64,000 bases of DNA, from positions 87,217 through 151,216 of the forward strand of contig CAKNHF010000003.1 of assembly GCA_930972465.1 (NCBI GenBank), given 5' to 3'. Source of the stretch: an uncultured Lachnospiraceae bacterium (GTDB taxonomy: Bacteria > Bacillota > Clostridia > Lachnospirales > Lachnospiraceae). A program made the translations under genes and the position numbers. The first letter of the stretch is position 1. Each line of letters starts with the position of its first letter. Below are positions 1 to 64,000 of the stretch, piece after piece. Below the pieces are notes generated by a model that was given only the letters and a program-made list of their open reading frames with translations, made no database searches and was not told where the DNA came from.

Positions 1-483
1 AACATTGGCGGAAACTACACAGGGAACTTCTCAGATGAAGCGACCGGAAAGGTAATCGGAGAATCCCTGATCAAAGAGGGATGCGATATTATCTTTGTTG
101 CGGCAGGCGCATCAGGAAACGGTGTGTTTACAGCGGCGAAAGAGGCCGGCGATGTGAAAGTCATCGGATGTGACGTAGATCAGTATGATGACGGAGCAAA
201 CGGAGATTCCAATATTATCCTGACATCTGTTCTGAAATGCATGAGCATTAATGTTGAGAGACAGCTTAATGCAATCGCGGACGGATCCTTCGAGGGACAG
301 AACATAACTCTGATGGCCGACACAGACTCTACCGGATATGTTAAGGAAGAGGGAAGACAGCAGCTGTCAGATGATACGATCAAGGCAATCGACGAAGCGT
401 TTGAGCTTGTGAAAGACGGAACCATTGTTCCTCCTTCAAGCGACAGCGACAGTACACCGGAGGACTTTCCAGGACTGGAGTAA
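1..483 (+). CDS. BMP family nucleoside ABC transporter substrate-binding protein, C-terminal part
   Basis: The reading frame is open from the first base and stops at 481-483, so this is the last 160 residues of a longer protein whose start lies outside the window. The visible part has the BMP/PnrA-type pattern: NIGGNYTGNFSD, a hydrophobic strand DIIFVAAGASGNGVF, then VIGCDVDQYDDG, which in this family lines the ligand cleft. The family comprises lipoproteins that bind purine nucleosides and deliver them to an ABC importer. The next three genes encode a matching ATPase and two permeases, so the ligand is probably a nucleoside; that is inference from family and context. The tail is rich in Ser, Asp and Pro. 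A hairpin lies between this gene and the ATPase gene. Confidence 0.9.
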   Translation, partial: NIGGNYTGNFSDEATGKVIGESLIKEGCDIIFVAAGASGNGVFTAAKEAGDVKVIGCDVDQYDDGANGDSNIILTSVLKCMSINVERQLNAIADGSFEGQNITLMADTDSTGYVKEEGRQQLSDDTIKAIDEAFELVKDGTIVPPSSDSDSTPEDFPGLE

Positions 484-502
484 TAAACATCAGGTAATGC
501 AG

Positions 503-540
503 AATGGACAGTTCACTTAACAGGTGACACTGTCCATTTT
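503..540 (+). terminator. Stem-loop between binding protein and ATPase genes
   Basis: A perfect 10-bp stem (AATGGACAGT at 503-512, ACTGTCCATT at 529-538) follows the binding protein stop by 19 bases and is followed by a short T-rich run. It could act as a partial terminator or as a 3' mRNA stabiliser, giving more binding protein than transporter. The T-run is short, so full termination is doubtful. Confidence 0.6.
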
Positions 541-589
541 CACTTTACTGCAAACCCGTCGGAATGAATGAAGAGAACAGGAGCTGCCA

Positions 590-2128
590 ATGTCAGAAGA
601 ATATATTATTGAGATGAGACATATTACGAAAAGATTTCCGGGCATTGTGGCAAACGATGACGTGAGCATACAGATCAGAAAGGGCGAAATTTACGCTCTT
701 CTCGGCGAAAACGGAGCGGGAAAGTCCACTCTGATGAGCATGCTTTTCGGAATGTACGAGCCTGACGAGGGGGAGATCTACGTAAAAGGGAAAAAGGTGC
801 ATATCACTTCCCCCAACTATGCGACAAAACTGAATATCGGAATGGTACATCAGCATTTTAAGCTGGTATCCAACTATACGATCGCAGAGAATATCATCAT
901 GGGAATGGAACCGGTGAAAAAAGTGCTGGGCCTGTTCCCCACGGTTGATATAAAGAAGGCAAACGAAGATATAAGAAAGCTTTCAGAGGAATATGGACTG
1001 GAAGTGGATCCGACTCAGGTGATCGAGAAGGTGAATGTCTCGATCCGGCAGAGAGTGGAGATCCTGAAGATGCTGTATCGTGAGGCGGAGATTCTGATCT
1101 TTGATGAGCCTACAGCTGTGCTGACTCCTCAGGAGATTGAATTCCTGCTGCAGATTATCCGCAACCTCAGGGACAGCGGGAAGACGATTATTCTGATTAC
1201 ACATAAGCTGGAGGAGATCAAACAGGTTGCGGACCGCTGCGCGATCCTGAACAGAGGAAAGATCGTGGATGTCCTGAACGTGGCGGAGACTTCTACAAAG
1301 ACCATGGCGAACCTGATGGTGGGAAGAGAAGTCTCTTTTACTGTGGATAAACCTCCGGCCAGATTCGGTGAGACGGTACTGGATGTACAGAATATGACCG
1401 TGCGCAATCAGGATAACTTTGATGTGGTAAAGAATGTTTCTTTCCAGGTGCACAGAGGAGAGATCTTTGCCATAGCAGGTGTGTCGGGAAACGGACAGAT
1501 CGAGCTGGCGGACGCCATTGCCGGGCTGATGGAAGTGGCCTCCGGCAGAGTGATGCTAAACGGCGAAGACATCACGCACATGCCGATCCGCAGGAGAACG
1601 GAGAAGGGAATATCCTATATTCCCGAGGACAGACAGGAGTTCGGACTTGAACTTGATTTTACCCTGCGGGACAACCTGGCTCTTAAATCCTATTATAAAG
1701 AGCCTTTTTCGGGCAGAGGCGGGGTGCTGAGACCGGATGAGTTTGAAAAATACGGACAGAAACTGATCGAGGAATATGATATCCGCAGCGGACAGGGAAC
1801 GATGACCCAGGTGCGGTCAATGAGCGGCGGAAATCAGCAGAAGGCGATTGTGGGAAGAGAGATTGAACTTCAGTCCGACCTGATGATTTTTGTACAGCCG
1901 ACCAGAGGCCTGGATATCGGCGCTATTGAAAATATTCATAAGCAGATCATTGCGGAGCGAAACAAAGGAAAAGCCATCCTTCTGATTTCTCTGGAACTGG
2001 ATGAAATCATGAACTGCGCAGATACGATCGGTGTTATCTATAACGGAGCTATTGACAAGATCGCCCCGGCTGAGACTCTTACGATGAATCAGGTGGGAGA
2101 ATTCATGATGGGGGTGAAAAGTAAATGA
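590..2128 (+). CDS. Nucleoside ABC transporter ATP-binding protein (two fused NBDs)
   Basis: The 512-residue cytoplasmic ATPase powers the importer formed with the next two permeases; relatives are B. subtilis NupO/YufO and RnsB. The N-terminal nucleotide-binding domain is complete: Walker A GENGAGKST near residue 39, and Walker B ILIFDEPTAVLTPQE near residue 166. The second domain has SGGNQQK and a D-loop (QPTRGLDIGAIE), but its P-loop region reads GVSGNGQIEL without GK(S/T), and its Walker B ends FVQ instead of DE. Such asymmetry is usual in sugar and nucleoside ATPases of this type. An AGGAG site at 579-583 supports the ATG at 590. The gene overlaps the next permease by 4 bases, so translation is probably coupled. 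Confidence 0.93.
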   Translation: MSEEYIIEMRHITKRFPGIVANDDVSIQIRKGEIYALLGENGAGKSTLMSMLFGMYEPDEGEIYVKGKKVHITSPNYATKLNIGMVHQHFKLVSNYTIAENIIMGMEPVKKVLGLFPTVDIKKANEDIRKLSEEYGLEVDPTQVIEKVNVSIRQRVEILKMLYREAEILIFDEPTAVLTPQEIEFLLQIIRNLRDSGKTIILITHKLEEIKQVADRCAILNRGKIVDVLNVAETSTKTMANLMVGREVSFTVDKPPARFGETVLDVQNMTVRNQDNFDVVKNVSFQVHRGEIFAIAGVSGNGQIELADAIAGLMEVASGRVMLNGEDITHMPIRRRTEKGISYIPEDRQEFGLELDFTLRDNLALKSYYKEPFSGRGGVLRPDEFEKYGQKLIEEYDIRSGQGTMTQVRSMSGGNQQKAIVGREIELQSDLMIFVQPTRGLDIGAIENIHKQIIAERNKGKAILLISLELDEIMNCADTIGVIYNGAIDKIAPAETLTMNQVGEFMMGVKSK

Positions 2129-3267
2129 AAAAAATTTGTGTTAAGCTTCTCGGAAATGACAGGACACAGTTTATCGCGATCCCGATATTTTCAATTCTCC
2201 TGAGTCTTATTGTAGGAATGATTATCATCGCCGGGCTTGGCAAATATCCGCTTACTGCCTACATGAATCTGCTGCAGGGAAGCGGCCTTATGCCGAAGCC
2301 GGCATACTCGGCATATCAGGGAATGCTGACTGATTTTATGAGTTTTCTGAACATGCTGACGCCTATGATGTTTGCGGCTTTGTCTGTGGCAGTGGCACAG
2401 AAGGCAGGACTGTTCAACATCGGTGTGTCCGGACAGATGCTGGCTGCGGGCTTCGTCGCGACTGTCACGGTAGGATATTCGGAAATGACGGCTGTGATCG
2501 CAAAACCGCTTGTCATACTGATCGGAATCGTGGTGGGAATGCTGGTGGGAGCACTGGTCGGCTTCCTCAAATACAGGTTCAATATCAACGAAGTTGTTTC
2601 GACGATCATGATCAATTATATCGTACAGTATCTGACCAGTTTCTTTATCAATACCAGGTATATTGATGAGATATCCAGGCAGTCCAGGGCAGTAAGCAGG
2701 GCCTCCAGACTGACCCTGATGCAGGTTACGGTCGGGGAGCTGAAGGTGGACATTCCGCTCTGTATTATCCTTGCAGTGATCATTGCGGTACTTATGAAAT
2801 TCCTTCTGGACCGGACAAGCCTCGGATTTGAGATCAAGGCGGTGGGATCGAACCGCAATGCGGCGAGATATGCGGGTATCAGCGTGGGAAAGACCATGGT
2901 GGTTTCGATGATGATTTCAGGCGCGCTGGCCGGGCTGGCCGGAGTCACCTATTATATGGGATACCTGGAGTCCATTCAGCCGAAAGTACTCACGGACACC
3001 GGTTTTGATGCCATTGCAGTGGCGCTCCTCGGAAACAATAATCCGATCGGCGTTATTTTCTCATCCTTCCTTATCACCGGAGTGACGAAAGGAAGCAGTT
3101 ACATGAGCGCGGCATCGGGAATAGAGACAGAGATCGCTTCCGTTATCACAGGACTGATTCTTCTGTTCAGCGCATGCAGTGCATTTATCAGATATGAGGT
3201 GAAGAAGTGGAAGACGGAGCTGGAAGAAGCAGAAAGGAGGAACGCAGATGTCAAGAATAATCATTGA
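2125..3267 (+). CDS. Nucleoside ABC transporter permease 1 (BPD_transp_2 family)
   Basis: A 380-residue integral membrane protein, related to NupP/YufP, forming one half of the importer channel. It has an N-terminal membrane segment, then repeated hydrophobic segments. The family signature is visible around residues 85-105 (AVAQKAGLFNIGVSGQM), and a cytoplasmic loop (GFEIKAVGSNRNAARYAGISVGK, near residue 235) corresponds to the coupling helix that touches the ATPase. The C-terminus is charged and cytoplasmic. The ATG overlaps the ATPase stop (ATGA at 2125-2128), and the end overlaps the second permease gene by 20 bases, so all three form one operon. Confidence 0.92.
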   Translation: MKKICVKLLGNDRTQFIAIPIFSILLSLIVGMIIIAGLGKYPLTAYMNLLQGSGLMPKPAYSAYQGMLTDFMSFLNMLTPMMFAALSVAVAQKAGLFNIGVSGQMLAAGFVATVTVGYSEMTAVIAKPLVILIGIVVGMLVGALVGFLKYRFNINEVVSTIMINYIVQYLTSFFINTRYIDEISRQSRAVSRASRLTLMQVTVGELKVDIPLCIILAVIIAVLMKFLLDRTSLGFEIKAVGSNRNAARYAGISVGKTMVVSMMISGALAGLAGVTYYMGYLESIQPKVLTDTGFDAIAVALLGNNNPIGVIFSSFLITGVTKGSSYMSAASGIETEIASVITGLILLFSACSAFIRYEVKKWKTELEEAERRNADVKNNH

Positions 3268-4207
3268 TGGTCTTTCATTTGCACTGCCGCTGTTTATCAT
3301 GGCGATCGGCGGAATCTACAGCGAGCGGAGCGGCGTTACCAATCTTGCCATCGAGGGACTCCAGGGATTCGGAGCTTTTGTCGGAGCGCTCTTTGTCGTG
3401 CTGACATCGGGCACTCAGGGAACGGATTCGCAGGTGATCTTCTATTTTGCGTTTCTGTTTGCAATGATCGGCGGAATGGTTTATTCTCTGCTTCATGCAC
3501 TCCTGTGCGTGAAGTTTAAGGCAAATCAGGTCATCAGCGGTGTGGTCATCAATATCCTTGCCATGGCGCTGACAGCTTTCCTGACAAAACAGGTCAATAA
3601 GAGCGTGTTCAACCAGCCTTCCGATAAATTTCAGCTCGGCGTATCGTCCAGGTTCACGGTCCCGGTGCTTTCCGATATTCCGGTTGTCGGGGCAGTGTTT
3701 ACGAATGTATACCCCTTTGAGGTGATCATTATCGTAGTTGCGGTGATCGCATGGTTCGTCCTGTACAGGAGCAGATACGGTCTCCATTTAAGAGCGTGCG
3801 GCGACAACCCGCATGCCGTTGATGCAGCCGGAAGAAATGTAGGAAAGATCCGTACTGTGGCGATCATGGTGTCAGGGGCCCTGTCCGGTATCGGAGGAAT
3901 GTGCTTCGCATATTCTATTTCAGCACAGTTTTCGGAAAGCATCTACGTGGGCTACGGATATCTTGCCATTGCGGCAATGATTTTCGGAAACTGGAAGATA
4001 CTTCCCACACTGGGGGCATGTCTGCTGTTCGGATTCGCACGGTCGGCAGGGTATCAGATCGTACAGGTGCTGGAGAAGCCCAGCAGCTATTCAGATCTGG
4101 TCATGACACTTCCCTATATTCTGACTCTGCTGCTTCTGATCTTCTTCTCGAAGTATAACAGAGCGCCGAAAGCGCTGGGCGAGATTTACGATAAAGGAAA
4201 GAGATAG
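3248..4207 (+). CDS. Nucleoside ABC transporter permease 2 (BPD_transp_2 family)
   Basis: A 319-residue membrane protein, related to NupQ/YufQ, completing the heterodimeric channel. The family motif is near the N-terminus (GGIYSERSGVTNLAIEGLQGFGAF, residues 18-41), and the coupling loop (YGLHLRACGDNPHAVDAAGRNVGK) is near residue 180. The start is supported by AGGAGG at 3236-3241. It is the last gene of the operon; a strong hairpin follows 32 bases after the stop. Confidence 0.92.
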   Translation: MSRIIIDGLSFALPLFIMAIGGIYSERSGVTNLAIEGLQGFGAFVGALFVVLTSGTQGTDSQVIFYFAFLFAMIGGMVYSLLHALLCVKFKANQVISGVVINILAMALTAFLTKQVNKSVFNQPSDKFQLGVSSRFTVPVLSDIPVVGAVFTNVYPFEVIIIVVAVIAWFVLYRSRYGLHLRACGDNPHAVDAAGRNVGKIRTVAIMVSGALSGIGGMCFAYSISAQFSESIYVGYGYLAIAAMIFGNWKILPTLGACLLFGFARSAGYQIVQVLEKPSSYSDLVMTLPYILTLLLLIFFSKYNRAPKALGEIYDKGKR

Positions 4208-4239
4208 GATCGTCGGATCCGGTATCATGTTACAAATGG

Positions 4240-4285
4240 CAAAACCGGCCGTCATGGATGGGATTCTCCATGACGGCCGGTTTTG
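4240..4285. terminator. Bidirectional rho-independent terminator
   Basis: A perfect 19-bp stem (4240-4258 with 4267-4285) around an 8-base loop, with AAAA on the left and TTTT on the right of the GC-rich core. It sits between the importer operon (+) and the convergent alarmone synthetase gene (-) and has the right form to end both transcripts. Confidence 0.9.
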
Positions 4286-4302
4286 TCTCTGACCGGGGGA
4301 TT

Positions 4303-4908
4303 TCAGGCGGAAGTCTCGTTGTTCTCACTGTACACCTCGAAGGATTTCTCCATCTTTTCCAGTATCTCCGAATACTGCCGGAACGCGCTCCGCATCTCCA
4401 TCTCGTTAAAAGGCTGCGCCTTGTAGCAGATCCGGTGTTCCATTGCTGCCCAGAGATCCATGGAGATTGTGCGGAACTGGATCTCCACGGGATAATATTC
4501 CATACTGTTCATATAATAAGTGGGTACACCGACGATAACATGATAGCTCCGGTATCCGTTGGGCTTCGGGGTACTTATGTAGTCCTTCTCCCGGATAAGG
4601 ATAAGGTCAGACTGTTTTTTCAGTGAGCCGACCAGGTGCCGGATATCCTGTTCGAAGAAGCAGACTACCCGTACGCCCGCGATATCCTTGAGCAGTGCTT
4701 TGGCGTCCTGTACGCTGCCGGAAGAGCCTTTCCTCCGGAGTTTGTTTTCAATGCTTTCTTTTTCTTTGATCCGGTTCGTGATGCTGTGGATGGGTTTGAA
4801 ATCCTCTTTTTCGTACGTGTCATGGTCCATGATCTTCAGCCGTGTGAGAATCAGGTTCATGGCGTCCGTATATGGCTTGATCAGTTCATAATATTCCTCA
4901 AGTGTCAT
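4303..4908 (-). CDS. Small alarmone synthetase (RelA/SpoT synthetase domain only)
   Basis: A 201-residue protein made of a single (p)ppGpp synthetase domain and lacking the HD hydrolase, TGS and ACT domains of long Rel proteins; this fits RelQ/RelP-type small alarmone synthetases. Recognisable elements are the RIKEKESIENKLRRKG basic stretch (residues 46-61), the DIAGVRVVCFFEQDI core (about 74-88), the substrate G-loop KPNGYRSYHVIVG (about 114-126) and VEIQFRTISMDLWAAMEH with catalytic Glu and Gln (about 140-157). It transfers pyrophosphate from ATP to GDP or GTP to make the starvation signal. It stands alone on the minus strand; an AGGGAG site lies ahead of its ATG. RelQ and RelP types cannot be separated by eye. 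Confidence 0.88.
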   Translation of the reverse strand: MTLEEYYELIKPYTDAMNLILTRLKIMDHDTYEKEDFKPIHSITNRIKEKESIENKLRRKGSSGSVQDAKALLKDIAGVRVVCFFEQDIRHLVGSLKKQSDLILIREKDYISTPKPNGYRSYHVIVGVPTYYMNSMEYYPVEIQFRTISMDLWAAMEHRICYKAQPFNEMEMRSAFRQYSEILEKMEKSFEVYSENNETSA

Positions 4909-5006
4909 TTGTTATCATACTCCCTTCAGCGTTCATGGAAAAGTTTAGGCCGGGAATGTGAAGATTCGGTGCAGAGAATCTTATTTTTTTATAAAGAATA
5001 CCGGGA

Positions 5007-5035
5007 TTGCTTTCGGACGGACAGTGCTCTATACT
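5007..5035 (+). promoter_or_regulatory. Sigma-A promoter of the Crp/Fnr regulator
   Basis: TTGCTT at 5007-5012 and TATACT at 5030-5035 are separated by exactly 17 bases. The expected start of transcription is about 67 bases before the regulator's ATG at 5109. Confidence 0.7.
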
Positions 5036-5108
5036 GGAGATATGCAGCCTGCGGATTCACAGCTGTTTGACAGGATCCGGGGAGGCTGAAGAGAAAGGCG
5101 GCAGCAAA

Positions 5109-5774
5109 ATGAGTACAATAAATGAATTGTTTGAGCAGTCGTTTCCATTCTGGGGCAGCCTGGCAGAAGAAGAGCAGGCTGAGATGATCCTGGGAACGAC
5201 AAAAAATGTGTGTAAGAAAAAGACCAGACTTCATTTCGGCGGAGGGGGATGTGCGGGCGTCCAGATCATCGAAAAGGGCAGAGCCCGGATTTTTATCACA
5301 TCCCCGAACGGAGGAGATATCACACTGTTCCGTCTGATAGACGGAGATGTGAGCATCCTGAGCGCCGCATGTATGTTAAATGGAATGGATGTGGAACTTG
5401 ACATGGAGATGGAGACGGACTGCACGGTATATACTGTACCGAAGAGATTATATAAGAAACTGTACGATGAAAACGGTTCAGTCAAGGACTATACGATGGA
5501 AATGGTTTCGGAAAAGTTTTCGGACATCATGTGGCTTTTTAATCAGTTTGTATTTTCCAATGTGGCATCCCGCCTTGCAGGGACCCTGCTTGAACACAGG
5601 GCAATGGAAGGAAGCGATATCCTGCATGTAACGCATGAGACCCTGGCCAGAGATGCGGGAACGGCCAGAGAGGTTGTGACAAGGCTCCTGAAGCAGTTTC
5701 AGGCCGATGGAATGGTCAGTCTGACGAGAGGAAAGGTTGAGATTCTGGATGTCAGGAAGCTGGGGAAAGTCTGA
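5109..5774 (+). CDS. Crp/Fnr family transcriptional regulator
   Basis: The ATG at 5109 gives 221 residues, the normal length of the family; an upstream in-frame ATG at 5007 lies inside the promoter and is unlikely. Residues about 25-130 form the cyclic-nucleotide-binding-type beta-barrel (GGGGCAGVQIIEKGRARIFI, FRLIDGDVSIL), then a dimer helix, then a winged helix (about 160-215: THETLARDAGTAREVVTRLLKQF, with the recognition helix at TAREVVTRL). There is no N-terminal four-Cys FNR cluster, so the signal is unknown; a lone Cys pair near the barrel (CC of the VNGM segment is absent, one Cys at CAGV, another at AACML) could sense redox state. The adjacent thioredoxin gene has a Crp-like site at its promoter, which suggests direct control. 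Confidence 0.88.
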   Translation: MSTINELFEQSFPFWGSLAEEEQAEMILGTTKNVCKKKTRLHFGGGGCAGVQIIEKGRARIFITSPNGGDITLFRLIDGDVSILSAACMLNGMDVELDMEMETDCTVYTVPKRLYKKLYDENGSVKDYTMEMVSEKFSDIMWLFNQFVFSNVASRLAGTLLEHRAMEGSDILHVTHETLARDAGTAREVVTRLLKQFQADGMVSLTRGKVEILDVRKLGKV

Positions 5775-5781
5775 GAATATT

Positions 5782-5821
5782 GTGATTTTGTCACGGAAAA
5801 AGCCCGGCATTGTGGTATACT
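5782..5821 (+). promoter_or_regulatory. Crp/Fnr-type operator and promoter of thioredoxin
   Basis: The palindrome GTGA-N5-TCAC occupies 5782-5794. A TATACT -10 element lies at 5816-5821. No -35 hexamer is found at 16-18 bases. The predicted transcription start is near 5828, which puts the palindrome centre about 40 bases upstream: the spacing of a class II activator site. Confidence 0.6.
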
Positions 5822-5896
5822 AAGTACATCGAAAGCAACGGAACAGATGTCAGCTTTCGAAAGGAAGAAAAGAGTCTTGAAAAGGAGGATATAAAT

Positions 5897-6205
5897 ATGG
5901 CAGTAATCAAATTGACAAAAGATAATTTTGACCAGGAGGTAATGCAGTCCGATAAGCCGGTTCTTGTTGATTTCTATGCAGACTGGTGCGGACCATGCAA
6001 GATGATGAGTCCTGTGGTGGAAGAGATTGCCGGCGAAGAAGAAGGAATTAAGGTGTGCAAGATCAATATCGATGAGCAGATTGAGCTGGCCCAGCGGTTC
6101 GGCGTGATGAGCATTCCTACATTCATCGCGGTGAAAGGCGGGGAAATCGCAGGAAAGCAGATCGGTGCTGTGCCGAAAAGCACACTGCTTGGCCTGGTGA
6201 AATAA
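5897..6205 (+). CDS. trxA: Thioredoxin
   Basis: A 102-residue thioredoxin. The redox site WCGPC is at about residues 29-33, the cis-proline loop SIPTF at about 75, and the fold ends in a helix (KSTLLGLVK). It reduces disulfides in cytoplasmic proteins and is itself recharged by thioredoxin reductase. The start at 5897 is chosen because AAAGGAGG lies at 5881-5888 and the protein then has the exact family length; a longer frame reaches back to 5810 but is not supported by a ribosome site. Its promoter carries a palindrome suited to the Crp/Fnr protein encoded just upstream. Confidence 0.95.
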   Translation: MAVIKLTKDNFDQEVMQSDKPVLVDFYADWCGPCKMMSPVVEEIAGEEEGIKVCKINIDEQIELAQRFGVMSIPTFIAVKGGEIAGKQIGAVPKSTLLGLVK

Positions 6206-6227
6206 TTAACAGCTGCAAATTCCCGGC

Positions 6228-6256
6228 TTGTTTTCCTTAATCTGCTGTTATAAAAT
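6228..6256 (+). promoter_or_regulatory. Probable promoter of the AraC regulator
   Basis: TTGTTT at 6228-6233 and TAAAAT at 6251-6256 with a 17-base spacer. A 7-bp inverted repeat (TAACAGC at 6207-6213, GCTGTTA at 6244-6250) touches the -10 region and could be an operator. A further 8-bp hairpin (6283-6301) sits in the untranslated leader and lacks a T-run. Confidence 0.5.
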
Positions 6257-6320
6257 GGTAGATAAAATATGTGGTTAAACAGCAGCCCGCACCGCGGGCT
6301 GAAAAGGCGGGAACAGGATT

Positions 6321-7535
6321 ATGACAGATTCATATTTTTTCACACAAATGGTGAACATTATGTGTGCGCCTCTGTATGTTTATGATACAGAGGCGCATCT
6401 GGATGAGAAGATCGGCGGCGGAGAAGAAGCGTGGTGGGTCAAGCTGGGATATGACAGTGATACGGCTTTCGGAATCCTTACGGAGAAAAAAGAATATCCG
6501 GTTATATGTGCCGGCGAAAATGGATATGCAGCTGTGGTCATATATGATGGGAAGGAAGCAAGAACAGTGGCTGCGGGGCCGGTGCTTCTCGGCCCGGCCG
6601 GCACGCAGAGCGCCGATGGGAGAAAGAACGGCGGCATGAAGAGACAGGAGCCGCAGATTACAGTATGTTCTCTCGGTACATTTGTTTCGGGCTGTCTCTT
6701 GCTGTACTGGAAGATCACAGGCAAAGAGATGTCGGCGGCAGAACTGTGGGAATGCAACCGGGAGAGTTATGAGAAGACACGGATGATACTGAAGAGGATC
6801 TCGGAGGATGTGTTCTACCGTCAGGAAAATTTCGGAAGGCATAACCCGTATCAACAGGAATTAAGAGAACTGGAGAGCATAAAGACGGGAGACAAAGAAG
6901 CGCTGCGCGACAGTATTTCGGAGACTTATGAAGGTTCCATCGGAATTCTTGCAAGAGAACCGCTGAGGCATTACAAAAATGTTGCGATCGGAAATATCAC
7001 GCTGGCTTCCAGGGCGGCTATTGCAGGAGGGCTGAGTGCGGAAAATTCTTTTTCCATGGCGGACAGTATGATCCAGCAGGTGGAGGAAATCAATAATATT
7101 CCGGAGGTGGAAGCGTTCAAGAGGGAATGCCAGTATCTGTATGCGGAAGCTGTGAAGGAGGAAAAGGAAGGCGGAGTAACGGAAGCAGAGAAGAATCCCC
7201 TCGTGGGAAAGGTGAAGGACTATATATTCAGTCACCTCCACGACAGGATAAAGGTCTCGGATATTGCGGAGAGCCTTCGGGTCAATCCGAATTATCTCTC
7301 TTCTGTGTTCAGCAGAAGTGAGAATATCACGATCAAGAAGTACATTCTTCAGGAGAAGATCCGGCGAAGTCAGAATCTGCTGAAATATTCCGATTACCGT
7401 ATTCAGGAGATAGGGTTTTATCTCGGGTTCAGTTCACAGAGTCATTTTACAAGAAGCTTTCAGGAGATGACGGGCATAAAACCAAATGAATATCGTAAAA
7501 TTTACGGTAACAGAGAAAAATGGAAACAAATATGA
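6321..7535 (+). CDS. AraC family transcriptional regulator
   Basis: A 404-residue regulator. The last 100 residues form the two-helix-turn-helix AraC DNA-binding domain: KVSDIAESLRVNPNYLSSVFSR (about 312-333) and the conserved IQEIGFYLGFSSQSHFTRSFQEMTGIKPNEYR stretch (about 365-396). The 290-residue N-terminal part has no membrane segment and no cupin motif that I recognise; it is probably a cytoplasmic ligand or partner-sensing domain. The gene sits directly upstream of the GH30 arabinogalactanase gene in the same direction, which suggests control of that locus. Its own transcript ends at a hairpin 10 bases after the stop. Confidence 0.9.
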   Translation: MTDSYFFTQMVNIMCAPLYVYDTEAHLDEKIGGGEEAWWVKLGYDSDTAFGILTEKKEYPVICAGENGYAAVVIYDGKEARTVAAGPVLLGPAGTQSADGRKNGGMKRQEPQITVCSLGTFVSGCLLLYWKITGKEMSAAELWECNRESYEKTRMILKRISEDVFYRQENFGRHNPYQQELRELESIKTGDKEALRDSISETYEGSIGILAREPLRHYKNVAIGNITLASRAAIAGGLSAENSFSMADSMIQQVEEINNIPEVEAFKRECQYLYAEAVKEEKEGGVTEAEKNPLVGKVKDYIFSHLHDRIKVSDIAESLRVNPNYLSSVFSRSENITIKKYILQEKIRRSQNLLKYSDYRIQEIGFYLGFSSQSHFTRSFQEMTGIKPNEYRKIYGNREKWKQI

Positions 7536-7544
7536 AAAACATAC

Positions 7545-7584
7545 AAAACGGCTGAGAAATATGATATATTTTGGCCGTTTTTTT
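7545..7584 (+). terminator. Terminator of the AraC gene
   Basis: AAAACGGC (7545-7552) pairs with GCCGTTTT (7574-7581); an inner AT-rich stem (AAATAT with ATATTT) extends it, and a run of seven T follows. Confidence 0.8.
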
Positions 7585-7608
7585 ATATATAATCATATAT
7601 TAGTACAG

Positions 7609-7656
7609 TTTTTTATTTTACGGTAGGTTTGAGAGGACTTCCGGTAAAATAAAAAA
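7609..7656. promoter_or_regulatory. Perfect 13-bp inverted repeat, possible operator
   Basis: TTTTTTATTTTAC at 7609-7621 is the exact reverse complement of GTAAAATAAAAAA at 7644-7656, with 22 bases between. Neither strand shows a terminator layout. It lies between the AraC gene and the structured RNA, so it is a candidate binding site for AraC or another regulator of the glycan-degradation genes. Confidence 0.5.
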
Positions 7657-7790
7657 GCCCTCCGGACAGGATACGAACGATGCAATAGGTGAATTTCACC
7701 GTATGCGATATTGCAGCAGTGCGTAAAGGGTTCATTCTCCTCGAGATTGAGGGGGAGGGTTTTGAAGTGGGCATCGCCCGCTTTATTATT
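7654..7790 (+). ncRNA. Structured RNA or leader element, class unknown
   Basis: The stretch folds by eye into nested helices: AAAGCCCTCC (7654-7663) pairs with GGAGGGTTTT (7754-7763, one G-U); inside it GAAC pairs with GTTC, TGCAATA with TATTGCA, and GGTG with CACC. Directly after, an 8-bp hairpin (7765-7772 with 7776-7783) is followed by TATTATT and looks like a terminator. The arrangement fits a small RNA or a terminator-controlled leader of the GH30 gene, whose ATG is 57 bases further on. I do not recognise a known riboswitch consensus. No clear -35/-10 pair lies ahead of it. This entry, the inverted repeat and the upstream terminator account for the 311-base gap. Confidence 0.5.
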
Positions 7791-7846
7791 CAGCCGAAAA
7801 CTTCCAACGGCTGTAATGTACAAGAAAGAAAAGGGAGGGAAGGAAG

Positions 7847-10800
7847 ATGAAAGTTATCAAAAAGTGCGTCGCGGCAGCAGCAGCGGCAGCACTCACCCTG
7901 ACGTCACTGCCGGCAGCACCTGCGGTAACGGTGCAGGCGGCAGATGGTGTGGATCAGACGGTCCGGCTGGAACCCTGGAACGCGTCAACGTTCAACGATA
8001 CGAACGGTGACGGTCTGGGCGAGTTTGAGGGCTGGGGAACTTCGCTCTGCTGGTGGGCCAACAGAATCGGTTACAGCGAAGCGCTGACGTCTCAGGCGGC
8101 AGATTTGTTCTTCAGTGAGAACGGTCTGAACATGAACATCGGCCGCTACAACGTGGGAGGCGGCGACGCTCCTCACGAGATCGAGGAAGTGCCTGTAAAT
8201 GAAAAGGCGCAGTTCTACGATCTGGAGACAGACGGGCGGACACCGGAGTATGCCGGAACGAGCATGGAGGTCAATGACATTACTGAAATGCAGAGTGTAC
8301 AGTTCTCTAAATCAGATGCGGATTTCGGTTTTACAAAGGGAACGAATGTAGGTACATTCAAAGCGATCGGATGGATCAATGAACTCGGTGATGAGGCCGG
8401 TCAGGGAGACAACCTTCATTACACGGTGAATGTGGAGGAAGAAGGAACCTATACGGTGAAACTGCTTCTTACTCTGTCAGGTTCCAATGAGAGAGCCGTC
8501 GCGATCCGTGTAAACGGAACAGATGATTACGTTGTTGACGCAGATACAGTTAATGCGAACGTAATCGCATCCGGCAGCAACAATATGCTCTTTTCCGTCG
8601 CAATCAGCGATGTGGCGCTGAATGCCGGCGAAAATACCATTGACATCGGCGGTTCAGGCGACTGGACACTGGACTTCGTGAAGATGGCAGTGATCAAATC
8701 CGGCGAAGAAGGTGTTGTTCCGGAAGAAGATGAGTTCGCACATGCAGAGCACATCATCCGTTCGGACGGAGGCGTGCCGGGATACTGCACAGATGTAACA
8801 AAGATGGATCCGGATAAGGATGAAAGCTATTACATTAATGATCTGGGATTTGACCAGGCAGATGCGGAATGCGGTTATGCATGGAATTATGACTGGGAAG
8901 CAGATATCAACCAGATCAATGTGCTGAAAGCGGCAGCGGTTGCCAGCGGAGAGGAGTTTATCGCGGAGGCATTCTCCAACTCACCGCCGTACTTTATGAC
9001 AGTCAGCGGATGCTCTTCAGGAAACACGGATTCCAATAAGGATAATCTGAGAGAGGATTCCTATAAGGCATTTGCAAAGTATATGGCAGATGTGATCGAG
9101 CACTGGGAAGACGAGGGAGTGATCGATTTCCAGAGTACAGATCCGATGAATGAGCCCAATACAAATTACTGGGGCGCATACAGCAACAAGCAGGAAGGCT
9201 GTCATTTCGATCCGGGCGATTCACAGTCAAATATTCTCATAGCATTGAACGAGGAACTGGAATCGAGAGGAATTGACATTATCATCTCCGGTACGGATGA
9301 GACAAGCATTGATACGCAGATTAATTCTTACAATGCACTGTCCGATGAGGCGAAGAATGTGATCAGCCGTATCGACACCCATTCCTACAGCGGCTCCAAC
9401 CGTGAAGGATTAAAAGAGCTGGCAGAAAGTGAGGGAAAAAATCTCTGGATGTCAGAGGTTGACGGAACTTACACGGCCGGAACAAATGCGGGTGAGATGA
9501 CAGCTGCACTTGGCCTGGCCCAGAGAATGATGACAGACGTCAATGGTCTCGGGGCATCCGCGTGGATCCTGTGGAATGCGATCGACATGCATGCAGATGG
9601 CAGCGAATACGGGCAGAGATGGGTAAATATGGGAAGCGCTAATGACTACCTGACCATCGATGACCTGGTAGAGGCATGGAAGCCCAATGCCGACAGCAGC
9701 TACTGGGGACTTGCAGCGGCGGATCATAATAATGAAGAAATCGTGCTTACCATGAAATATTACGGATACGGACAGCTGTCCAGATATATCCGTCCGGGGT
9801 ATACGATTATCGGTTCCAGCAGAGGAAACGTGCTCTCTGCTTATGATCCGGAAGGCGGCAAGGCAGTGATCGTTGCCCTGAATACTTCTGATAAGGATAA
9901 GACCTGGAAGTTTGATCTGTCTGCATTTGAGACAATGGGATCTGATATCACAGCGATCCGTACCAGCGGCACAATGGCGGATGGTGAGAAATGGGCGGAT
10001 GTGACAGACAGCGACAACATTGTAGCGGATACAGAGAACAGAGCCTTTACAGCGACAATGAAAGCCAACTCTATCACTACATATATCGTTGAGGGAGTAG
10101 GCGCAATCAGGGAGGATGCCGGTGAAGATACAAACCCGGCTGTATCAGAGATCGAGGTAGGTGCGGATCAGGTATCCGGTGGAAAAGTATGGAACGACGG
10201 AACAACCAATACTCCGCAGACTGTTATTGATGGAAACTATGAGACATACTATGACGGCGTGGATTCCGACGACGGAACACCGGGATACGTGATGTTTGAC
10301 TTGGGCGAGGCAAAGGAGATCGCGGCCTTCAGCTACGCGCCGAGAAACGGATTCTCAGACCGGATGATCGGGGCGACAATCTACGGCTCCCACAACGGAA
10401 CAGACTGGACTCCGATCTATACGATCGACAGTGCTCCGGCACAGGGATCAGATACATTTGTATACTACAGAGATTTCAACGATGGGAAAGCAGTAACATA
10501 CCAGTATGTCAAGATTGAGCGCGCGTCCGAGTGCAATATTTCCGAATTCAGCGTATACGAACTGGCAGGAAGCTTCACGGAACAGGAAGCTGTGACAGCA
10601 GTGACGTGGGAAGGTTCAGAGCCGAAGCTTCCGGAGACTGTAGAAGTGACGATGGAAGACGGAGAGACAAAAGAAGTTTCCGTAACATGGGATCTTGACA
10701 GTATCGACGTTGGCTGGGACGAAATGGATCTGTATGACTGTTATGCAGTAACAGGGACATCATCCGAAGTGAACGGAGCGTTTACCGGATATATCCTCTG

Positions 10801-13800
10801 CGCTCCGGATGAGCTGGAATATCTGATTGACTGTATGTCAGGAGATACTCCGGTAAAACGGGACAATGAGTATGTTTCACAGGTATGGACAGCCGCATCG
10901 GCTTTGGACAGCCTGCTGAATAAGGATTCTTCCGATCAGGCGAAGACAGCTGACAACAGCTGGGGTCTGACGACAGATCCGTCCGGACTGAATACCTGGG
11001 CTTACGAGCAGGGGACGACGACACCGCTGTATTCTTACGGATACTGGGCAAATCCAGATGTGGATATTACATATGATCTGACTCTTCCGGCAGGAAAGCA
11101 TGACATCATGCTGGGCGGATATGACTTCTGGAGCGGCCGTACAATGGATGTGTATTACTCCGTAGACGGCGGAGAGAAAGAAGAACTCTGCAAGCTGACG
11201 GTCAACCATGATACCGGAAGTATGGCGCAGGGTACGATCACTCTGGCAGAAGACGCGGTCGTTACAATCTCGGTTGAGAACGGCGGCGATGGCGATCCGG
11301 TTCTCGGCTGGATTTCCGTTAATGAGCACACAACATTTACAGATCCGGAAGACTATCTGAACGCGGCACTTGACCAGGTGGATATTCCGAACAAGGACGA
11401 TGTCCGCGGTAATATTACTCTTTCCGATCAGGTGAAAGTTGACGGTGAGACGGTCAATGTGACATGGGAGACAAGCCATCCCGAAATCGTGGATGTGGAA
11501 TCCCATGAAGTGGAAGGGTATGACGCAATGCCGGCCGGCGTTGTGACAAGACCTGCCGAAGATACAGAGGTCACAATGACAGCAACCCTTTCTTATGGAG
11601 AGGAGACAAGAACAAAAGAAATTACTCTGAACGTAAAGGCAGCGCCTGAAGAAATTTCAGAGGATGACTACACAGATTACTTCTTCGCATATTTTGCCGG
11701 AGAAGGATATTCCGACGGCGAGCAGATTTATTTCGCTTCAAGCCAGGACGGCCTGAACTGGGATGACCTGAACAACAATGAGCCGGTGCTTACTTCCACA
11801 CTTGGAGAAGAGGGAGTACGTGATCCGTTCATTATCCGTTCTCCGGAGGGAGATAAGTTCTACCTGATCGCTACGGATCTTAAGATCTACGGCAACGGCG
11901 ACTGGAACGCAGCACAGAACAGCGGCAGCCAGAGCCTGATGGTATGGGAGTCCACGGACCTTGTAAACTGGAGCGACCAGCGCATGGTGGAAGTATCCGC
12001 GGATATCGGAGCGGGCTGCACATGGGCTCCGGAGGCAACTTATGATCCGCTGACAGGAGAGTATGTTGTATACTGGGCATCCAGAACACCGTCTGTTGAC
12101 AACAAACAGCGTGTATATTACGCAAAGACGAGAGACTTCTATACATTTACAGAGCCTAAGCTGTATATTGAGAAAGATCAGTCAAGTATCGATACAACAA
12201 TGATCGAGAACGACGGAACATACTACCGATATACAAAGAATGAGGGCGACTCTACAAATGAACTCGGTGCACTTACAAAGACAATCTTCATTGAGAAGAG
12301 CGACAGTGTACTCGGTGATTTTACACAGATCCCGTCTGATTCACTGAACTCATCTGACAATCAGTGGGTTGAGGGACCGACGATCTTCAAGCTGAACAGT
12401 GACGATGCGGCAGAGGATACCTGGTGCCTGCTCGTTGATGATTTCGGTGGCATCGGATACTATCCGCTTCTTACAACTGATCTTGAGAGCGGAGAATTCA
12501 CAGCTCCGGAAGAAGGAACATTCAAGATGCCGTCCAGAGCAAGACACGGCACGCCGCTCAGGGTTACAGCAGAAGAATATGCACGCATCATGGCTGCATA
12601 CGGTTCACCGGAAGAAGTGGATACAGTGACAGTTATGGGCGAGACACCGGATCTTCCGGATACTGTAACAATCAATACAGGAACTGAAGAAGTTCAGAAA
12701 GCAGTAACATGGAATCTTGACGGAGTATCCTTCGAAGGAAATCCGTACAGCTATGTGACTGTTACGGGAACAGTGGAAGGCAGCACAGTGGAAGCGATCG
12801 CAAATGTACAGATCATTCCGGCGAACATAGAATATATGATCGACTGCAATAACCTGGATTCCGAGACATGGAAGCGCGTTGCGGAAGCAAGCAGCGGACT
12901 TCTGAATACAGAGGCTGCTGATCAGGCGAAGACAGAGGACAATACATGGGGTTACACAAGTATTGTCGGATCAGATAATTCAGCCGATATGACAGGCTTC
13001 GGCCAGAGCAGCGTTTCGAATCCGTACACAGGCGGATGGTGGGCACGCGGCGGAAAGAACATTACCTATCAGGTAACACTTCCGGCGGGCGATCATCAGA
13101 TTATGCTCGGATGCACCGGATGGTGGAGCATGGGACGTCAGATGGATGTTTACTATTCAGTAAACGGCGGAACAGAGACAAAACTCTGCGACTTCGATGC
13201 AGTGAACAGCCAGGAGAGATATGCTTCAGGCACGATTTCACTTGACGAAGAAGCACTTGTTACACTTACAGTGAAGAAAGCAGACGGCAATGATCCGATC
13301 TTAAGCTGGATCAGCGTGTCTGACGTGACAGAACCGGCAGCGCTTCAGATTACTGCGAACCCGGAAGATTACGCAGGTGTCAAAGGTGAAACAGCTGTAT
13401 TCACAGTTGCGGCAGAAGGAACAGGGTTAAGTTATCAGTGGCAGTATTGCAACGCAGCTTCCAGCATCTGGAGGGATTCCTCGATGGAAGGCAGCAACTC
13501 AGAGAACGTAAGCGTTCCGATTGCAAGCTATCGAGACGGACAGAAGTACCGCTGCGTTGTGACAGATGCTTACGGCAATACGGCAACATCAGATGCGGCA
13601 GTTCTGACCATGGTTGAACCGGAAGCTCCGAAGATTACAGGACAGCCGGCGGATTACACAGGAACAGTCGGCGAGACCGCAGTGTTTGAGGTTAAGGCAT
13701 CCGGCACAGGACTTACATATCAGTGGCAGTACCGCAATGCTTCAGGCGGCACATGGAGAAATTCGTCCATGGCAGGAAATGATGAGGCGTCGATCAGTGT

Positions 13801-14194
13801 TCCGATTACAAGTGCAAGAGACGGCCAGATGTATCGCTGCGTTGTAACCGGAGAAAACGGCGGAAGCGTAATATCAAATGTTGTTTACCTTACAGTAGGC
13901 ACAGTTGACACTACTCCGGTGATTACTGCTCAGCCTGAAGACTTTACAGGAGCATCCGGCGAGACCGCACAGTTTACTGTTCAGGCGACCGGCACAGGGC
14001 TTACATATCAGTGGCAGTACTGCAATGCAACATCAAATATCTGGAGAAATTCTTCAATGGAAGGAAATGATACAGATACGATCAGCGTAACAGCAGCAAG
14101 TTATCGTAACGGACAGAAATACCGTTGTATTGTAACTTCAGAGGATGGACGGAGTATAACCACAGAGACAGCAGTATTAAATGTTACTGAATAA
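7847..14194 (+). CDS. Giant secreted GH30-GH43 arabinogalactan-degrading enzyme with Ig tail
   Basis: 2115 residues with a signal peptide (cleavage probably after VQA, residue 31). Residues 40-690 form a GH30 TIM barrel plus beta-sandwich of the endo-beta-1,6-galactanase type: GWGTSLCWWANRIG (62-75), acid/base Glu436 in MNEPN, nucleophile Glu537 in MSEVDG. The barrel is interrupted at about 112-290 by a CBM35/CBM6-like sandwich. Then follow an F5/8C (CBM32) domain (about 760-910), a Big_4-type domain, an unassigned module (about 990-1160), an aBig_2 domain, a GH43 propeller (about 1272-1590; GVRDPFII, WAPEATYD, VEGPTIF), a second Big_4 domain, a second copy of the unassigned module (1661-1831), and three Ig-like repeats (1833-2115). 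No LPXTG or SLH. Ribosome site GGGAGGGAAGGAAG precedes the ATG. The GH30 subfamily is inferred from motifs. Confidence 0.85.
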   Translation: MKVIKKCVAAAAAAALTLTSLPAAPAVTVQAADGVDQTVRLEPWNASTFNDTNGDGLGEFEGWGTSLCWWANRIGYSEALTSQAADLFFSENGLNMNIGRYNVGGGDAPHEIEEVPVNEKAQFYDLETDGRTPEYAGTSMEVNDITEMQSVQFSKSDADFGFTKGTNVGTFKAIGWINELGDEAGQGDNLHYTVNVEEEGTYTVKLLLTLSGSNERAVAIRVNGTDDYVVDADTVNANVIASGSNNMLFSVAISDVALNAGENTIDIGGSGDWTLDFVKMAVIKSGEEGVVPEEDEFAHAEHIIRSDGGVPGYCTDVTKMDPDKDESYYINDLGFDQADAECGYAWNYDWEADINQINVLKAAAVASGEEFIAEAFSNSPPYFMTVSGCSSGNTDSNKDNLREDSYKAFAKYMADVIEHWEDEGVIDFQSTDPMNEPNTNYWGAYSNKQEGCHFDPGDSQSNILIALNEELESRGIDIIISGTDETSIDTQINSYNALSDEAKNVISRIDTHSYSGSNREGLKELAESEGKNLWMSEVDGTYTAGTNAGEMTAALGLAQRMMTDVNGLGASAWILWNAIDMHADGSEYGQRWVNMGSANDYLTIDDLVEAWKPNADSSYWGLAAADHNNEEIVLTMKYYGYGQLSRYIRPGYTIIGSSRGNVLSAYDPEGGKAVIVALNTSDKDKTWKFDLSAFETMGSDITAIRTSGTMADGEKWADVTDSDNIVADTENRAFTATMKANSITTYIVEGVGAIREDAGEDTNPAVSEIEVGADQVSGGKVWNDGTTNTPQTVIDGNYETYYDGVDSDDGTPGYVMFDLGEAKEIAAFSYAPRNGFSDRMIGATIYGSHNGTDWTPIYTIDSAPAQGSDTFVYYRDFNDGKAVTYQYVKIERASECNISEFSVYELAGSFTEQEAVTAVTWEGSEPKLPETVEVTMEDGETKEVSVTWDLDSIDVGWDEMDLYDCYAVTGTSSEVNGAFTGYILCAPDELEYLIDCMSGDTPVKRDNEYVSQVWTAASALDSLLNKDSSDQAKTADNSWGLTTDPSGLNTWAYEQGTTTPLYSYGYWANPDVDITYDLTLPAGKHDIMLGGYDFWSGRTMDVYYSVDGGEKEELCKLTVNHDTGSMAQGTITLAEDAVVTISVENGGDGDPVLGWISVNEHTTFTDPEDYLNAALDQVDIPNKDDVRGNITLSDQVKVDGETVNVTWETSHPEIVDVESHEVEGYDAMPAGVVTRPAEDTEVTMTATLSYGEETRTKEITLNVKAAPEEISEDDYTDYFFAYFAGEGYSDGEQIYFASSQDGLNWDDLNNNEPVLTSTLGEEGVRDPFIIRSPEGDKFYLIATDLKIYGNGDWNAAQNSGSQSLMVWESTDLVNWSDQRMVEVSADIGAGCTWAPEATYDPLTGEYVVYWASRTPSVDNKQRVYYAKTRDFYTFTEPKLYIEKDQSSIDTTMIENDGTYYRYTKNEGDSTNELGALTKTIFIEKSDSVLGDFTQIPSDSLNSSDNQWVEGPTIFKLNSDDAAEDTWCLLVDDFGGIGYYPLLTTDLESGEFTAPEEGTFKMPSRARHGTPLRVTAEEYARIMAAYGSPEEVDTVTVMGETPDLPDTVTINTGTEEVQKAVTWNLDGVSFEGNPYSYVTVTGTVEGSTVEAIANVQIIPANIEYMIDCNNLDSETWKRVAEASSGLLNTEAADQAKTEDNTWGYTSIVGSDNSADMTGFGQSSVSNPYTGGWWARGGKNITYQVTLPAGDHQIMLGCTGWWSMGRQMDVYYSVNGGTETKLCDFDAVNSQERYASGTISLDEEALVTLTVKKADGNDPILSWISVSDVTEPAALQITANPEDYAGVKGETAVFTVAAEGTGLSYQWQYCNAASSIWRDSSMEGSNSENVSVPIASYRDGQKYRCVVTDAYGNTATSDAAVLTMVEPEAPKITGQPADYTGTVGETAVFEVKASGTGLTYQWQYRNASGGTWRNSSMAGNDEASISVPITSARDGQMYRCVVTGENGGSVISNVVYLTVGTVDTTPVITAQPEDFTGASGETAQFTVQATGTGLTYQWQYCNATSNIWRNSSMEGNDTDTISVTAASYRNGQKYRCIVTSEDGRSITTETAVLNVTE
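13343..14191 (+). repeat. Triple Ig-like tail of the GH30-GH43 protein
   Basis: Three repeats of about 90 residues with the pattern PEDY-G-GETA-F, GTGL-YQWQY, IWR-SSM, RDGQ(K)YRCVVT. The second copy has Arg instead of Cys after WQY. The protein ends within a few residues of the last beta strand. Confidence 0.9.
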
Positions 14195-14322
14195 GCAAAA
14201 GAAAGAATACGGCAGGGAATTCCGTTCTTAACAGAGCCGGAACCTCTGCAGGAACAAAGTCACTCAAAAGGCAATCAGAGTCGAACATGACAGCAACAGA
14301 GTGACGGCAGAATGAATTACAG

Positions 14323-14356
14323 GTCCGCCAGATATCAGAGATGATATCCGGCGGAC
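14323..14356 (+). other. Stem-loop before the second giant gene
   Basis: GTCCGCC-A-GATATCA (14323-14337) pairs with TGATATC-C-GGCGGAC (14342-14356): 14 pairs, one mismatch, 4-base loop. No T-run follows, and the ATG is 23 bases downstream, so it is better read as an mRNA processing or stability structure than as a terminator. The rest of the 185-base gap shows no promoter. Confidence 0.6.
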
Positions 14357-14379
14357 TGTAGTCAAGGGAAAAGGAAATT

Positions 14380-17300
14380 ATGAAAATAAGAAGAAAAATC
14401 ATTGCCGGAATACTGGCGGCCTCAATGGTGGCTACAGCCGGCACTGTTCCTTCTGCAGCCCATGCGGAAGAGAATCCCGCAGATGGAGCTGAGCGTATCG
14501 TAGCTTCTCTGAATTTTGATGATGAAACTGTCGGGGATGCATCTGCAGTGACAAAATCCTGGGCGGATTATACAGGGAACATCACCTACGCGGAAGGGCG
14601 TACCGGGAAGGCGATTCAGCTGGACGGCTATGGACTGCGGCTGAATCAGAAAAATGTAGGAGCGGAATACACGGTGTCCATGTGGATGAAACATGACAGT
14701 GTACTGGCGGAAAACCAGCAGATCCTGTTCCTGGGACACGGGGACAGTTCATCGGAAAACTGGCTGGATATCGGCGGTGACCGCGGATCAAACAGAACCT
14801 ATGAAATATGGACGCGCAATACTACGGCGTCTTCCGAGATCAGCGGATGGAATTATCTTGATGAATCTGTTCCGCAGATTACAGGAGAATGGGTAATGCT
14901 TACAGTGACCGGCGACGGAAACAGTTTCCGCGCCTATGTCAACGGGCAGCAGGTCGAGCTGACCGGGGGCGGCATGACGGATGCTTCAATCCGGAATGCA
15001 GCCAATGTTCTGAACGGAGAGAATCAGGATATTTATGTCGGCGTCAATTACTGGGATACTGCTTTTTCGGGACTTGTGGATGATATCGTGGTTTATGGAG
15101 ACGATCTGTCAGCAGAAGAGATCAGTGCTCTGTATGAACAGCAGTATACGGAATATGTCGCTGAGCATCTGTCTCTGGGAGATCTGACTTCAGTCAGTGA
15201 AGATCTGACGCTTCCGGTATCGGATGCAGACGGTAAAGTGTCGATCGCATGGTCTTCAGATCATGAGGACATTATCTCGAATGACGGTACAGTGACACGG
15301 CCTCAGACAGATAAGGATGTCGAGGTGACGCTGACCGCGATATTTACATACGGCAGCGCCGAAATAAAGAAGGAATACACTGTAACCGTAAAACGGGAAG
15401 ATACGGCCGCAGATCTCGAGGAAGCGGCAGACGCGCTGACTCTCTGCACCGTAACAGCCGAGGATCTCAACCTTCCGTCAGAAGGAGAGAAAGGTACGGC
15501 GATCACATGGTCGTCATCGGATCCTGAAGTGATGACAGATGACGGAAAGATCGTTTCCCGTCCGGCGGCAGGAGAAGGAAATGCGGCGATTACGCTGACA
15601 GCGTCCATTTCAAAAAATGGCGCAGAAATAACAAAAGACTTTGAAGTGGAAGTGCTGGAAGAATATTACGGCTATATCTACGGATATATTACCGGGGACA
15701 ATGACCGTACAGGAAGCCTGCATCTGGCGTACAGCACAGACGGAGAGAATTATACGGCTCTGAATTCCAATGCTGGAATACACTTCGCAAAGATTGATAC
15801 CAATGACGGGACAAAAGATCTTTCAACCGGGATCCGGTTTACAGAGATCAGCCTGTTCCGGAAGGCGGACGGCAGCTTCGGCATGGCGGCGCCGCAGGGA
15901 AAGGACCAGAAGCAGGTATATATTTATGATTCCGAAGATCTGCTGACCTACAGCGGGGAAAGACTGATCGCAACGAACAGTGATCTGGGAAATGTATCGG
16001 ATGTCGCTGTCAAATACGACGCATCTGTCGGAGGTTATTACCTCTGCTGGACAGCTGCGGGAAGCCAGTACGCGAACGTGACAACAGATCTGAACACTTT
16101 CGGCGCAGCAGAGAATGCCGAGTACAGCAGGGACGAACTGAACGCAGACGCAAAAGTTCCGGACGGCGCAAAGAACGGCAGTGTGATCGGAGTCACAAAG
16201 GATGAGTATGAGACGATTCTCAACCATTTCGCAATGGCTGCCTATGTGTCAACAGAACAGCCGGAGGAAATAACCGTGGATACGGCGGCGGATGTGGAAG
16301 ACGCTCTGCCGGATACCGTGAGCGTATCATACGATGACGGATCTGCATCTGCTATGAATGTGGCCTGGGATGTGGACACCCCTGATTTCAGTAAAGCGGG
16401 GACCTATACAGTAACAGGCACGCTGAGTTCTTATGTGAATCCGCTGATCGAAGAACGTGCCGATCCGCAGATTATTTATGACGAAACAGATAAATGTTAC
16501 TACTTTACAGCGTCTTATCCGGCATACGGAAACGTGAACAACGGATATGACAGGATTATTTTAAGGAAAGCCGATACCATCAGCGGTCTTTCCGATGACA
16601 ATACGGAGATCACCATCTGGAAGGCTCCGTCAAGCGGACAGATGGCAAAACACGTATGGGCGCCGGAACTCCACAAAGTGGACGGCAGATGGTATGTATT
16701 TTTTGCGGCCGGCAATTCAGACAACATCTGGGCGATCCGCCCGTATGTGCTGGTATGCCAGGGAGATGATCCGTACGATCCGGACAACTGGGTGCAGGAA
16801 GACGGAACAGCGGAGATTCATGCCGCTACAAGTGAGGACAGTGCATATTTTCAGCACATGTCCCTGGACATGACTTATTTTACAGATGAAGATTCCGACG
16901 GTACAACGCATCACTATGTGATCTGGGCGGATATCATCGGGCAGTCAGCCCTGTATATGCAGGAAATCGATCCCGAGCGCCCGTGGGCGGGAACCGGAAA
17001 AGTGATCCAGCTGACCACCCCGGAATACGGATGGGAGCGCGACAGCGAGCGTGTAAATGAGGGACCGGCGATTCTGAAGCATGACGGCAGGATATTCTGT
17101 ACGTTCTCCGCATCAGGAACAGGACCGGAGTATTGTATCGGACTGCTTTATGCAGATGAAGATTCTGATCTTATGGATCCGGATTCATGGACAAAACTTT
17201 CATACCCCATCCTGACATCAGAGGACGTGCCGGGAGAATACGGACCGGGACATAATTCGTTTACGGTTGACGCTGACGGCAATCCGGTGTTTGTATATCA

Positions 17301-19239
17301 CGCGCGCTCCGAAGAGTGTTATCTGGATCAGTGCGAATACGCTTCATCAGATCCGCTGTACGATCCGTGCAGACATGCAAGAGTGAAAAATGTACACTGG
17401 AGCAGAGACGGTCTCCCGATCCTGAAGATGAGCGCGGATGAGGAGCTCCCGGAAGGAGCGGAGAAAGTAACAATCCAGGTAACCGTACGTGAAGACTCTG
17501 AAGTGGTAAGAGACTTAAGTGACGCCGTTATCAGCGGCGTGGAGAATGCAGTGGAAAACGGAAGCCAGATCAGGCCGGATATCTCAGTGAGCTGGGGAAC
17601 GGCAGTCCTGGAAGAAGGCACAGATTACACTGTTGACTATGGCCAGAATATACTGGCGGGAGAGGGAAGTGTTACAATCACGGCCGTGGAAGGCGGACGC
17701 TATACCGGAGAACAGACGGTAACATTCAGAATCCTTCCGTATTTGATCGCAGATTTTACATTCGATGACCCGGAAAACGGACTGCAGGGCGGAAATGCCG
17801 CGGCAGCTGCTGCGGGCGGAAGGATAGATTACGTTGAACGCGACGGTGGATATGCGGCTCAGTTTACTGCAGGGGATCAGGATTATCTTAATGTTACTGC
17901 GGCAGATGGAAGCAGTCTGCTGACGGGATACGATGAAATTTCGATTTCCTATGATCTGCTCGTCCCGGATACATCGGGTACCAACTGGGTGTATTATATT
18001 GCACCGGATGATACTTCTCTGACCTGGAATACGAACGGCAATAAAGAACGGTATCTTGGAGTTCTCATTAAAGACGGAAATCTGGAAGCAGAGCGCTATA
18101 ATAATAATGGAAGCCGTCCGGCCAACCCGTCCGCATCTGTGGAGGAAGGTACATGGACGCATGTGGATATTGTATATGTGCAGGACTGCACGCAGGTCTA
18201 TGTGGACGGAGAATTGAAGTCACAGGCGGACACAAATTATCAGCTGACAGATATTCTGGGAGATGAGAGTATTTTCCAGATCGGCAAGGCAAACTGGGCT
18301 CCGGGTGAGTACAGTACAATGACGCTTGACAATTTCAGGATTGTTGCAGGCAATGTGACAGAAGAACCTGAAGAACCGATCGAACTTCAGATTCTCTCAG
18401 ATCCGGAGGATTACGCAGGAGCAAAAGGAGAGACCGCCGTATTTGAGATCAGGGCGGTGGGAACCGGACTGAATTATCAGTGGCAGTACTGCAATGCTTC
18501 GTCAGATATATGGAGAGATTCTTCCATGGAAGGAAGCAGTACTTCACGGCTCAGCGTTGAAGTGGCAGGATATCGTGACGGACAGAAATACCGCTGCGTT
18601 GTGACAGACGCGGAAGGAAACACGGCTGTGTCGGGCACTGCAGTAATTACAGTGGCGGAGCCGGAGGCACCGGTGATCACCGGACAGCCGGAGGACTATA
18701 CCGGCAGTGTGGGTGAAACCGCACGGTTTACGGTGCAGGCGTCCGGGACAGGGCTTGCATATCAGTGGCAGTACTGCAACGCTTCGTCAAATATCTGGAG
18801 AGATTCTTCCATGCCGGGATCCGATACGGAGACGGTCAGCGTACCGGTCACAAATTCGAGAGACGGCCAGAAATACCGTTGTGTTGTCACTGGTGAAAAC
18901 GGAGGCAGCGTCATATCAAGGGTGGTTTATCTTACCGTAGGAATTGCGGAAGGTGCGCCGGAGATAACGGTACAGCCGGAAGATTTCACAGGGGCTGCGG
19001 GTGAAACCGCACAGTTCACTGTACAGGCATCCGGAACAGGCCTCACATATAAATGGCAGTACTGCAATGCCGGATCGAATGTCTGGAGAGGATCATCCAT
19101 GAAAGGAAACGGAAGCTCCAGCTTAAGCGTACCGGTCACTGCGGCAAGAGACGGACAGAAATACCGTTGTGTCATTACAAGTGAAAACGGAAGAAGTGTT
19201 ATTACAGAAGAAGCTGTGCTATACTGTGTACAGCAATAA
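14380..19239 (+). CDS. Giant secreted GH43 exo-arabinofuranosidase-type enzyme with LamG domains and Ig tail
   Basis: 1619 residues; signal peptide ending near AHA (residue 29). Order: LamG-like lectin fold (about 35-260), two aBig_2-type Ig domains (about 265-425), a propeller-like stretch (about 428-610) resembling GH43 but without the usual catalytic DP and EGP motifs, a Big_4-type domain, then a full GH43 domain (about 685-1030) with Asp695 in ERADPQII, HVWAPELHKVDGRWYVFF, and Glu894 in VNEGPAIL as likely acid. These motifs resemble exo-alpha-1,5-arabinofuranosidases (GH43_26-like). A second LamG domain (about 1123-1330) and three Ig repeats (1336-1619) follow. Its place in a galactanase cluster suggests removal of arabinose side chains from arabinogalactan; the exact linkage is inference. 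Confidence 0.83.
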   Translation: MKIRRKIIAGILAASMVATAGTVPSAAHAEENPADGAERIVASLNFDDETVGDASAVTKSWADYTGNITYAEGRTGKAIQLDGYGLRLNQKNVGAEYTVSMWMKHDSVLAENQQILFLGHGDSSSENWLDIGGDRGSNRTYEIWTRNTTASSEISGWNYLDESVPQITGEWVMLTVTGDGNSFRAYVNGQQVELTGGGMTDASIRNAANVLNGENQDIYVGVNYWDTAFSGLVDDIVVYGDDLSAEEISALYEQQYTEYVAEHLSLGDLTSVSEDLTLPVSDADGKVSIAWSSDHEDIISNDGTVTRPQTDKDVEVTLTAIFTYGSAEIKKEYTVTVKREDTAADLEEAADALTLCTVTAEDLNLPSEGEKGTAITWSSSDPEVMTDDGKIVSRPAAGEGNAAITLTASISKNGAEITKDFEVEVLEEYYGYIYGYITGDNDRTGSLHLAYSTDGENYTALNSNAGIHFAKIDTNDGTKDLSTGIRFTEISLFRKADGSFGMAAPQGKDQKQVYIYDSEDLLTYSGERLIATNSDLGNVSDVAVKYDASVGGYYLCWTAAGSQYANVTTDLNTFGAAENAEYSRDELNADAKVPDGAKNGSVIGVTKDEYETILNHFAMAAYVSTEQPEEITVDTAADVEDALPDTVSVSYDDGSASAMNVAWDVDTPDFSKAGTYTVTGTLSSYVNPLIEERADPQIIYDETDKCYYFTASYPAYGNVNNGYDRIILRKADTISGLSDDNTEITIWKAPSSGQMAKHVWAPELHKVDGRWYVFFAAGNSDNIWAIRPYVLVCQGDDPYDPDNWVQEDGTAEIHAATSEDSAYFQHMSLDMTYFTDEDSDGTTHHYVIWADIIGQSALYMQEIDPERPWAGTGKVIQLTTPEYGWERDSERVNEGPAILKHDGRIFCTFSASGTGPEYCIGLLYADEDSDLMDPDSWTKLSYPILTSEDVPGEYGPGHNSFTVDADGNPVFVYHARSEECYLDQCEYASSDPLYDPCRHARVKNVHWSRDGLPILKMSADEELPEGAEKVTIQVTVREDSEVVRDLSDAVISGVENAVENGSQIRPDISVSWGTAVLEEGTDYTVDYGQNILAGEGSVTITAVEGGRYTGEQTVTFRILPYLIADFTFDDPENGLQGGNAAAAAAGGRIDYVERDGGYAAQFTAGDQDYLNVTAADGSSLLTGYDEISISYDLLVPDTSGTNWVYYIAPDDTSLTWNTNGNKERYLGVLIKDGNLEAERYNNNGSRPANPSASVEEGTWTHVDIVYVQDCTQVYVDGELKSQADTNYQLTDILGDESIFQIGKANWAPGEYSTMTLDNFRIVAGNVTEEPEEPIELQILSDPEDYAGAKGETAVFEIRAVGTGLNYQWQYCNASSDIWRDSSMEGSSTSRLSVEVAGYRDGQKYRCVVTDAEGNTAVSGTAVITVAEPEAPVITGQPEDYTGSVGETARFTVQASGTGLAYQWQYCNASSNIWRDSSMPGSDTETVSVPVTNSRDGQKYRCVVTGENGGSVISRVVYLTVGIAEGAPEITVQPEDFTGAAGETAQFTVQASGTGLTYKWQYCNAGSNVWRGSSMKGNGSSSLSVPVTAARDGQKYRCVITSENGRSVITEEAVLYCVQQ
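18385..19236 (+). repeat. Triple Ig-like tail of the LamG-GH43 protein
   Basis: Three Ig-like repeats, all with Cys after WQY and in YRC. Bases 18606-18953 are identical to 30576-30923 in the fourth giant gene, including silent positions. Confidence 0.92.
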
Positions 19240-19292
19240 ATTCAGTCGTTTACAGGAGCAAGGGAATCCTGTGAATGTATAAAAAGTAACCT

Positions 19293-19322
19293 GGATGCAG
19301 GGAAAAGACATGCCCTGCATCC
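19293..19322 (+). other. Stem-loop before the third giant gene
   Basis: GGATGCAGGG (19293-19302) and CCCTGCATCC (19313-19322) form a perfect 10-bp stem 18 bases before the ATG. No T-run follows. Confidence 0.6.
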
Positions 19323-19340
19323 GTAACAAGGAGGGAGAAA

Positions 19341-22300
19341 ATGAGAAAAACCAGGAAAATGTCAAAAGCCATAATGGCAGGTGTGCTGTCGATGGCCATG
19401 GTGATCCAGCCGATGACAGCTTTCGCAGTGGAATCCACAGGCGATACGTCTGAGTTCCAGGACGGGGATACCCTGTATCTCGTCAACTGCGCCACAACGG
19501 ATCCATCGGTTGTCCCGAGCGGTTATGACATGGGATCGTGTCAGTCAAACGTTGATCAGGAATATGGTCAGGACAGCACCGGGTACAGCTGGGGCTATGA
19601 CGAGAAAGATTTATCTGGTAAGACGGATGGATCATCTCCGTCAGATCTGACTTCCAGCTCATGGTACATTTCAGATGGAGCAGTCTACGATGAAGCAACC
19701 AGCGGGATCAAATATGAATTTGATCTTCCGGAGGGAGTGGACAGCGTAGAGGTAACTGCCGGAGTATTTATTCCCCAGTGGTGGGATGACCGTACCGTGG
19801 TAATCGAGCTGGAGGGCGAGGACGCCGGCTCCATGAGCTGCGTGGACAATGTCCTTTCTGAGGAAACTTACACAGTCAATGTTGACGATGGTGTTTTGAA
19901 TTTCCGGGCAAAGGCAGCGTCTGACCGGGGGGATGACGCAAATAAAGACCCCATGCTCAGTTATATTATTGTAAAAGCAAATGTGGAAGAAGAGGAACCG
20001 GAAGATCCTTCTGTTCTGACGATCCAGTCAGTAGATGCAAACAGCTATCAGAGTGGAAATGAAGCGAACCTTGCTATCGATGGGAATACAGGCACACACT
20101 GGCACTCATCATGGGCGACAGGACATCCGACGGTAGCGGACGGCCTGTATATCACGATGGATATGGGACAGGAAGTATCCAATCTTTCACAGCTGACTTA
20201 CACTCCGAGACAGGATAGGGATTCCAATGGTATTTACACAGAGTATGAGATCTCTGTAAGCACCGACGGATCGGAGTACACAAAGGTGGCCGAAGGAACC
20301 TGGGCTGCGGACAAGGATGTGAAGACAGCTACATTCCCGGAGACAGCTGCAAGATATGTACGTCTTACAGCGGTACATACAATGGGCAACAGCGACAGTG
20401 AGGCAGATCAGTATGCATGCGCGGCTGAGCTTGCTCTCGGAGCAGTCGGAGACTGGGACAGAGATGCGGAAAAAGCGGCGCTCAGCGAGGCCCTGGCAGC
20501 TGCACAGGAATATCTGGACAGCGAGAACGGCAAGACAGAGACAGAGCTTGCAAGATTAAACGGCATGGTAGAAGATGCTGAGAAAATTGCGGCTGATGCA
20601 TATCTTGCAGTGAAAGAGGAACTTTCCGGACTTGCTGATGATATAACAGCCGAAGTAGAACGTCTGGAGAATAACGAGCCTTATGTCACATACGATTCGA
20701 TTACCGGTACAGCCGCAGAGAGAATGTATGACAACAACGGAAACAAGATTCAGGCTCACGGCGGACAGGTACAGAAGATCGGCGACACATGGTACTGGTA
20801 TGGTGAGGATAAGACAAACGGATACCGCCCGGTAGAAGGTGTTCACTGCTATTCTTCAACAGATCTGTATAACTGGAAAGATGAAGGTCTTGCTCTTGAC
20901 GCCATCGATGTGCCGGATGAGCACTATGGTGACGACAGCTATGTAGATCTTTCTATCTTTGAGACAGATGAAGAACTGAAGGCGCTGTATGGCGATTATG
21001 CGGGACAGCCCTCCGACGACCCGACTTATGAGACAAAGCTTGAAGAGGTTTACTGGAATCTGGCGGAGGACCGCTGCGTTATGGAGCGTCCGAAAGTTCT
21101 CTATAATGAGTCAACCGGACAGTACGTTATGTGGTGGCACTGCGACGGACGTACGCCGACCAATACCGCTGATTACGGCAAAGCGAGAGCCGGCGTGGCG
21201 GTAGCTGATAATCCGGCCGGACCGTTCAAGTTTGTGGGAACATACCTTCTGGCTTCTGATCCGGACCGCACAAGCCACGGATTTGACAGTGAGGGCGGAC
21301 ATGTCCGCGATATGAACGTGTTTAAGGACGACGACGGAACAGCTTACGTTCTTTACTCATCTGAAGGAAACGAAGTAATGTATATCGCCAGACTGAATGA
21401 TTCTTATACAGGTCTGGCAAAAGATCCGGAAGATATGATCCACGGTGAAGATTTTGCTACGATCAGTACGGACTCCCGTGAGGCTCCGGCAATGTTTAAG
21501 TATAACGGTATGTATTACCTGATCACATCAGGGTGTACGGGCTGGGCTCCGAACCAGGCGGCATACGCGGTGGCAGAGGATCCGATGGGACCGTGGACAA
21601 GAATGGGTGACCCGTGTGTGGGGGACACAGACAGGAATACATTCTGGACACAGAGCACCTGCGTGATCCCGGTAGACCCGGAGAACGGTGAGTTCATCTA
21701 CATGGGCGACCGTTGGTATAATCCGGATACAGGCGCTGATATCAGTGATTCAAGATACGTATGGCTTCCGATCGAATTCGGTTCCGACAATACGATCATG
21801 ATCAAAGATTACAGCAACTGGACACTGGATGAACTGAAGGGTAAGGGAGCAATCTCAGTTGATACAGAGTTCCCGGAGACGACGACATCTGTGAGCAGTC
21901 TAATGGAATCACTGCCGGATACAGTTGACGTGACAATCGGAGATACACAGTATACTGGAACACCTGTAGAGTGGAGCATGGATGACAGAACAGCCGCGCT
22001 CGGAGATTATGCGCTCGGAGATGTGACAGTGACAGGAAATCTGACAGAGCTGAACAGAGAATTTACGGTTACGGCATTCAACTGCCCGCCGTCTCTCGTA
22101 TACTTTGCGGACTGTGCAACGGGAACAGACAATCCGTCAGAGATTTATGACAGATTTGCAGAAGGAGCAGACGAGCTGTTTAACATGGTTTCCGACCAGG
22201 CCTACGGCAACGACGGCGGAATCAACTGGGGTTATACAAGTACTCCGGGGGCATCCGGGGCAGGCTCTTCTCAGGATATGGGATCTCATACCCCTGGCGA

Positions 22301-25300
22301 TTTTTATGACAGCGGCTGGTGGGCAACAAGCAGCGGAACGATCGACTACAGTTTCGAACTGGATCCGGGGAATTATGCGGTAATGACCGGATATCAGGAG
22401 TGGTGGAGCAGCACAAGGGGCATTAAGATCACAGCGACATCCGTTGATGCAGACGGAAATGAGACGGAGATCGGAACAACGACATTCACCCTGTCCGGCG
22501 AGCAGGATATGCAGCAGAGAACAGACATGACTGTTCCGGAAAATTCTGACCATGTGATCGTATCCATAAGTAAAGCGTCCGGCAGCGATCCGGTATTAAG
22601 CTGGATCGGTATTGTAAGCACAGACGAGCAGGCAGAGCCGGCCGAGAACCTTGTGACAAATGGAAGCTTTGAAGACGGCGCGACCGGCTGGAATCTCGGA
22701 AACGGCGCTTCTGTACAGAGCGGCGACGACGCTCCAGACGGAACACAGTATTTGCGCGATAACGGCGATGTCAACAGCTGGGGCGACGGAAGCAGCCAGA
22801 GCGTAGCAGTAGAGCCGGATACAGAGTATGTACTTACCGGATCTGCAAAGGTTGACAGCGATGTTCCGTACTACGTAGGAGCAAATGTAGACGGAAGAGA
22901 GATTTACGCTGTATTCTCATCAGACAGCGGCTATACAGATACGACAGATACTGCAGACAAGCTTGCATATGAAGTACACGCAGGCGCAGCAGACTGGACA
23001 GATTTTGAAATCAGATTTACAACAGGTTCAGAGACAACATCCGTCAACGTTTATACATGGATCGACGGCGGATACGGATATCTGGACAATGTGGTTCTCA
23101 AAGAAGTAACGGGCCAGTTAGACTGGACGGAATTCGACGCACTGATGGCTGAGATCGATGCACTGGACGAAGCGGAATATACCGAAGACTCCTGGGCAGA
23201 GTTCCAGACAGTTGTAGCAGAGGCGAAAGAATTCAAAGAAAATGCAACAGACGAGACAAAACAGAGAGAGATTCGTCAGATGATCTCCACTCTGGAAGAC
23301 GCTATGGAGAACCTGATCTCCATCCACGAGCCGACAGGCGACGTAACTTACTATGTAGACGCTGAAAACGGAGATGACAGTAACGACGGTACATCACCGG
23401 AGACAGCATGGAAGACGCTTGCAAAGGCATCCTCCATCCGTCAGCTCAAAGAAGGCGGAAGCATTCTTCTGAAGGCAGGCAGCGTATGGAACGGCGAGCA
23501 GCTGACAGTAAAGAACGCTCAGGGAACAGAAGAGAATCCGGTCGTGATCGGAAGCTACGGTGAAGGAGCAAAACCGGTCATCAACGGAAACGGCGCGAAC
23601 TGGGATGCCGACACGAAAGAAGAGCTGGCAGCAGTTCATATTTACAACAGTGAGAATATTGTGATCGAGAATCTTGAGATCACGAACTGGGATGAAACTG
23701 CAGCGCCGGGAAGCGGCTGGACATATGGACAGAGCAGCAAGCTGTTATCCGGACTTGTTGTGGAGAACAAAGATGCAGGAGCACTTTCCAACGTAGTGAT
23801 CCGCAACAACAAGATCCATGACGTGAACGGAAAAATGTCAGGCGGCGCGGAGAAGGCAGCAGGCGGACTGATTGTTGTCGTAACCGGCGGAGGATCCAAC
23901 CACACAGGCAAAGTTGAGTCCTGGTATGACGGATTGACGATCGACGGAAATGAAGTTTACAAGGTATGCCACGAAGCAATCTACATGGAGAGCGTATGGG
24001 CAAGCCGTACATTAGTAGGCGGCACAAGCAGCGACACAGGATACCAGAATGCCGGAAACAGCAACTGGATCGGCAGCAACGACGTTCTGATTGAGAACAA
24101 CTATGTACACGACGTAGCCGGAGACGGTATCGTGCCGATCAATACAACAGACGCGCTCGTTCAGTACAACCTGATTGATAATGCGGCAGATACAAACTGG
24201 GATTACAGCGCGAATGTGAACCATGCCGCACTGTGGACATGGGATTCAGACAACGTAACATTCCGTTACAATGAAGCGTCAAATTCCTCGAAAGATTCAG
24301 CCGGTGAGGCAATGCTTCCGGGAACAAACGACAGCATGGCGTTTGACTTTGACTACGGCGTGCAGAACTGTCTGTATGAGTACAACTACAGCCATGACAA
24401 CTACGGCGGATTCTTGATGCTCTGCCCGGGACCGGGAGCTACGGTGAACAATATCGCAAGATACAATCTGAGCATCAACGACGGACGTTACAATGGCGCT
24501 CCGATGATCCGCGTCGGCGGAGGCAAATACGGCTCCAACGGCGTACAGGTTTACAACAACACAATGTACTGGGAAGGCAACGGCGGCTACGCGGCGGCCC
24601 TGGCACCGGCATCCGACTGGGAAGGCTCTGTTGTGACAGATGTATCCATCTTCAATAATATCTTCTACGGACCGGCGACAGACGGAAGCGTGAAACAGTC
24701 TGAAGGAGTATCCTACTACAATAACCTTGTATACAGCAGCGACGGAAGCGCGCAGAAAGTATACCAGGCGGCAGCTAACGATGAGAATGCAGTTTATGAA
24801 GATCCGATGTTTGCTGATGTGACAGACTTCACATCCGGAAGCTGGGCAGATGGAAAGACAACTCTCGGCACAGCAGAAGGATTTAAGATTCAGGAAGGTT
24901 CTCCGGCGATCGATGCCGGCGCTGAGCATCCGGATGCACCTGCAAGCTCCCCGTCAGCAGTAGCTGATGAACTGGTTCCGAATACGACTGACAAGCCGTT
25001 ATCCGATTACTATGGAAACGCACTGACAGACGGCAGGAACGATATCGGTGCGAACGAGTACACAGAAGAAGAAGCAAAAGAACTTAAGATCACTGCAAAT
25101 CCGGAGGACGTCGAAGGAGCCGCAGGCGAGAACGCGGTATTCACAGTAGCGGCAGAAGGCAGCGGCCTGAGCTATCAGTGGCAGTATGCAAACGCAGGCT
25201 CATCCGTATGGAGAGCATCTTCCATGAGCGGCAGCGATACACCGGAGATCACAGTACCGATCGCAAGTTATCGTGACGGACAGCAGTACCGCTGTGTTGT

Positions 25301-25940
25301 AACAGACAGAGACGGAAACAGTGTTACGTCTGAGAGTGCTACGATCACGATGATCATTCCGGAAGATACGCCGGTGATCACATCACAGCCGGAAGACTTT
25401 GTCGGAACGGCAGGAGAGATGGCAGTTTTCGAAGTGGAAGCAGAAGGTAGCGGCCTGACATATCAGTGGCAGTACTGCAACGAGGGATCCAATGTATGGA
25501 GAAATTCTTCAATGGCAGGAAGCACGACAGCAGCTATCAGTGTAGAGATCGCTTCTTACAGAGACGGCCAGAAATACAGATGTGTTGTAACCAGCGAATC
25601 CGGATACAGCGCAACATCTGATGCGGCAGCGATTATTATCGGAGTCGCAGAAGACGCGCCGCACATCACCAGCCAGCCGGTAAGCTATGAAGGAGCCGCA
25701 GGCGATACTGCAGTATTTGAGGTGAAGGCGGAAGGCGAAGGCCTGACATATCAGTGGCAGTACTGCAACGCAAATTCTAATGTTTGGAGAACCTCATCCA
25801 TGAAAGGAAACGGAACATCAACATTAAGCGTACCTGTTACTGCAGCAAGAGACGGCCAGAAATACCGCTGCGTAATAACCAGCGGAACAGGAAGAGTGGT
25901 AACGACTGAGACAGCAGTTCTGACAGTTATCGCAAACTAG
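19341..25940 (+). CDS. Giant secreted GH43 exo-beta-1,3-galactanase-type and beta-helix enzyme with Ig tail
   Basis: 2199 residues, the largest protein here; signal peptide ends near AFA (residue 30). Order: an unassigned module (about 44-216; shared with the GH30 protein), F5/8C CBM32 (about 225-370), an alpha-helical FIVAR-like spacer, a GH43 domain (about 450-830) with IQAHGGQVQKIGDTWYWYGED, the hallmark of GH43_24 exo-beta-1,3-galactanases, a Big_4 domain, a second unassigned module (919-1093), a CBM4/9-like sandwich (about 1098-1255), a FIVAR helix pair, a right-handed beta-helix (about 1335-1905; opening YYVDAENGDDSNDGTSPETAW), and three Ig repeats (1915-2199). GH43_24 cuts the beta-1,3-galactan backbone of arabinogalactan and bypasses side chains. 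The beta-helix could be a lyase or hydrolase; its substrate is unknown. Confidence 0.85.
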   Translation: MRKTRKMSKAIMAGVLSMAMVIQPMTAFAVESTGDTSEFQDGDTLYLVNCATTDPSVVPSGYDMGSCQSNVDQEYGQDSTGYSWGYDEKDLSGKTDGSSPSDLTSSSWYISDGAVYDEATSGIKYEFDLPEGVDSVEVTAGVFIPQWWDDRTVVIELEGEDAGSMSCVDNVLSEETYTVNVDDGVLNFRAKAASDRGDDANKDPMLSYIIVKANVEEEEPEDPSVLTIQSVDANSYQSGNEANLAIDGNTGTHWHSSWATGHPTVADGLYITMDMGQEVSNLSQLTYTPRQDRDSNGIYTEYEISVSTDGSEYTKVAEGTWAADKDVKTATFPETAARYVRLTAVHTMGNSDSEADQYACAAELALGAVGDWDRDAEKAALSEALAAAQEYLDSENGKTETELARLNGMVEDAEKIAADAYLAVKEELSGLADDITAEVERLENNEPYVTYDSITGTAAERMYDNNGNKIQAHGGQVQKIGDTWYWYGEDKTNGYRPVEGVHCYSSTDLYNWKDEGLALDAIDVPDEHYGDDSYVDLSIFETDEELKALYGDYAGQPSDDPTYETKLEEVYWNLAEDRCVMERPKVLYNESTGQYVMWWHCDGRTPTNTADYGKARAGVAVADNPAGPFKFVGTYLLASDPDRTSHGFDSEGGHVRDMNVFKDDDGTAYVLYSSEGNEVMYIARLNDSYTGLAKDPEDMIHGEDFATISTDSREAPAMFKYNGMYYLITSGCTGWAPNQAAYAVAEDPMGPWTRMGDPCVGDTDRNTFWTQSTCVIPVDPENGEFIYMGDRWYNPDTGADISDSRYVWLPIEFGSDNTIMIKDYSNWTLDELKGKGAISVDTEFPETTTSVSSLMESLPDTVDVTIGDTQYTGTPVEWSMDDRTAALGDYALGDVTVTGNLTELNREFTVTAFNCPPSLVYFADCATGTDNPSEIYDRFAEGADELFNMVSDQAYGNDGGINWGYTSTPGASGAGSSQDMGSHTPGDFYDSGWWATSSGTIDYSFELDPGNYAVMTGYQEWWSSTRGIKITATSVDADGNETEIGTTTFTLSGEQDMQQRTDMTVPENSDHVIVSISKASGSDPVLSWIGIVSTDEQAEPAENLVTNGSFEDGATGWNLGNGASVQSGDDAPDGTQYLRDNGDVNSWGDGSSQSVAVEPDTEYVLTGSAKVDSDVPYYVGANVDGREIYAVFSSDSGYTDTTDTADKLAYEVHAGAADWTDFEIRFTTGSETTSVNVYTWIDGGYGYLDNVVLKEVTGQLDWTEFDALMAEIDALDEAEYTEDSWAEFQTVVAEAKEFKENATDETKQREIRQMISTLEDAMENLISIHEPTGDVTYYVDAENGDDSNDGTSPETAWKTLAKASSIRQLKEGGSILLKAGSVWNGEQLTVKNAQGTEENPVVIGSYGEGAKPVINGNGANWDADTKEELAAVHIYNSENIVIENLEITNWDETAAPGSGWTYGQSSKLLSGLVVENKDAGALSNVVIRNNKIHDVNGKMSGGAEKAAGGLIVVVTGGGSNHTGKVESWYDGLTIDGNEVYKVCHEAIYMESVWASRTLVGGTSSDTGYQNAGNSNWIGSNDVLIENNYVHDVAGDGIVPINTTDALVQYNLIDNAADTNWDYSANVNHAALWTWDSDNVTFRYNEASNSSKDSAGEAMLPGTNDSMAFDFDYGVQNCLYEYNYSHDNYGGFLMLCPGPGATVNNIARYNLSINDGRYNGAPMIRVGGGKYGSNGVQVYNNTMYWEGNGGYAAALAPASDWEGSVVTDVSIFNNIFYGPATDGSVKQSEGVSYYNNLVYSSDGSAQKVYQAAANDENAVYEDPMFADVTDFTSGSWADGKTTLGTAEGFKIQEGSPAIDAGAEHPDAPASSPSAVADELVPNTTDKPLSDYYGNALTDGRNDIGANEYTEEEAKELKITANPEDVEGAAGENAVFTVAAEGSGLSYQWQYANAGSSVWRASSMSGSDTPEITVPIASYRDGQQYRCVVTDRDGNSVTSESATITMIIPEDTPVITSQPEDFVGTAGEMAVFEVEAEGSGLTYQWQYCNEGSNVWRNSSMAGSTTAAISVEIASYRDGQKYRCVVTSESGYSATSDAAAIIIGVAEDAPHITSQPVSYEGAAGDTAVFEVKAEGEGLTYQWQYCNANSNVWRTSSMKGNGTSTLSVPVTAARDGQKYRCVITSGTGRVVTTETAVLTVIAN
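25083..25937 (+). repeat. Triple Ig-like tail of the galactanase/beta-helix protein
   Basis: Three Ig-like repeats. The first has Ala instead of Cys after WQY; the other two keep Cys. YRC is present in all three. Confidence 0.9.
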
Positions 25941-25967
25941 TTTTATTGTAAAAGAAATTATCGCGAA

Positions 25968-26074
25968 TAATGGGCTGTAAGTCCGGCAGAAAATCCTGTT
26001 TGGAATGAGTAGATTTAGAGGTGTTACGGCTTTATCGTCGGAACAGATGTATTGCCGGAACTTACGGCCCATTA
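25968..26074 (+). other. Long imperfect inverted repeat in the leader of the fourth giant gene
   Basis: The arm at 25968-25988 (TAATGGGC, then GTAAG, then CCGGCA) matches the reverse complement of 26053-26074 almost completely, with about 64 bases between. The right arm ends 26 bases before the ATG at 26101. In RNA this would be a stable 20-bp stem with a large apical region. Confidence 0.6.
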
Positions 26075-26100
26075 TGAATCTTAGAGAAGAAAGGGGAAAA

Positions 26101-29100
26101 ATGAGAAAAAGGGCAGCGGCAGCTTGGCTGTTGACAGCAGCAATGACAGTTACTGTTTGTTCTCCGGCGGTTGTGCAGGCGGAAGGTGTTGATAGCGTAG
26201 ACAATACACTTATTGCCGAACTTGATTTTAATACACCGGCTGTAGACGGCGCTATTACGGGGACAGGAGCAATTGCCAGTGTAAAGGGAAATGTTCAGCT
26301 TCGGGACAAGCTGTATAGAGACACAGCGCTTTATCTTGACGGAAGCAGCGGAACCTATCTGGATGTAACAGCTGAAGACGGTTCCAGTCTGCTGACGGGT
26401 AAAGATGAGATTACGATTTCTTTTGATACCAAACGTGAGCGTTCAAACACAAGCTGGATCTTTTTTGCAGCGCCGAACGCGAGTGAGCAGAAATATAACA
26501 GCGAACATTATATTGCCTGCTATTCCGCGGCGGACCCCGGTATCCGTGTGGAGCGTTACAATAACTCCGGGGAAAGATCTGAAGCAATAACTGCATCAGC
26601 AGGAGAGAACTGGATACATGTAGATATTCTCGTTTCAGCTGAAAATACAGAGCTTTATATTGACGGCAAACAGATGAATGCTGCGGAAAGTGATTATACA
26701 CTTTCTGATATTCTCGGAGAAAACAGCATTTTCTATATCGGTAAGGCAAACTGGACGGCGAGCGGCGAGTACGCGAACTGCTGGATCGACAACTTCCGTA
26801 TTTATGACGGACTGCTTGATAAAGAAGAAATTGACGCTCAGTATGCAGAATTTGCGGGGCAGATGTTCTGGGACGGCGTAAGCCTTCCGACAGATCCGGT
26901 CAATGGTGATCTGGATCTTCCTGAAACAAATACGGCCGGAGATACTGTGACATGGAAATCCGGAAATACGGAGATCATCAGCGATGATGGAAAACTGGTT
27001 TCCCAGCCGGAGAAAGATACAGAAGTTATAATGACAGCTTCAATCGGAGATCAGGAAAAAGAATTTATCGTAACAGTAGCAGGTTTAAATTCTATTCTTC
27101 AGGAAGCGGCAGACGCTCTGACAATTGAGGACGCAGATGATGTGAGAGGCAATCTTTCCCTGGTAAAAGAAGGGAAGAACGGAGTGGCCATCGACTGGAA
27201 ATCCGATAACACAGATGTGATTACGGATGAACCCATGAATGCTGACAGCCTCTATGACGGCGGTGAAGTAACCCGCCCGGCAGCAGGAGAGGATGCGGTT
27301 CAGGTAAAACTGACTGCGGAACTTTCTCTGAATGGTCAGAAAACAACAAAAGAGTTTACCGTAACTGTGCAGCCGATGCCGGAGGATCTGGATACAGATT
27401 ATGATGCAGGCTACCTGTGGACAAACTTTGACGCGTCAGGCGGTTATGAGAAAATTTTCTTCGGATACAGTGAGGATGGACTTACATGGAGCAAGCTCAA
27501 TAAAGATGAATACGGCAATGCCCAGCCGGTACTTGTAAATGACGCGGAGGGAAGCGATCTCGGTGTTCGCGATCCGCACATTATCCGCTCCGCAGAGGGA
27601 GATAAGTACTGGATCCTGGGAACCGACCTTCATGCAGAAGGCGGCGGAGCAGGTGGAAGCGGATGGGATCAGTTGAACGCCAGCCAGAATATTGTTGTGT
27701 GGGAATCTACAGATCTTGTGAACTGGAGCGAGCCGAAGCTTGTATATGCCGGGTTTGATAATGCAGGCTGTGTATGGGCTCCGGAAGCAATCTATGACGA
27801 GACTACAGGAGACTACCTGGTATACTGGTCAGCAAGAGATAAGTCTCTGAATGGTACAGATGACAATGCGCTTCGCGTATATGTATGCCGGACCAGGGAT
27901 TTCAACACATTCTCCGAGCCGAAGGTATGGCTAAGCGAAGACCAGGAGAATGGAGCAGAGACAAACATTATCGATACAACAATTGTGAAAGGCAATGATG
28001 GAAGATATTACCGTTTTTCTACATCCGACTGGAACACCATCGTTGATGTAAGCAATACACTTGCAGCAGATGATGTATTTGATGTAAGCGTAAATTCGGA
28101 CAAAAGTGAACCGGACGGCAGATGGACCCGCCTGGTAAAGCGTGACGGACAGGCAGCGGCAGGATTCTCCAGCGGAGAAGGTCTTACCGTATATCAGCTC
28201 CCCGACGGAACATGGTGCGCAATGGCTGACAACAGCGGATACACAGCTTACCTGACCGACGATCTGTCATCCGGTACATTTACAAAATCCAGCGACGCTT
28301 CTTTTGTTGACGGCAGATTCCGTCACGGTACAGTCATGAGACTGTCAGAAACAGAACAGGCACGTCTCCTTGAGGCGTATGGACAGGAAGGGCCAGATCC
28401 GGATGAACCGGAAGCAAAAGATCCGATCCTGGAGTATAATTTTGAAAGTGATGCAGGTTCAGGCATTATGACAGATACCGGATCAGGAAACGACACGGCA
28501 GATAACGGTATAATTTATGGAAATGCCAAGGTTGTATATGATGAAGAGCGCGAAAGCAATGTCCTTGAGCTTGACGGAAGCAACAGCTCTTACGGCCAAC
28601 TACCGACAGGCTTTTTTGACGGCCGGGATACAATGACGATTTCCATGGATGTGAAATCCAATCTGAGTTCAGGAAACTTCTTTACATTTACATATGGTAA
28701 AGACAATAATTTATATGACTTCCTGCGAGTACGCGGTACAGAGGTCCGCAACGCGATCAGTACATCCGGATGGCAGAATGAACAGGAAGTAAAAGGCAGC
28801 GGGGCTGCTGCAGGTACATGGCAGAGGATTGACATCGTAATTGATGGTACGAATATGAAGCTGTATATAGACGGACAGCTCGTAGCCGAAAACACAAATA
28901 CAGGTATTACAACATCTGATTTCGGGACAGGTGTAATCTCCTACCTTGGAAAATCATTTTATGATGATCCGTATTTCAGCGGAAGTTTTGACAATATCAA
29001 AGTTTACAACCGTGCACTGAGCGAAGAAGAGATTGTAGAAGATGCACTTGCGAATGAAAATATAACACTGTTAAAAGATGCTGTGATCGGAACAGTTCCG

Positions 29101-31212
29101 GAAGATCCGGCCAACACAATGGCTACGGATTATCATACGGCGGTAACATCCAAACTGGATGCCGAGAACAAAGTAATTACTTCTTATATAAGAAAAAATG
29201 CAGATTTTGCAGCAGTTCCGGTTGACTTAAGCGTACTTGGTTCCTCGACGGAAATCAAGGTAAACGGAGAAGCATTTACAAACGGATCTGAACTGGATCT
29301 TACCAGCGATATAGAGGTTATACTGACGTTCGGTGAAAGAACAGAAACATGGACATTAAAAACACCGGAGATCGCGTACAATCCGGTACTTCCGGGACAG
29401 TATGCTGATCCGGATATTGATTTCCTGGACGGCAAATACTGGATGTATACAACAACCGACGGATATTCCGGATGGAGCGGAACCGTATTCCATGCATGGT
29501 CATCGGAAGATATGAGAAACTGGACAGACGAAGGAATTATTCTGGATGTGGCAAACGACGATCCGGGAGTTAATGACAGCGGCGTTCAGATCGAGTCTTC
29601 CGACTGGTCAGTAGGAAGCGCCTGGGCTCCGACGATCGAGGAAAAGGACGGCAAGTATTATTTCTACTACTGTGCGAAATTCCCGAACGGTGAGTCCGCA
29701 ATCGGCGTTGCAGTCGCGGACGACCCCGCGGGTCCGTATACCGATAAGGGAGAAGCTCTTATGACTGTTTCTATGTGCAGGGAGGCAGGAGTAAGCATGG
29801 GACAGGCTATCGACCCGTCTGTTTTTACAGATGATGACGGAACATCCTATATCCTGTTCGGAAACGGTTCAGCCGCAATCGCGGAACTCAACGACGACAT
29901 GATGAGCATCAGGGAAGGAACGATCCGCCAGATTAACGGTGTAAACGACTTCCGTGAATCGGTAGTCGTAACAAAGAGGGACGGGCTTTATCACTTTACG
30001 TGGTCCTGCGACGACGCGGGAAGCCCGAACTATCATGTGAATTACGGAACAGCTGAGAGTCTGGACGGCAGCAGCGTCAATGTAGATTACAGGTACACAC
30101 TTCTTCAGAAGGATGAGAGCAGAGATATGCTGGGAACGGCACATCAGTCTGTTCTGTATTTCCCGGAGACGGATGAGTGTTATATCGCATATCACAGATT
30201 TTACACGCCTCTTGGAGTTTATACAGAAGGCTTCGGCTACCACAGAGAGACATGTATCGACAAAGTTACATTTGGCGAGGACGGTCTGATGCAGCCGCTG
30301 TCACCGACAATGGAAGGAGTATACAGACCGGTCGGAACGGAAGAACCGATCGAACTTCAGATTCTATCAGATCCGGAGGATTACTCGGGAGCAAAAGGAG
30401 AAACTGCCGTATTTGAGATCAAAGCGGCGGGAACCGGCCTCACATATCAGTGGCAGTACTGCAACGCTGCGTCAGATATATGGAGAGATTCTTCCATGGA
30501 AGGAAGCAGTACCTCACGGCTCAGCGTTGAAGTGGCAGGATACCGCGACGGCCAGAAATACCGCTGCGTTGTAAAAGACGCGGAAGGAAACACGGCTGTG
30601 TCGGGCACTGCAGTAATTACAGTGGCGGAGCCGGAGGCACCGGTGATCACCGGACAGCCGGAGGACTATACCGGCAGTGTGGGTGAAACCGCACGGTTTA
30701 CGGTGCAGGCGTCCGGGACAGGGCTTGCATATCAGTGGCAGTACTGCAACGCTTCGTCAAATATCTGGAGAGATTCTTCCATGCCGGGATCCGATACGGA
30801 GACGGTCAGCGTACCGGTCACAAATTCGAGAGACGGCCAGAAATACCGTTGTGTTGTCACTGGTGAAAACGGAGGCAGCGTCATATCAAGGGTGGTTTAT
30901 CTTACCGTAGGAATTGCGGAAGGCATGCCGGAGATAACGGTGCAGCCGGAAGATTTTACAGGTACTGCGGGTGAAACCGCACAGTTCACTGTGCAGGCGT
31001 CCGGAACAGGCCTTACGTATAAGTGGCAGTACTGCAATGCCGGATCGAATGTCTGGAGAGGATCGTCCATGAAAGGAAACGGAAGCTCCAGCTTAAGCGT
31101 ACCGGTCACTGCTGCGAGAGATGGCCAGAAATATCGCTGCGTTATTACAAGTGAAAACGGAAGAACTGTTATTACAGAAGAAGCTGTGTTATACTATGTA
31201 AAGATGCAGTAA
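26101..31212 (+). CDS. Giant secreted double-GH43 enzyme with LamG domains and Ig tail
   Basis: The ATG at 26101, after AGAAAGGGGAA, gives 1703 residues with a clean signal peptide ending VVQA; the in-frame ATG at 26005 would add 32 residues encoded by the leader hairpin. Order: LamG (about 30-250), two aBig_2-type Ig domains (about 255-425), GH43 domain A (about 430-760; GVRDPHII near residue 490, CVWAPEAIYD), closely like the GH43 domain of the GH30 protein, a second LamG (about 775-985), a small Ig-like domain, GH43 domain B (about 1093-1410; Asp1103 in GQYADPDIDF, SAWAPTIEEKDGKYYFYY, RESVVVTKRDG with probable acid Glu), and three Ig repeats from about 1419. Likely roles are exo-acting arabinofuranosidase or xylosidase-type cleavage of side chains. 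Substrates cannot be fixed by reading. Confidence 0.83.
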   Translation: MRKRAAAAWLLTAAMTVTVCSPAVVQAEGVDSVDNTLIAELDFNTPAVDGAITGTGAIASVKGNVQLRDKLYRDTALYLDGSSGTYLDVTAEDGSSLLTGKDEITISFDTKRERSNTSWIFFAAPNASEQKYNSEHYIACYSAADPGIRVERYNNSGERSEAITASAGENWIHVDILVSAENTELYIDGKQMNAAESDYTLSDILGENSIFYIGKANWTASGEYANCWIDNFRIYDGLLDKEEIDAQYAEFAGQMFWDGVSLPTDPVNGDLDLPETNTAGDTVTWKSGNTEIISDDGKLVSQPEKDTEVIMTASIGDQEKEFIVTVAGLNSILQEAADALTIEDADDVRGNLSLVKEGKNGVAIDWKSDNTDVITDEPMNADSLYDGGEVTRPAAGEDAVQVKLTAELSLNGQKTTKEFTVTVQPMPEDLDTDYDAGYLWTNFDASGGYEKIFFGYSEDGLTWSKLNKDEYGNAQPVLVNDAEGSDLGVRDPHIIRSAEGDKYWILGTDLHAEGGGAGGSGWDQLNASQNIVVWESTDLVNWSEPKLVYAGFDNAGCVWAPEAIYDETTGDYLVYWSARDKSLNGTDDNALRVYVCRTRDFNTFSEPKVWLSEDQENGAETNIIDTTIVKGNDGRYYRFSTSDWNTIVDVSNTLAADDVFDVSVNSDKSEPDGRWTRLVKRDGQAAAGFSSGEGLTVYQLPDGTWCAMADNSGYTAYLTDDLSSGTFTKSSDASFVDGRFRHGTVMRLSETEQARLLEAYGQEGPDPDEPEAKDPILEYNFESDAGSGIMTDTGSGNDTADNGIIYGNAKVVYDEERESNVLELDGSNSSYGQLPTGFFDGRDTMTISMDVKSNLSSGNFFTFTYGKDNNLYDFLRVRGTEVRNAISTSGWQNEQEVKGSGAAAGTWQRIDIVIDGTNMKLYIDGQLVAENTNTGITTSDFGTGVISYLGKSFYDDPYFSGSFDNIKVYNRALSEEEIVEDALANENITLLKDAVIGTVPEDPANTMATDYHTAVTSKLDAENKVITSYIRKNADFAAVPVDLSVLGSSTEIKVNGEAFTNGSELDLTSDIEVILTFGERTETWTLKTPEIAYNPVLPGQYADPDIDFLDGKYWMYTTTDGYSGWSGTVFHAWSSEDMRNWTDEGIILDVANDDPGVNDSGVQIESSDWSVGSAWAPTIEEKDGKYYFYYCAKFPNGESAIGVAVADDPAGPYTDKGEALMTVSMCREAGVSMGQAIDPSVFTDDDGTSYILFGNGSAAIAELNDDMMSIREGTIRQINGVNDFRESVVVTKRDGLYHFTWSCDDAGSPNYHVNYGTAESLDGSSVNVDYRYTLLQKDESRDMLGTAHQSVLYFPETDECYIAYHRFYTPLGVYTEGFGYHRETCIDKVTFGEDGLMQPLSPTMEGVYRPVGTEEPIELQILSDPEDYSGAKGETAVFEIKAAGTGLTYQWQYCNAASDIWRDSSMEGSSTSRLSVEVAGYRDGQKYRCVVKDAEGNTAVSGTAVITVAEPEAPVITGQPEDYTGSVGETARFTVQASGTGLAYQWQYCNASSNIWRDSSMPGSDTETVSVPVTNSRDGQKYRCVVTGENGGSVISRVVYLTVGIAEGMPEITVQPEDFTGTAGETAQFTVQASGTGLTYKWQYCNAGSNVWRGSSMKGNGSSSLSVPVTAARDGQKYRCVITSENGRTVITEEAVLYYVKMQ
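30355..31203 (+). repeat. Triple Ig-like tail of the double-GH43 protein
   Basis: Three Ig-like repeats, nearly the same at DNA level as 18385-19236. The stretch 30576-30923 is a perfect copy of 18606-18953. Confidence 0.92.
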
Positions 31213-31219
31213 GGCCATA

Positions 31220-31290
31220 AAGCCGTATACGGGCCCGTACATACGGTTTAGAGGCAGGGGGAGGAAGCTGTTCCCCCCTCTGCATGATTT
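31220..31290 (+). terminator. Two stem-loops after the fourth giant gene
   Basis: Stem 1 pairs 31220-31228 with 31241-31249 and encloses the palindrome ACGGGCCCGT. Stem 2 pairs GCAGGGGG-type bases at 31254-31261 with CCCC-T-CTGC at 31275-31283 and is followed by ATGATTTT. Together they probably end the transcript of the giant genes, although the T-run is weak. Confidence 0.5.
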
Positions 31291-31311
31291 TCAGGGCAGG
31301 AAGGTATCAGA

Positions 31312-32370
31312 TTGAAAAAACGTGTTTTGAGCCTATGCGTAATGACGGCAGTTTTTATCGGGGCAGCAGCGGGCTGCAGCTCCGGCGGATCTGCGGCAGA
31401 TGAAAAACAGAATCCTGACGAAACCGTACTGTATCTGGATGGAGATGCAGTTACAGAAGATGAATATGCTCTGTTGGCAGCAGAGTACAGGAATCAGGTG
31501 ACAATGCAGTATTCGACAGATCAGGTGAATGCTGACGATTTCTGGCAGACAGAAATTGACGGGGAGACGCCCTTAAGCCAGCTTGAGGAGATGATCCTTG
31601 ATCAGCTGAAATATAATTATGCGGTGAAACATCTTGCTGTGGAGGCGGATGTGACCGAAGATTATAGTTATGCGGAGCTGCAGGAAAACCGGGAAGGCGA
31701 GAATCAGGAGCGTTCAGGACAGCTGGAGAACGATGAGACCGTGTATGGTCTGACTTCATATGATGATTCCAATTATTACAGCTACTGGTATTCCAATCTG
31801 GAGACACAGTGGAAAAACAGCTGGATTCCGGACAATGCGGATGTCACCGAGTCAGACTGCCGGGATTATTATGACGAGCATGAAGATGCATACACTTATG
31901 ATACAGGTGTAACTGTTATCTATGCCGAACTTCCGTATAACTCAGAGTCTGAACGCGGAGAGATGCAGAATACTGCGCTCAGTCTGAGCCGGGCTCTGGA
32001 GACATCGGACGACATAAAGGAAATTGAGGCTGCATTTCCGGAGATTGAGTTTGAGAAACTTGAGCTCAATGATTTCGATACCCAGGAGGGCATGAGCGGC
32101 GTTTATGCGCTGCGCTGGGAAAAAGCATCCCAGCTGGAAGAGGGACAGGTTACCGCGCCGTATGAAGACAATGGGACAGTATGTGTCATGAAATGCATCG
32201 GACGCACAGAAAACGGAAAGCTGGAATTCGACGATGTAAAAAGCAGGATTGAAAGAATGCTTCAGGTAGAGGCCGCGGATCAGTGCATCAGTGAGACAGC
32301 AGAGAAAATGAAAGTGGAAAACGGCGGCATTTCGGCGGAATCTGTAATTTTAAAGACAGTAAATAATTAG
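31312..32370 (+). CDS. PrsA/SurA-like foldase lipoprotein
   Basis: 352 residues starting at TTG (31312), placed 7 bases after AGGAAGG. The N-terminus is a lipoprotein signal with lipobox AAGC, so the mature protein is anchored outside the membrane. The body resembles SurA/PrsA chaperones: an N-terminal helical part (DGDAVTEDEYALLAAEY) and a C-terminal region with the rotamase-type layout (VTVIYAELPY, LEEGQVTAPYEDNGTVCVMKCIG, FDDVKSRIERML). The parvulin core is degenerate, so isomerase activity is doubtful. It lies after the giant enzyme genes and before the exopolysaccharide cluster; helping such large exported proteins to fold is a reasonable inference. Confidence 0.7.
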   Translation: MKKRVLSLCVMTAVFIGAAAGCSSGGSAADEKQNPDETVLYLDGDAVTEDEYALLAAEYRNQVTMQYSTDQVNADDFWQTEIDGETPLSQLEEMILDQLKYNYAVKHLAVEADVTEDYSYAELQENREGENQERSGQLENDETVYGLTSYDDSNYYSYWYSNLETQWKNSWIPDNADVTESDCRDYYDEHEDAYTYDTGVTVIYAELPYNSESERGEMQNTALSLSRALETSDDIKEIEAAFPEIEFEKLELNDFDTQEGMSGVYALRWEKASQLEEGQVTAPYEDNGTVCVMKCIGRTENGKLEFDDVKSRIERMLQVEAADQCISETAEKMKVENGGISAESVILKTVNN

Positions 32371-32386
32371 CAGATGGAGGATTACA

Positions 32387-32887
32387 TTGGAAATGAAAAA
32401 GAAAAGAATTATCTTATTATCATTGGTTTTGATCATAATATTTGCCATGACCGGCTGCGGAGACGGCAAGGCGGATTCACAGGGAGATACACAGCAGACG
32501 GATGAGAATGCATCAGATGAAAACGTTGACAGCTCAGCAGCACTGAATGTAGAGAATGATACATTTACGGTAGATGATCTGCTTTCCAGTGTCGGATCCG
32601 AAGAGACAGGACTTCTGACGATTCTTGGCGCAACAGAAGAAGCAGAGACTTACGAGGCCAACATTTTCGGACAGAAAGCCACGGTCAGCGTGACAGCTGA
32701 GGATGGTACAGTCAGCGCGATCAAGATGGACTTTGTATCAGTGGATACCGGATCCGTGCTGAACGCGGTTGCTGAACAGCTGGGACAGGACGGAGAGACA
32801 AAGGACGGTGTGACTACATGGACGTCAGGAGACCGTACAGTTACATTGTCTGAGGGAGACTCCGGATGCACGCTGGAGATAAAATAA
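32387..32887 (+). CDS. Small lipoprotein, unknown function
   Basis: 166 residues with a signal peptide and lipobox MTGC, then an acidic linker rich in Asp, Ser and Gln, and a compact C-terminal domain with alternating strands (ANIFGQKATVSVTAEDGTVSAIKMDF). TGGAGG at 32375-32380 fits the TTG at 32387 better than the ATG at 32393. It follows the foldase-like gene by 16 bases and is probably co-transcribed. I do not recognise the family. Confidence 0.75.
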   Translation: MEMKKKRIILLSLVLIIIFAMTGCGDGKADSQGDTQQTDENASDENVDSSAALNVENDTFTVDDLLSSVGSEETGLLTILGATEEAETYEANIFGQKATVSVTAEDGTVSAIKMDFVSVDTGSVLNAVAEQLGQDGETKDGVTTWTSGDRTVTLSEGDSGCTLEIK

Positions 32888-32934
32888 ATTACAATGCAGG
32901 ATAAAGCAGAGGCTGGAATGGGGAAATTAAAATT

Positions 32935-33666
32935 ATGGAAGAAACAAGAAAAAAAGTGCATGATCAGCCGCGCCGATGCAGACTAAATCGAAGATATGTT
33001 TTCATGAAACGTACAGTGGACATTGTCATATCTCTGACCGGCCTGGTGCTGTTCTCTCCGCTGCTGGCAGCTACGGCGGCGGCCGTGAAGCTTTATGACG
33101 GCGGAAACGTACTGTACAGTCAGGTCCGCCTGACTCAGGGCGGAAGACGTTTTCGGATTTACAAGTTCCGGAGCATGAGAATGGATTCGGAGAAAGACGG
33201 AGTTGCACGGCTTGCAGAAAAGAATGACGACCGGATAACACCGATCGGAAAAATAATCCGGGATCGCCACATAGATGAACTTCCGCAGCTGTTCAACATT
33301 CTGAAGGGAGATATGTCAGTGGTCGGGCCACGGCCGGAGAGACCGGAGATAATGGAATTGTATATACAGGAACTTCCGGAATTCGAGCAGCGTCTTCAGG
33401 TAAAAGCGGGACTGACCGGATATGCACAGATATACGGAACGTATTATTCTACTCCCCGCGAGAAACTGCAGATGGATATGAAATATCTTGAAAATGCGTC
33501 ATTATCAGAAGATTTCAGGCTTCTGCTTGCAACAGCCAGGATACTGCTGTTTGGAGAAAAGACAGATACTTCCGGAAAAAAGCACAGCGTTGTTGAAAAA
33601 AGCAGACACAGAGCATGGGAAGATGTGCAGCATGAAGGAATCCGTGCGAAATATAAAAGTACATAA
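32935..33666 (+). CDS. Initiating sugar-phosphate transferase for exopolysaccharide
   Basis: A 243-residue bacterial sugar transferase of the WbaP/WcaJ C-terminal type. It moves a sugar-1-phosphate from a UDP-sugar to undecaprenyl phosphate, the first step in repeat-unit assembly. Visible are the membrane hairpin (residues 27-52, FSPLLAATAAAVKL), the KFRSMR motif (about 81), RHIDELPQLFNILKGDMSVVGPRPE (about 110-134), and GLTGYAQIYG. Length fits the short form without the N-terminal membrane domain. The C-terminal 35 residues are basic and extra. It heads the exopolysaccharide cluster that runs to 40864. Confidence 0.9.
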   Translation: MEETRKKVHDQPRRCRLNRRYVFMKRTVDIVISLTGLVLFSPLLAATAAAVKLYDGGNVLYSQVRLTQGGRRFRIYKFRSMRMDSEKDGVARLAEKNDDRITPIGKIIRDRHIDELPQLFNILKGDMSVVGPRPERPEIMELYIQELPEFEQRLQVKAGLTGYAQIYGTYYSTPREKLQMDMKYLENASLSEDFRLLLATARILLFGEKTDTSGKKHSVVEKSRHRAWEDVQHEGIRAKYKST

Positions 33667-33684
33667 CAAGGAGCGGAACCGGGG

Positions 33685-34632
33685 ATGGAGAGGGTAAAAT
33701 ACAGCGTTGTAATTCCATTGTATAATAAGGCGGAGTATATCGGACGTACACTGAAAAGCGTGCTGGCGCAGTCATTTCAGAATTTTGAAGTGATCGTCGT
33801 GGATGACGGCTCCACCGATGACTCTCTCAGGGCCGCCCGGCAGTCGGCTTCCGGTAAAGTAAGAATCATAGCTCAGAAGAATCAGGGAACTGCTGTCGCA
33901 AGGAATACCGGAATTGAACATGCAGCAGGAGAATATATAGCTTTTCTCGATGCAGATGACGAGTGGAAGCGTAATTACCTGGAGACGATTGATACCCTGA
34001 CAGAGAGATATCCGCAGAGCGATATTTTTGTGACAGCCTACAGAGTCGTTATGGGAAATGGTAAATACAATTATTCCAGCAGGCTTACACCTGACGAAGG
34101 ATGTCTGGAAAGCTACTGGATGACGTTTCAGTATCCTTATGATTTTGTATGGACTTCCGCCACTGTCATCAGGAAAAGCGCCATACTGAGAGCGGGGGGA
34201 TTCAAGCCCGGCGAGCGTATCGGGCAGGATCTCGACCTGTGGGCGCGGGTGGCCAGAATCAATCCCAGGGTCGCGTATTCTTCGGCCGTGTGTGTGGATT
34301 ATCACAGAAATGCAGGACAAAATGCAAGAAGCCGGGAAAAGATAGCCTGCGCAGAGGCATTCCTGCGGGATCTGGAAGAAGAACTGGAAAATCCGGAACA
34401 CAGCCGTGAGGAGCTTGACATGATACAATACAAGTATGATCTGAAAATGACCGTCTATGTATTTACGTGTATTCTTGCAGGGGAGAGATCTCTTGCCAAA
34501 AATGTATATATGAGATGGCAGGGGAGAAGAAGGATGAGGACAAGGCTGCTCCGGGCAGGGCTGAGGACAGCTATGATCATGCCGGCGGGTGTAAACCGGT
34601 TTCTGTATAAGATCCGGCTGAAAGTATTCTGA
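33685..34632 (+). CDS. Family 2 glycosyltransferase
   Basis: A 315-residue cytoplasmic GT-A enzyme that adds a sugar to the lipid-linked repeat unit. The N-terminal nucleotide-sugar fold is clear: YSVVIPLYNKAEYI (5-18), FEVIVVDDGSTDDS (about 33-46), and the DXD-type metal site FLDADDEW (about 92). The C-terminal part contains the acceptor region (GERIGQDLDLWARVA) and a basic amphipathic tail. AAGGAGCGG precedes the ATG. The donor sugar cannot be read. Confidence 0.9.
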   Translation: MERVKYSVVIPLYNKAEYIGRTLKSVLAQSFQNFEVIVVDDGSTDDSLRAARQSASGKVRIIAQKNQGTAVARNTGIEHAAGEYIAFLDADDEWKRNYLETIDTLTERYPQSDIFVTAYRVVMGNGKYNYSSRLTPDEGCLESYWMTFQYPYDFVWTSATVIRKSAILRAGGFKPGERIGQDLDLWARVARINPRVAYSSAVCVDYHRNAGQNARSREKIACAEAFLRDLEEELENPEHSREELDMIQYKYDLKMTVYVFTCILAGERSLAKNVYMRWQGRRRMRTRLLRAGLRTAMIMPAGVNRFLYKIRLKVF

Positions 34633-34746
34633 AAAATCTGGGGCAGATGCAGTGTACTCTGTATCTGCCTCAGTCTTTTGATACAGGATATCATATAAGC
34701 CGGGAGCGGGGCATGGCGCAAATGTTGAGAGAGCAGGTAGAATAAT

Positions 34747-36162
34747 ATGAATTTGATTTTTTTGATAAGTATTCTTCTGAAAGGAGTCGGAGCTGTACTG
34801 GAAATACTTCTGCAGATTACGATCACAAGAGGAATCGGAGTCTCGGGGTATGGGACATATACAACATGGATTAACGCAGCGGATCTGATATTCTGGTGCC
34901 TGTTTTCCGGTATTGTGAAATGTAATACATTTTATCTGTCAGGAAAACAGACAAGCCTGAGCGATTTCAAACATAAATATTATGTGAGATATGTGATTCC
35001 GGCTACCGTCTGTATCTGCTTTGCGGCGTGTGCATGGGGGCGGCAGGAATATCTGGTGATAGCGGTGATTGCCTTTGCGGAACTTCTGATGCTTGACCGG
35101 AGCAGCTGCCTTCTGGCAGAAGGAAGTTATATTTCTTCTCTTACAGGAGAATATGTTTTCGGCAGAATGTTCCTGCTTGTTTCTGTTTTTATTCTTCAGC
35201 GGACAGGAAGGTTTACCTTGAATGTGACAGTACTGCTGTATCTCGTTCAATATATTCTGGTGATTATCTTCTTTATGATGGTCAGTGAGAAGAAACGAAA
35301 ACAGAATCTGAACAGACAGATGCGCTGTGAGGATCAGAAAGTATCTGTTCGTAAGCTGCTGCAGTATCAGAGAGCAGATATCATGCAGGCAATGATAGGG
35401 CAGATGCCTGTAATTCTTCAGTATGTGCTGGCCGGTGCATTTGAGGCCGGCGTGGTCGGGATTGTGCTGCTTATAAAAAAACTGATCAACTTTATATCCG
35501 GACCGGCGGCCAAAGTTTTTCTGCCGGAATTTTCCCGGCTCTATCACAGGGGGGACAGAGAGGGACTCAGAGACAGCTTTTCCGCGATCATGAGGATACA
35601 GATGATGTTTGCAGGGCCTCTCGCGGTTGTTCTGGCCGGCTATCCTGAGGTGGTTTTGAAGATACTTGCAGAGGAACTGATTCCGTACACAGCGCTGTTC
35701 ATGGGCTGCTCTCTTATCTTTATCATTGCAGCGACACTTGGACCCTGCGGCGGTCTGATGCAGATGACCGGAAATGAACGAATGGATAATCGATGCAGAG
35801 AAGCAGCCATTTTATTAATGGCTGTAATATTTGTTCTTATGAGGAAAGATCCTCTTTTTGCACTTTACGGACTGGGAGCACAGACGTTTGTCGAGTCTGT
35901 AAGTAAATATATATTTGTATGCCGCTGGCTGAAAAAACCGCCGGTCAGATTCTGCACCTATCTGAAATGGTGGATACTGCCTGCAGCTGCAATCGGCGTC
36001 AGCCGCTTCATGCACTGGCAGAATTCGCTGGCAATGATGATCGCTGCTGCAGGAATCGTATTCTGCATTCAGTTTGCGGCGGAACTGAAAAATGAGAAGG
36101 GGCTGCGGCAGATGCTTCAGCAGAGGAGGAGTCTTTATGAACCGGAAGATACAGATGATTAG
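34747..36162 (+). CDS. Polysaccharide flippase (Wzx/MATE-like)
   Basis: A 471-residue membrane protein with about 12 hydrophobic segments. The opening (ILLKGVGAVLEILLQITITRGIGVSGYGTYTTW) is the pattern of polysaccharide exporter proteins, and the middle (AKVFLPEFSRLYHRGDREGLRDSFSAIMRIQMMFAGPLA) matches the second-half repeat. It probably flips the undecaprenyl-linked repeat unit outward. The ribosome site (GCAGGTAG) is weak. A modest hairpin lies in the 114-base gap before it. Confidence 0.87.
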   Translation: MNLIFLISILLKGVGAVLEILLQITITRGIGVSGYGTYTTWINAADLIFWCLFSGIVKCNTFYLSGKQTSLSDFKHKYYVRYVIPATVCICFAACAWGRQEYLVIAVIAFAELLMLDRSSCLLAEGSYISSLTGEYVFGRMFLLVSVFILQRTGRFTLNVTVLLYLVQYILVIIFFMMVSEKKRKQNLNRQMRCEDQKVSVRKLLQYQRADIMQAMIGQMPVILQYVLAGAFEAGVVGIVLLIKKLINFISGPAAKVFLPEFSRLYHRGDREGLRDSFSAIMRIQMMFAGPLAVVLAGYPEVVLKILAEELIPYTALFMGCSLIFIIAATLGPCGGLMQMTGNERMDNRCREAAILLMAVIFVLMRKDPLFALYGLGAQTFVESVSKYIFVCRWLKKPPVRFCTYLKWWILPAAAIGVSRFMHWQNSLAMMIAAAGIVFCIQFAAELKNEKGLRQMLQQRRSLYEPEDTDD

Positions 36163-36202
36163 ACTGATGCTGTGCAGCGAGAAATTTAAAGGTTGAAATT
36201 AT

Positions 36203-37102
36203 ATGAATAAGAAAAGAACATATTTTATTAAATGGCTTTTTAGGAGAACTCTTGCAAAGGTTAATCAGATACTATGTTTCTTTTTGCCGGAATCCAGAGT
36301 AAAGACAATAAATGCAAGATGGTACTTTAAGCGAAAAATCAATATTGAGCATCCTCAGAAATTGAATGAAAAGATACTCTGGATGGAGTATAATACGGAT
36401 GCATCTCTCCGCAGCAGGCTTACAGATAAATACGAAGTCAGGCAGTATGTTGCGAAAAAAGGGTATGAGGAATGTCTTGTTCCGCTTTTCGGGATCTATG
36501 ATTCTCCCGATGAGATCAATATAGAAGATATTCCGGAGCAGTTTGTGCTGAAAGCAACACACGGATGTGATATGAATTATATATGCAGAAAAAAAGAAGA
36601 CACAGATATTCGGGATTTGCAGCGTCGGATGAAAATGTGGATGAAGATTAACACCGCGTATGTGTCTCTGGAAATGCATTACAGAACGATCTCTCCCAGG
36701 ATTATTTGTGAAAAATATATTGAGAGCGGAGATAACCCCCTGACGGATTATAAAATTCACTGCAGTGACGGTAAAGCACGATTTATTCTTGTGTGCAGTT
36801 ATGGACATGGGAAACGTTACCTGGACGTTTTCAGCAGGTCGTGGGAACATCTGCCGGTTGTAGTGGGGGCGGAAGAAAATCCGGACAGGCCCTGCAGGCC
36901 GGAACAACTGGAAGAGATGTGCGTGATGGCAGAGAACCTCGCAGAGGGAATTCCATTTGTCCGTATTGATCTGTATACAGTGGGACATAAGGTCTACTTC
37001 GGAGAAATGACTTTTACTCCGGCAACGGGGATGCTATTCCATTTTAGTGATGAATTCTTGATGGAAGAAGGAAAATATTGTACAATTGTACCGTCAGACT
37101 GA
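36203..37102 (+). CDS. TupA-like ATP-grasp protein of the exopolysaccharide cluster
   Basis: A 299-residue cytoplasmic protein with the TupA-type ATP-grasp pattern: LNEKILWMEYNTD (about 51), LTDKYEVRQYVAKKGYEE (73-90), QFVLKATHGCDMNYIC (113-128), a central CEKYIESGDNPLTDYKIHC (about 171-189), and FVRIDLYTVGHKVYFGEMTFTPATGM near the end, which holds the metal-binding Asp and Glu. Such proteins occur in capsule and teichuronic-acid-like clusters and probably join a carboxyl group to an amine; the true substrate is not known. Confidence 0.82.
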   Translation: MNKKRTYFIKWLFRRTLAKVNQILCFFLPESRVKTINARWYFKRKINIEHPQKLNEKILWMEYNTDASLRSRLTDKYEVRQYVAKKGYEECLVPLFGIYDSPDEINIEDIPEQFVLKATHGCDMNYICRKKEDTDIRDLQRRMKMWMKINTAYVSLEMHYRTISPRIICEKYIESGDNPLTDYKIHCSDGKARFILVCSYGHGKRYLDVFSRSWEHLPVVVGAEENPDRPCRPEQLEEMCVMAENLAEGIPFVRIDLYTVGHKVYFGEMTFTPATGMLFHFSDEFLMEEGKYCTIVPSD

Positions 37103-37148
37103 GCAGAGAAAATATGTTCAGAAGCAGGCTGCAGCGAAAGGATAAAGA

Positions 37149-38162
37149 ATGGATTTATTTGCGGTTTTACTTGCCATACTGCTTTTATGGAATTGCGGAT
37201 ATTCAGATTTTAATCAGGAGTATCTTTCGAAAGACAATTCCAGGATTATCAAAGGTTTCTTCAGTATTTTGATTGTGATACATCATATTGCACAGAGAAC
37301 GACAGGAGGAATTATATTTCCGGCGTTCGGATACATTGGATTTCTGGTGGTGGGTGTTTTTTTCTTTTATTCCGGCTATGGAGTAATGGTACAGTATGAG
37401 TTAAAAGGGCAGCAATATCTGGAACGTTTTTTCGGAAAGAGAGTCTGGAAGGTATTGAAGCCGTACCTGCTGGCTAATGTCGTATATCTTCTGATCGATT
37501 ATATATCAGGGAGCAGATATAACTGGGACGAGATCCTGAAGAATGTGATCTCGGGAAAAATCGTTCCGTTCTCATGGTTTGTAATCTCTATTATTGTTCT
37601 GTACGGCATATTCTGGCTGTCCTGTATTTTGACCAGAAGCAGACGGGAAATTCTTCTGATTGTATTTGGTCTCACAGTATATTGCCTGATGTGTATGAAG
37701 ATGCATCTACCGGATCAATGGTATGTATCGGTATATGCATTTGCTCTGGGGTGTGGATTCTGCCGGATCAGAGAAAAAACTGAAAAATATTTCCGGACGG
37801 GATATTGGATCAAATTGTTTCTGATGCTGGCTCTGACGCTGATATTTGTGATTGCAGGAAAAACTTTTCCGCTGGAAATTTCTGAAGTTATATTTTGCAA
37901 TGCAGGCGTTATATGTTTTTGTCTGCTGATTATCGGAATTACCATGAGGTTCTCTTTTCATAATTGTGTTCTGGCTTTCCTGGGAGAGAACAATTACGAA
38001 ATTTATTTATATCAGGGGATATTTGTATCCTGTATTGTTATCGGGAAAAACTTCGTATATGCAGCCAGCACAGTCTGCCTGTTGCTGGCAGTGGTATTCA
38101 TTATGAGGAGGATTAATATACATATGTTTCCCGGAAAAGAGAAGGGAAAAAGACAGGTATGA
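37149..38162 (+). CDS. Acyltransferase family 3 membrane protein (polysaccharide O-acyltransferase)
   Basis: A 337-residue protein with about ten membrane segments. The family 3 signature is visible near the N-terminus (IIKGFFSILIVIHHIAQR, with the catalytic-type His pair, residues 32-49), followed by GFLVVGVFFFYSGYGV. It most likely acetylates the exopolysaccharide or its lipid-linked precursor. It overlaps the following polymerase gene by 4 bases. Confidence 0.85.
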   Translation: MDLFAVLLAILLLWNCGYSDFNQEYLSKDNSRIIKGFFSILIVIHHIAQRTTGGIIFPAFGYIGFLVVGVFFFYSGYGVMVQYELKGQQYLERFFGKRVWKVLKPYLLANVVYLLIDYISGSRYNWDEILKNVISGKIVPFSWFVISIIVLYGIFWLSCILTRSRREILLIVFGLTVYCLMCMKMHLPDQWYVSVYAFALGCGFCRIREKTEKYFRTGYWIKLFLMLALTLIFVIAGKTFPLEISEVIFCNAGVICFCLLIIGITMRFSFHNCVLAFLGENNYEIYLYQGIFVSCIVIGKNFVYAASTVCLLLAVVFIMRRINIHMFPGKEKGKRQV

Positions 38163-39463
38163 TAATTTATTTATTTCAGAGTCTGATATCACTGGCGGCA
38201 CTCTGGTATTATCGGGATAACCGGATCCGGTATCTTACAATTACAACAGTGGCATATTTTATGTTGTATTTTGCAACAGGGGACTTTGATATTTCGCTTT
38301 CGCTCTATTTCGGCTTTCTTATCATTGGAGCAGGTCTTCCTCGGAATATTGAGATGAGCAGTCTTTTCCTGTTATTATGGCTTGTGGTCTATACTATCGT
38401 CGGAGTTGTATTTCAGGATTTATTTGCAACCGCAACTGCTCTTATTACGCGTTTTGGATATATTATAATTTTTCTCTTTATGCTGCTGGACAAAAAGACG
38501 GACAGTTTGTGGAAAGCGGATACGGAGGACTATCGGTTTATTGTCCGGGCGGGGCTGATAACAGAGCTGGCCATCGTCGCACTGGTATGGATGCGGACTG
38601 GCATAGGCAGCAGGGTTGTTGCCGGCAATCAGCCGATAGGCGCCGGAATAGTGATTGGTCTGACAGCGGTTATCGGCTGGTGCTATCTGCGGAAAATGTT
38701 TACAGCAGCAGAAACTGCAGTCTACAGCCTGATTTCCGTTGTTGTCACAGTGCTTTCGGGAACGCGGGGCTATATGGTGATCATTGCACTGCCTCTGGCT
38801 GTTGTTATGCTGGCATATCTTCTTGATCTTCCGGAAAAGGGGAAAAATGCGCTTATCCGTATCGGGGTGTGCTGTCTGGTCGCCGCTGCGGCGATAATAT
38901 GCCTTTTTGTGATTGACAGAGGAGAAACGTTTATTCAGGTGCTGAGGCTGGACGAGGGGCTGGGCTACAGGGAAAATGAAAATTTTTTCGTCAAAGAAAT
39001 AATGCGGCGCGCTCCGTGGTATAATCAGTTATTCGGCTTTGGCTTCGGAGGAAATGCGTCTCACGTAAGCGGGTTTCTGGATGTGGTCCAGCAGGCAAGC
39101 TGGAACAGAGAATTCATGTTTCCCAGACTGCTTACAAGGACAATATTTCATAATTACTGGTATACGGTATTGTTCAAAACAGGAATTCTGGGAATGTTTA
39201 TGATCATTTTGTTTTATGGTCTGATGCTCAGAAAAATCTTCTGTGTAAAAGGACAGAGCTGGGAAAAGTGGATGCTGGGAATGATGGTAACAGGAAACAT
39301 TGTTTCACTTACTTTTCATATTACCGCTACATGTTCGATATTTGAAATGCTGCTGGTGGCGTTTTTTATCCGTCAGCTGGAAAATGAACAGATTGAGATA
39401 AGGGAGAGAAAAAAATGCGAGGAAAGAGTATCACAATATGGGACATTCAGAAAATTCTGCTGA
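38159..39463 (+). CDS. O-antigen/exopolysaccharide polymerase-like membrane protein (Wzy)
   Basis: 434 residues with about eleven hydrophobic segments and one long outer loop (about residues 265-325, rich in charged and aromatic residues, LDEGLGYRENENFFVKEIMRRAPW), the usual layout of Wzy polymerases and related ligases. Such proteins share little sequence, so the call rests on topology and on the gene cluster. Its 3' end overlaps cpsC by 49 bases in another frame. Confidence 0.78.
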   Translation: MIIYLFQSLISLAALWYYRDNRIRYLTITTVAYFMLYFATGDFDISLSLYFGFLIIGAGLPRNIEMSSLFLLLWLVVYTIVGVVFQDLFATATALITRFGYIIIFLFMLLDKKTDSLWKADTEDYRFIVRAGLITELAIVALVWMRTGIGSRVVAGNQPIGAGIVIGLTAVIGWCYLRKMFTAAETAVYSLISVVVTVLSGTRGYMVIIALPLAVVMLAYLLDLPEKGKNALIRIGVCCLVAAAAIICLFVIDRGETFIQVLRLDEGLGYRENENFFVKEIMRRAPWYNQLFGFGFGGNASHVSGFLDVVQQASWNREFMFPRLLTRTIFHNYWYTVLFKTGILGMFMIILFYGLMLRKIFCVKGQSWEKWMLGMMVTGNIVSLTFHITATCSIFEMLLVAFFIRQLENEQIEIRERKKCEERVSQYGTFRKFC

Positions 39464-40158
39464 GGAAAGGCCGGCTGATAGCAGTGTGTACTGTTTTTGG
39501 CGGACTTCTTTTGTGGGGAATCAGTACATTGCTTCTTCCGGAGATGTATACGACGTCGGCCAGCCTTTATGTGTACAGCAGTTCCGAAAGGCAGCAGGAA
39601 GACAATCTGGATATCACATCGTCAGAACTGACGGCGTCACAGCAGCTTGCAGATACCTGCGGCGTAATCATACAGAGTAATTCTGTTTTGAGCAGAGTTA
39701 TCGAACAGCTCGGTCTTTCCATTTCAGAAGAGAAACTCCGGGAGAGAATTGATGTGACCACGGTAAATGATACAGAAGTGATTTCTGTTTCTGTGTCAGA
39801 TACAAGCCCGAAACAGGCACAGGATATCGCGAATACGATCGCTGATGTTCTGCCGGATGAATTTGAACGGGTTGTCAAAGCCGGAGGAGTAGAGGTGGTA
39901 GATTATGCGGAAGAGCCGGATAGACCTTCCAGCCCCAACGTTCTCCTTAATACATTTGCGGGCGTACTTGCCGGATTCCTGATTTCCTGCGGAATTGTTT
40001 TCCTCAGAGAGTTTTTTGATACGAGGATCAGGGATGAAGAAGGCTTAAGCGAATATTTTAATTATGAGATTCCGGTGCTGGGAGTTATCCCTTCGCTTGA
40101 AGAGACTGCGGAGGACAGAAATCCGAAAAGGAGCAGACAGAGAAATGAAAAGAGATAA
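39415..40158 (+). CDS. Wzz/CpsC chain-length and kinase-adaptor protein
   Basis: A 247-residue protein of the YveK/CpsC type. Two membrane segments (about 20-39 and 180-203) flank a 140-residue extracellular domain, and the last 40 residues are cytoplasmic. It controls polymer length and activates the partner tyrosine kinase, encoded next. The ATG at 39415 follows GGGAGAG and gives a normal N-terminus (MRGKSITIWDIQKILLRKGR). It overlaps the kinase gene by 14 bases, so the two are coupled. Confidence 0.88.
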   Translation: MRGKSITIWDIQKILLRKGRLIAVCTVFGGLLLWGISTLLLPEMYTTSASLYVYSSSERQQEDNLDITSSELTASQQLADTCGVIIQSNSVLSRVIEQLGLSISEEKLRERIDVTTVNDTEVISVSVSDTSPKQAQDIANTIADVLPDEFERVVKAGGVEVVDYAEEPDRPSSPNVLLNTFAGVLAGFLISCGIVFLREFFDTRIRDEEGLSEYFNYEIPVLGVIPSLEETAEDRNPKRSRQRNEKR

Positions 40159-40864
40159 CAGAAACAAAGAAAAAAGGGTCATAATAAGCGATATAAAGAA
40201 AATGCTGAAAAGTGATTCCCCGTTCAGGATCAAAGAGGCGTATAATCTGGTGCGCGCAAAACTGCTGTTTACGACGAAAGGCGATAAATGCCCGGTTTAT
40301 GTAGTTACGAGTTCCAGGAGTGATGAAGGAAAGTCGATCAATTCGATTAATATGGCTATTTCTTTTGCAATGGCCGGGAAAAAGACATTGATTATTGACG
40401 CGGACCTGCGAAACCCCACACTGCATAAATACTTTCGGGTTCCGTCCAGTCCGGGGCTCAGTGAAGTGCTTGCGAAAATACAGGGGAAAATCAACGTAGT
40501 AAGGACAGAACAGGAAAACCTGTTTTTTCTGAGAGCGGGAGACGTCCCGCCAAATCCGGCGGAACTTTTGGGCAGTGCGGTTTTTGGGGATGTTCTGGAA
40601 CACTTGGAAGAGAAGTTCGACTGTATCTTTATTGACATGCCGCCGATGGGGATCGTGGCGGATGCAGCAGTTGTAAATGAAAATGTTACAGGATATATAC
40701 TTGTGGTACGCGCCATGGAAATGGAGTTTGACGAAATACAGTGGACGGTGGACAAGCTGAAAAGTTTTAATGCCAATCTGGTTGGATTTCTTTTAAACGA
40801 TGTCAGCGGCGCGGGAGGAAAGTATTCAGAATACGGATATTATGGATATTACGGAACAAAATAA
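40145..40864 (+). CDS. CpsD/CapB family tyrosine kinase
   Basis: The ATG at 40145 gives 239 residues, the family norm; an upstream frame to 40064 lies inside cpsC. The BY-kinase motifs are present: Walker A TSSRSDEGKS (about 53-62), Walker A' LIIDADLRNP (about 81-90), and Walker B CIFIDMPPM (about 159). The C-terminus has the tyrosine cluster YSEYGYYGYYG that is autophosphorylated in this family. Together with CpsC it regulates polymer export and length. No CpsB-type phosphatase gene is found in this cluster. Confidence 0.93.
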   Translation: MKRDNRNKEKRVIISDIKKMLKSDSPFRIKEAYNLVRAKLLFTTKGDKCPVYVVTSSRSDEGKSINSINMAISFAMAGKKTLIIDADLRNPTLHKYFRVPSSPGLSEVLAKIQGKINVVRTEQENLFFLRAGDVPPNPAELLGSAVFGDVLEHLEEKFDCIFIDMPPMGIVADAAVVNENVTGYILVVRAMEMEFDEIQWTVDKLKSFNANLVGFLLNDVSGAGGKYSEYGYYGYYGTK

Positions 40865-40929
40865 CAAAGAAAATGACAGGCAGGACGAAAGGCCTCCAGG
40901 GAACATTCCGCGGATGCCCGAAGTTTAGC

Positions 40930-40977
40930 CTAAACAGAAGAACCGATGCGCAGTGCCGCATCGGTTCTTCTGTTTAG
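40930..40977. terminator. Bidirectional terminator between cpsD and the ABC-F gene
   Basis: A perfect 21-bp stem (40930-40950 with 40957-40977) around a 6-base loop. The right arm contains the ABC-F stop codon (40974-40976). It can end both convergent transcripts. Confidence 0.85.
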
Positions 40978-42455
40978 ATGTCTATGATTTTTGTTGCCAC
41001 TTTTTCCCGGAACGCCCGGTCGTGCTCCACAAAGAGCATGGCAGGCTTATAGGCGAGCAGCAGATCCTCCAGCTGCATCCGGGAGAAGATATCAATAAAG
41101 TTCAGCGGTTCATCCCACAGGAACAGGTGGGCCGGCTCGCACAGGGACTTTGCCAGGAGAACCTTCTTCTTCTGTCCTTCGCTGTAATCTTCGATCTCTT
41201 TTTCAAACTGCACCCTTTCCAGACCCAGTTTCTTCAGTACGGTAAGGAGCAGGGAATGATCAATGCCGTATCTTAAGGCAAGTTCCGACAGTGTTCCTTT
41301 CAGAAAGGACGTGTCCTGGGAGATGTAGGAGATGCGCAAGTCTCCGGCAGTCCATACTTCCCCGGTGTGCGGGATGTCTTCGCCCAGTATCAGCTTCATC
41401 AGACTGGTCTTGCCGCATCCGTTCTTCCCGGAGAGGGCGATGCGGTCTCCTCGGCAGATCTCCAGATTCAAATGCTCCAGCAGAGGGGAGGACTCTCCGT
41501 ACCGGATGCCGACGTCTGTCAGCGTGACCATCCGCCGGCTGTGATGATCCAGAACATTGAGCTTTAAGCTGTCCAGCGTCTCCACGTCTTTCAGCAGACT
41601 CTCCTTTTCCCGGACAGCAGACTCCTTCCGGCTTTCCAGATTTTTGGCTCTCTTCATCATTTTTGCCGCCTGATGTCCGATGTATCCACGGTCCGGTTTC
41701 AGCCCGGCCGCACGGGAGCCGATCTTTGTCCCTTCGACTTTGTCCGACCAGCAGGCCGCCTGCCTGGCGGCTTCTTTCAGTTTCCGGATATCCTTTTTGA
41801 GATGCTCGTTCTGCCGCAGTTCCATGTGATCCTTTGCGGTTTTATCTGTATACCAGGAAGAAAAATTTCCCTTCCTCACTTCGATGGTCTGCCGGTTCAG
41901 CACAAGCACATGATCCACGCACCGGTCCAGGAAATCCCGGTCGTGGGATACAAGAATGAAGCCTTTTTTCCGGGACAGGTACTCTGCTACTTTCTCCCTG
42001 GCAGGTCCGTCCAGATGGTTTGTCGGCTCATCGATCAGGAGAAAAGCATGTTCCTTCAAGAAGAGAGCAGACAGAAGCGACTTGGTCTGTTCTCCAAAAC
42101 TTAAGGTGGAGAAAGAACGGTAGAGGATTTCCGGATCTGTATCCATCAGGTTCAGCTCGCGGATCAGTTCCCACTGCTCCATCACTGGGTTGAGCTCTTC
42201 CAGGATCTCCAGCGTCATCCGGGAGCGGTCCCTGACCGGGAATGGAAAGTATTCAAATTCCACGGATGAGGTGATTGAACCGCTGTATTCATATCTGCCC
42301 ATGAGCAGGTTTAGAAAGGTTGTCTTTCCCTTGCCGTTTCTTCCGATAAATCCCAGTTTCCAGTCCGTATCGATCTGGAAGGAGACGTTCTCGAAGACCG
42401 GGTCGAAACTGTTCTCATAAGTAAATGTCAGGTTACTGACCTGTATGATTGACAT
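40974..42455 (-). CDS. Lsa/CplR-type ABC-F ribosome protection protein
   Basis: The ATG at 42455, preceded by a GGAGGG site, gives 493 residues. It has two ABC domains and no membrane domain. Domain 1: IGRNGKGKTT (Walker A), LSFGEQTKS (signature), FLLIDEPTNHLDG (Walker B). Domain 2: LSGKNGCGKTS, YSEGQKKKV, LFLWDEPLNFIDI. The linker of about 80 residues (LRQNEHLKKDIRKLKEAARQAACWSDKVEG) is the arm that enters the ribosome. The opening MSIIQVSNLTFTYE and the rest match the Lsa/CplR branch, whose members protect against pleuromutilins, lincosamides and streptogramin A. Which drugs this protein affects is inference. Its leader has an attenuator. Confidence 0.88.
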   Translation of the reverse strand: MSIIQVSNLTFTYENSFDPVFENVSFQIDTDWKLGFIGRNGKGKTTFLNLLMGRYEYSGSITSSVEFEYFPFPVRDRSRMTLEILEELNPVMEQWELIRELNLMDTDPEILYRSFSTLSFGEQTKSLLSALFLKEHAFLLIDEPTNHLDGPAREKVAEYLSRKKGFILVSHDRDFLDRCVDHVLVLNRQTIEVRKGNFSSWYTDKTAKDHMELRQNEHLKKDIRKLKEAARQAACWSDKVEGTKIGSRAAGLKPDRGYIGHQAAKMMKRAKNLESRKESAVREKESLLKDVETLDSLKLNVLDHHSRRMVTLTDVGIRYGESSPLLEHLNLEICRGDRIALSGKNGCGKTSLMKLILGEDIPHTGEVWTAGDLRISYISQDTSFLKGTLSELALRYGIDHSLLLTVLKKLGLERVQFEKEIEDYSEGQKKKVLLAKSLCEPAHLFLWDEPLNFIDIFSRMQLEDLLLAYKPAMLFVEHDRAFREKVATKIIDI

Positions 42456-42501
42456 GATAAAATCCCTCCAATCTGTAAAATGCTTCGTATGAATTGAAAA
42501 C

Positions 42502-42540
42502 AAAGAGGACCGCAGAAAAGTTTTCTCTGCGGTCCTCTTT
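42502..42540 (-). terminator. Attenuator terminator in the ABC-F leader
   Basis: On the minus strand a 15-bp stem (42540-42526 with 42516-42502) is followed by TGTTTTC, just before the ribosome site of the ABC-F gene. An upstream leader segment can pair with its loop and 3' arm. Confidence 0.75.
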
Positions 42541-42558
42541 GCCTGGTGCATCTGAAAC

Positions 42559-42632
42559 CTCCGCCGGACAGAATGGCGGCGGAGCAGTCATGATTCCATA
42601 TGAAAAGGGAAAAGATGAAAACTTTCCTGCGG
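42559..42632 (-). promoter_or_regulatory. Antiterminator segment of the ABC-F leader
   Basis: Transcript bases 42632-42617 (CCGCAGGAAAGTTTTC in the minus direction) can form 16 pairs, one of them G-U, with 42525-42510, which are the loop and 3' arm of the terminator. An 8-bp hairpin (42559-42566 with 42577-42584) lies between the two segments. Confidence 0.65.
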
Positions 42633-42743
42633 GGCACAACAAATTATCAGGATATCCGGTTCCGGACAGACTGCCTGCTGCCGGCATACTCCTTTCTAAG
42701 GATTTGTATACCCGGATCCACATGATGCTGTCATGCCATCGTG

Positions 42744-42767
42744 TTATCTGCAGGAAATAATAATCAT
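42744..42767 (-). CDS. Possible 7-residue leader peptide of the ABC-F gene
   Basis: On the minus strand TGGAG lies 8 bases before an ATG that encodes MIIISCR and a stop. It is inside the leader, about 110 bases ahead of the antiterminator segment. Resistance ABC-F genes are often controlled by ribosome stalling in such short frames. The frame is very short and could be chance. Confidence 0.4.
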   Translation of the reverse strand: MIIISCR

Positions 42768-42814
42768 CTTTTCAGCTCCAATCTTACAGGGAAGTATCCC
42801 CTTACTCTGCGGAC

Positions 42815-42843
42815 AGGATAACAGAGTGAAGCCGGAAAGTCAA
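42815..42843 (-). promoter_or_regulatory. Promoter of the ABC-F gene
   Basis: On the minus strand TTGACT (42843-42838) and TATCCT (42820-42815) have a 17-base spacer. This gives a leader of about 350 bases before the ATG, long enough for attenuation. Confidence 0.7.
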
Positions 42844-42951
42844 GAAAAAATCTTGCTGTCCCTTTTGACAGATCAATCCGGGCGCTTTTTTGATGTTCGA
42901 AAATGCAATGTGGTTGTTTCTTTATGCAATACAAACAGGTGATAAGTATTG

Positions 42952-42957
42952 TATAAT
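42952..42957 (+). promoter_or_regulatory. Probable -10 element of the fifth giant gene
   Basis: A perfect TATAAT at 42952-42957, 83 bases before the ATG. No convincing -35 hexamer is found at the right distance, so the promoter may need an activator. Confidence 0.4.
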
Positions 42958-43039
42958 ATGCATGTGTGTAAAAGGGGTTTTTCTGAAATATTCAGCAAAA
43001 TTCCCAAAGCAAATGACGCGTACAAAAAAGGAGGAGAAA

Positions 43040-46000
43040 ATGGCAGGGAAAAGGTTGAGAAAACGTGGAATTGCACTGGCATTATCGGTCATTTTGGCGG
43101 GAGGCGGCATGAGTTCACTCATTCCTTCGTATGATGTGCAGGCAGAAGAAATGTCGTATGGAACAGAAGCGGAAGCTCCGTCTTATGAAGGACGTCCGGC
43201 AGTGCATGATTACGGAAAATCAGGTGATGATCCGGATACGCCGGAAGATGAATCTGAGATTGTCGCGAACAGCGATCTTATGAAATCTGCGCAGTACAGG
43301 GAGTCAACTAAGTATAAACTGAAAGCAAACGGAACCCCTGTCTCTGTGTACAAATATCAGAAACAGGAGAATCCGGGACAGTATTACCATATGGATATCG
43401 CAAGATTCTCATCTGACGATGCGGAACCGGTATTTGAGATCGAACTGATTGACGGATCGACGATCGACAGCATTATGGCGTTCCCGGAAAGGTATTACCC
43501 GGAGGATGCTTTTTATGTAAGTGAGGACAGAACAAAAGTGACGTTCCAGATGTCAGAGGGACTCAGATACTGTATCGTGAATATCAACGGTACAGAGGAT
43601 GACACGAACGGCAAACCGCAGCTCGCGATCATCAATGACCCGACAGAGACGGACAGGCCGGATGTGAATGCACAGAACGTGCTGAACTTCAAAGAATTCT
43701 CGGACAGCTATCTGGAAGAAAATCCGATCACGGATACTGTCGGTGAAGTTTGCACCGAGGCGGGAACAGTGACAGATACATCTCTGAACAACGGAGTGGA
43801 ATACACATGGGAGTACAGTGAAGGAAAGGTTGTTTCCTATGATACGGACGATGTAACATTCCCGAATAAGCGTGCAAGACTCCCCTATGATGTGTCGGAT
43901 GCATTTCAGGCGGCTCTGGAGGAAGTGAGAAACAGTGATACTCTTGATACGATTTACTTTCCGGCGGGAACTTATGTCTGGTCCGGGCTTTCCATCAAAA
44001 ACTGGGATGGGAACGGAGCAGACGGCGCGCTGAATATCTATCTGGATGAAGACGCGCTTCTCGTTAACCGCAGGCAGGAGTGCCGTGAAGCGATGGAACC
44101 GGCCATCGGAATCTGGGACTCATCAAACATTACCGTATCCGGCCGTGGAATCATCGACGGACAGGGAACCTGGCAGAAGACGTCAGATCAGTGCCACGCA
44201 AGACTGTCCGCGCATCAGGGCGGATGTATGGTTGTACGAAGCCAGAATATCACTTTCAACGATACTTATGTAAGAGATGTCAAGCAGTGGAACTGGGAAT
44301 GCCATACCGGCGAGAATATCACGTACAATAATATCAAGGGACTTTCACCGTTCCAGCATTCATGGGTGGACGGACTTGACCTGACCAGCGGAAAGAATAT
44401 CACGGTCAACGGAGCCATTACCATGGGAAATGATGATACATTTGCCTCAGGGCACTTCAACTCCAGCAATCAGTTTCCTCAGGATCAGCTGAACAGCTAT
44501 GATCTGTCAGATCCGGCAGATGCAGACAGCGTGAGCCAGGAAGATAAGAACATTGCGGCAGCGGCAGCGATCTATAATGCAGACAGGCTTGAATGGGATC
44601 AGACTGACAATGAGAATTTTGAGATCAGCAACACTCTGGGCTGGAGTACATTTGCAAATGCCGTACGTCTCGGACATAATACGAAATGGAAGGCAGACGG
44701 CGGAAGCTATCAGATGAGAAACTATACGTTTAACAATCTGAATACGGTGCATGTGACAGGATACGGCACGAACGGCGGAGGCGGAGCTCTGAGCATACAG
44801 AACGGAACGAGCGGCTGCTATCCGAACTATGAGAGCATAGTGTTCAATAACTGTTCCTTTACGGCAAACGCGGGCAATTCTGCCAACATTCCGAATGGAA
44901 ACGATCTGACAAACTGGTATCCGGAGAATATCACGCTGTCTAACTGCTGGTTTAAGGACGCGGACACACCGCTTTCATTTAAGAAGATTAAAAACGTTAT
45001 GATCGAAGATCTCTATCTGGGAGGAAAGCTGATCGAATATACGAGTCAGGTGAATCTGACGCTCGGAGAAGGAGATCAGGCGGTTGATAATTTTGTATTT
45101 ACTGCAAACGGAGAGAGCCTGACAGAGAATGAGCTTCCGTCGATCACATATCCTGACAGTGATACGATCAATGCATATGTGGGAAATCCGCTGATCTTCT
45201 ATGTAAAGGCCGAAGATCCGGACGGCGACAGCATTGTCTGTTCAGATGCGGACGTAAGCGGAATGGAAGGCGCGGTTTATGACCCGGAAACAGGAAGATT
45301 TTCCTGGACGCCGTCCGAGGCAGACCAGGGAAATACATATGAAGTGATCTTCGGCGTCAGCGACTATACCGGACAGGAAGTTGCCAAGACCGTCAGAATC
45401 CGTGTAGGATCGCCGGAGAATGGGGAAGCAGAGTACCAGGTGTCTGAAGACGCGCATGTGCAGTCCTGGGATTCAGGAGAAAGAGACAGAACCTACGGAG
45501 AAAGAGGATACATTACGATGTCCCTGATCAGCGGAAAAGGCGAGATGGGCGAAGAATACGACGGAACCGGCGGCAGCAAAGACGGAAAGATTTCATACCT
45601 CAAATTCGACCTGTCAGATATAAGCACGATGAAAGACCAGTTTGACAGAGCTGAGCTGGAACTGACCCTGATCGGACCGAGGCGCAACAACGTACTGAAT
45701 ACAGACGATACGATAAAAGTCGCTGTGGCGGACGATAACTGGGATGCAGATGAGGTTACCTGGAATACGAAGCCGGCTTTTGAAAAAGACAATATCATCG
45801 AGTCGGAAGCGTTTAACCTGGGTGAAAATTATGGAGATGCAAATAAGAATAACGCAACAAATCCGGATCTTGCCATTAACGGTACAAAGGTGAGAGTAGA
45901 TATTACCCCTTTTGTCAATGAAGCGATTGAAGAAGGAAAATCAAGCCTGTCGCTCGCACTATGTGAAACGCAGGGCAAGGAGATCTACTTTGTAAGTACA

Positions 46001-47455
46001 GAGGGAGCGCAGGGACTTCTGAAGAATGCGTCGGCTGATATGGCTCCGAAACTTCTGCTGAACCTTCCGGTCGATCTGGAGATCGAAGGGCCGGACTCTA
46101 TGACAGTTTATGAAGGACAGGCGGCAGAATCCAACAGCTTCGCCCTGAAGGGAACCGGACCGTTTGAAGTGACTCTTTCAGGCGATACGGCGGATGGAAA
46201 GATCACATGGGACAGCGAGACGCAGCAGATCAAAGCCGCAGAAGGACTGGCAGAAGGAGAGTACGGCCTGACTATGACCGTTACAAACGGAACAGGGGCC
46301 GAGGCGAGTCACGAATTTGTTGTGACCGTTGAGAAGGATCCTGCTGCTGCGGAAGCGAGAGAAGCCCTTCAGAAAGCTTACGACGACTATAAAGACACGG
46401 AGAATAACAATTATACAGAGGAATCCTGGAATGCATTCACACAGGCTCTGGCAGAGGCAGAAGCAGTACTGGAAAAAGACACAGCATCCGTTGAAGAAAT
46501 GGAGGCTGCGAGAGACGCTCTGATAACGGCACGCGGCGCCCTGACGCAGAAAGAACCGGAAGAACCGGAGGATCCGGATCAGCCGCTGCGGATTACCGCG
46601 AATCCGGAGGATGCCGAGGGGGCAGCGGGAGATAACGCAGTGTTTACAGTGGCGGCCGAGGGCACCGGACTCACATATCAGTGGCAGTACTGCAATGCGA
46701 ATTCATCAGTCTGGAGAACATCATCTCTGAGCGGCAATGATACGCCGGAAATCACAGTGCCGATCGCGAAATACCGCGACGGACAGAAATACCGCTGTGT
46801 TGTTACGGATCAGGATGGCAACAGCGTTACATCTGAAAGTGCGTCGATTAAGATGATTATACCTGAAGATATGCCGGTGATCACATCTCAGCCGGAAGAT
46901 TTCACAGGAATCGCCGGAGAGAAGGCAGTATTCGAGGTGAAAGCAGAAGGAACGAATCTGACATATCAGTGGCAGTACTGCAACGAAGGGTCCAATGTAT
47001 GGAGAAACTCTTCAATGGAGGGAAGCACGACTTCAGCAATAAGCGTAGAGATTGCTTCCTACAGAGACGGTCAGAAGTACAGATGCGTTGTGACCGGCGG
47101 AGCAGGACACAGCGTGACCTCAGATGCAGCGGCGATTATCGTCGGTCTCGGAGAGGGAGCGCCGCAGATCACAGGCCAGCCGGAAAACTATGCGGGTGCG
47201 GTCGGAGACACAGCCGTATTTGAAGTGAAGGCAAGCGGAACAAACCTGACATATCAGTGGCAGTACTGCAATGCAGATTCATCGGTCTGGAGAGCGTCAT
47301 CCATGGAAGGCAGTACGACGGCAAGCGTAAGCGTGCCGGTTACTGCAGGCAGAGACGGACAGAAATACCGCTGCGTAATAACAAGCGGAAACGGCAGAAC
47401 AGCCATAACTGAGACGGCAGTGATGACGGTTGTTTCAGACTGGAATATCAGATGA
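43040..47455 (+). CDS. Giant secreted beta-helix (GH28-like) protein with DNRLRE domain and Ig tail
   Basis: The ATG at 43040, after AAAGGAGGAG, gives 1471 residues with a signal peptide ending VQA (about residue 35). Residues about 270-680 form a right-handed beta-helix like polygalacturonase-type GH28 enzymes: YFPAGTYVWSGL, VSGRGIIDGQGTW, and WVDGLDLTSGKNITVNGAITMGNDDTFA, whose single Asp and Asp-Asp pair stand where GH28 catalytic acids stand. Then come an Ig-like domain (about 710-795), a DNRLRE/CBM96-type domain (about 795-1010; LKFDLSDI), another Ig-like domain, a FIVAR helix pair (about 1100-1175) and three Ig repeats (1183-1471). GH49 is an alternative family. The same tail as the four enzymes upstream suggests a common programme, though the gene lies 11 kb away, beyond the exopolysaccharide cluster. 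Confidence 0.8.
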   Translation: MAGKRLRKRGIALALSVILAGGGMSSLIPSYDVQAEEMSYGTEAEAPSYEGRPAVHDYGKSGDDPDTPEDESEIVANSDLMKSAQYRESTKYKLKANGTPVSVYKYQKQENPGQYYHMDIARFSSDDAEPVFEIELIDGSTIDSIMAFPERYYPEDAFYVSEDRTKVTFQMSEGLRYCIVNINGTEDDTNGKPQLAIINDPTETDRPDVNAQNVLNFKEFSDSYLEENPITDTVGEVCTEAGTVTDTSLNNGVEYTWEYSEGKVVSYDTDDVTFPNKRARLPYDVSDAFQAALEEVRNSDTLDTIYFPAGTYVWSGLSIKNWDGNGADGALNIYLDEDALLVNRRQECREAMEPAIGIWDSSNITVSGRGIIDGQGTWQKTSDQCHARLSAHQGGCMVVRSQNITFNDTYVRDVKQWNWECHTGENITYNNIKGLSPFQHSWVDGLDLTSGKNITVNGAITMGNDDTFASGHFNSSNQFPQDQLNSYDLSDPADADSVSQEDKNIAAAAAIYNADRLEWDQTDNENFEISNTLGWSTFANAVRLGHNTKWKADGGSYQMRNYTFNNLNTVHVTGYGTNGGGGALSIQNGTSGCYPNYESIVFNNCSFTANAGNSANIPNGNDLTNWYPENITLSNCWFKDADTPLSFKKIKNVMIEDLYLGGKLIEYTSQVNLTLGEGDQAVDNFVFTANGESLTENELPSITYPDSDTINAYVGNPLIFYVKAEDPDGDSIVCSDADVSGMEGAVYDPETGRFSWTPSEADQGNTYEVIFGVSDYTGQEVAKTVRIRVGSPENGEAEYQVSEDAHVQSWDSGERDRTYGERGYITMSLISGKGEMGEEYDGTGGSKDGKISYLKFDLSDISTMKDQFDRAELELTLIGPRRNNVLNTDDTIKVAVADDNWDADEVTWNTKPAFEKDNIIESEAFNLGENYGDANKNNATNPDLAINGTKVRVDITPFVNEAIEEGKSSLSLALCETQGKEIYFVSTEGAQGLLKNASADMAPKLLLNLPVDLEIEGPDSMTVYEGQAAESNSFALKGTGPFEVTLSGDTADGKITWDSETQQIKAAEGLAEGEYGLTMTVTNGTGAEASHEFVVTVEKDPAAAEAREALQKAYDDYKDTENNNYTEESWNAFTQALAEAEAVLEKDTASVEEMEAARDALITARGALTQKEPEEPEDPDQPLRITANPEDAEGAAGDNAVFTVAAEGTGLTYQWQYCNANSSVWRTSSLSGNDTPEITVPIAKYRDGQKYRCVVTDQDGNSVTSESASIKMIIPEDMPVITSQPEDFTGIAGEKAVFEVKAEGTNLTYQWQYCNEGSNVWRNSSMEGSTTSAISVEIASYRDGQKYRCVVTGGAGHSVTSDAAAIIVGLGEGAPQITGQPENYAGAVGDTAVFEVKASGTNLTYQWQYCNADSSVWRASSMEGSTTASVSVPVTAGRDGQKYRCVITSGNGRTAITETAVMTVVSDWNIR
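46586..47452 (+). repeat. Triple Ig-like tail of the GH28-like protein
   Basis: Three Ig-like repeats, all with Cys after WQY and in YRC. The first two are closest to the first two of the protein at 19341-25940 (for example SSVWR and WQYCNEGSNVWRNSSM). Confidence 0.9.
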
Positions 47456-47467
47456 AAGACATATGAA

Positions 47468-47512
47468 CATCAAAAGCAGAGAGCTTATCCCCGAGCTCTC
47501 TGCTTTTTGATG
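47468..47512 (+). terminator. Terminator of the fifth giant gene
   Basis: CATCAAAAGCAGAGAGCT (47468-47485) pairs with 47494-47512 with a single bulged T; the 3' arm contains TTTTT. Confidence 0.75.
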
Positions 47513-47880
47513 TGCAGAAGGAAACGGTGAGCACAAGAAAGAGTTCTTCAGACTTTGGTTTCCCTGACCATCCTTCTGCAGGACAGGTAAGCGGTCAGAA
47601 AGTATACTCCGTATGCAAGGAAGAAAAGGGCAGCGGACAGAGAGGCGGGAACGCAAAAGGAGCTGAATGCCGGCGAAATCCAGGCGGATTACACCGTAGA
47701 GCATATCGGAAGAGAAGGAGAATATGTGGTCAATGCATTCTCTATAAGACAGAACAGGTGACGTACAGAGACAATGTGGATCTGGACTTTGCACCAGTAT
47801 CAGAGGAACATGGAGATGACAGATTTCCGGCTGGTACCTCAGTCCTGCACTGACAGATTCCGGGGATCCGGGAAGACATG
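47513..47880 (+). other. Degraded stretch without an intact gene
   Basis: No frame is open with good support. One frame reads LVSLTILLQDR, a stop, then RKYTPYARKKRAAD and KELNAGEIQADYTVEHIGREGEYVVNAFSIRQNR before another stop, which looks like the remains of a small coding sequence with a membrane segment. I cannot name the family. Confidence 0.4.
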
Positions 47881-48218
47881 AGATGACTTCCTCTTCCGGT
47901 GAGGGATATCATATTTTCGGATTTACCGGGACACCAGTTTTTGCGATAAATACCGGGACCGTAAAAAATCTGCAGCTATTTACTACAGCGCAGACTTTCG
48001 GCGATCACCTTTACAGTTATACGATTGTAGATGCGATCAATGATAAGAATGTCCTTCCGTTTCGGGCGGATTATATGAAGACAATGGAAGAGAATGAAGA
48101 TATTGACGATGAAGAGGTATGGGACATTACTGCCCGCTCCATTTTTAGTTTGCCTGCTATGATGGACCATAACGAGTTAAAAAATTCTGATAGATTATTA
48201 ATGCGGCCATTGTTATAA
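47880..48218 (+). pseudogene. Fragment of a type I restriction enzyme R subunit (HsdR)
   Basis: About 112 codons that correspond to an internal part of HsdR: IFGFTGTPVFA (helicase motif III-type FTGTP), then TTAQTFGDHLYSYTIVDAINDKNVLPFRADY, a characteristic HsdR segment. Intact HsdR proteins have about 1000 residues; here both ends are missing, the last 30 residues are unrelated, and no hsdM or hsdS is present. It is a relic. Confidence 0.8.
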
Positions 48219-48219
48219 T
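48211..48219 (+). promoter_or_regulatory. Extended -10 promoter element
   Basis: TGTTATAAT at 48211-48219 is a TGn-extended -10 element 33 bases before the BRO-type frame. The -35 position is weak (TAGATT). Confidence 0.45.
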
Positions 48220-48251
48220 GGAACCAAAACGAACAAAGGGGCGATTTGTAT

Positions 48252-48473
48252 ATGGATGAAAATAATACGATCCTGTTGTTTGAAGATCAGGCCATCCGTA
48301 CTGCATGGGATGAAGAACAAAAAGAATGGTATTTTTCGATCGTTGATGTTGCGGCTGTTTTGACGGAACAGAAAATTTCCCGCGGTGCAAGCACCTATTG
48401 GGCAGTTCTGAAAAAACGCCTCAAGGATGAAGGCGCAAATGAGCTGCTTACAAATTGTAAGCAGCAGAAATAG
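48252..48473 (+). pseudogene. Truncated BRO-N/prophage antirepressor-type gene
   Basis: Up to 75 residues (first ATG 48246 within TATATGGATG, in-frame ATG at 48252). The sequence AIRTAWDEEQKEWYFSIVDVAAVLTE and YWAVLKKRLKDEGANELLTNC matches the N-terminus of BRO-type proteins often found beside type I restriction loci and prophages. Full proteins continue for 150 residues or more after the TNC segment; here a stop comes after KQQK. Expressed or not, it is a remnant. Confidence 0.7.
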
Positions 48474-48547
48474 TCCCAGACGAAAAAGAGGGGAAGACGC
48501 CTCGGAGCAGTAAGGAAAGACAGACCGAATAAAAAAGGAGGCATTTC

Positions 48548-51500
48548 ATGTCATTACAGTTTATTTTCGGGAATTCCGGAAGCGGAAAGTCCCATTACCT
48601 GTATCAGCATATTATAGAGGAGTCTGTAAAGCACCCGGAGAAGAACTACCTTGTCCTCGTGCCCGAGCAGTTTACCATGCAGACACAGAAGGATCTCTGT
48701 ATGGCGCATCCCCGGGGAGGAATCATGAACATCGACGTCCTGAGCTTCGGACGTCTTGCCCACCGTGTCTTTGAGGAACTGGGGCAGGACGACCGGCCTG
48801 TTCTGGATGACGAGGGTAAGAACCTGGTGCTGCGCCGGATCGCGGGAAACTATGAGGAGGAACTGGCGGTCCTGAAGGGGAACCTGAAGAAGCAGGGTTA
48901 CATCAGTGAAGTGAAGTCTGTGATCTCCGAGTTTACCCAGTACGGCGTGGATTTTGACCGGCTGGATGAGTTCATGGAGACGCTGAACCCGGACAGCTAT
49001 CTCTATTATAAACTGAAGGATATCCGCAGAGTGTATGAAGGATTCGAGGATTATCTGAAGGAGAAGTATATCACGAAAGAAGAGATGCTTGACGTCCTGA
49101 GCAGCGTGGTACCCCAGTCACGTATCCTGAGAGGGAGTGTGGTGGCGATGGACGGATTCACCGGGTTTACGCCGGTGCAGAACCGGCTTTTAAGAGAACT
49201 TCTCCTGGTCTGTGAGCAGGTGATCCTGACTGTGGAGATGGATGAGCGGGAAGACCCGTTTACTTACCGCCATCCCTATCAGCTTTTTGCTCTGAGCAAG
49301 CAGATGGTGACTTCTCTCGCGGAGATCGCCCGGGAGGAGCGGATCGAGATCAGGGAGCCGGTGTGCCTGTACCGGAAGCCGCTCTGGCGTTACCGGGAGA
49401 ATCCGGCGATGGCGTTTCTGGAATCAAATCTGTTCCGCTATTCGTCGCGTACCTTTGAGGGGGAGCAGGGTGCGGTAAGTCTGCATGAGGCGAGAAATCC
49501 GAGAGCCGAGGCAGAATATGTGGCGGGGGAGATTCGGCGGCTTATGCGGACGAAGGGGTACCGTTACCGGGAGATCGCCGTGATCGCCGCGGACATGAAC
49601 GTGTATGCGGACGCCCTGGAGAAAGCCTGCGGCGGATATGAGATCCCGGTGTTCATGGATCACAAGAAGAGCATCCTTCTGAATTCCTTTGTGGAGTATC
49701 TGCGCAGCCTTCTTGCCATGGCGGAGCAGAACTTTACCTATGAGAGCGTGTTCCGGCATCTTCGGACGGGGCTGTGCGGGTTCACGGACGAGGAGATCGA
49801 CCGGATGGAGAATTATGTCATCGCTCTGGGGATCAAAGGGTATAAGAAGTGGCAGCAGGCCTGGGTGCGCCGCACGGACAGGATCAGTGAGGAGGAGCTT
49901 CAGCTTCTGAACCATCTGCGGGTAAGGTTTGTGGAGAAGACCAGCGGGCTGATGCTGATCTTAAAGCAGCGGAAAAAGACGGTCCGGGATATCACTTTTG
50001 CCGTGTACGAGTATCTTGTGCAGGAGAAGATCCAGGAGCGGCTTGCCGGGATGGAGCAGGATTTCCAGGAGAAGGGAGAGCTGGCTCTGGCAAAGGAATA
50101 CTCTCAGGTATACCGCATCGCCATGGAGCTGTTTGACAAGTTCGTGGAGCTCCTGGGGGAGGAACCAATCAGTCTGAGTGAATACTGTGAGCTTCTGGAC
50201 GCGGGGCTTGAGGAGGCGAAGGTGGGAGTGATCCCGCCCAGTCTGGATCAGGTGGTCATCGGAGATGTGGAGCGTACCAGGATCAAGAACATCCGCGCCC
50301 TCTTTTTCGTGGGAGCAAATGACACCCTTCTTCCGGGAAACATGGGATCCGGGGGGCTTCTCTCGGAGCGGGACAGGGAACAGTTCCAGAATCAGAAGAT
50401 CGCACTGTCCCCGGGGCCGAAGGAGCAGACCTATGTGCAGAAATTTTATCTCTATATGAACCTGACGAAACCGTCGGAGTATCTGTTCCTGTCCTGGTCC
50501 AAGGTGTCCGGGGACGGAAAGACGCTGCGTCCGGCGTATCTTGTGCAGGATATCAGAAGGCTGTTTCCGGATATTAAGGTCTGTGACGAGGAGAAACGGC
50601 CTCTGTCAGAGCGGGAGATGACCCGGAAAGGGGGTATCCGCATGCTGGCGGAAGGGATCCGTGAGCGGCGGGCCGGACTGGGCGGTGACTGGAAGGAAAT
50701 GTACACCTGGTTTGGCCGGGATGAAAAAAGCAGACCGGAACTGGAGCAGATCCTCCGCGCCGGGTTCTTAAGGAAAGGGGGAGACCGTCTGGCGCCGGAG
50801 ACGGCGGCGGAACTGTACCGGGATCCGGACCGGGTCAGCGTGACCCGTCTGGAGCAGTTCGCCTCCTGCGCCTATGCTCATTTCCTGAACTACGGGCTCC
50901 GGCTTTCAGACCGTGAAGAGTACGGATTTGAGGCCATGGACCTGGGAAATATCGCCCATCAGGCGCTGGAGCGTTTTGCCCGCAAAGCGGAACAGCAGGA
51001 ACTGAAATGGACGGAGATGACAGAAGAGAAACGGGAAGAACTGATTGGGGAGAGCGTGGAGGAGAGTATCCTGGACTACGGAAATACAGTGCTGTTCAGC
51101 TCCGCCCGGAATGAATACATGATCCGGCGTATCAAAAGCCTGATCCGCCGGTCCGTGTGGGCGCTGACGAAACAGCTTGAGAAGGGGGATTTTGCGCCCA
51201 GCGGTTATGAGCTGAGGTTCGGGAGCGGGAAGATCGACCGGATCGACACCTGCGAGGACGAAGGAAAGCTCTATGTCCGGGTGACGGACTATAAGACAGG
51301 GATGAAGGCGTTTGATATCACCGCATTCTACCACGGGCTGCAGATGCAGCTCCCGGTGTACTTGAACGCGGCACTGGGGATCGAGAAGAAGAAACACCCT
51401 GACAAGGAGATCGTGCCGGCGGGGATCTTCTACTACCGGATTCAGGATCCGCTCGTGGACCGGGCGGATACCCGGGAGGAAGTAGAGAACAGTATCCTGA

Positions 51501-51973
51501 AAGAACTGAAACTGGACGGGCTGGTGAATGCAGAGGAAAATGTGGTGGAGCATCTGGAACACGGGCTCTCCGGCTCCTCCGTTCTGTTCCCTATCGGACG
51601 GAATAAGGACGGCTCCCTGAGCCAGAGGTCCAAGGCGCTGGCACCGGAGGAGTTTGACACGGTACTGGCGTACACAGAGCAGAAGGAGAAGGATCTGAAG
51701 GAGCAGATGTACGGCGGGGAGGCCAATGCGGCTCCCTATGAGATGGGGAACGCTACGGCGTGTGACTACTGTGCCTGCCGGGACATCTGCGGGTTTGACC
51801 AGCGCGTTGACGGTTATGCCTTCCGTACTCTGGAGAAATACTCCGTGGAGGAAGCGGTGGAGAAGATGAAGGAACGGCTGGAAAACACAGAAGAAGAGGA
51901 AAAAGAGAACGGCAGAAAAAGCGCGGAGAGTACCTTGCGGGAAAAGACAGGAGGTGACCGGGGATGGGAGTAA
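48548..51973 (+). CDS. addB: Helicase-exonuclease AddAB subunit AddB
   Basis: 1141 residues; partner of AddA in the Chi-regulated end-processing nuclease that starts recombinational repair. Walker A-type GNSGSGKSHYL is at 8-18. The iron-sulfur site of AddB is complete: Cys774 (in FASCAYAHF) and Cys1072, Cys1075 and Cys1081 (in the ACDYCACRDIC segment), with spacing as in B. subtilis AddB. The nuclease motif VTDYKTGMKAFD is near residue 917. AAAAAGGAGG precedes the ATG. The gene overlaps addA by 10 bases. Confidence 0.95.
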   Translation: MSLQFIFGNSGSGKSHYLYQHIIEESVKHPEKNYLVLVPEQFTMQTQKDLCMAHPRGGIMNIDVLSFGRLAHRVFEELGQDDRPVLDDEGKNLVLRRIAGNYEEELAVLKGNLKKQGYISEVKSVISEFTQYGVDFDRLDEFMETLNPDSYLYYKLKDIRRVYEGFEDYLKEKYITKEEMLDVLSSVVPQSRILRGSVVAMDGFTGFTPVQNRLLRELLLVCEQVILTVEMDEREDPFTYRHPYQLFALSKQMVTSLAEIAREERIEIREPVCLYRKPLWRYRENPAMAFLESNLFRYSSRTFEGEQGAVSLHEARNPRAEAEYVAGEIRRLMRTKGYRYREIAVIAADMNVYADALEKACGGYEIPVFMDHKKSILLNSFVEYLRSLLAMAEQNFTYESVFRHLRTGLCGFTDEEIDRMENYVIALGIKGYKKWQQAWVRRTDRISEEELQLLNHLRVRFVEKTSGLMLILKQRKKTVRDITFAVYEYLVQEKIQERLAGMEQDFQEKGELALAKEYSQVYRIAMELFDKFVELLGEEPISLSEYCELLDAGLEEAKVGVIPPSLDQVVIGDVERTRIKNIRALFFVGANDTLLPGNMGSGGLLSERDREQFQNQKIALSPGPKEQTYVQKFYLYMNLTKPSEYLFLSWSKVSGDGKTLRPAYLVQDIRRLFPDIKVCDEEKRPLSEREMTRKGGIRMLAEGIRERRAGLGGDWKEMYTWFGRDEKSRPELEQILRAGFLRKGGDRLAPETAAELYRDPDRVSVTRLEQFASCAYAHFLNYGLRLSDREEYGFEAMDLGNIAHQALERFARKAEQQELKWTEMTEEKREELIGESVEESILDYGNTVLFSSARNEYMIRRIKSLIRRSVWALTKQLEKGDFAPSGYELRFGSGKIDRIDTCEDEGKLYVRVTDYKTGMKAFDITAFYHGLQMQLPVYLNAALGIEKKKHPDKEIVPAGIFYYRIQDPLVDRADTREEVENSILKELKLDGLVNAEENVVEHLEHGLSGSSVLFPIGRNKDGSLSQRSKALAPEEFDTVLAYTEQKEKDLKEQMYGGEANAAPYEMGNATACDYCACRDICGFDQRVDGYAFRTLEKYSVEEAVEKMKERLENTEEEEKENGRKSAESTLREKTGGDRGWE

Positions 51974-54900
51974 AATGGACAGAAGAACAGCAGAAGGTCA
52001 TCGACCTGCGGGACCGGAACATCCTTGTATCCGCTGCCGCCGGATCCGGAAAGACGGCGGTTCTTGTGGAGCGGATCATACAGCGTCTGACGGAAGAAAA
52101 GGATCCGGTGGATGTGGACCGGCTTCTCATCGTGACCTTTACCGAGGCGGCAGCGGCGGAGATGAAGGAGAGGATCGGCGCGGCGATCGAGAAAAAGCTT
52201 TCCGAGCGCCCGGGAGACGCCCATCTGGAGCAGCAGGCAACGCTGATCCACAGCGCGCCCATCACAACCATCCACAGTTTCTGCCTTTCCGTCATCCGGG
52301 AGCATTTCCATGTGATCGGCATCGATCCCGGATTCCGCATCGCGGAGGAAGGAGAATTAAAACTGCTGAAACAGGATGTTCTGGAAGAGCTGCTGGAAGA
52401 GTGCTATGCTTCCGGGGATGAGGCATTCATCGAATTCGTGGAACGGTTCGGGACCGGGAAGAACGACCGGAAGATCGAGGGGATCATCCTGAAGCTGTAT
52501 GAGTATTCCAGAAGCTATCCCCAGCCGGAAAAGTGGCTGGACGCCTGCGTGAAGGCATATGATCTGGAAGAGGAAGATCCGGAAGAATCAGAGTGTGCCC
52601 GCTGGTCGTGCAGAAAAGCGGCGCAGCGGGCCGGGGATCTGAGAAGGATCCTGGAACGTGCCCTGAAGATCTGCGAGGAGCCGGACGGCCCCTATATGTA
52701 CGCGGACATGATCGAGTCGGATCTCAAGGAGATCGAGAAGCTTGCCGGGGAGACTACGTTTTCCGGCATGTATGCGAAGGCAGGAAGCATGAAATGGAAA
52801 CGGCTCTCCTCAAAGAAGGATGAGACGGTTTCCCAGGAGAAGAAGGAACAGGTCCAGAAGCTGAGAAAACAGGTAAAGGACCTTGCGAAAAAGATCCAGA
52901 ATACTTATTTCTATGCGCCCTGTGCGGAGTGGGCAGCGGATATGCAGGCATCCCGTTCTTCTATGGAAATGCTGGCGGAACTCGTGAAACGTTTTGCGGA
53001 AATGCTTAGCGGGAAGAAACAGAGCCGGAACATGATCGACTTTAACGATATGGAGCAGTTCGCGCTCCGGATCCTGACGGAGGAGAAGGATGGAAAACTG
53101 GTCCCCTCCGCGGTGGCGTCCGAGTATCAGGACCGGTTTGAGGAAGTAATGATCGACGAGTATCAGGACAGCAACCTGGTCCAGGAGACGATCCTGACCA
53201 GTGTGTCCAGAGTATGCTGCGGACAGTACGACATTTTCATGGTGGGAGATGTAAAACAGAGCATCTACCGCTTCCGCCTGTCCCGCCCGGAGCTTTTCAT
53301 GGAGAAATATGATACTTACAGTCTGGACGACAGCGAGAGGCAGCGGATCGACCTGCACCGGAACTTCCGCAGCCGTCCGGAGGTGCTGGACAGCGTGAAC
53401 TATATTTTCCGGAAACTGATGCGCAAAGAGTTCGGCGGCATTGAGTACGACGACAGCGCGGCTCTCTATCCGGGAGCACAGTTCCCGCCTCTCCCGGAGA
53501 AAACGACAGAGCGCGGCTTCTCTGACCGGACGGAACTTCTCCTTCTGGACGCGGAGGATAAGGGAGAGGAGGATGCCCGGAGAGCGGAGGCGCGGATGAT
53601 CGCCCAGCGGATCCGGGAGCTGATCGAAGGCGGTGCGGTAGTGGACAAGGAGACCGGAGAATACCGGAGGGTGCAGTACCGCGACATCGTGATCCTGACC
53701 CGGAGCATCCGGGGCTGGGCAGAGGCTTTCACATCCGTTCTTGCCGAGGAGGGGATCCCTGCCTATTCCGTGAGCCGGGAGGGGTACTTTGAAACTTATG
53801 AGGTGAGCGTCCTTCTGGATTATCTGAAGATCCTGGATAATGTCAGGCAGGACCTTCCTCTGACCGCGGTGCTGACGTCTCCTTTCTGCGGACTGGACGC
53901 GTCTGCATTGGCAGAAATCCGTCTTGCCTTTCCGGAGGCGCCCTTCTATGAGGCGGCGATGGCATATGCTCAGGACGGGAGCGGGGAAGAGGATGCGGGG
54001 GAAGTTTGTTCCCCGTCCGGACGTGGAAAACTCCCCTGGCTTGTGGAAAAACTGACCGGATTTTTCGCAACGCTTGGATACTTCCGTGAACGGGTTCCTT
54101 ATACTCCTATCCATGAACTTCTGGAGGAGATTATCGAGAAGACCGGCTATGGAACTTTTCTTCTAGCCATGCCGGGAGGGGGACAGAGAGCTGCAAATGT
54201 GGAGATGCTTGTGGAGCGGGCGGCCTCCTTTGAGGGAACAAGCTACAAAGGGCTGTTTAATTTCGTCCGTTATATCGAGCAGCTGAAGAAATATGATGTG
54301 GACTACGGAGAGGCAGGGATCCTGGATGAGCAGTCGGACACGGTCCGGATCATGAGCATTCACAAGAGCAAGGGGCTGGAATTTCCCATTGTCTTTACGG
54401 CGGGAATGGGCAAACAGTTCAATACTCAGGATACCAGGGGGAGCATCGTGCTCCACCCGGAGTGGGGAGTGGGACTGGACTGCATTGACCTGGAACAGAG
54501 GACCAAGAGCCCCACGTTCCTGAAGAAGATCATTCAGGAAGAGACAGCGCTGGAGAATCTGGCGGAGGAGCTGCGCGTCCTCTATGTCGCCATGACCAGG
54601 GCAAAGGAAAAGCTGATCCTGACAGGAGTCTGCGAGATACCGGAGAAACTGCGGGCGGATGACGCCGGCGGGAAGGGGGCTGACATTGAGGATTCCTATG
54701 AAGACGAGGAAGAGATCGGGCTGTATCAGCTGGAAGGAGCCAGGACCTGCCTGGACTGGATCCTTCCGGCTGTCCTGCCCGGGTGCGGGAGTGCCGATTG
54801 TCCGGTGGACGTCCGGGTGATCACGGGCAGCAGTATCCGGAGAGCGGATGCCGTGGAGGACCGGGCGGACAGCCTCGGCCTGGATGTATTGCGACACTGG

Positions 54901-55632
54901 AATCCGGAAGGAAGCTATGTGCCTGAGCTTGGAAGACAGCTGGACGCCCAGGCGGACTATACGTATTCCTATCAAGAAGAAGGAAAGATGAAGATGAAGT
55001 TCACGGTCTCCGAACTGAAGAAGAGGACAGCACTCTCAGAGGAGGCCGGAGAAGAGATGTACGCGGAACCGGAAGTAGTCCCCTTTATCCCGGATTTCCT
55101 GAAGGAAGAGGAGACGCTTACCGGAGCATCCCGGGGAAGCGCCTATCATAAGCTGCTGGAGCTGCTGGATTTTACGGTGGATTACGGGGAAGAGAAGCTG
55201 AAGGAAGCAGTGGAGCGGTTCCGGGCAGAGGGAAAACTTTCGGATGAGATGGCGGAATGCATCCGTCCCGGAGATATCCTGTTCTTCCTGAACAGCAGGA
55301 GCGGCAGGCGGATGGCGGATGCAGCCCGGCGGGGAATGCTTTACAGGGAGCAGCCCTTTGTTCTGGGCGTGGACGCCTCAGAGATCTATCCGGACGACTG
55401 TTCCGGGGAGACCATTCTTGTACAGGGGATTATCGACGTGTTCTTTGAGGAAGAGGACGGACTGATTGTGCTGGACTACAAGACAGATAAGGTGAGAGCT
55501 GCCGGAGAACTGACGGAGAAGTACCATGCACAGCTTGATTACTATGGACAGGCTCTGGAACAGCTTCTGCAGAAGCCGGTGAAGGAGAAGATCATCTATT
55601 CATTTACCCTGAGAGAGGAGATACCGGTATGA
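51964..55632 (+). CDS. addA: Helicase-exonuclease AddAB subunit AddA
   Basis: 1222 residues; UvrD-like 3'-5' helicase with a C-terminal RecB-type nuclease. Seen in order: Q-motif WTEEQQKVIDLRDRN (5-19), Walker A AAAGSGKTAVL (about 24-34), motif Ia FTEAAAAEMKERI, motif II VMIDEYQDSN (about 396-405), motif III VGDVKQSIYRFRLSRP, motif V VRIMSIHKSKGLEFPIVF, motif VI LRVLYVAMTRAKEKL, and the nuclease GLIVLDYKTDK (about 1162). Length is normal. Overlaps with addB upstream and with the DUF1294 gene downstream suggest one operon. Confidence 0.95.
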   Translation: MGVKWTEEQQKVIDLRDRNILVSAAAGSGKTAVLVERIIQRLTEEKDPVDVDRLLIVTFTEAAAAEMKERIGAAIEKKLSERPGDAHLEQQATLIHSAPITTIHSFCLSVIREHFHVIGIDPGFRIAEEGELKLLKQDVLEELLEECYASGDEAFIEFVERFGTGKNDRKIEGIILKLYEYSRSYPQPEKWLDACVKAYDLEEEDPEESECARWSCRKAAQRAGDLRRILERALKICEEPDGPYMYADMIESDLKEIEKLAGETTFSGMYAKAGSMKWKRLSSKKDETVSQEKKEQVQKLRKQVKDLAKKIQNTYFYAPCAEWAADMQASRSSMEMLAELVKRFAEMLSGKKQSRNMIDFNDMEQFALRILTEEKDGKLVPSAVASEYQDRFEEVMIDEYQDSNLVQETILTSVSRVCCGQYDIFMVGDVKQSIYRFRLSRPELFMEKYDTYSLDDSERQRIDLHRNFRSRPEVLDSVNYIFRKLMRKEFGGIEYDDSAALYPGAQFPPLPEKTTERGFSDRTELLLLDAEDKGEEDARRAEARMIAQRIRELIEGGAVVDKETGEYRRVQYRDIVILTRSIRGWAEAFTSVLAEEGIPAYSVSREGYFETYEVSVLLDYLKILDNVRQDLPLTAVLTSPFCGLDASALAEIRLAFPEAPFYEAAMAYAQDGSGEEDAGEVCSPSGRGKLPWLVEKLTGFFATLGYFRERVPYTPIHELLEEIIEKTGYGTFLLAMPGGGQRAANVEMLVERAASFEGTSYKGLFNFVRYIEQLKKYDVDYGEAGILDEQSDTVRIMSIHKSKGLEFPIVFTAGMGKQFNTQDTRGSIVLHPEWGVGLDCIDLEQRTKSPTFLKKIIQEETALENLAEELRVLYVAMTRAKEKLILTGVCEIPEKLRADDAGGKGADIEDSYEDEEEIGLYQLEGARTCLDWILPAVLPGCGSADCPVDVRVITGSSIRRADAVEDRADSLGLDVLRHWNPEGSYVPELGRQLDAQADYTYSYQEEGKMKMKFTVSELKKRTALSEEAGEEMYAEPEVVPFIPDFLKEEETLTGASRGSAYHKLLELLDFTVDYGEEKLKEAVERFRAEGKLSDEMAECIRPGDILFFLNSRSGRRMADAARRGMLYREQPFVLGVDASEIYPDDCSGETILVQGIIDVFFEEEDGLIVLDYKTDKVRAAGELTEKYHAQLDYYGQALEQLLQKPVKEKIIYSFTLREEIPV

Positions 55633-55898
55633 GATATCTGATGTATTATCTGATCGTGATAAATATCGCGGCGTGGCTTATGTACGGACTGGACAAGTGG
55701 AAGGCGAAGAGCGGAGCGTGGCGGATCTCCGAGCGGGCGCTCCTGCTGGTCGCCCTTGCAGGAGGCTCTGTGGGAGCTCTGGCGGGAATGATGCTGTTCC
55801 GGCATAAGACCAGGAAGGCAAAGTTTGTCATCGGTGTCCCTGTGATGTTTGTGGCGCATTGTGTGATAGCGGCCGCTCTGATCATAAGATTTCTGTAA
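55629..55898 (+). CDS. DUF1294 family small membrane protein
   Basis: 89 residues with three hydrophobic segments. The pattern YGLDKWKAKSGAWRISERALLLVALAGGSVGALAGMMLFRHKTRKAKF is the DUF1294 signature. Function is unknown in the family. It overlaps addA by 4 bases (ATGA), so it is translated from the same mRNA. Confidence 0.88.
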   Translation: MRYLMYYLIVINIAAWLMYGLDKWKAKSGAWRISERALLLVALAGGSVGALAGMMLFRHKTRKAKFVIGVPVMFVAHCVIAAALIIRFL

Positions 55899-55939
55899 GC
55901 ATGCAAATAATGTTTTTATTGATTGTTCGCATAATGCAT

Positions 55940-55988
55940 AATATAAGAAGATTGTTGACATCTTATATTATACTAAATACAATATAAG
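55940..55988 (+). promoter_or_regulatory. padR promoter with three AATATAAG half-sites
   Basis: TTGACA (55955-55960) and TACAAT (55978-55983) have a 17-base spacer. AATATAAG occurs at 55940-55947 and 55981-55988, and its reverse complement at 55962-55969, so the last two form an inverted repeat over the promoter core. This suggests autorepression by the PadR protein. Confidence 0.7.
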
Positions 55989-56025
55989 AAATATAATAGT
56001 ATTAAGATGGAGAAAGGGAACTTAT

Positions 56026-56355
56026 ATGGTATTTAACACAGGCGCGGCGCTCCTTGATGCGATCGTGCTGGCGGTTGTATCTCAGGAGCAGGAAGGTACC
56101 TATGGCTACAGGATCACTCAGGATGTCAGAAAGGTCCTGGATGTGTCAGAGTCAACGCTATATCCTGTCCTGAGAAGACTGCAGAAAGACGGATGTCTGG
56201 AAGTATATGACAGACAGTTTGACGGAAGAAACAGAAGATATTACAGGGTGACAGACAGAGGCCGCGCTCAGCTTCGGATGTACAAGTCGGAATGGAAAAA
56301 CTACAGCAGCAGAATCAGCGCGATATTTGAAGGAGGGCTCAGCAATGATGGATAA
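56026..56355 (+). CDS. PadR family transcriptional regulator
   Basis: 109 residues: a winged helix with the PadR pattern GAALLDAIVLAVVSQEQEGTYGYRITQDVRK (5-35), STLYPVLRRLQKDGCLEVYDRQFDGRNRRYYRVTDRGRAQL (about 44-84). It has the short form without the long C-terminal helix domain. Its end overlaps the start of the PspC gene, so it probably controls that gene and itself through the inverted repeats at the promoter. Confidence 0.9.
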   Translation: MVFNTGAALLDAIVLAVVSQEQEGTYGYRITQDVRKVLDVSESTLYPVLRRLQKDGCLEVYDRQFDGRNRRYYRVTDRGRAQLRMYKSEWKNYSSRISAIFEGGLSNDG

Positions 56356-56533
56356 AAGATTATACCGTTCAAGAGGAAACAGGATGCTCTGCGGTGTGTG
56401 CGGAGGAATCGGCGAATATTTCAATATAGATCCGACACTGATCCGTCTGGGATGGGTAATTTTCGGGTTGACGGGAACGGGAATTCTGGCCTATATTATT
56501 GCGGCGGTCATTGTTCCGGAAAGTCCGTTGTAG
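56345..56533 (+). CDS. PspC domain membrane protein
   Basis: 62 residues from the ATG at 56345, which follows GGAGGG by 7 bases. The PspC pattern is plain: KRLYRSRGNRMLCGVCGGIGEYFNIDPTLIRLGWVIF, followed by a hydrophobic segment and VIVPE. Such proteins sit in the membrane and are linked to envelope stress. A PadR-PspC pair is common in Firmicutes. Confidence 0.9.
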   Translation: MMDKRLYRSRGNRMLCGVCGGIGEYFNIDPTLIRLGWVIFGLTGTGILAYIIAAVIVPESPL

Positions 56534-56643
56534 AATTGTCAGATAATTTGATGCCACAGGGGCCTGACCCCTTTGCCCACCGTTTTCAGAATATTTTTGT
56601 AATTATGAGGCAATACTTCTGAAAAACGGAAAGAAGGCATAGC

Positions 56644-56859
56644 ATGGGAAAGAAAAAGGATAAACCGATCGATCTTAATAATCTGGATGAAGAGGAAAAA
56701 ATGAAGTATGAAGTGGCAGAAGAGCTGGGGCTTCTTGACAAGGTTCTGGAATATGGCTGGAAATCGCTGACGTCGAAGGAGACCGGGAGGATCGGCGGAC
56801 TGGTAACGAAGAAGAAACGGGACGGGCAGAAGGAACTTTCATCTGTCCGGGAACAATAG
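56644..56859 (+). CDS. Alpha/beta-type small acid-soluble spore protein
   Basis: 71 residues. The stretch MKYEVAEELGLLDKVLEYGW and SLTSKETGRIGGLVTKKKR matches clostridial alpha/beta-type SASPs, which coat DNA in the spore and shield it from damage. The N-terminus is basic and acidic in turn. It is expected to be made only in the forespore; I cannot see a clear sigma-G promoter. Confidence 0.75.
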   Translation: MGKKKDKPIDLNNLDEEEKMKYEVAEELGLLDKVLEYGWKSLTSKETGRIGGLVTKKKRDGQKELSSVREQ

Positions 56860-56867
56860 CAGGGAGG

Positions 56868-56903
56868 AAAGGCACGCATGGTGACCAGGCCATGGTGCCT
56901 TTT
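56868..56903 (+). terminator. Terminator of the spore protein gene
   Basis: AAAGGCAC-(G)-CATGG at 56868-56881 pairs with CCATG-GTGCCTTT at 56890-56902, one bulged base, followed by TTCT. Confidence 0.65.
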
Positions 56904-56980
56904 CTGCTGACAGCGACCGGCATAAGAGAGCAGGAAAGAATATGGAAGATTATGGCAGTACAAATCTCATGTTAAAATTC

Positions 56981-57009
56981 TTTACAAAAGGGTCTGCTTT
57001 TGCTACAAT
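56981..57009 (+). promoter_or_regulatory. Promoter of the TagA/CpsF-like gene
   Basis: TTTACA (56981-56986) and TACAAT (57004-57009) with a 17-base spacer, 33 bases before the ATG. Confidence 0.7.
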
Positions 57010-57042
57010 TTTACAATTGGAGAGAGACTGCGGGTGATATAA

Positions 57043-57714
57043 ATGGAAGAAAAGATAAGTATTTTTGATACAGAAATGGACAGCCTTTCAGCGAAGGAAA
57101 CCATGATAAGAGCAATACAGTTTTTTGAGGATGATCTGCTCGATACGATTGAACTTATGACTCTGAATATGCTGATGGGCGGACAGGAAGATCCGAAGTG
57201 GAAAAGAAATGTGGCCGGAATGGATCTTGTCCTTCCGGTAGAGGCAGAGATCCTTGAGGCGGCCGGCATTCAGGACAGAGGCCTGCTGAGAGATGCGGAT
57301 GAGAGAGTCTTTCTGAGGATGTTTATGAAGTATCTGCAGAAAAATCGCAGGCGCGTATTCCTCCTGGCAGAGACGGAGGAAGAACTTATGAGGGTGGAAG
57401 AGGCTGTGCGGAGATATCAGAGAGGGCTGAATGTGGTCGGACATGCGCTTCTGTCACCTGAGAATGACAGAAGGGAAAATGTGATCAATGACATTAACGG
57501 CACGGAGACGGACTGTATCCTTTCGGTGCTGTCATCCCCGTATCAGGAAGATTTTATTGCGGATACTCGCGCTCTCCTCAGTGCAAAAGTTTGGTTCGGG
57601 TGCGGAAAAGTACTGGAACAGAGCTATGATGAGCGCCGTCTGGCGAACCGTATAAAATATTTTTTTATGAAAAAAATATTCAGGTACAGAGTGGAACGTC
57701 AGAAGGACAGATAG
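57043..57714 (+). CDS. Divergent WecG/TagA/CpsF-like glycosyltransferase
   Basis: 223 residues. The second half has the family layout: RVFLLAETEEELMRVEEAVRRYQRGLNVVGHALLS (about 104-138) and INDINGTETDCILSVLSSPYQEDFIADTRALLSAKVWFGCGK (about 148-190), where the usual motif is a SPKQE stretch; here SPYQE. The family transfers N-acetylmannosamine or similar sugars to lipid-linked precursors. The N-terminal half is more diverged, so function is uncertain. The ribosome site is weak. Confidence 0.65.
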   Translation: MEEKISIFDTEMDSLSAKETMIRAIQFFEDDLLDTIELMTLNMLMGGQEDPKWKRNVAGMDLVLPVEAEILEAAGIQDRGLLRDADERVFLRMFMKYLQKNRRRVFLLAETEEELMRVEEAVRRYQRGLNVVGHALLSPENDRRENVINDINGTETDCILSVLSSPYQEDFIADTRALLSAKVWFGCGKVLEQSYDERRLANRIKYFFMKKIFRYRVERQKDR

Positions 57715-57920
57715 CTGTTTTTGTGAACAATGTATAGAACTAAAATGTAAATTTTCTGTAAAAAGTTCAAAGAAATGCATAAAAAATACAGATTTCCTCT
57801 TTCCTTTTTAGGTGCTTTGCATTAATATAGTAGATAAATATGTACGAAAATCGTATTTGCAAGGGATGAATTTGTGAAAAATGCACATTGATTTGTATGC
57901 AGGAGTGGAGGAAAAAAAGT

Positions 57921-59012
57921 ATGATTTCTAATCAGATACTTCAGAACACAATTGAGGGGTTGAAGGGGATCTCAAGAGTAGACTTTTGCGTTCTGGATAC
58001 AGAGGGAAAAGAACTGGCGGCGACATTTGAGGCGGGGCAGGACCGTGAACAGGCCGTGCTGTCGTTTGTGGAATCCCCGGCGGACAGCCAGGTGATTCAG
58101 GGATGTCAGTTTTTCAAGATTTTTGATGAGCAGAGACTGGAATATGTGCTTCTCGCGAACGGAGAGACCGAGGATGTGTATATGCTCGGCAAGATTGCGG
58201 CCTTCCAGATACAGAGTCTGCTTGTGGCATACAAGGAAAGGTTTGACAAAGATAATTTCATCAAAAATCTTCTTCTTGACAATCTTCTTCTGGTAGATAT
58301 TTATAACAGGGCAAAAAAATTACATATTGACACAGAAGTAAAACGTGTTATCTTTATTATTGAGACATCGCACGAAAAAGACAGTGCCGCGCTCGACAAC
58401 GTGAGGAATCTCCTCGGAGGCAAGTCCAAGGACTTCATTACCGCAGTTGACGAGAAGAATATCATTGTCGTAAAAGAACTCAGCGATAAAGACGGAAACA
58501 GAGAACTTGAGAAGATGGCGAAGGACATGCTGGATACGCTCAGGAACGAGGGAGGCGAAGAGCAGATCCGCATTGCATACGGAACCACTGTAAATGATAT
58601 CAAGGAAGTTTCCAAGTCCTACAAGGAGGCAAAACTGGCTCTCGATGTGGGAAAGATATTCTTTGACGAGAAAGATATTGTGGCATATACGACATTGGGG
58701 ATCGGAAGACTGATATATCAGCTGCCGATACCGCTGTGCAAGATGTTCATAAAAGAGATTTTCGAGGGGAAATCTCCGGACGATCTTGATGAGGAGACAT
58801 TGACGACGATCAACAAGTTCTTTGAAAACAGTCTCAATGTATCAGAAACGTCCAGGCAGCTTTATATTCACAGGAATACTCTTGTATACAGACTGGACAA
58901 GCTCCAGAAGAGCACAGGGCTTGACCTTCGCGTATTTGAGGATGCGATTACCTTTAAGATCGCTCTCATGGTCGTGAAATATATGAAGTACATGGAGTCG
59001 CTGGAGTATTGA
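57921..59012 (+). CDS. CdaR/PucR-type transcriptional regulator
   Basis: The ATG at 57921, after GTGGAGGAAAAA, gives 363 residues; an earlier in-frame ATG at 57888 has no ribosome site. Residues about 1-120 form a sensor-like domain (VDFCVLDTEGKELAATFEAG). A central GGDEF-like CdaR domain follows (about 135-280; VKRVIFIIETSH, IRIAYGTTVNDIKEVSKSYKEAKLALDVGKIFF). The C-terminus holds the PucR helix-turn-helix (about 300-350; NKFFENSLNVSETSRQLYIHRNTLVYRLDKLQ). Relatives respond to sugar acids or purines; the signal here is unknown. The 206-base gap before it is AT-rich, with no clear promoter. Confidence 0.87.
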   Translation: MISNQILQNTIEGLKGISRVDFCVLDTEGKELAATFEAGQDREQAVLSFVESPADSQVIQGCQFFKIFDEQRLEYVLLANGETEDVYMLGKIAAFQIQSLLVAYKERFDKDNFIKNLLLDNLLLVDIYNRAKKLHIDTEVKRVIFIIETSHEKDSAALDNVRNLLGGKSKDFITAVDEKNIIVVKELSDKDGNRELEKMAKDMLDTLRNEGGEEQIRIAYGTTVNDIKEVSKSYKEAKLALDVGKIFFDEKDIVAYTTLGIGRLIYQLPIPLCKMFIKEIFEGKSPDDLDEETLTTINKFFENSLNVSETSRQLYIHRNTLVYRLDKLQKSTGLDLRVFEDAITFKIALMVVKYMKYMESLEY

Positions 59013-59202
59013 TATCTGTCCGGCCATGTGCATGTCGCGCGGAAGTGACGGCGGTTCTGCCGTGAAGTGCTTGTGCGGGAGATGTACAACGCGTCCGGCA
59101 TGGATGCGGAGAAGGGCAGGGGGTTCGAGGTATGCCCCTTATGACGACGGTCATGAAATGCCCGGATAATCACACAGGAGTATGGATAATTAGGAGGAAC
59201 AT

Positions 59203-59889
59203 ATGATTGAATTAAGAAACGTGACGAAGGAGTACACCAAGGGGAATGCTGCCCTTAACGGTGTCTCTGTGAAGATAGAACGGGGAGAGTTCGTCTTCAT
59301 CGTTGGAGACAGCGGCTCAGGAAAGTCCACGCTGATTCGTCTTATCATGAAGGAGCTGAATCCTACAGAGGGCACGATCATTGTGAACGGACAGAATCTG
59401 AACCGGATGAAACACCGCAACATTGCGAAATACAGAAGAGGGCTGGGCGTTGTGTTCCAGGATTTCCGTCTTCTGAAAGACCGCAATATTTATGAAAATA
59501 TCGCTTTTGCGCTTCGTGTGACAGAGACACCTACAAGGATTATCAAGAAGAAGGTGCCTGCGGCGCTCTCCCTGGTGGGACTGGCTCAGAAATACAAGTC
59601 ATTCCCGAAGGAACTCTCGGGAGGAGAGCAGCAGCGTGTCGCGATTGCAAGGGCAATTGTAAATGAACCTGCCATTTTGCTGGCCGACGAGCCGACCGGA
59701 AACCTGGATCCGACGAACTCATGGGAAATCATGAGTCTTCTGAAGGAGGCAAACGAACGAGGCACCACAGTGCTCGTTGTTACACATAATCAGGAGATCG
59801 TAAACGAGATGAACGAACGAGTGATTACGATGAGACAGGGCGTGATCGTTAGTGATGAACAAAAAGGTGGGTATATAGATGAGGATTAG
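59203..59889 (+). CDS. ftsE: Cell division ATP-binding protein FtsE
   Basis: 228 residues; the ATPase that pairs with FtsX to activate cell-wall hydrolases. Walker A GDSGSGKST is at 36-44, the signature LSGGEQQRVAIARA near 137, and Walker B ILLADEPTGNLDP near 160. AGGAGGAAC precedes the ATG. The gene overlaps ftsX by 11 bases. The 190-base gap upstream shows no recognisable element. Confidence 0.95.
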   Translation: MIELRNVTKEYTKGNAALNGVSVKIERGEFVFIVGDSGSGKSTLIRLIMKELNPTEGTIIVNGQNLNRMKHRNIAKYRRGLGVVFQDFRLLKDRNIYENIAFALRVTETPTRIIKKKVPAALSLVGLAQKYKSFPKELSGGEQQRVAIARAIVNEPAILLADEPTGNLDPTNSWEIMSLLKEANERGTTVLVVTHNQEIVNEMNERVITMRQGVIVSDEQKGGYIDED

Positions 59890-60829
59890 TACATTAGGAT
59901 ACGTAGGAAAACAGGGAGTTAAAAATATCTGGAGAAACAAGATGTTTTCTCTCGCATCCATTGCGACAATGTCAGCATGTATCTTCCTGTTTGGATTGTT
60001 TTTTTCGATTCTTGTAAACTTTCAATACATTATAAGGACCGCTGAGGAAGGTGTTGCTATCACCGTATTCTTTGATGAGGATGCTACGGACGAGCAGAAA
60101 CAGGAAATAGGAGATGAGCTCAGGGCGCGGGACGGCGTTTCGGAGGTTGTCTACGTTTCGGCTGAAGAGGCCTGGGACGAATTCAAAGAGGAATACTTCG
60201 GCGACAACCCGGAGCTTGCGGAAGGATTTGCAGACGATAATCCGCTTGCGACATCTGATAACTATGAAGTGTATATGGAGACGACAAACGATGATCAGAA
60301 TCTGATGGACAGAGGAAGATCTCTTTCCGCGACACAGAATGATCTTGTGAAGTTTGCCCAGAGCCTTGACGGCGTGAGACAGGTGAATAAATCCGATGTT
60401 GTGGCAAATACACTTACAAGCGTGAATATGCTTGTGGCATATGTTTCCATTGCGATTATTGCGATCCTGTTTGGTGTGTCTATCTTCCTGATCAGTAATA
60501 CTGTGACCACGGGTATTACGGTACGAAAAGAAGAGATCGCGATCATGAAATACATCGGTGCGAAAGATTTTGTCGTGCGGTCGCCCTTTGTGATCGAGGG
60601 TCTGATTATCGGTGTGTTTGGCGCGGTGATACCGCTTACTCTTCTGTATTTCCTGTATGACAAGGCTGTACAGTACATTATGGAGAGATTCAGCATTCTC
60701 CAGAATATTATAGATTTCCTTCCGGTAGGGACAGTATATCAGGTTCTTCTTCCTATCGGCCTTATTCTGGGAATCGGCATCGGTTTCCTCGGAAGTTTCT
60801 TTACGGTACGCAAGCACCTGAAAGTATAG
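59879..60829 (+). CDS. ftsX: Cell division protein FtsX
   Basis: 316 residues with four membrane segments (about 25-45, 190-212, 240-260 and 285-305) and a large outer loop between the first two that should contact the M23 peptidase encoded next. The first 20 residues (GYVGKQGVKNIWRNKMFSLASIATMSACIFLFG) are typical. FtsE overlaps it, and the peptidase gene starts 10 bases after its stop. Confidence 0.94.
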   Translation: MRISTLGYVGKQGVKNIWRNKMFSLASIATMSACIFLFGLFFSILVNFQYIIRTAEEGVAITVFFDEDATDEQKQEIGDELRARDGVSEVVYVSAEEAWDEFKEEYFGDNPELAEGFADDNPLATSDNYEVYMETTNDDQNLMDRGRSLSATQNDLVKFAQSLDGVRQVNKSDVVANTLTSVNMLVAYVSIAIIAILFGVSIFLISNTVTTGITVRKEEIAIMKYIGAKDFVVRSPFVIEGLIIGVFGAVIPLTLLYFLYDKAVQYIMERFSILQNIIDFLPVGTVYQVLLPIGLILGIGIGFLGSFFTVRKHLKV

Positions 60830-60839
60830 GAGGAAACCT

Positions 60840-61967
60840 ATGAAAAGACGGATGAAAAGAATAGCCGGAGTTCTTCTGGCTTTCGTCCTTTGCGCGGGAA
60901 CAACGATGCATGCCGGCGCAGTTACAATAGACGAGGCGGAGAAGAAGGCTGATGAGCTGGAAGAGAAAAAAGAAGATGCCGAGTCCGAGAAGGAAGAGCT
61001 TGTTACAAAGCTGAATGATATCATTGCGGATATGAATGAGACTCAGGAAAAACTGACAGACAAGGAAGCTGAGATACAGGCTGCGGAAGATGAACTTGTA
61101 CAGGCCAGAGTCAATGAGAATAACCAGTATGAAAGCATGAAAATGCGTATCAAGTTCATGTATGAGGGAGGAAATACCCAGTTCCTCGAAGTGCTGCTCG
61201 AAAGCGAGAGCATCGGTGATCTTCTGAACAAGGCGGAGTATGTTTCACAGCTTTCTGCATATGATAGAGATATGCTCACTGAATTCCAGAATACTGTGAA
61301 GGAAGTGGAAGAGAAGGAGGCGGCTCTTCAGAAAGAATATGAAGAGCTGAATGAACTGCAGGATCAGCTGGCGGATCAGCAGGATGAAGTGCAGAGCCTG
61401 ATCGACAGCAAGGAGGCACAGATCGAGGAAATCCAGAAGCAGATCAGTGATAATGCGGAGACGCTTGAAAGACTGAAGAAAGAGGCGGAAGAAGCGAAGC
61501 GGCTCAGGGAAGAGCAGGCACGAGCGGCCCAGGCTGCGGCAGGAAGCTCATATTCAGCTGCGACAAGCGGCAATGTGGTGAGCGGCAATGGCTATTTCAC
61601 ACATCCATGTCCGGGAATGACATATCAGTCCAGCTATTTCGGAGAGATACGTGAGTTTGAGACCGGGGGCCATAAAGGCAATGATTATGCGGCTCCGGTG
61701 GGAACCCCGACATATGCTGCGGCAGCCGGAACGGTTATAATAGCCGGATGGAGCAACAGCGCCGGAAACTGGGTTGTCATAAACCATGGCAACGGACTGG
61801 TTACAAAATATATGCATCATTCAAGTCTGTGTGTATCGGCCGGACAGCATGTAGAGAAAGGCCAGCAGATCGGCTATGTGGGAAGTACGGGGCAGTCAAC
61901 AGGACCGCATCTGCATTTCCAGGTCGAGCTCAATGGAGTTGCAGTCAGTCCGGACAGCTATATGTGA
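60840..61967 (+). CDS. Secreted M23 peptidase with coiled coil (PcsB/CwlO/EnvC-like)
   Basis: 375 residues; signal peptide to about AGA (residue 26), a long coiled coil (about 30-230, heptads rich in Glu, Lys and Leu), and a LytM/M23 domain (about 265-370) with zinc ligands in HKGNDYA and HLHFQV. In FtsEX systems the coiled coil binds FtsX and ATP hydrolysis releases the active site for septal peptidoglycan cleavage. The gene order ftsE-ftsX-peptidase supports this directly. An EnvC-like activator with no zinc is excluded, because the His and Asp ligands are present. Confidence 0.93.
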   Translation: MKRRMKRIAGVLLAFVLCAGTTMHAGAVTIDEAEKKADELEEKKEDAESEKEELVTKLNDIIADMNETQEKLTDKEAEIQAAEDELVQARVNENNQYESMKMRIKFMYEGGNTQFLEVLLESESIGDLLNKAEYVSQLSAYDRDMLTEFQNTVKEVEEKEAALQKEYEELNELQDQLADQQDEVQSLIDSKEAQIEEIQKQISDNAETLERLKKEAEEAKRLREEQARAAQAAAGSSYSAATSGNVVSGNGYFTHPCPGMTYQSSYFGEIREFETGGHKGNDYAAPVGTPTYAAAAGTVIIAGWSNSAGNWVVINHGNGLVTKYMHHSSLCVSAGQHVEKGQQIGYVGSTGQSTGPHLHFQVELNGVAVSPDSYM

Positions 61968-62001
61968 TACATGAGATACAATACATAGGAGACGAGGGAG
62001 G

Positions 62002-62034
62002 ACAAAGCGGAATATTATTCCGCTTTGTTTTTTA
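62002..62034 (+). terminator. Terminator of the ftsEX-peptidase operon
   Basis: ACAAAGCGGAAT (62002-62013) pairs perfectly with ATTCCGCTTTGT (62017-62028), followed by TTTTTT. Confidence 0.92.
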
Positions 62035-62186
62035 CAGTTGCGACGGGCCAAAGTCCTGGCTGTCGCTTACAATCCCGGAATGTGCCTTTGGACACTTCCG
62101 TTGATTCAATCTGAGCGGAATTTGGGGAGAGCACAGCTCCAGCCTTTTCAAATACAGGCAGAACAGCAGAGTGATAGGAGAGAAAC

Positions 62187-63452
62187 ATGAACGAAGAATG
62201 GAATGTAAAAGCAGACCGGGATTCTGAAAAATCCGGTGAAACTGTCGGGGAGAAAGAGCCGGACAGAAAGAAAGGAAACAGATTTGCTGCGGGAGTACTG
62301 ACAGGTGCCGCCGTAGTCCTTGTTATTGCGGCCTGTGTGTGGGGCGGTGGGAAACTTCTTCAGCGCAGCTATGCATCAGGGAATGTATCAGAAGAGGATG
62401 TGAATCAGAAACTTGACAGGATCAATGCGATAATCGACAATTATTATCTGTATGAGGATGAGATCGATGAGGATGCACTGATTGAAGGAATTTACTCAGG
62501 CTATACAAGTGCTCTCGGAGATCCGTATACTGAATATTATGATGAAGAGGAGACGAGAGCTCTGTTAGAGTCAACGAGCGGAGAATTCTCCGGGATCGGA
62601 GCCACGCTTACATTGTCCTCGGACGGCAGCGGTGTGACTGTCGTGAATGTTTATAAGGATTCCCCCGCGGAAAAAGCAGGACTGCAGGATGGCGATGTCC
62701 TCTATCAGGTGGACGGCAGAGATGTGTCGGGGCAGGATCTTGAGACAGTCGTATCCTGGGTAAAGGGAGAAAAGGGGACGGATGTAACTCTCAGCGTACT
62801 GCGCGACGGAGAGACGATAGAGACGGTAGCCACCCGGGACATGATCGAAGTGCAGACCGTGGAGTCGAAGATGATGGGGGATAATATCGGATATATCTCG
62901 GTAAGTGAATTCGATGAAGTAACCTACGACCAGTTCAGCGAGGCCCTGAGCAGCCTGGAAAACCAGGGGATGGAAGGGCTTGTGATTGATCTGAGAAATA
63001 ACCCGGGAGGAAATCTGGATACAGTGACGGATATGCTGCGGCTGCTCCTGCCGGAAGGAACGATTGTATCCATTCGGGATAAAAACGGCAATACTGAGGA
63101 GATTACCTGCGATGGAGAGAACGAATTTACAAAGCCCCTTGCTGTTCTGGTCAATCAGTACAGTGCAAGCGCATCAGAAATATTCAGCGGCGCGGTTCAG
63201 GATTATGGAATCGGTCAGATCGTAGGTGTTACAACATATGGGAAAGGCGTTGTTCAGCAGCTTATCGACCTTGAGGACGGAACCTATCTGAAAGTGACTA
63301 TTGCGGAGTATTATACGCCCAGCGGAAGGAGCATCAACGGAACGGGAGTGGAGCCTGATGTGCAGGCAGAATACGAATATAACTCAGAGGATCCGCAGGC
63401 AGACAATCAGCTCGAGGCAGCCATTGAGACGGTAAAAGCGGAAATGAACTAA
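62187..63452 (+). CDS. S41 family C-terminal processing protease (CtpA/CtpB-like)
   Basis: 421 residues. A short acidic cytoplasmic start, one membrane segment (about 33-52), a helical region, a PDZ domain (about 125-215; SGIGATLTL, VYKDSPAEKAGLQDGDVLYQVDG), and the S41 domain with the Ser-Lys dyad: Ser in QYSASASEIFSG (about 333) and Lys in TYGKGVVQ (about 353). GGLVIDLRNNPGG-type substrate strand is also present. It is anchored outside the cell and cleaves protein C-termini; relatives act in sporulation signalling or envelope maintenance. TAGGAGAG precedes the ATG. Confidence 0.93.
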   Translation: MNEEWNVKADRDSEKSGETVGEKEPDRKKGNRFAAGVLTGAAVVLVIAACVWGGGKLLQRSYASGNVSEEDVNQKLDRINAIIDNYYLYEDEIDEDALIEGIYSGYTSALGDPYTEYYDEEETRALLESTSGEFSGIGATLTLSSDGSGVTVVNVYKDSPAEKAGLQDGDVLYQVDGRDVSGQDLETVVSWVKGEKGTDVTLSVLRDGETIETVATRDMIEVQTVESKMMGDNIGYISVSEFDEVTYDQFSEALSSLENQGMEGLVIDLRNNPGGNLDTVTDMLRLLLPEGTIVSIRDKNGNTEEITCDGENEFTKPLAVLVNQYSASASEIFSGAVQDYGIGQIVGVTTYGKGVVQQLIDLEDGTYLKVTIAEYYTPSGRSINGTGVEPDVQAEYEYNSEDPQADNQLEAAIETVKAEMN

Positions 63453-63460
63453 AAAAATTC

Positions 63461-63489
63461 TTGCAATTGAAAAAATGTTGTGCTAATAT
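63461..63489 (+). promoter_or_regulatory. Promoter of the T-box transcript
   Basis: TTGCAA (63461-63466) and TAATAT (63484-63489) have a 17-base spacer, directly ahead of the T-box leader. Confidence 0.75.
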
Positions 63490-63495
63490 GAGAAC

Positions 63496-63823
63496 CAAGT
63501 TTAATAAACTAAAGTATTAAACTGACAAAGGCTGTGAACAAGACTCCGGTCTTCAGAAACTGACAGGAAGTTGGCGTCACCGACTGAGAGCGCCGGACAG
63601 TGGAGGAGGCTGCGGGAACACTTGGGAGCTGACCGTCTGAACTTAAGTAGGGCGGTACGTGTAGCATACGTTACATGCAGAGAGTGGAACCCTGAAAGTA
63701 CAAGCGGCATCTGCCGTATATGGAAAAACAGATTTTCCGAGGGGTTCAATGCGGGTGGTACCGCGGATATTATCTTGATAATTTCCGTCCCGGGATACTT
63801 ATGTATCCCGGGATTTTTCGCGT
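63496..63823 (+). promoter_or_regulatory. T-box riboswitch, leucine type
   Basis: The leader has the parts of a T-box: a stem I region (to about 63660), the specifier region CTGAACTTAAGTAGG (63639-63653 area), the GTGGAACC element (63684-63691), and the T-box core GGTGGTACCGCGG at about 63754-63766. A terminator follows (63788-63798 with 63803-63813, then TTTTT). The specifier reads CTT or TTA depending on register, both leucine; the T in TGGT expects an A discriminator base, as in tRNA-Leu. The controlled gene, probably a leucyl-tRNA synthetase or a leucine biosynthesis gene, lies outside the window. Confidence 0.85.
63788..63818 (+). terminator. Terminator of the T-box leader
   Basis: TCCCGGGATAC (63788-63798) pairs with GTATCCCGGGA (63803-63813) over a 4-base loop, followed by TTTTT. 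Confidence 0.9.
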
Positions 63824-63839
63824 TGGCACTAAGCCGTGC

Positions 63840-63896
63840 GTTTTCCCGGAGAGCCTTATGAAAAATTCATTTTTCAATAAGGCTTCCCGGGAAAAC
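63840..63896. repeat. Long imperfect palindrome behind the T-box
   Basis: GTTTTCCCGG (63840-63849) pairs with CCGGGAAAAC (63887-63896), and the inner arms GCCTTAT and GAAAAAT pair with ATAAGGC-type and ATTTTTC bases, giving about 25 pairs with small bulges. It has no open frame and looks like a palindromic intergenic repeat. Confidence 0.65.
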
Positions 63897-63901
63897 ATAG
63901 G

Positions 63902-64000
63902 GCGTGAGCCCGCGACCGAGATGAAGCGAAGCGGAATCGAGGGTTGCAGCACGGCGGACGGAAGAAGCGTGAGCCCGCGACCGAGATGAAGCGAAGCGGA
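63902..64000. repeat. Start of a 65-bp tandem repeat array
   Basis: A 34-base unit beginning GCGTGAGCCCGCGACC starts at 63902 and again at 63967 and is identical as far as the window goes. The 31 bases between contain GGGTTGCAGCACGG. The array continues beyond the window. Confidence 0.75.

Follow-up and report, generated by a model that had tools for sequence, protein, structure and literature searches.

A candidate arabinogalactan degradation unit of an uncultured Lachnospiraceae bacterium includes a GH136 domain from a separate branch

The region 7847-32370 of a 64,000-nucleotide stretch of DNA from an uncultured Lachnospiraceae bacterium (the window) fairly probably encodes a surface-held system degrading type II arabinogalactan, in which a GH136 domain would free a galactose-containing disaccharide. 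The sequence-only reading had described an arabinogalactan degradation locus of five proteins. The substrate mostly stands, judging by sequence comparison; however, the GH136 domain and its putative LnbY-like partner were missed, and the predicted core comprises ORF1-ORF4 and the product of 31312-32370 (Table 1).

Table 1. Features of the window. Positions count from its first nucleotide.
Feature	Position	Strand	Description
AraC-type regulator	6321..7535	+	just 5' of ORF1; possible regulator of the unit
ORF1	7847..14194	+	2115 aa; GH30, F5/8C, unnamed ~160-aa modules, GH43-like, Ig tail
GH30 catalytic domain of ORF1	7949..10126	+	PDB match 24td, E 2e-37
CBM-like insert interrupting ORF1 GH30	~8162-8878	+	residues 168-268; under Pfam cut-off
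Divergent GH43-like domain of ORF1	11672..12616	+	40% identity to first GH43 of ORF4
ORF2	14380..19239	+	1619 aa; LamG, degenerate GH43 piece, GH43, LamG, Ig tail
Degenerate GH43 piece of ORF2	15664-16254	+	residues 429-625; weak likeness to first GH43 of ORF4
GH43 of ORF2	16432-17418	+	closest chains of alpha-L-arabinofuranosidase type
ORF3	19341..25940	+	2199 aa; F5/8C, GH43_24, unnamed module, CBM4_9, GH136, Ig tail
GH43_24 domain of ORF3	20691..21845	+	PDB 6eug, 3vsf, 7bys
GH136 catalytic beta-helix of ORF3	23322..25079	+	lacto-N-biosidase family; putative arabinogalactan-linked branch
Equivalent of ErLnb136 D568	24330-24332	+	codon of ORF3 residue 1664
Equivalent of ErLnb136 D575	24351-24353	+	codon of ORF3 residue 1671
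ORF4	26005..31212	+	1735 aa listed; LamG, GH43-like, LamG, second GH43, Ig tail
GH43-like first domain of ORF4	27385-28389	+	sequence matches
Second GH43 of ORF4	29380-30288	+	closest structure 3qz4
LnbY-like PrsA-type lipoprotein	31312..32370	+	352 aa, TTG start, lipobox by eye; possible GH136 partner
Small lipoprotein and exopolysaccharide gene cluster	32387..40864	+	downstream of LnbY-like gene
ORF5	42890..47455	+	~1471 aa from likely start; GH28-like beta-helix, CBM96, FIVAR, Ig tail

All five giant reading frames are present, and signal peptides can be read by eye in each translation. Those of ORF4 and ORF5 come after internal methionine codons, leaving about 1703 and 1471 residues, the latter in agreement with the lower size claimed before. 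Pfam and PDB matches were obtained for GH30 in ORF1, for GH43 in ORF2, ORF3 and twice in ORF4, and for F5/8C, LamG, CBM4_9, CBM96 (presumably the DNRLRE-type module) and Big/aBig modules, which backs the earlier list of domains. An Ig tail is common to all five proteins. The giant proteins contain five likely GH43 domains and one degenerate piece, so the previous count of at least four also holds. None of the window ORFs scanned belongs to an oligosaccharide-type importer, as had been stated for sugar importers; the importer encoded at 590-4207, earlier read as nucleoside-specific, is closest to the NCBIfam models "putative B6 ABC transporter", with scores below their cut-offs.

The GH30 domain of ORF1 is most similar to the endo-beta-1,6-galactanase 24td, which we take to be a member of GH30 subfamily 5. 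The match (E 2e-37 in the PDB search, versus 3.3e-12 for the next-best GH30) spans residues 57-105, 345-581 and 611-751. The two catalytic glutamates are conserved in 17/17 and 18/18 aligned relatives. This is the pattern expected of subfamily 5, where we place the domain as a putative endo-beta-1,6-galactanase. The C-terminal Pfam model of GH30 has no match in the genome carrying the window. The GH43_24 domain of ORF3 matches 6eug (presumably BT3683; E 6.8e-63), 3vsf (3.8e-54) and 7bys (6.3e-44). The hallmarks of this subfamily are a Glu acid, a Gln replacing Asp as the base, and a Glu binding Gal O4 (excerpt of PMC7939473). All three, as placed by alignment position rather than by checked numbering of the solved enzymes, occur in ORF3 and in 20 of the 20 alignable relatives (25 loci searched), and the domain is predicted to be of the exo-beta-1,3-galactanase type. 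Thus the closest structures agree with both motif-based galactanase calls made earlier, that for GH30 and that for GH43 with IQAHGGQ.

Two other GH43 domains resemble arabinofuranosidases. In the PDB search the GH43 of ORF2 was closest to 9nxj and 3akf, the latter an alpha-L-arabinofuranosidase. The second GH43 of ORF4 matched 3qz4, which we take to be BT3675, with E 1.8e-65 versus 8.7e-28 for the runner-up. BT3675 is a GH43_34 arabinofuranosidase acting on gum-arabic arabinogalactan-protein (PMC8939339, in excerpt). This nearest relative points to GH43_34 for the ORF4 domain. Residues 1276-1590 of ORF1 share 40% identity with the first GH43 domain of ORF4; a profile of this region gave weak matches to a GH130 phosphorylase (E 1.8e-4) and to GH43 (E 5.6e-3). 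The domain company of these two regions, taken by itself, suggests GH43_22. No GH127, a family employed against beta-arabinose in arabinogalactan-type glycans, turned up in the genome, which is 86% complete; this counts against the arabinogalactan reading. One could also imagine that the unit serves mainly for arabinan or pectin side chains, with galactan cutting being secondary, as the ORF2 matches and the GH28-like domain of ORF5 would allow. However, what most relatives conserve is GH30, GH43_24, GH136 and the LnbY-like gene; ORF2 and ORF5 do not belong to this common part, and we consider the arabinan or pectin reading very improbable.

Two beta-helix regions had been noted before without their identities, one in ORF3 and one, GH28-like, in ORF5. 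The ORF3 helix matches the GH136 structures 7v6m (E 1.8e-35) and 6kqs (E 2.6e-33) in a sequence search. Its AlphaFold model has pLDDT 88 and pTM 0.92, and the top six chains retrieved with it by Foldseek are all GH136 (E 6.6e-29 to 8.8e-20), followed by XylC (4.6e-10). Structural alignments with known GH136 proteins give 25-26% identity. The domain shares the beta-helix fold of LnbX and ErLnb136 and their catalytic Asp pair. According to an excerpt of PMC7335108, D568 and D575 of ErLnb136 are the catalytic acid/base and nucleophile, and W548 stacks against Gal. With the ErLnb136 numbering checked, the equivalents of both D568 and D575 are Asp, and that of W548 is Trp, in 27/27 rows of the ORF3-type branch described below. 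Sequence, predicted model and both catalytic residues concur that this is a GH136 catalytic domain. The same observations, together with the likely partner gene, speak against the original view that five giant arabinogalactan proteins act with the beta-helix domains as accessories. The galactanase and arabinofuranosidase placements would suit that view, but in the two genomes that show it, ORF5 relatives are far away from the unit, and we regard that view as improbable.

In a quick tree the ORF3-type GH136 domains form a separate branch, with 27 of 63 rows on one side and SH-aLRT 100, this being the one kind of support and the tree carrying a long-branch warning that includes the stem of this branch. 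The tree does not include L034, L035, L097, L098 and L099; L065, L067, L071, L081 and L082 are its rows L010-L014. Residues H301, D308 and Q348 are fixed in the branch (27/27 rows) and occur in 0, 0 and 1 of the 38 others. Gene company differs as well. GH43_24 is fused to or adjoins GH136 in 20/25 branch loci of named genomes versus 0/16 other GH136 loci, within one ORF in eight loci and in neighbouring ORFs in twelve; GH30 lies nearby in 18/25 versus 0/16, and the LnbY-like gene in 21/25 versus 8/16, all counts coming from loci that share descent and thus are not independent events. L099 was excluded from these counts, having no match at E 1e-5. In L064 and L065, the latter from E. ramulus, a single reading frame contains GH30, GH43_24 and GH136. 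Three branch loci, L066, L067 and L068, contain neither GH43_24 nor GH30 in the 10 kb seen upstream, which goes against the arabinogalactan reading.

This gene company argues for a substrate other than the lacto-N-biose type. An alternative is that the plant galactanases act as described while GH136 keeps lacto-N-biosidase activity, host and plant glycans being served together. Indeed, the described GH136 enzymes act on lacto-N-biose-type host glycans (excerpts of PMC7335108, PMC12997984 and PMC10349097), and the catalytic Asp pair and the W548 equivalent are retained. GH43_24 and GH136 co-occur in a mucin degrader, and the Akkermansia GH43_24 is termed a mucin beta-galactosidase (both from the excerpt of PMC12997984). 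The genome contains a GH112 gene; GH112 in Roseburia handles lacto-N-biose (PMC7335108, in excerpt), which is compatible with host-glycan use. On the other hand, the ORF3-type domains form a long branch with fixed residues of their own and with GH43_24 fused or adjacent, and E. ramulus, besides its ORF3-type GH136 (L065), already owns the classical ErLnb136 (L100, from G159). GH20 is absent from the genome at its 86% completeness (control matches were obtained in 4/14 genomes); GH101 also had no match, and as its controls matched in no genome, this was not counted. A mucin lifestyle was rejected on the absence of GH20, though GH112 is present, and we hold the combined host and plant role to be rather unlikely.

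The product of 31312-32370 is, by sequence, a relative of the LnbY chaperone family NF047894 but outside that equivalog (E 3.3e-15, 56.6 bits, cut-off 400); it is the sole match to this family in its genome, and a weak one. In structure comparison its model matched PrsA/SurA and not ErLnb136. PDB searches gave no match up to E 5 for the protein alone, and unrelated matches only, the best with E 0.0067, for a six-sequence profile. No equivalent of ErLnb136 Y145 could be placed in it. In related loci the gene is linked to GH136, a homologue lying 3' of it in 21 of the 25; L066 and L082 have no same-strand LnbY-like gene within 10 kb downstream. The protein is a likely GH136 partner.

The fused protein of E. 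ramulus has an AraC-type homologue upstream on the same strand, 50% identical to the regulator in Table 1. ORF5 probably does not belong to the tight unit. Its beta-helix matches the GH28 Pfam model partially (E 7.9e-6, 25.6 bits, cut-off 22.9), and the PDB search gave no GH28 chain. Relatives of ORF5 occur in 8/10 genomes tried, one copy being broken and some partial. Membership in the unit was rejected because in the sole genomes with known distance they lie apart from it, by more than 1 Mb (G102) and by about 50 kb (G159).

Several orthologues have C-terminal tails resembling, by eye, membrane anchors or wall-binding parts. Hence the earlier "outside the cell" is better worded as "probably held on the cell surface", and the Ig tail may serve this retention. 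An exopolysaccharide cluster behind the LnbY-like gene was found only in L058 and L059 among the 25 related loci, several of which end early; its membership in the system is unproven. The window and the loci L058 and L059 have both the Ig tail and the cluster. Behind L060, L062, L063, L064 and L065, which have other tails, no such cluster was found (a few kb are visible in L062 and L063), and L061 ends too soon for comparison. Among 299 genomes of the family, six have Ig-like tails and two the cluster marker protein, the overlap being the window's own genome only; binding of the tail to the adjacent exopolysaccharide is retained as speculation only. A sixth Ig-tailed protein, on contig 25, was rejected as a second locus: the scanned surroundings are housekeeping or transport genes.

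In the favoured scheme, arabinose would be taken off the side chains by GH43 domains of arabinofuranosidase type, in ORF2, ORF4 and perhaps also ORF1. The ORF1 GH30 would cleave beta-1,6-galactan side chains, and the ORF3 GH43_24 would remove galactose from the beta-1,3 backbone. Finally, the LnbY-like lipoprotein may fold and complete the ORF3 GH136, which would release a galactose-ended disaccharide from the same arabinogalactan. The most economical guess for this disaccharide is beta-1,3-galactobiose, because the linkages of Galb1-3Galb1-3Gal are those of Galb1-3GlcNAcb1-3Gal, only the middle sugar being different. Tentatively, and with less confidence than for the unit as a whole, the branch may represent an arabinogalactan exo-beta-1,3-galactobiosidase that a dedicated LnbY-like lipoprotein completes.

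The candidate GH136 resembles LnbX/LnbY of B. longum and ErLnb136 of E. ramulus in its beta-helix, Asp pair, Gal-stacking Trp and a partner-like gene nearby. It is only 25-26% identical to these and differs in belonging to the separate branch, in its fusion to a predicted exo-beta-1,3-galactanase and in being part of a secreted protein that also carries binding modules and an Ig tail. The putative partner, in contrast to LnbY, is a lipoprotein; it has a PPIase-type part, and its score falls far short of the LnbY model. BT3683 (GH43_24) and BT3675 (GH43_34) of Bacteroides thetaiotaomicron, to whose structures the ORF3 and ORF4 domains come closest, differ in being separate proteins of a Gram-negative system. 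We know of no GH136 in that arabinogalactan system. The galactanase families are shared with B. longum Bl1,3Gal (GH43_24) and Bl1,6Gal (GH30_5), and BlArafE (GH43_22 and GH43_34), like ORF4, has two GH43, LamG and Ig parts (excerpts of PMC8939339 and PMC11186840). Compared to the B. longum set, in which the same excerpts name no GH136, the window adds GH136 and fuses catalytic domains.

GH136 has been read as evidence that a bacterium uses milk oligosaccharides or mucin (excerpts of PMC7335108, PMC10349097 and PMC12997984). If the branch acts on arabinogalactan, then finding GH136 in the genome of a Lachnospiraceae member would not by itself mean host-glycan use. A GH30-GH43_24-GH136-LnbY cassette would then be spread through gut Lachnospiraceae. 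To our knowledge, there is no earlier case of GH136 activity on a plant glycan. Such release of a disaccharide, aided by a dedicated helper, would be a new activity, and E. ramulus, holding both GH136 types, would be a convenient test organism.

The five giant ORFs that the sequence-only reading had taken for a type II arabinogalactan system lie on contig 3 of a draft genome (2.8 Mb, 86% complete). All were found where that reading had placed them, with signal peptides visible by eye, and their domain assignments hold. The beta-helix domains are indeed present, but the one in ORF3 is a GH136 catalytic domain, which that reading had missed. Five distinct PDB sequences matched it at E <=0.001, all of them GH136 (7v6m, 6kqs, 7v6i, 5gqc and 24mr; E 1.8e-35 to 2.9e-25). 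The six best Foldseek matches of its AlphaFold model (32-row alignment; pLDDT 88, pTM 0.92) are chains of LnbX, BsaX, TnX and ErLnb136. The nearest species-named relative of ORF3 is that of Mediterraneibacter glycyrrhizinilyticus, with 87% identity in the GH136 part; isolates without a species name reach 90%. Such relatives make a Lachnospiraceae bacterium of the gut the probable host.

Coordinates of features (window positions unless another contig is named)
Feature	Position	Strand	Remark
ORF3 GH136 domain	23322-25079		
CBM-like domain, ORF1	8162-8878		
160-aa module, ORF1	10802-11371, 12767-13246		two copies
160-aa module, ORF3	22086-22610		
LnbY-like lipoprotein	31312-32370		352 aa
471-aa protein of polysaccharide cluster	34747-36162		in 2/299 family genomes (E 1e-20); matches neither NCBIfam nor Pfam at E 0.001
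ABC-F protein	40974-42551	-	Lsa family model 721.6 bits (cut-off 750); between polysaccharide cluster and ORF5
Short ORF	47883-48218		matches middle part of HsdR type I restriction subunit; apparently a remnant
Sixth Ig-tailed protein	G000 contig 25, 17642-18526		L047/L048

GH136 domains were observed in 28 of the 299 family genomes searched, the genome under study included. Six others have a match at 50-77% identity; the remaining matches are at 30-39%, except for two that are short and partial, at 48%. Named genomes, when scanned, yielded 42 GH136 loci, of which 25 have 43-90% and 17 have 25-33% identity. A quick tree built from 63 rows places the 27 close ones together on one side of a branch (stem length 1.4, SH-aLRT 100), with a program warning on long branches that includes this stem. 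One branch member, a lone 605-aa GH136 protein of Sporolactobacillus mangiferae (L066), occurs outside Lachnospiraceae; no galactanases and no LnbY-like gene were found in its vicinity.

In ErLnb136, the classical lacto-N-biosidase of E. ramulus, D568 is described as the acid/base, D575 as the nucleophile and W548 as stacking on Gal (PMC7335108). As a numbering check, the E. ramulus protein of locus L100 (genome G159, presumed to be E. ramulus; 663 aa from Met) has all three at the published positions. Their equivalents are all present in 27/27 branch rows, and among the 38 other GH136 rows in 38, 36 and 16, respectively. H301, D308 and Q348 are fixed in the branch and nearly confined to it (27/27 branch rows versus 0, 0 and 1 of the 38 others).

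The genes accompanying GH136 were counted on the same strand within up to 10 kb on each side at 41 of the 42 loci (L099 was dropped). GH43_24 was found at 20/25 close loci versus 0/16 others, GH30 at 18/25 versus 0/16, and an LnbY-like gene at 21/25 versus 8/16. Two close loci without GH43_24 (L063, L074) have less than 1.4 kb of upstream sequence; three (L066, L067, L068) have no GH43_24 in 10 kb upstream. GH43_24 and GH136 share one ORF in eight loci. In the other 12, the GH43_24 ORF always includes GH30 and ends from 19 bp inside to 85 bp before the GH136 frame. In L064 (3013 codons) and the E. ramulus locus L065 (2920 codons, some letters masked), GH30, GH43_24 and GH136 form a single frame. 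In 19 of 21 loci the LnbY-like match starts 89-305 bp after the GH136 frame; in L072 and L073 it lies 3.3 kb after, with a second GH30 protein in between, and in the window ORF4 separates the two genes. Since this gene order survives both fusion and splitting, it is strong evidence that these genes work together, albeit in loci related by descent.

According to PMC7335108, GH136 enzymes require a second part, LnbY or GH136I. The only LnbY-family match in the genome is the lipoprotein behind ORF4 (E 1.4e-15; 56.6 bits, far under the cut-off of 400). Its model (pLDDT 86.7, pTM 0.73) resembles PrsA/SurA foldases; ErLnb136 is not among the 50 structure matches listed, PDB sequence searches found no relative, and no residue in it was matched to Y145 of ErLnb136. 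The label LnbY-like is thus putative; it reflects one weak hit, the sole one to this family in the genome, and the gene company.

In PDB searches, the closest solved structure to the ORF1 GH30 domain is the endo-beta-1,6-galactanase 24td (E 2e-37), followed among GH30 by AcXbh30A (3.3e-12). The ORF3 GH43 domain is closest to 6eug (E 6.8e-63), which we take to be BT3683, and is also near 3vsf and 7bys, the exo-beta-1,3-galactanases of C. thermocellum and P. chrysosporium. The second GH43 domain of ORF4 is closest to 3qz4 (E 1.8e-65), presumably BT3675, and that of ORF2 to 9nxj and then 3akf. As far as the sequence-only reading's own test could be run, these placements agree with that reading. 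In PMC8939339, BT3675 is an arabinofuranosidase of GH43_34 that acts on the alpha-1,3-arabinose of arabinogalactan-protein from gum arabic. ORF1 may work in endo or exo mode, since PMC11186840 describes one GH30_5 enzyme of B. longum as an exo-beta-1,6-galactobiohydrolase. The marks given for GH43 subfamily 24 (Glu as acid, Gln as base and a Gal O4-binding Glu; PMC7939473) are all present in ORF3 and in 20/20 relatives with an alignable domain (25 loci searched), judged by alignment position.

A CBM-like domain is set within the ORF1 GH30 barrel and is apparently absent from the GH30 of L043/L071. A module of about 160 aa occurs in ORF1 and ORF3 in copies 30-41% identical, without Pfam matches at E 0.01; its matches adjoin galactanase domains in many relatives, and it is a candidate new carbohydrate-binding module. 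By eye, ORF3 orthologues end in an Ig tail in the window and L058, in FIVAR-like repeats and a C-terminal membrane anchor in L060, L061 and L063, and in wall-binding-type repeats in L062, L064 and the orthologue of G159; L059 has Ig matches after GH136. This exchange of tails suggests a retention role for the Ig tail as well. A sixth protein with the same tail carries a divergent GH43_24-like domain (26% identity) and sits among housekeeping and transport genes.

One possibility is that the system uses host glycans: the genome has a GH112 gene, and a mucin degrader is described as having both GH43_24 and GH136 (PMC12997984). On the other hand, E. ramulus keeps a separate ErLnb136, and no GH20 was found in the 86% complete genome.

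Classical GH136 enzymes release lacto-N-biose from Galb1-3GlcNAcb1-3Gal-, and the arabinogalactan backbone, Galb1-3Galb1-3Gal, has the same linkages with a different middle sugar. Given these linkages, the retained tryptophan and aspartate pair and the branch's own fixed residues, the most economical guess is that its product would be beta-1,3-galactobiose; beta-1,6-galactobiose or a capped disaccharide may be released instead. In titles and the opening lines of abstracts we found no published tie of GH136 to arabinogalactan, and an earlier mention is possible. In the Lactonifactor locus L067, with no galactanase found nearby, the GH136 gene follows genes for an AraC regulator, a sugar-binding protein, two permeases and a split GH2 beta-galactosidase, neighbours that fit a galactose-containing product of GH136.
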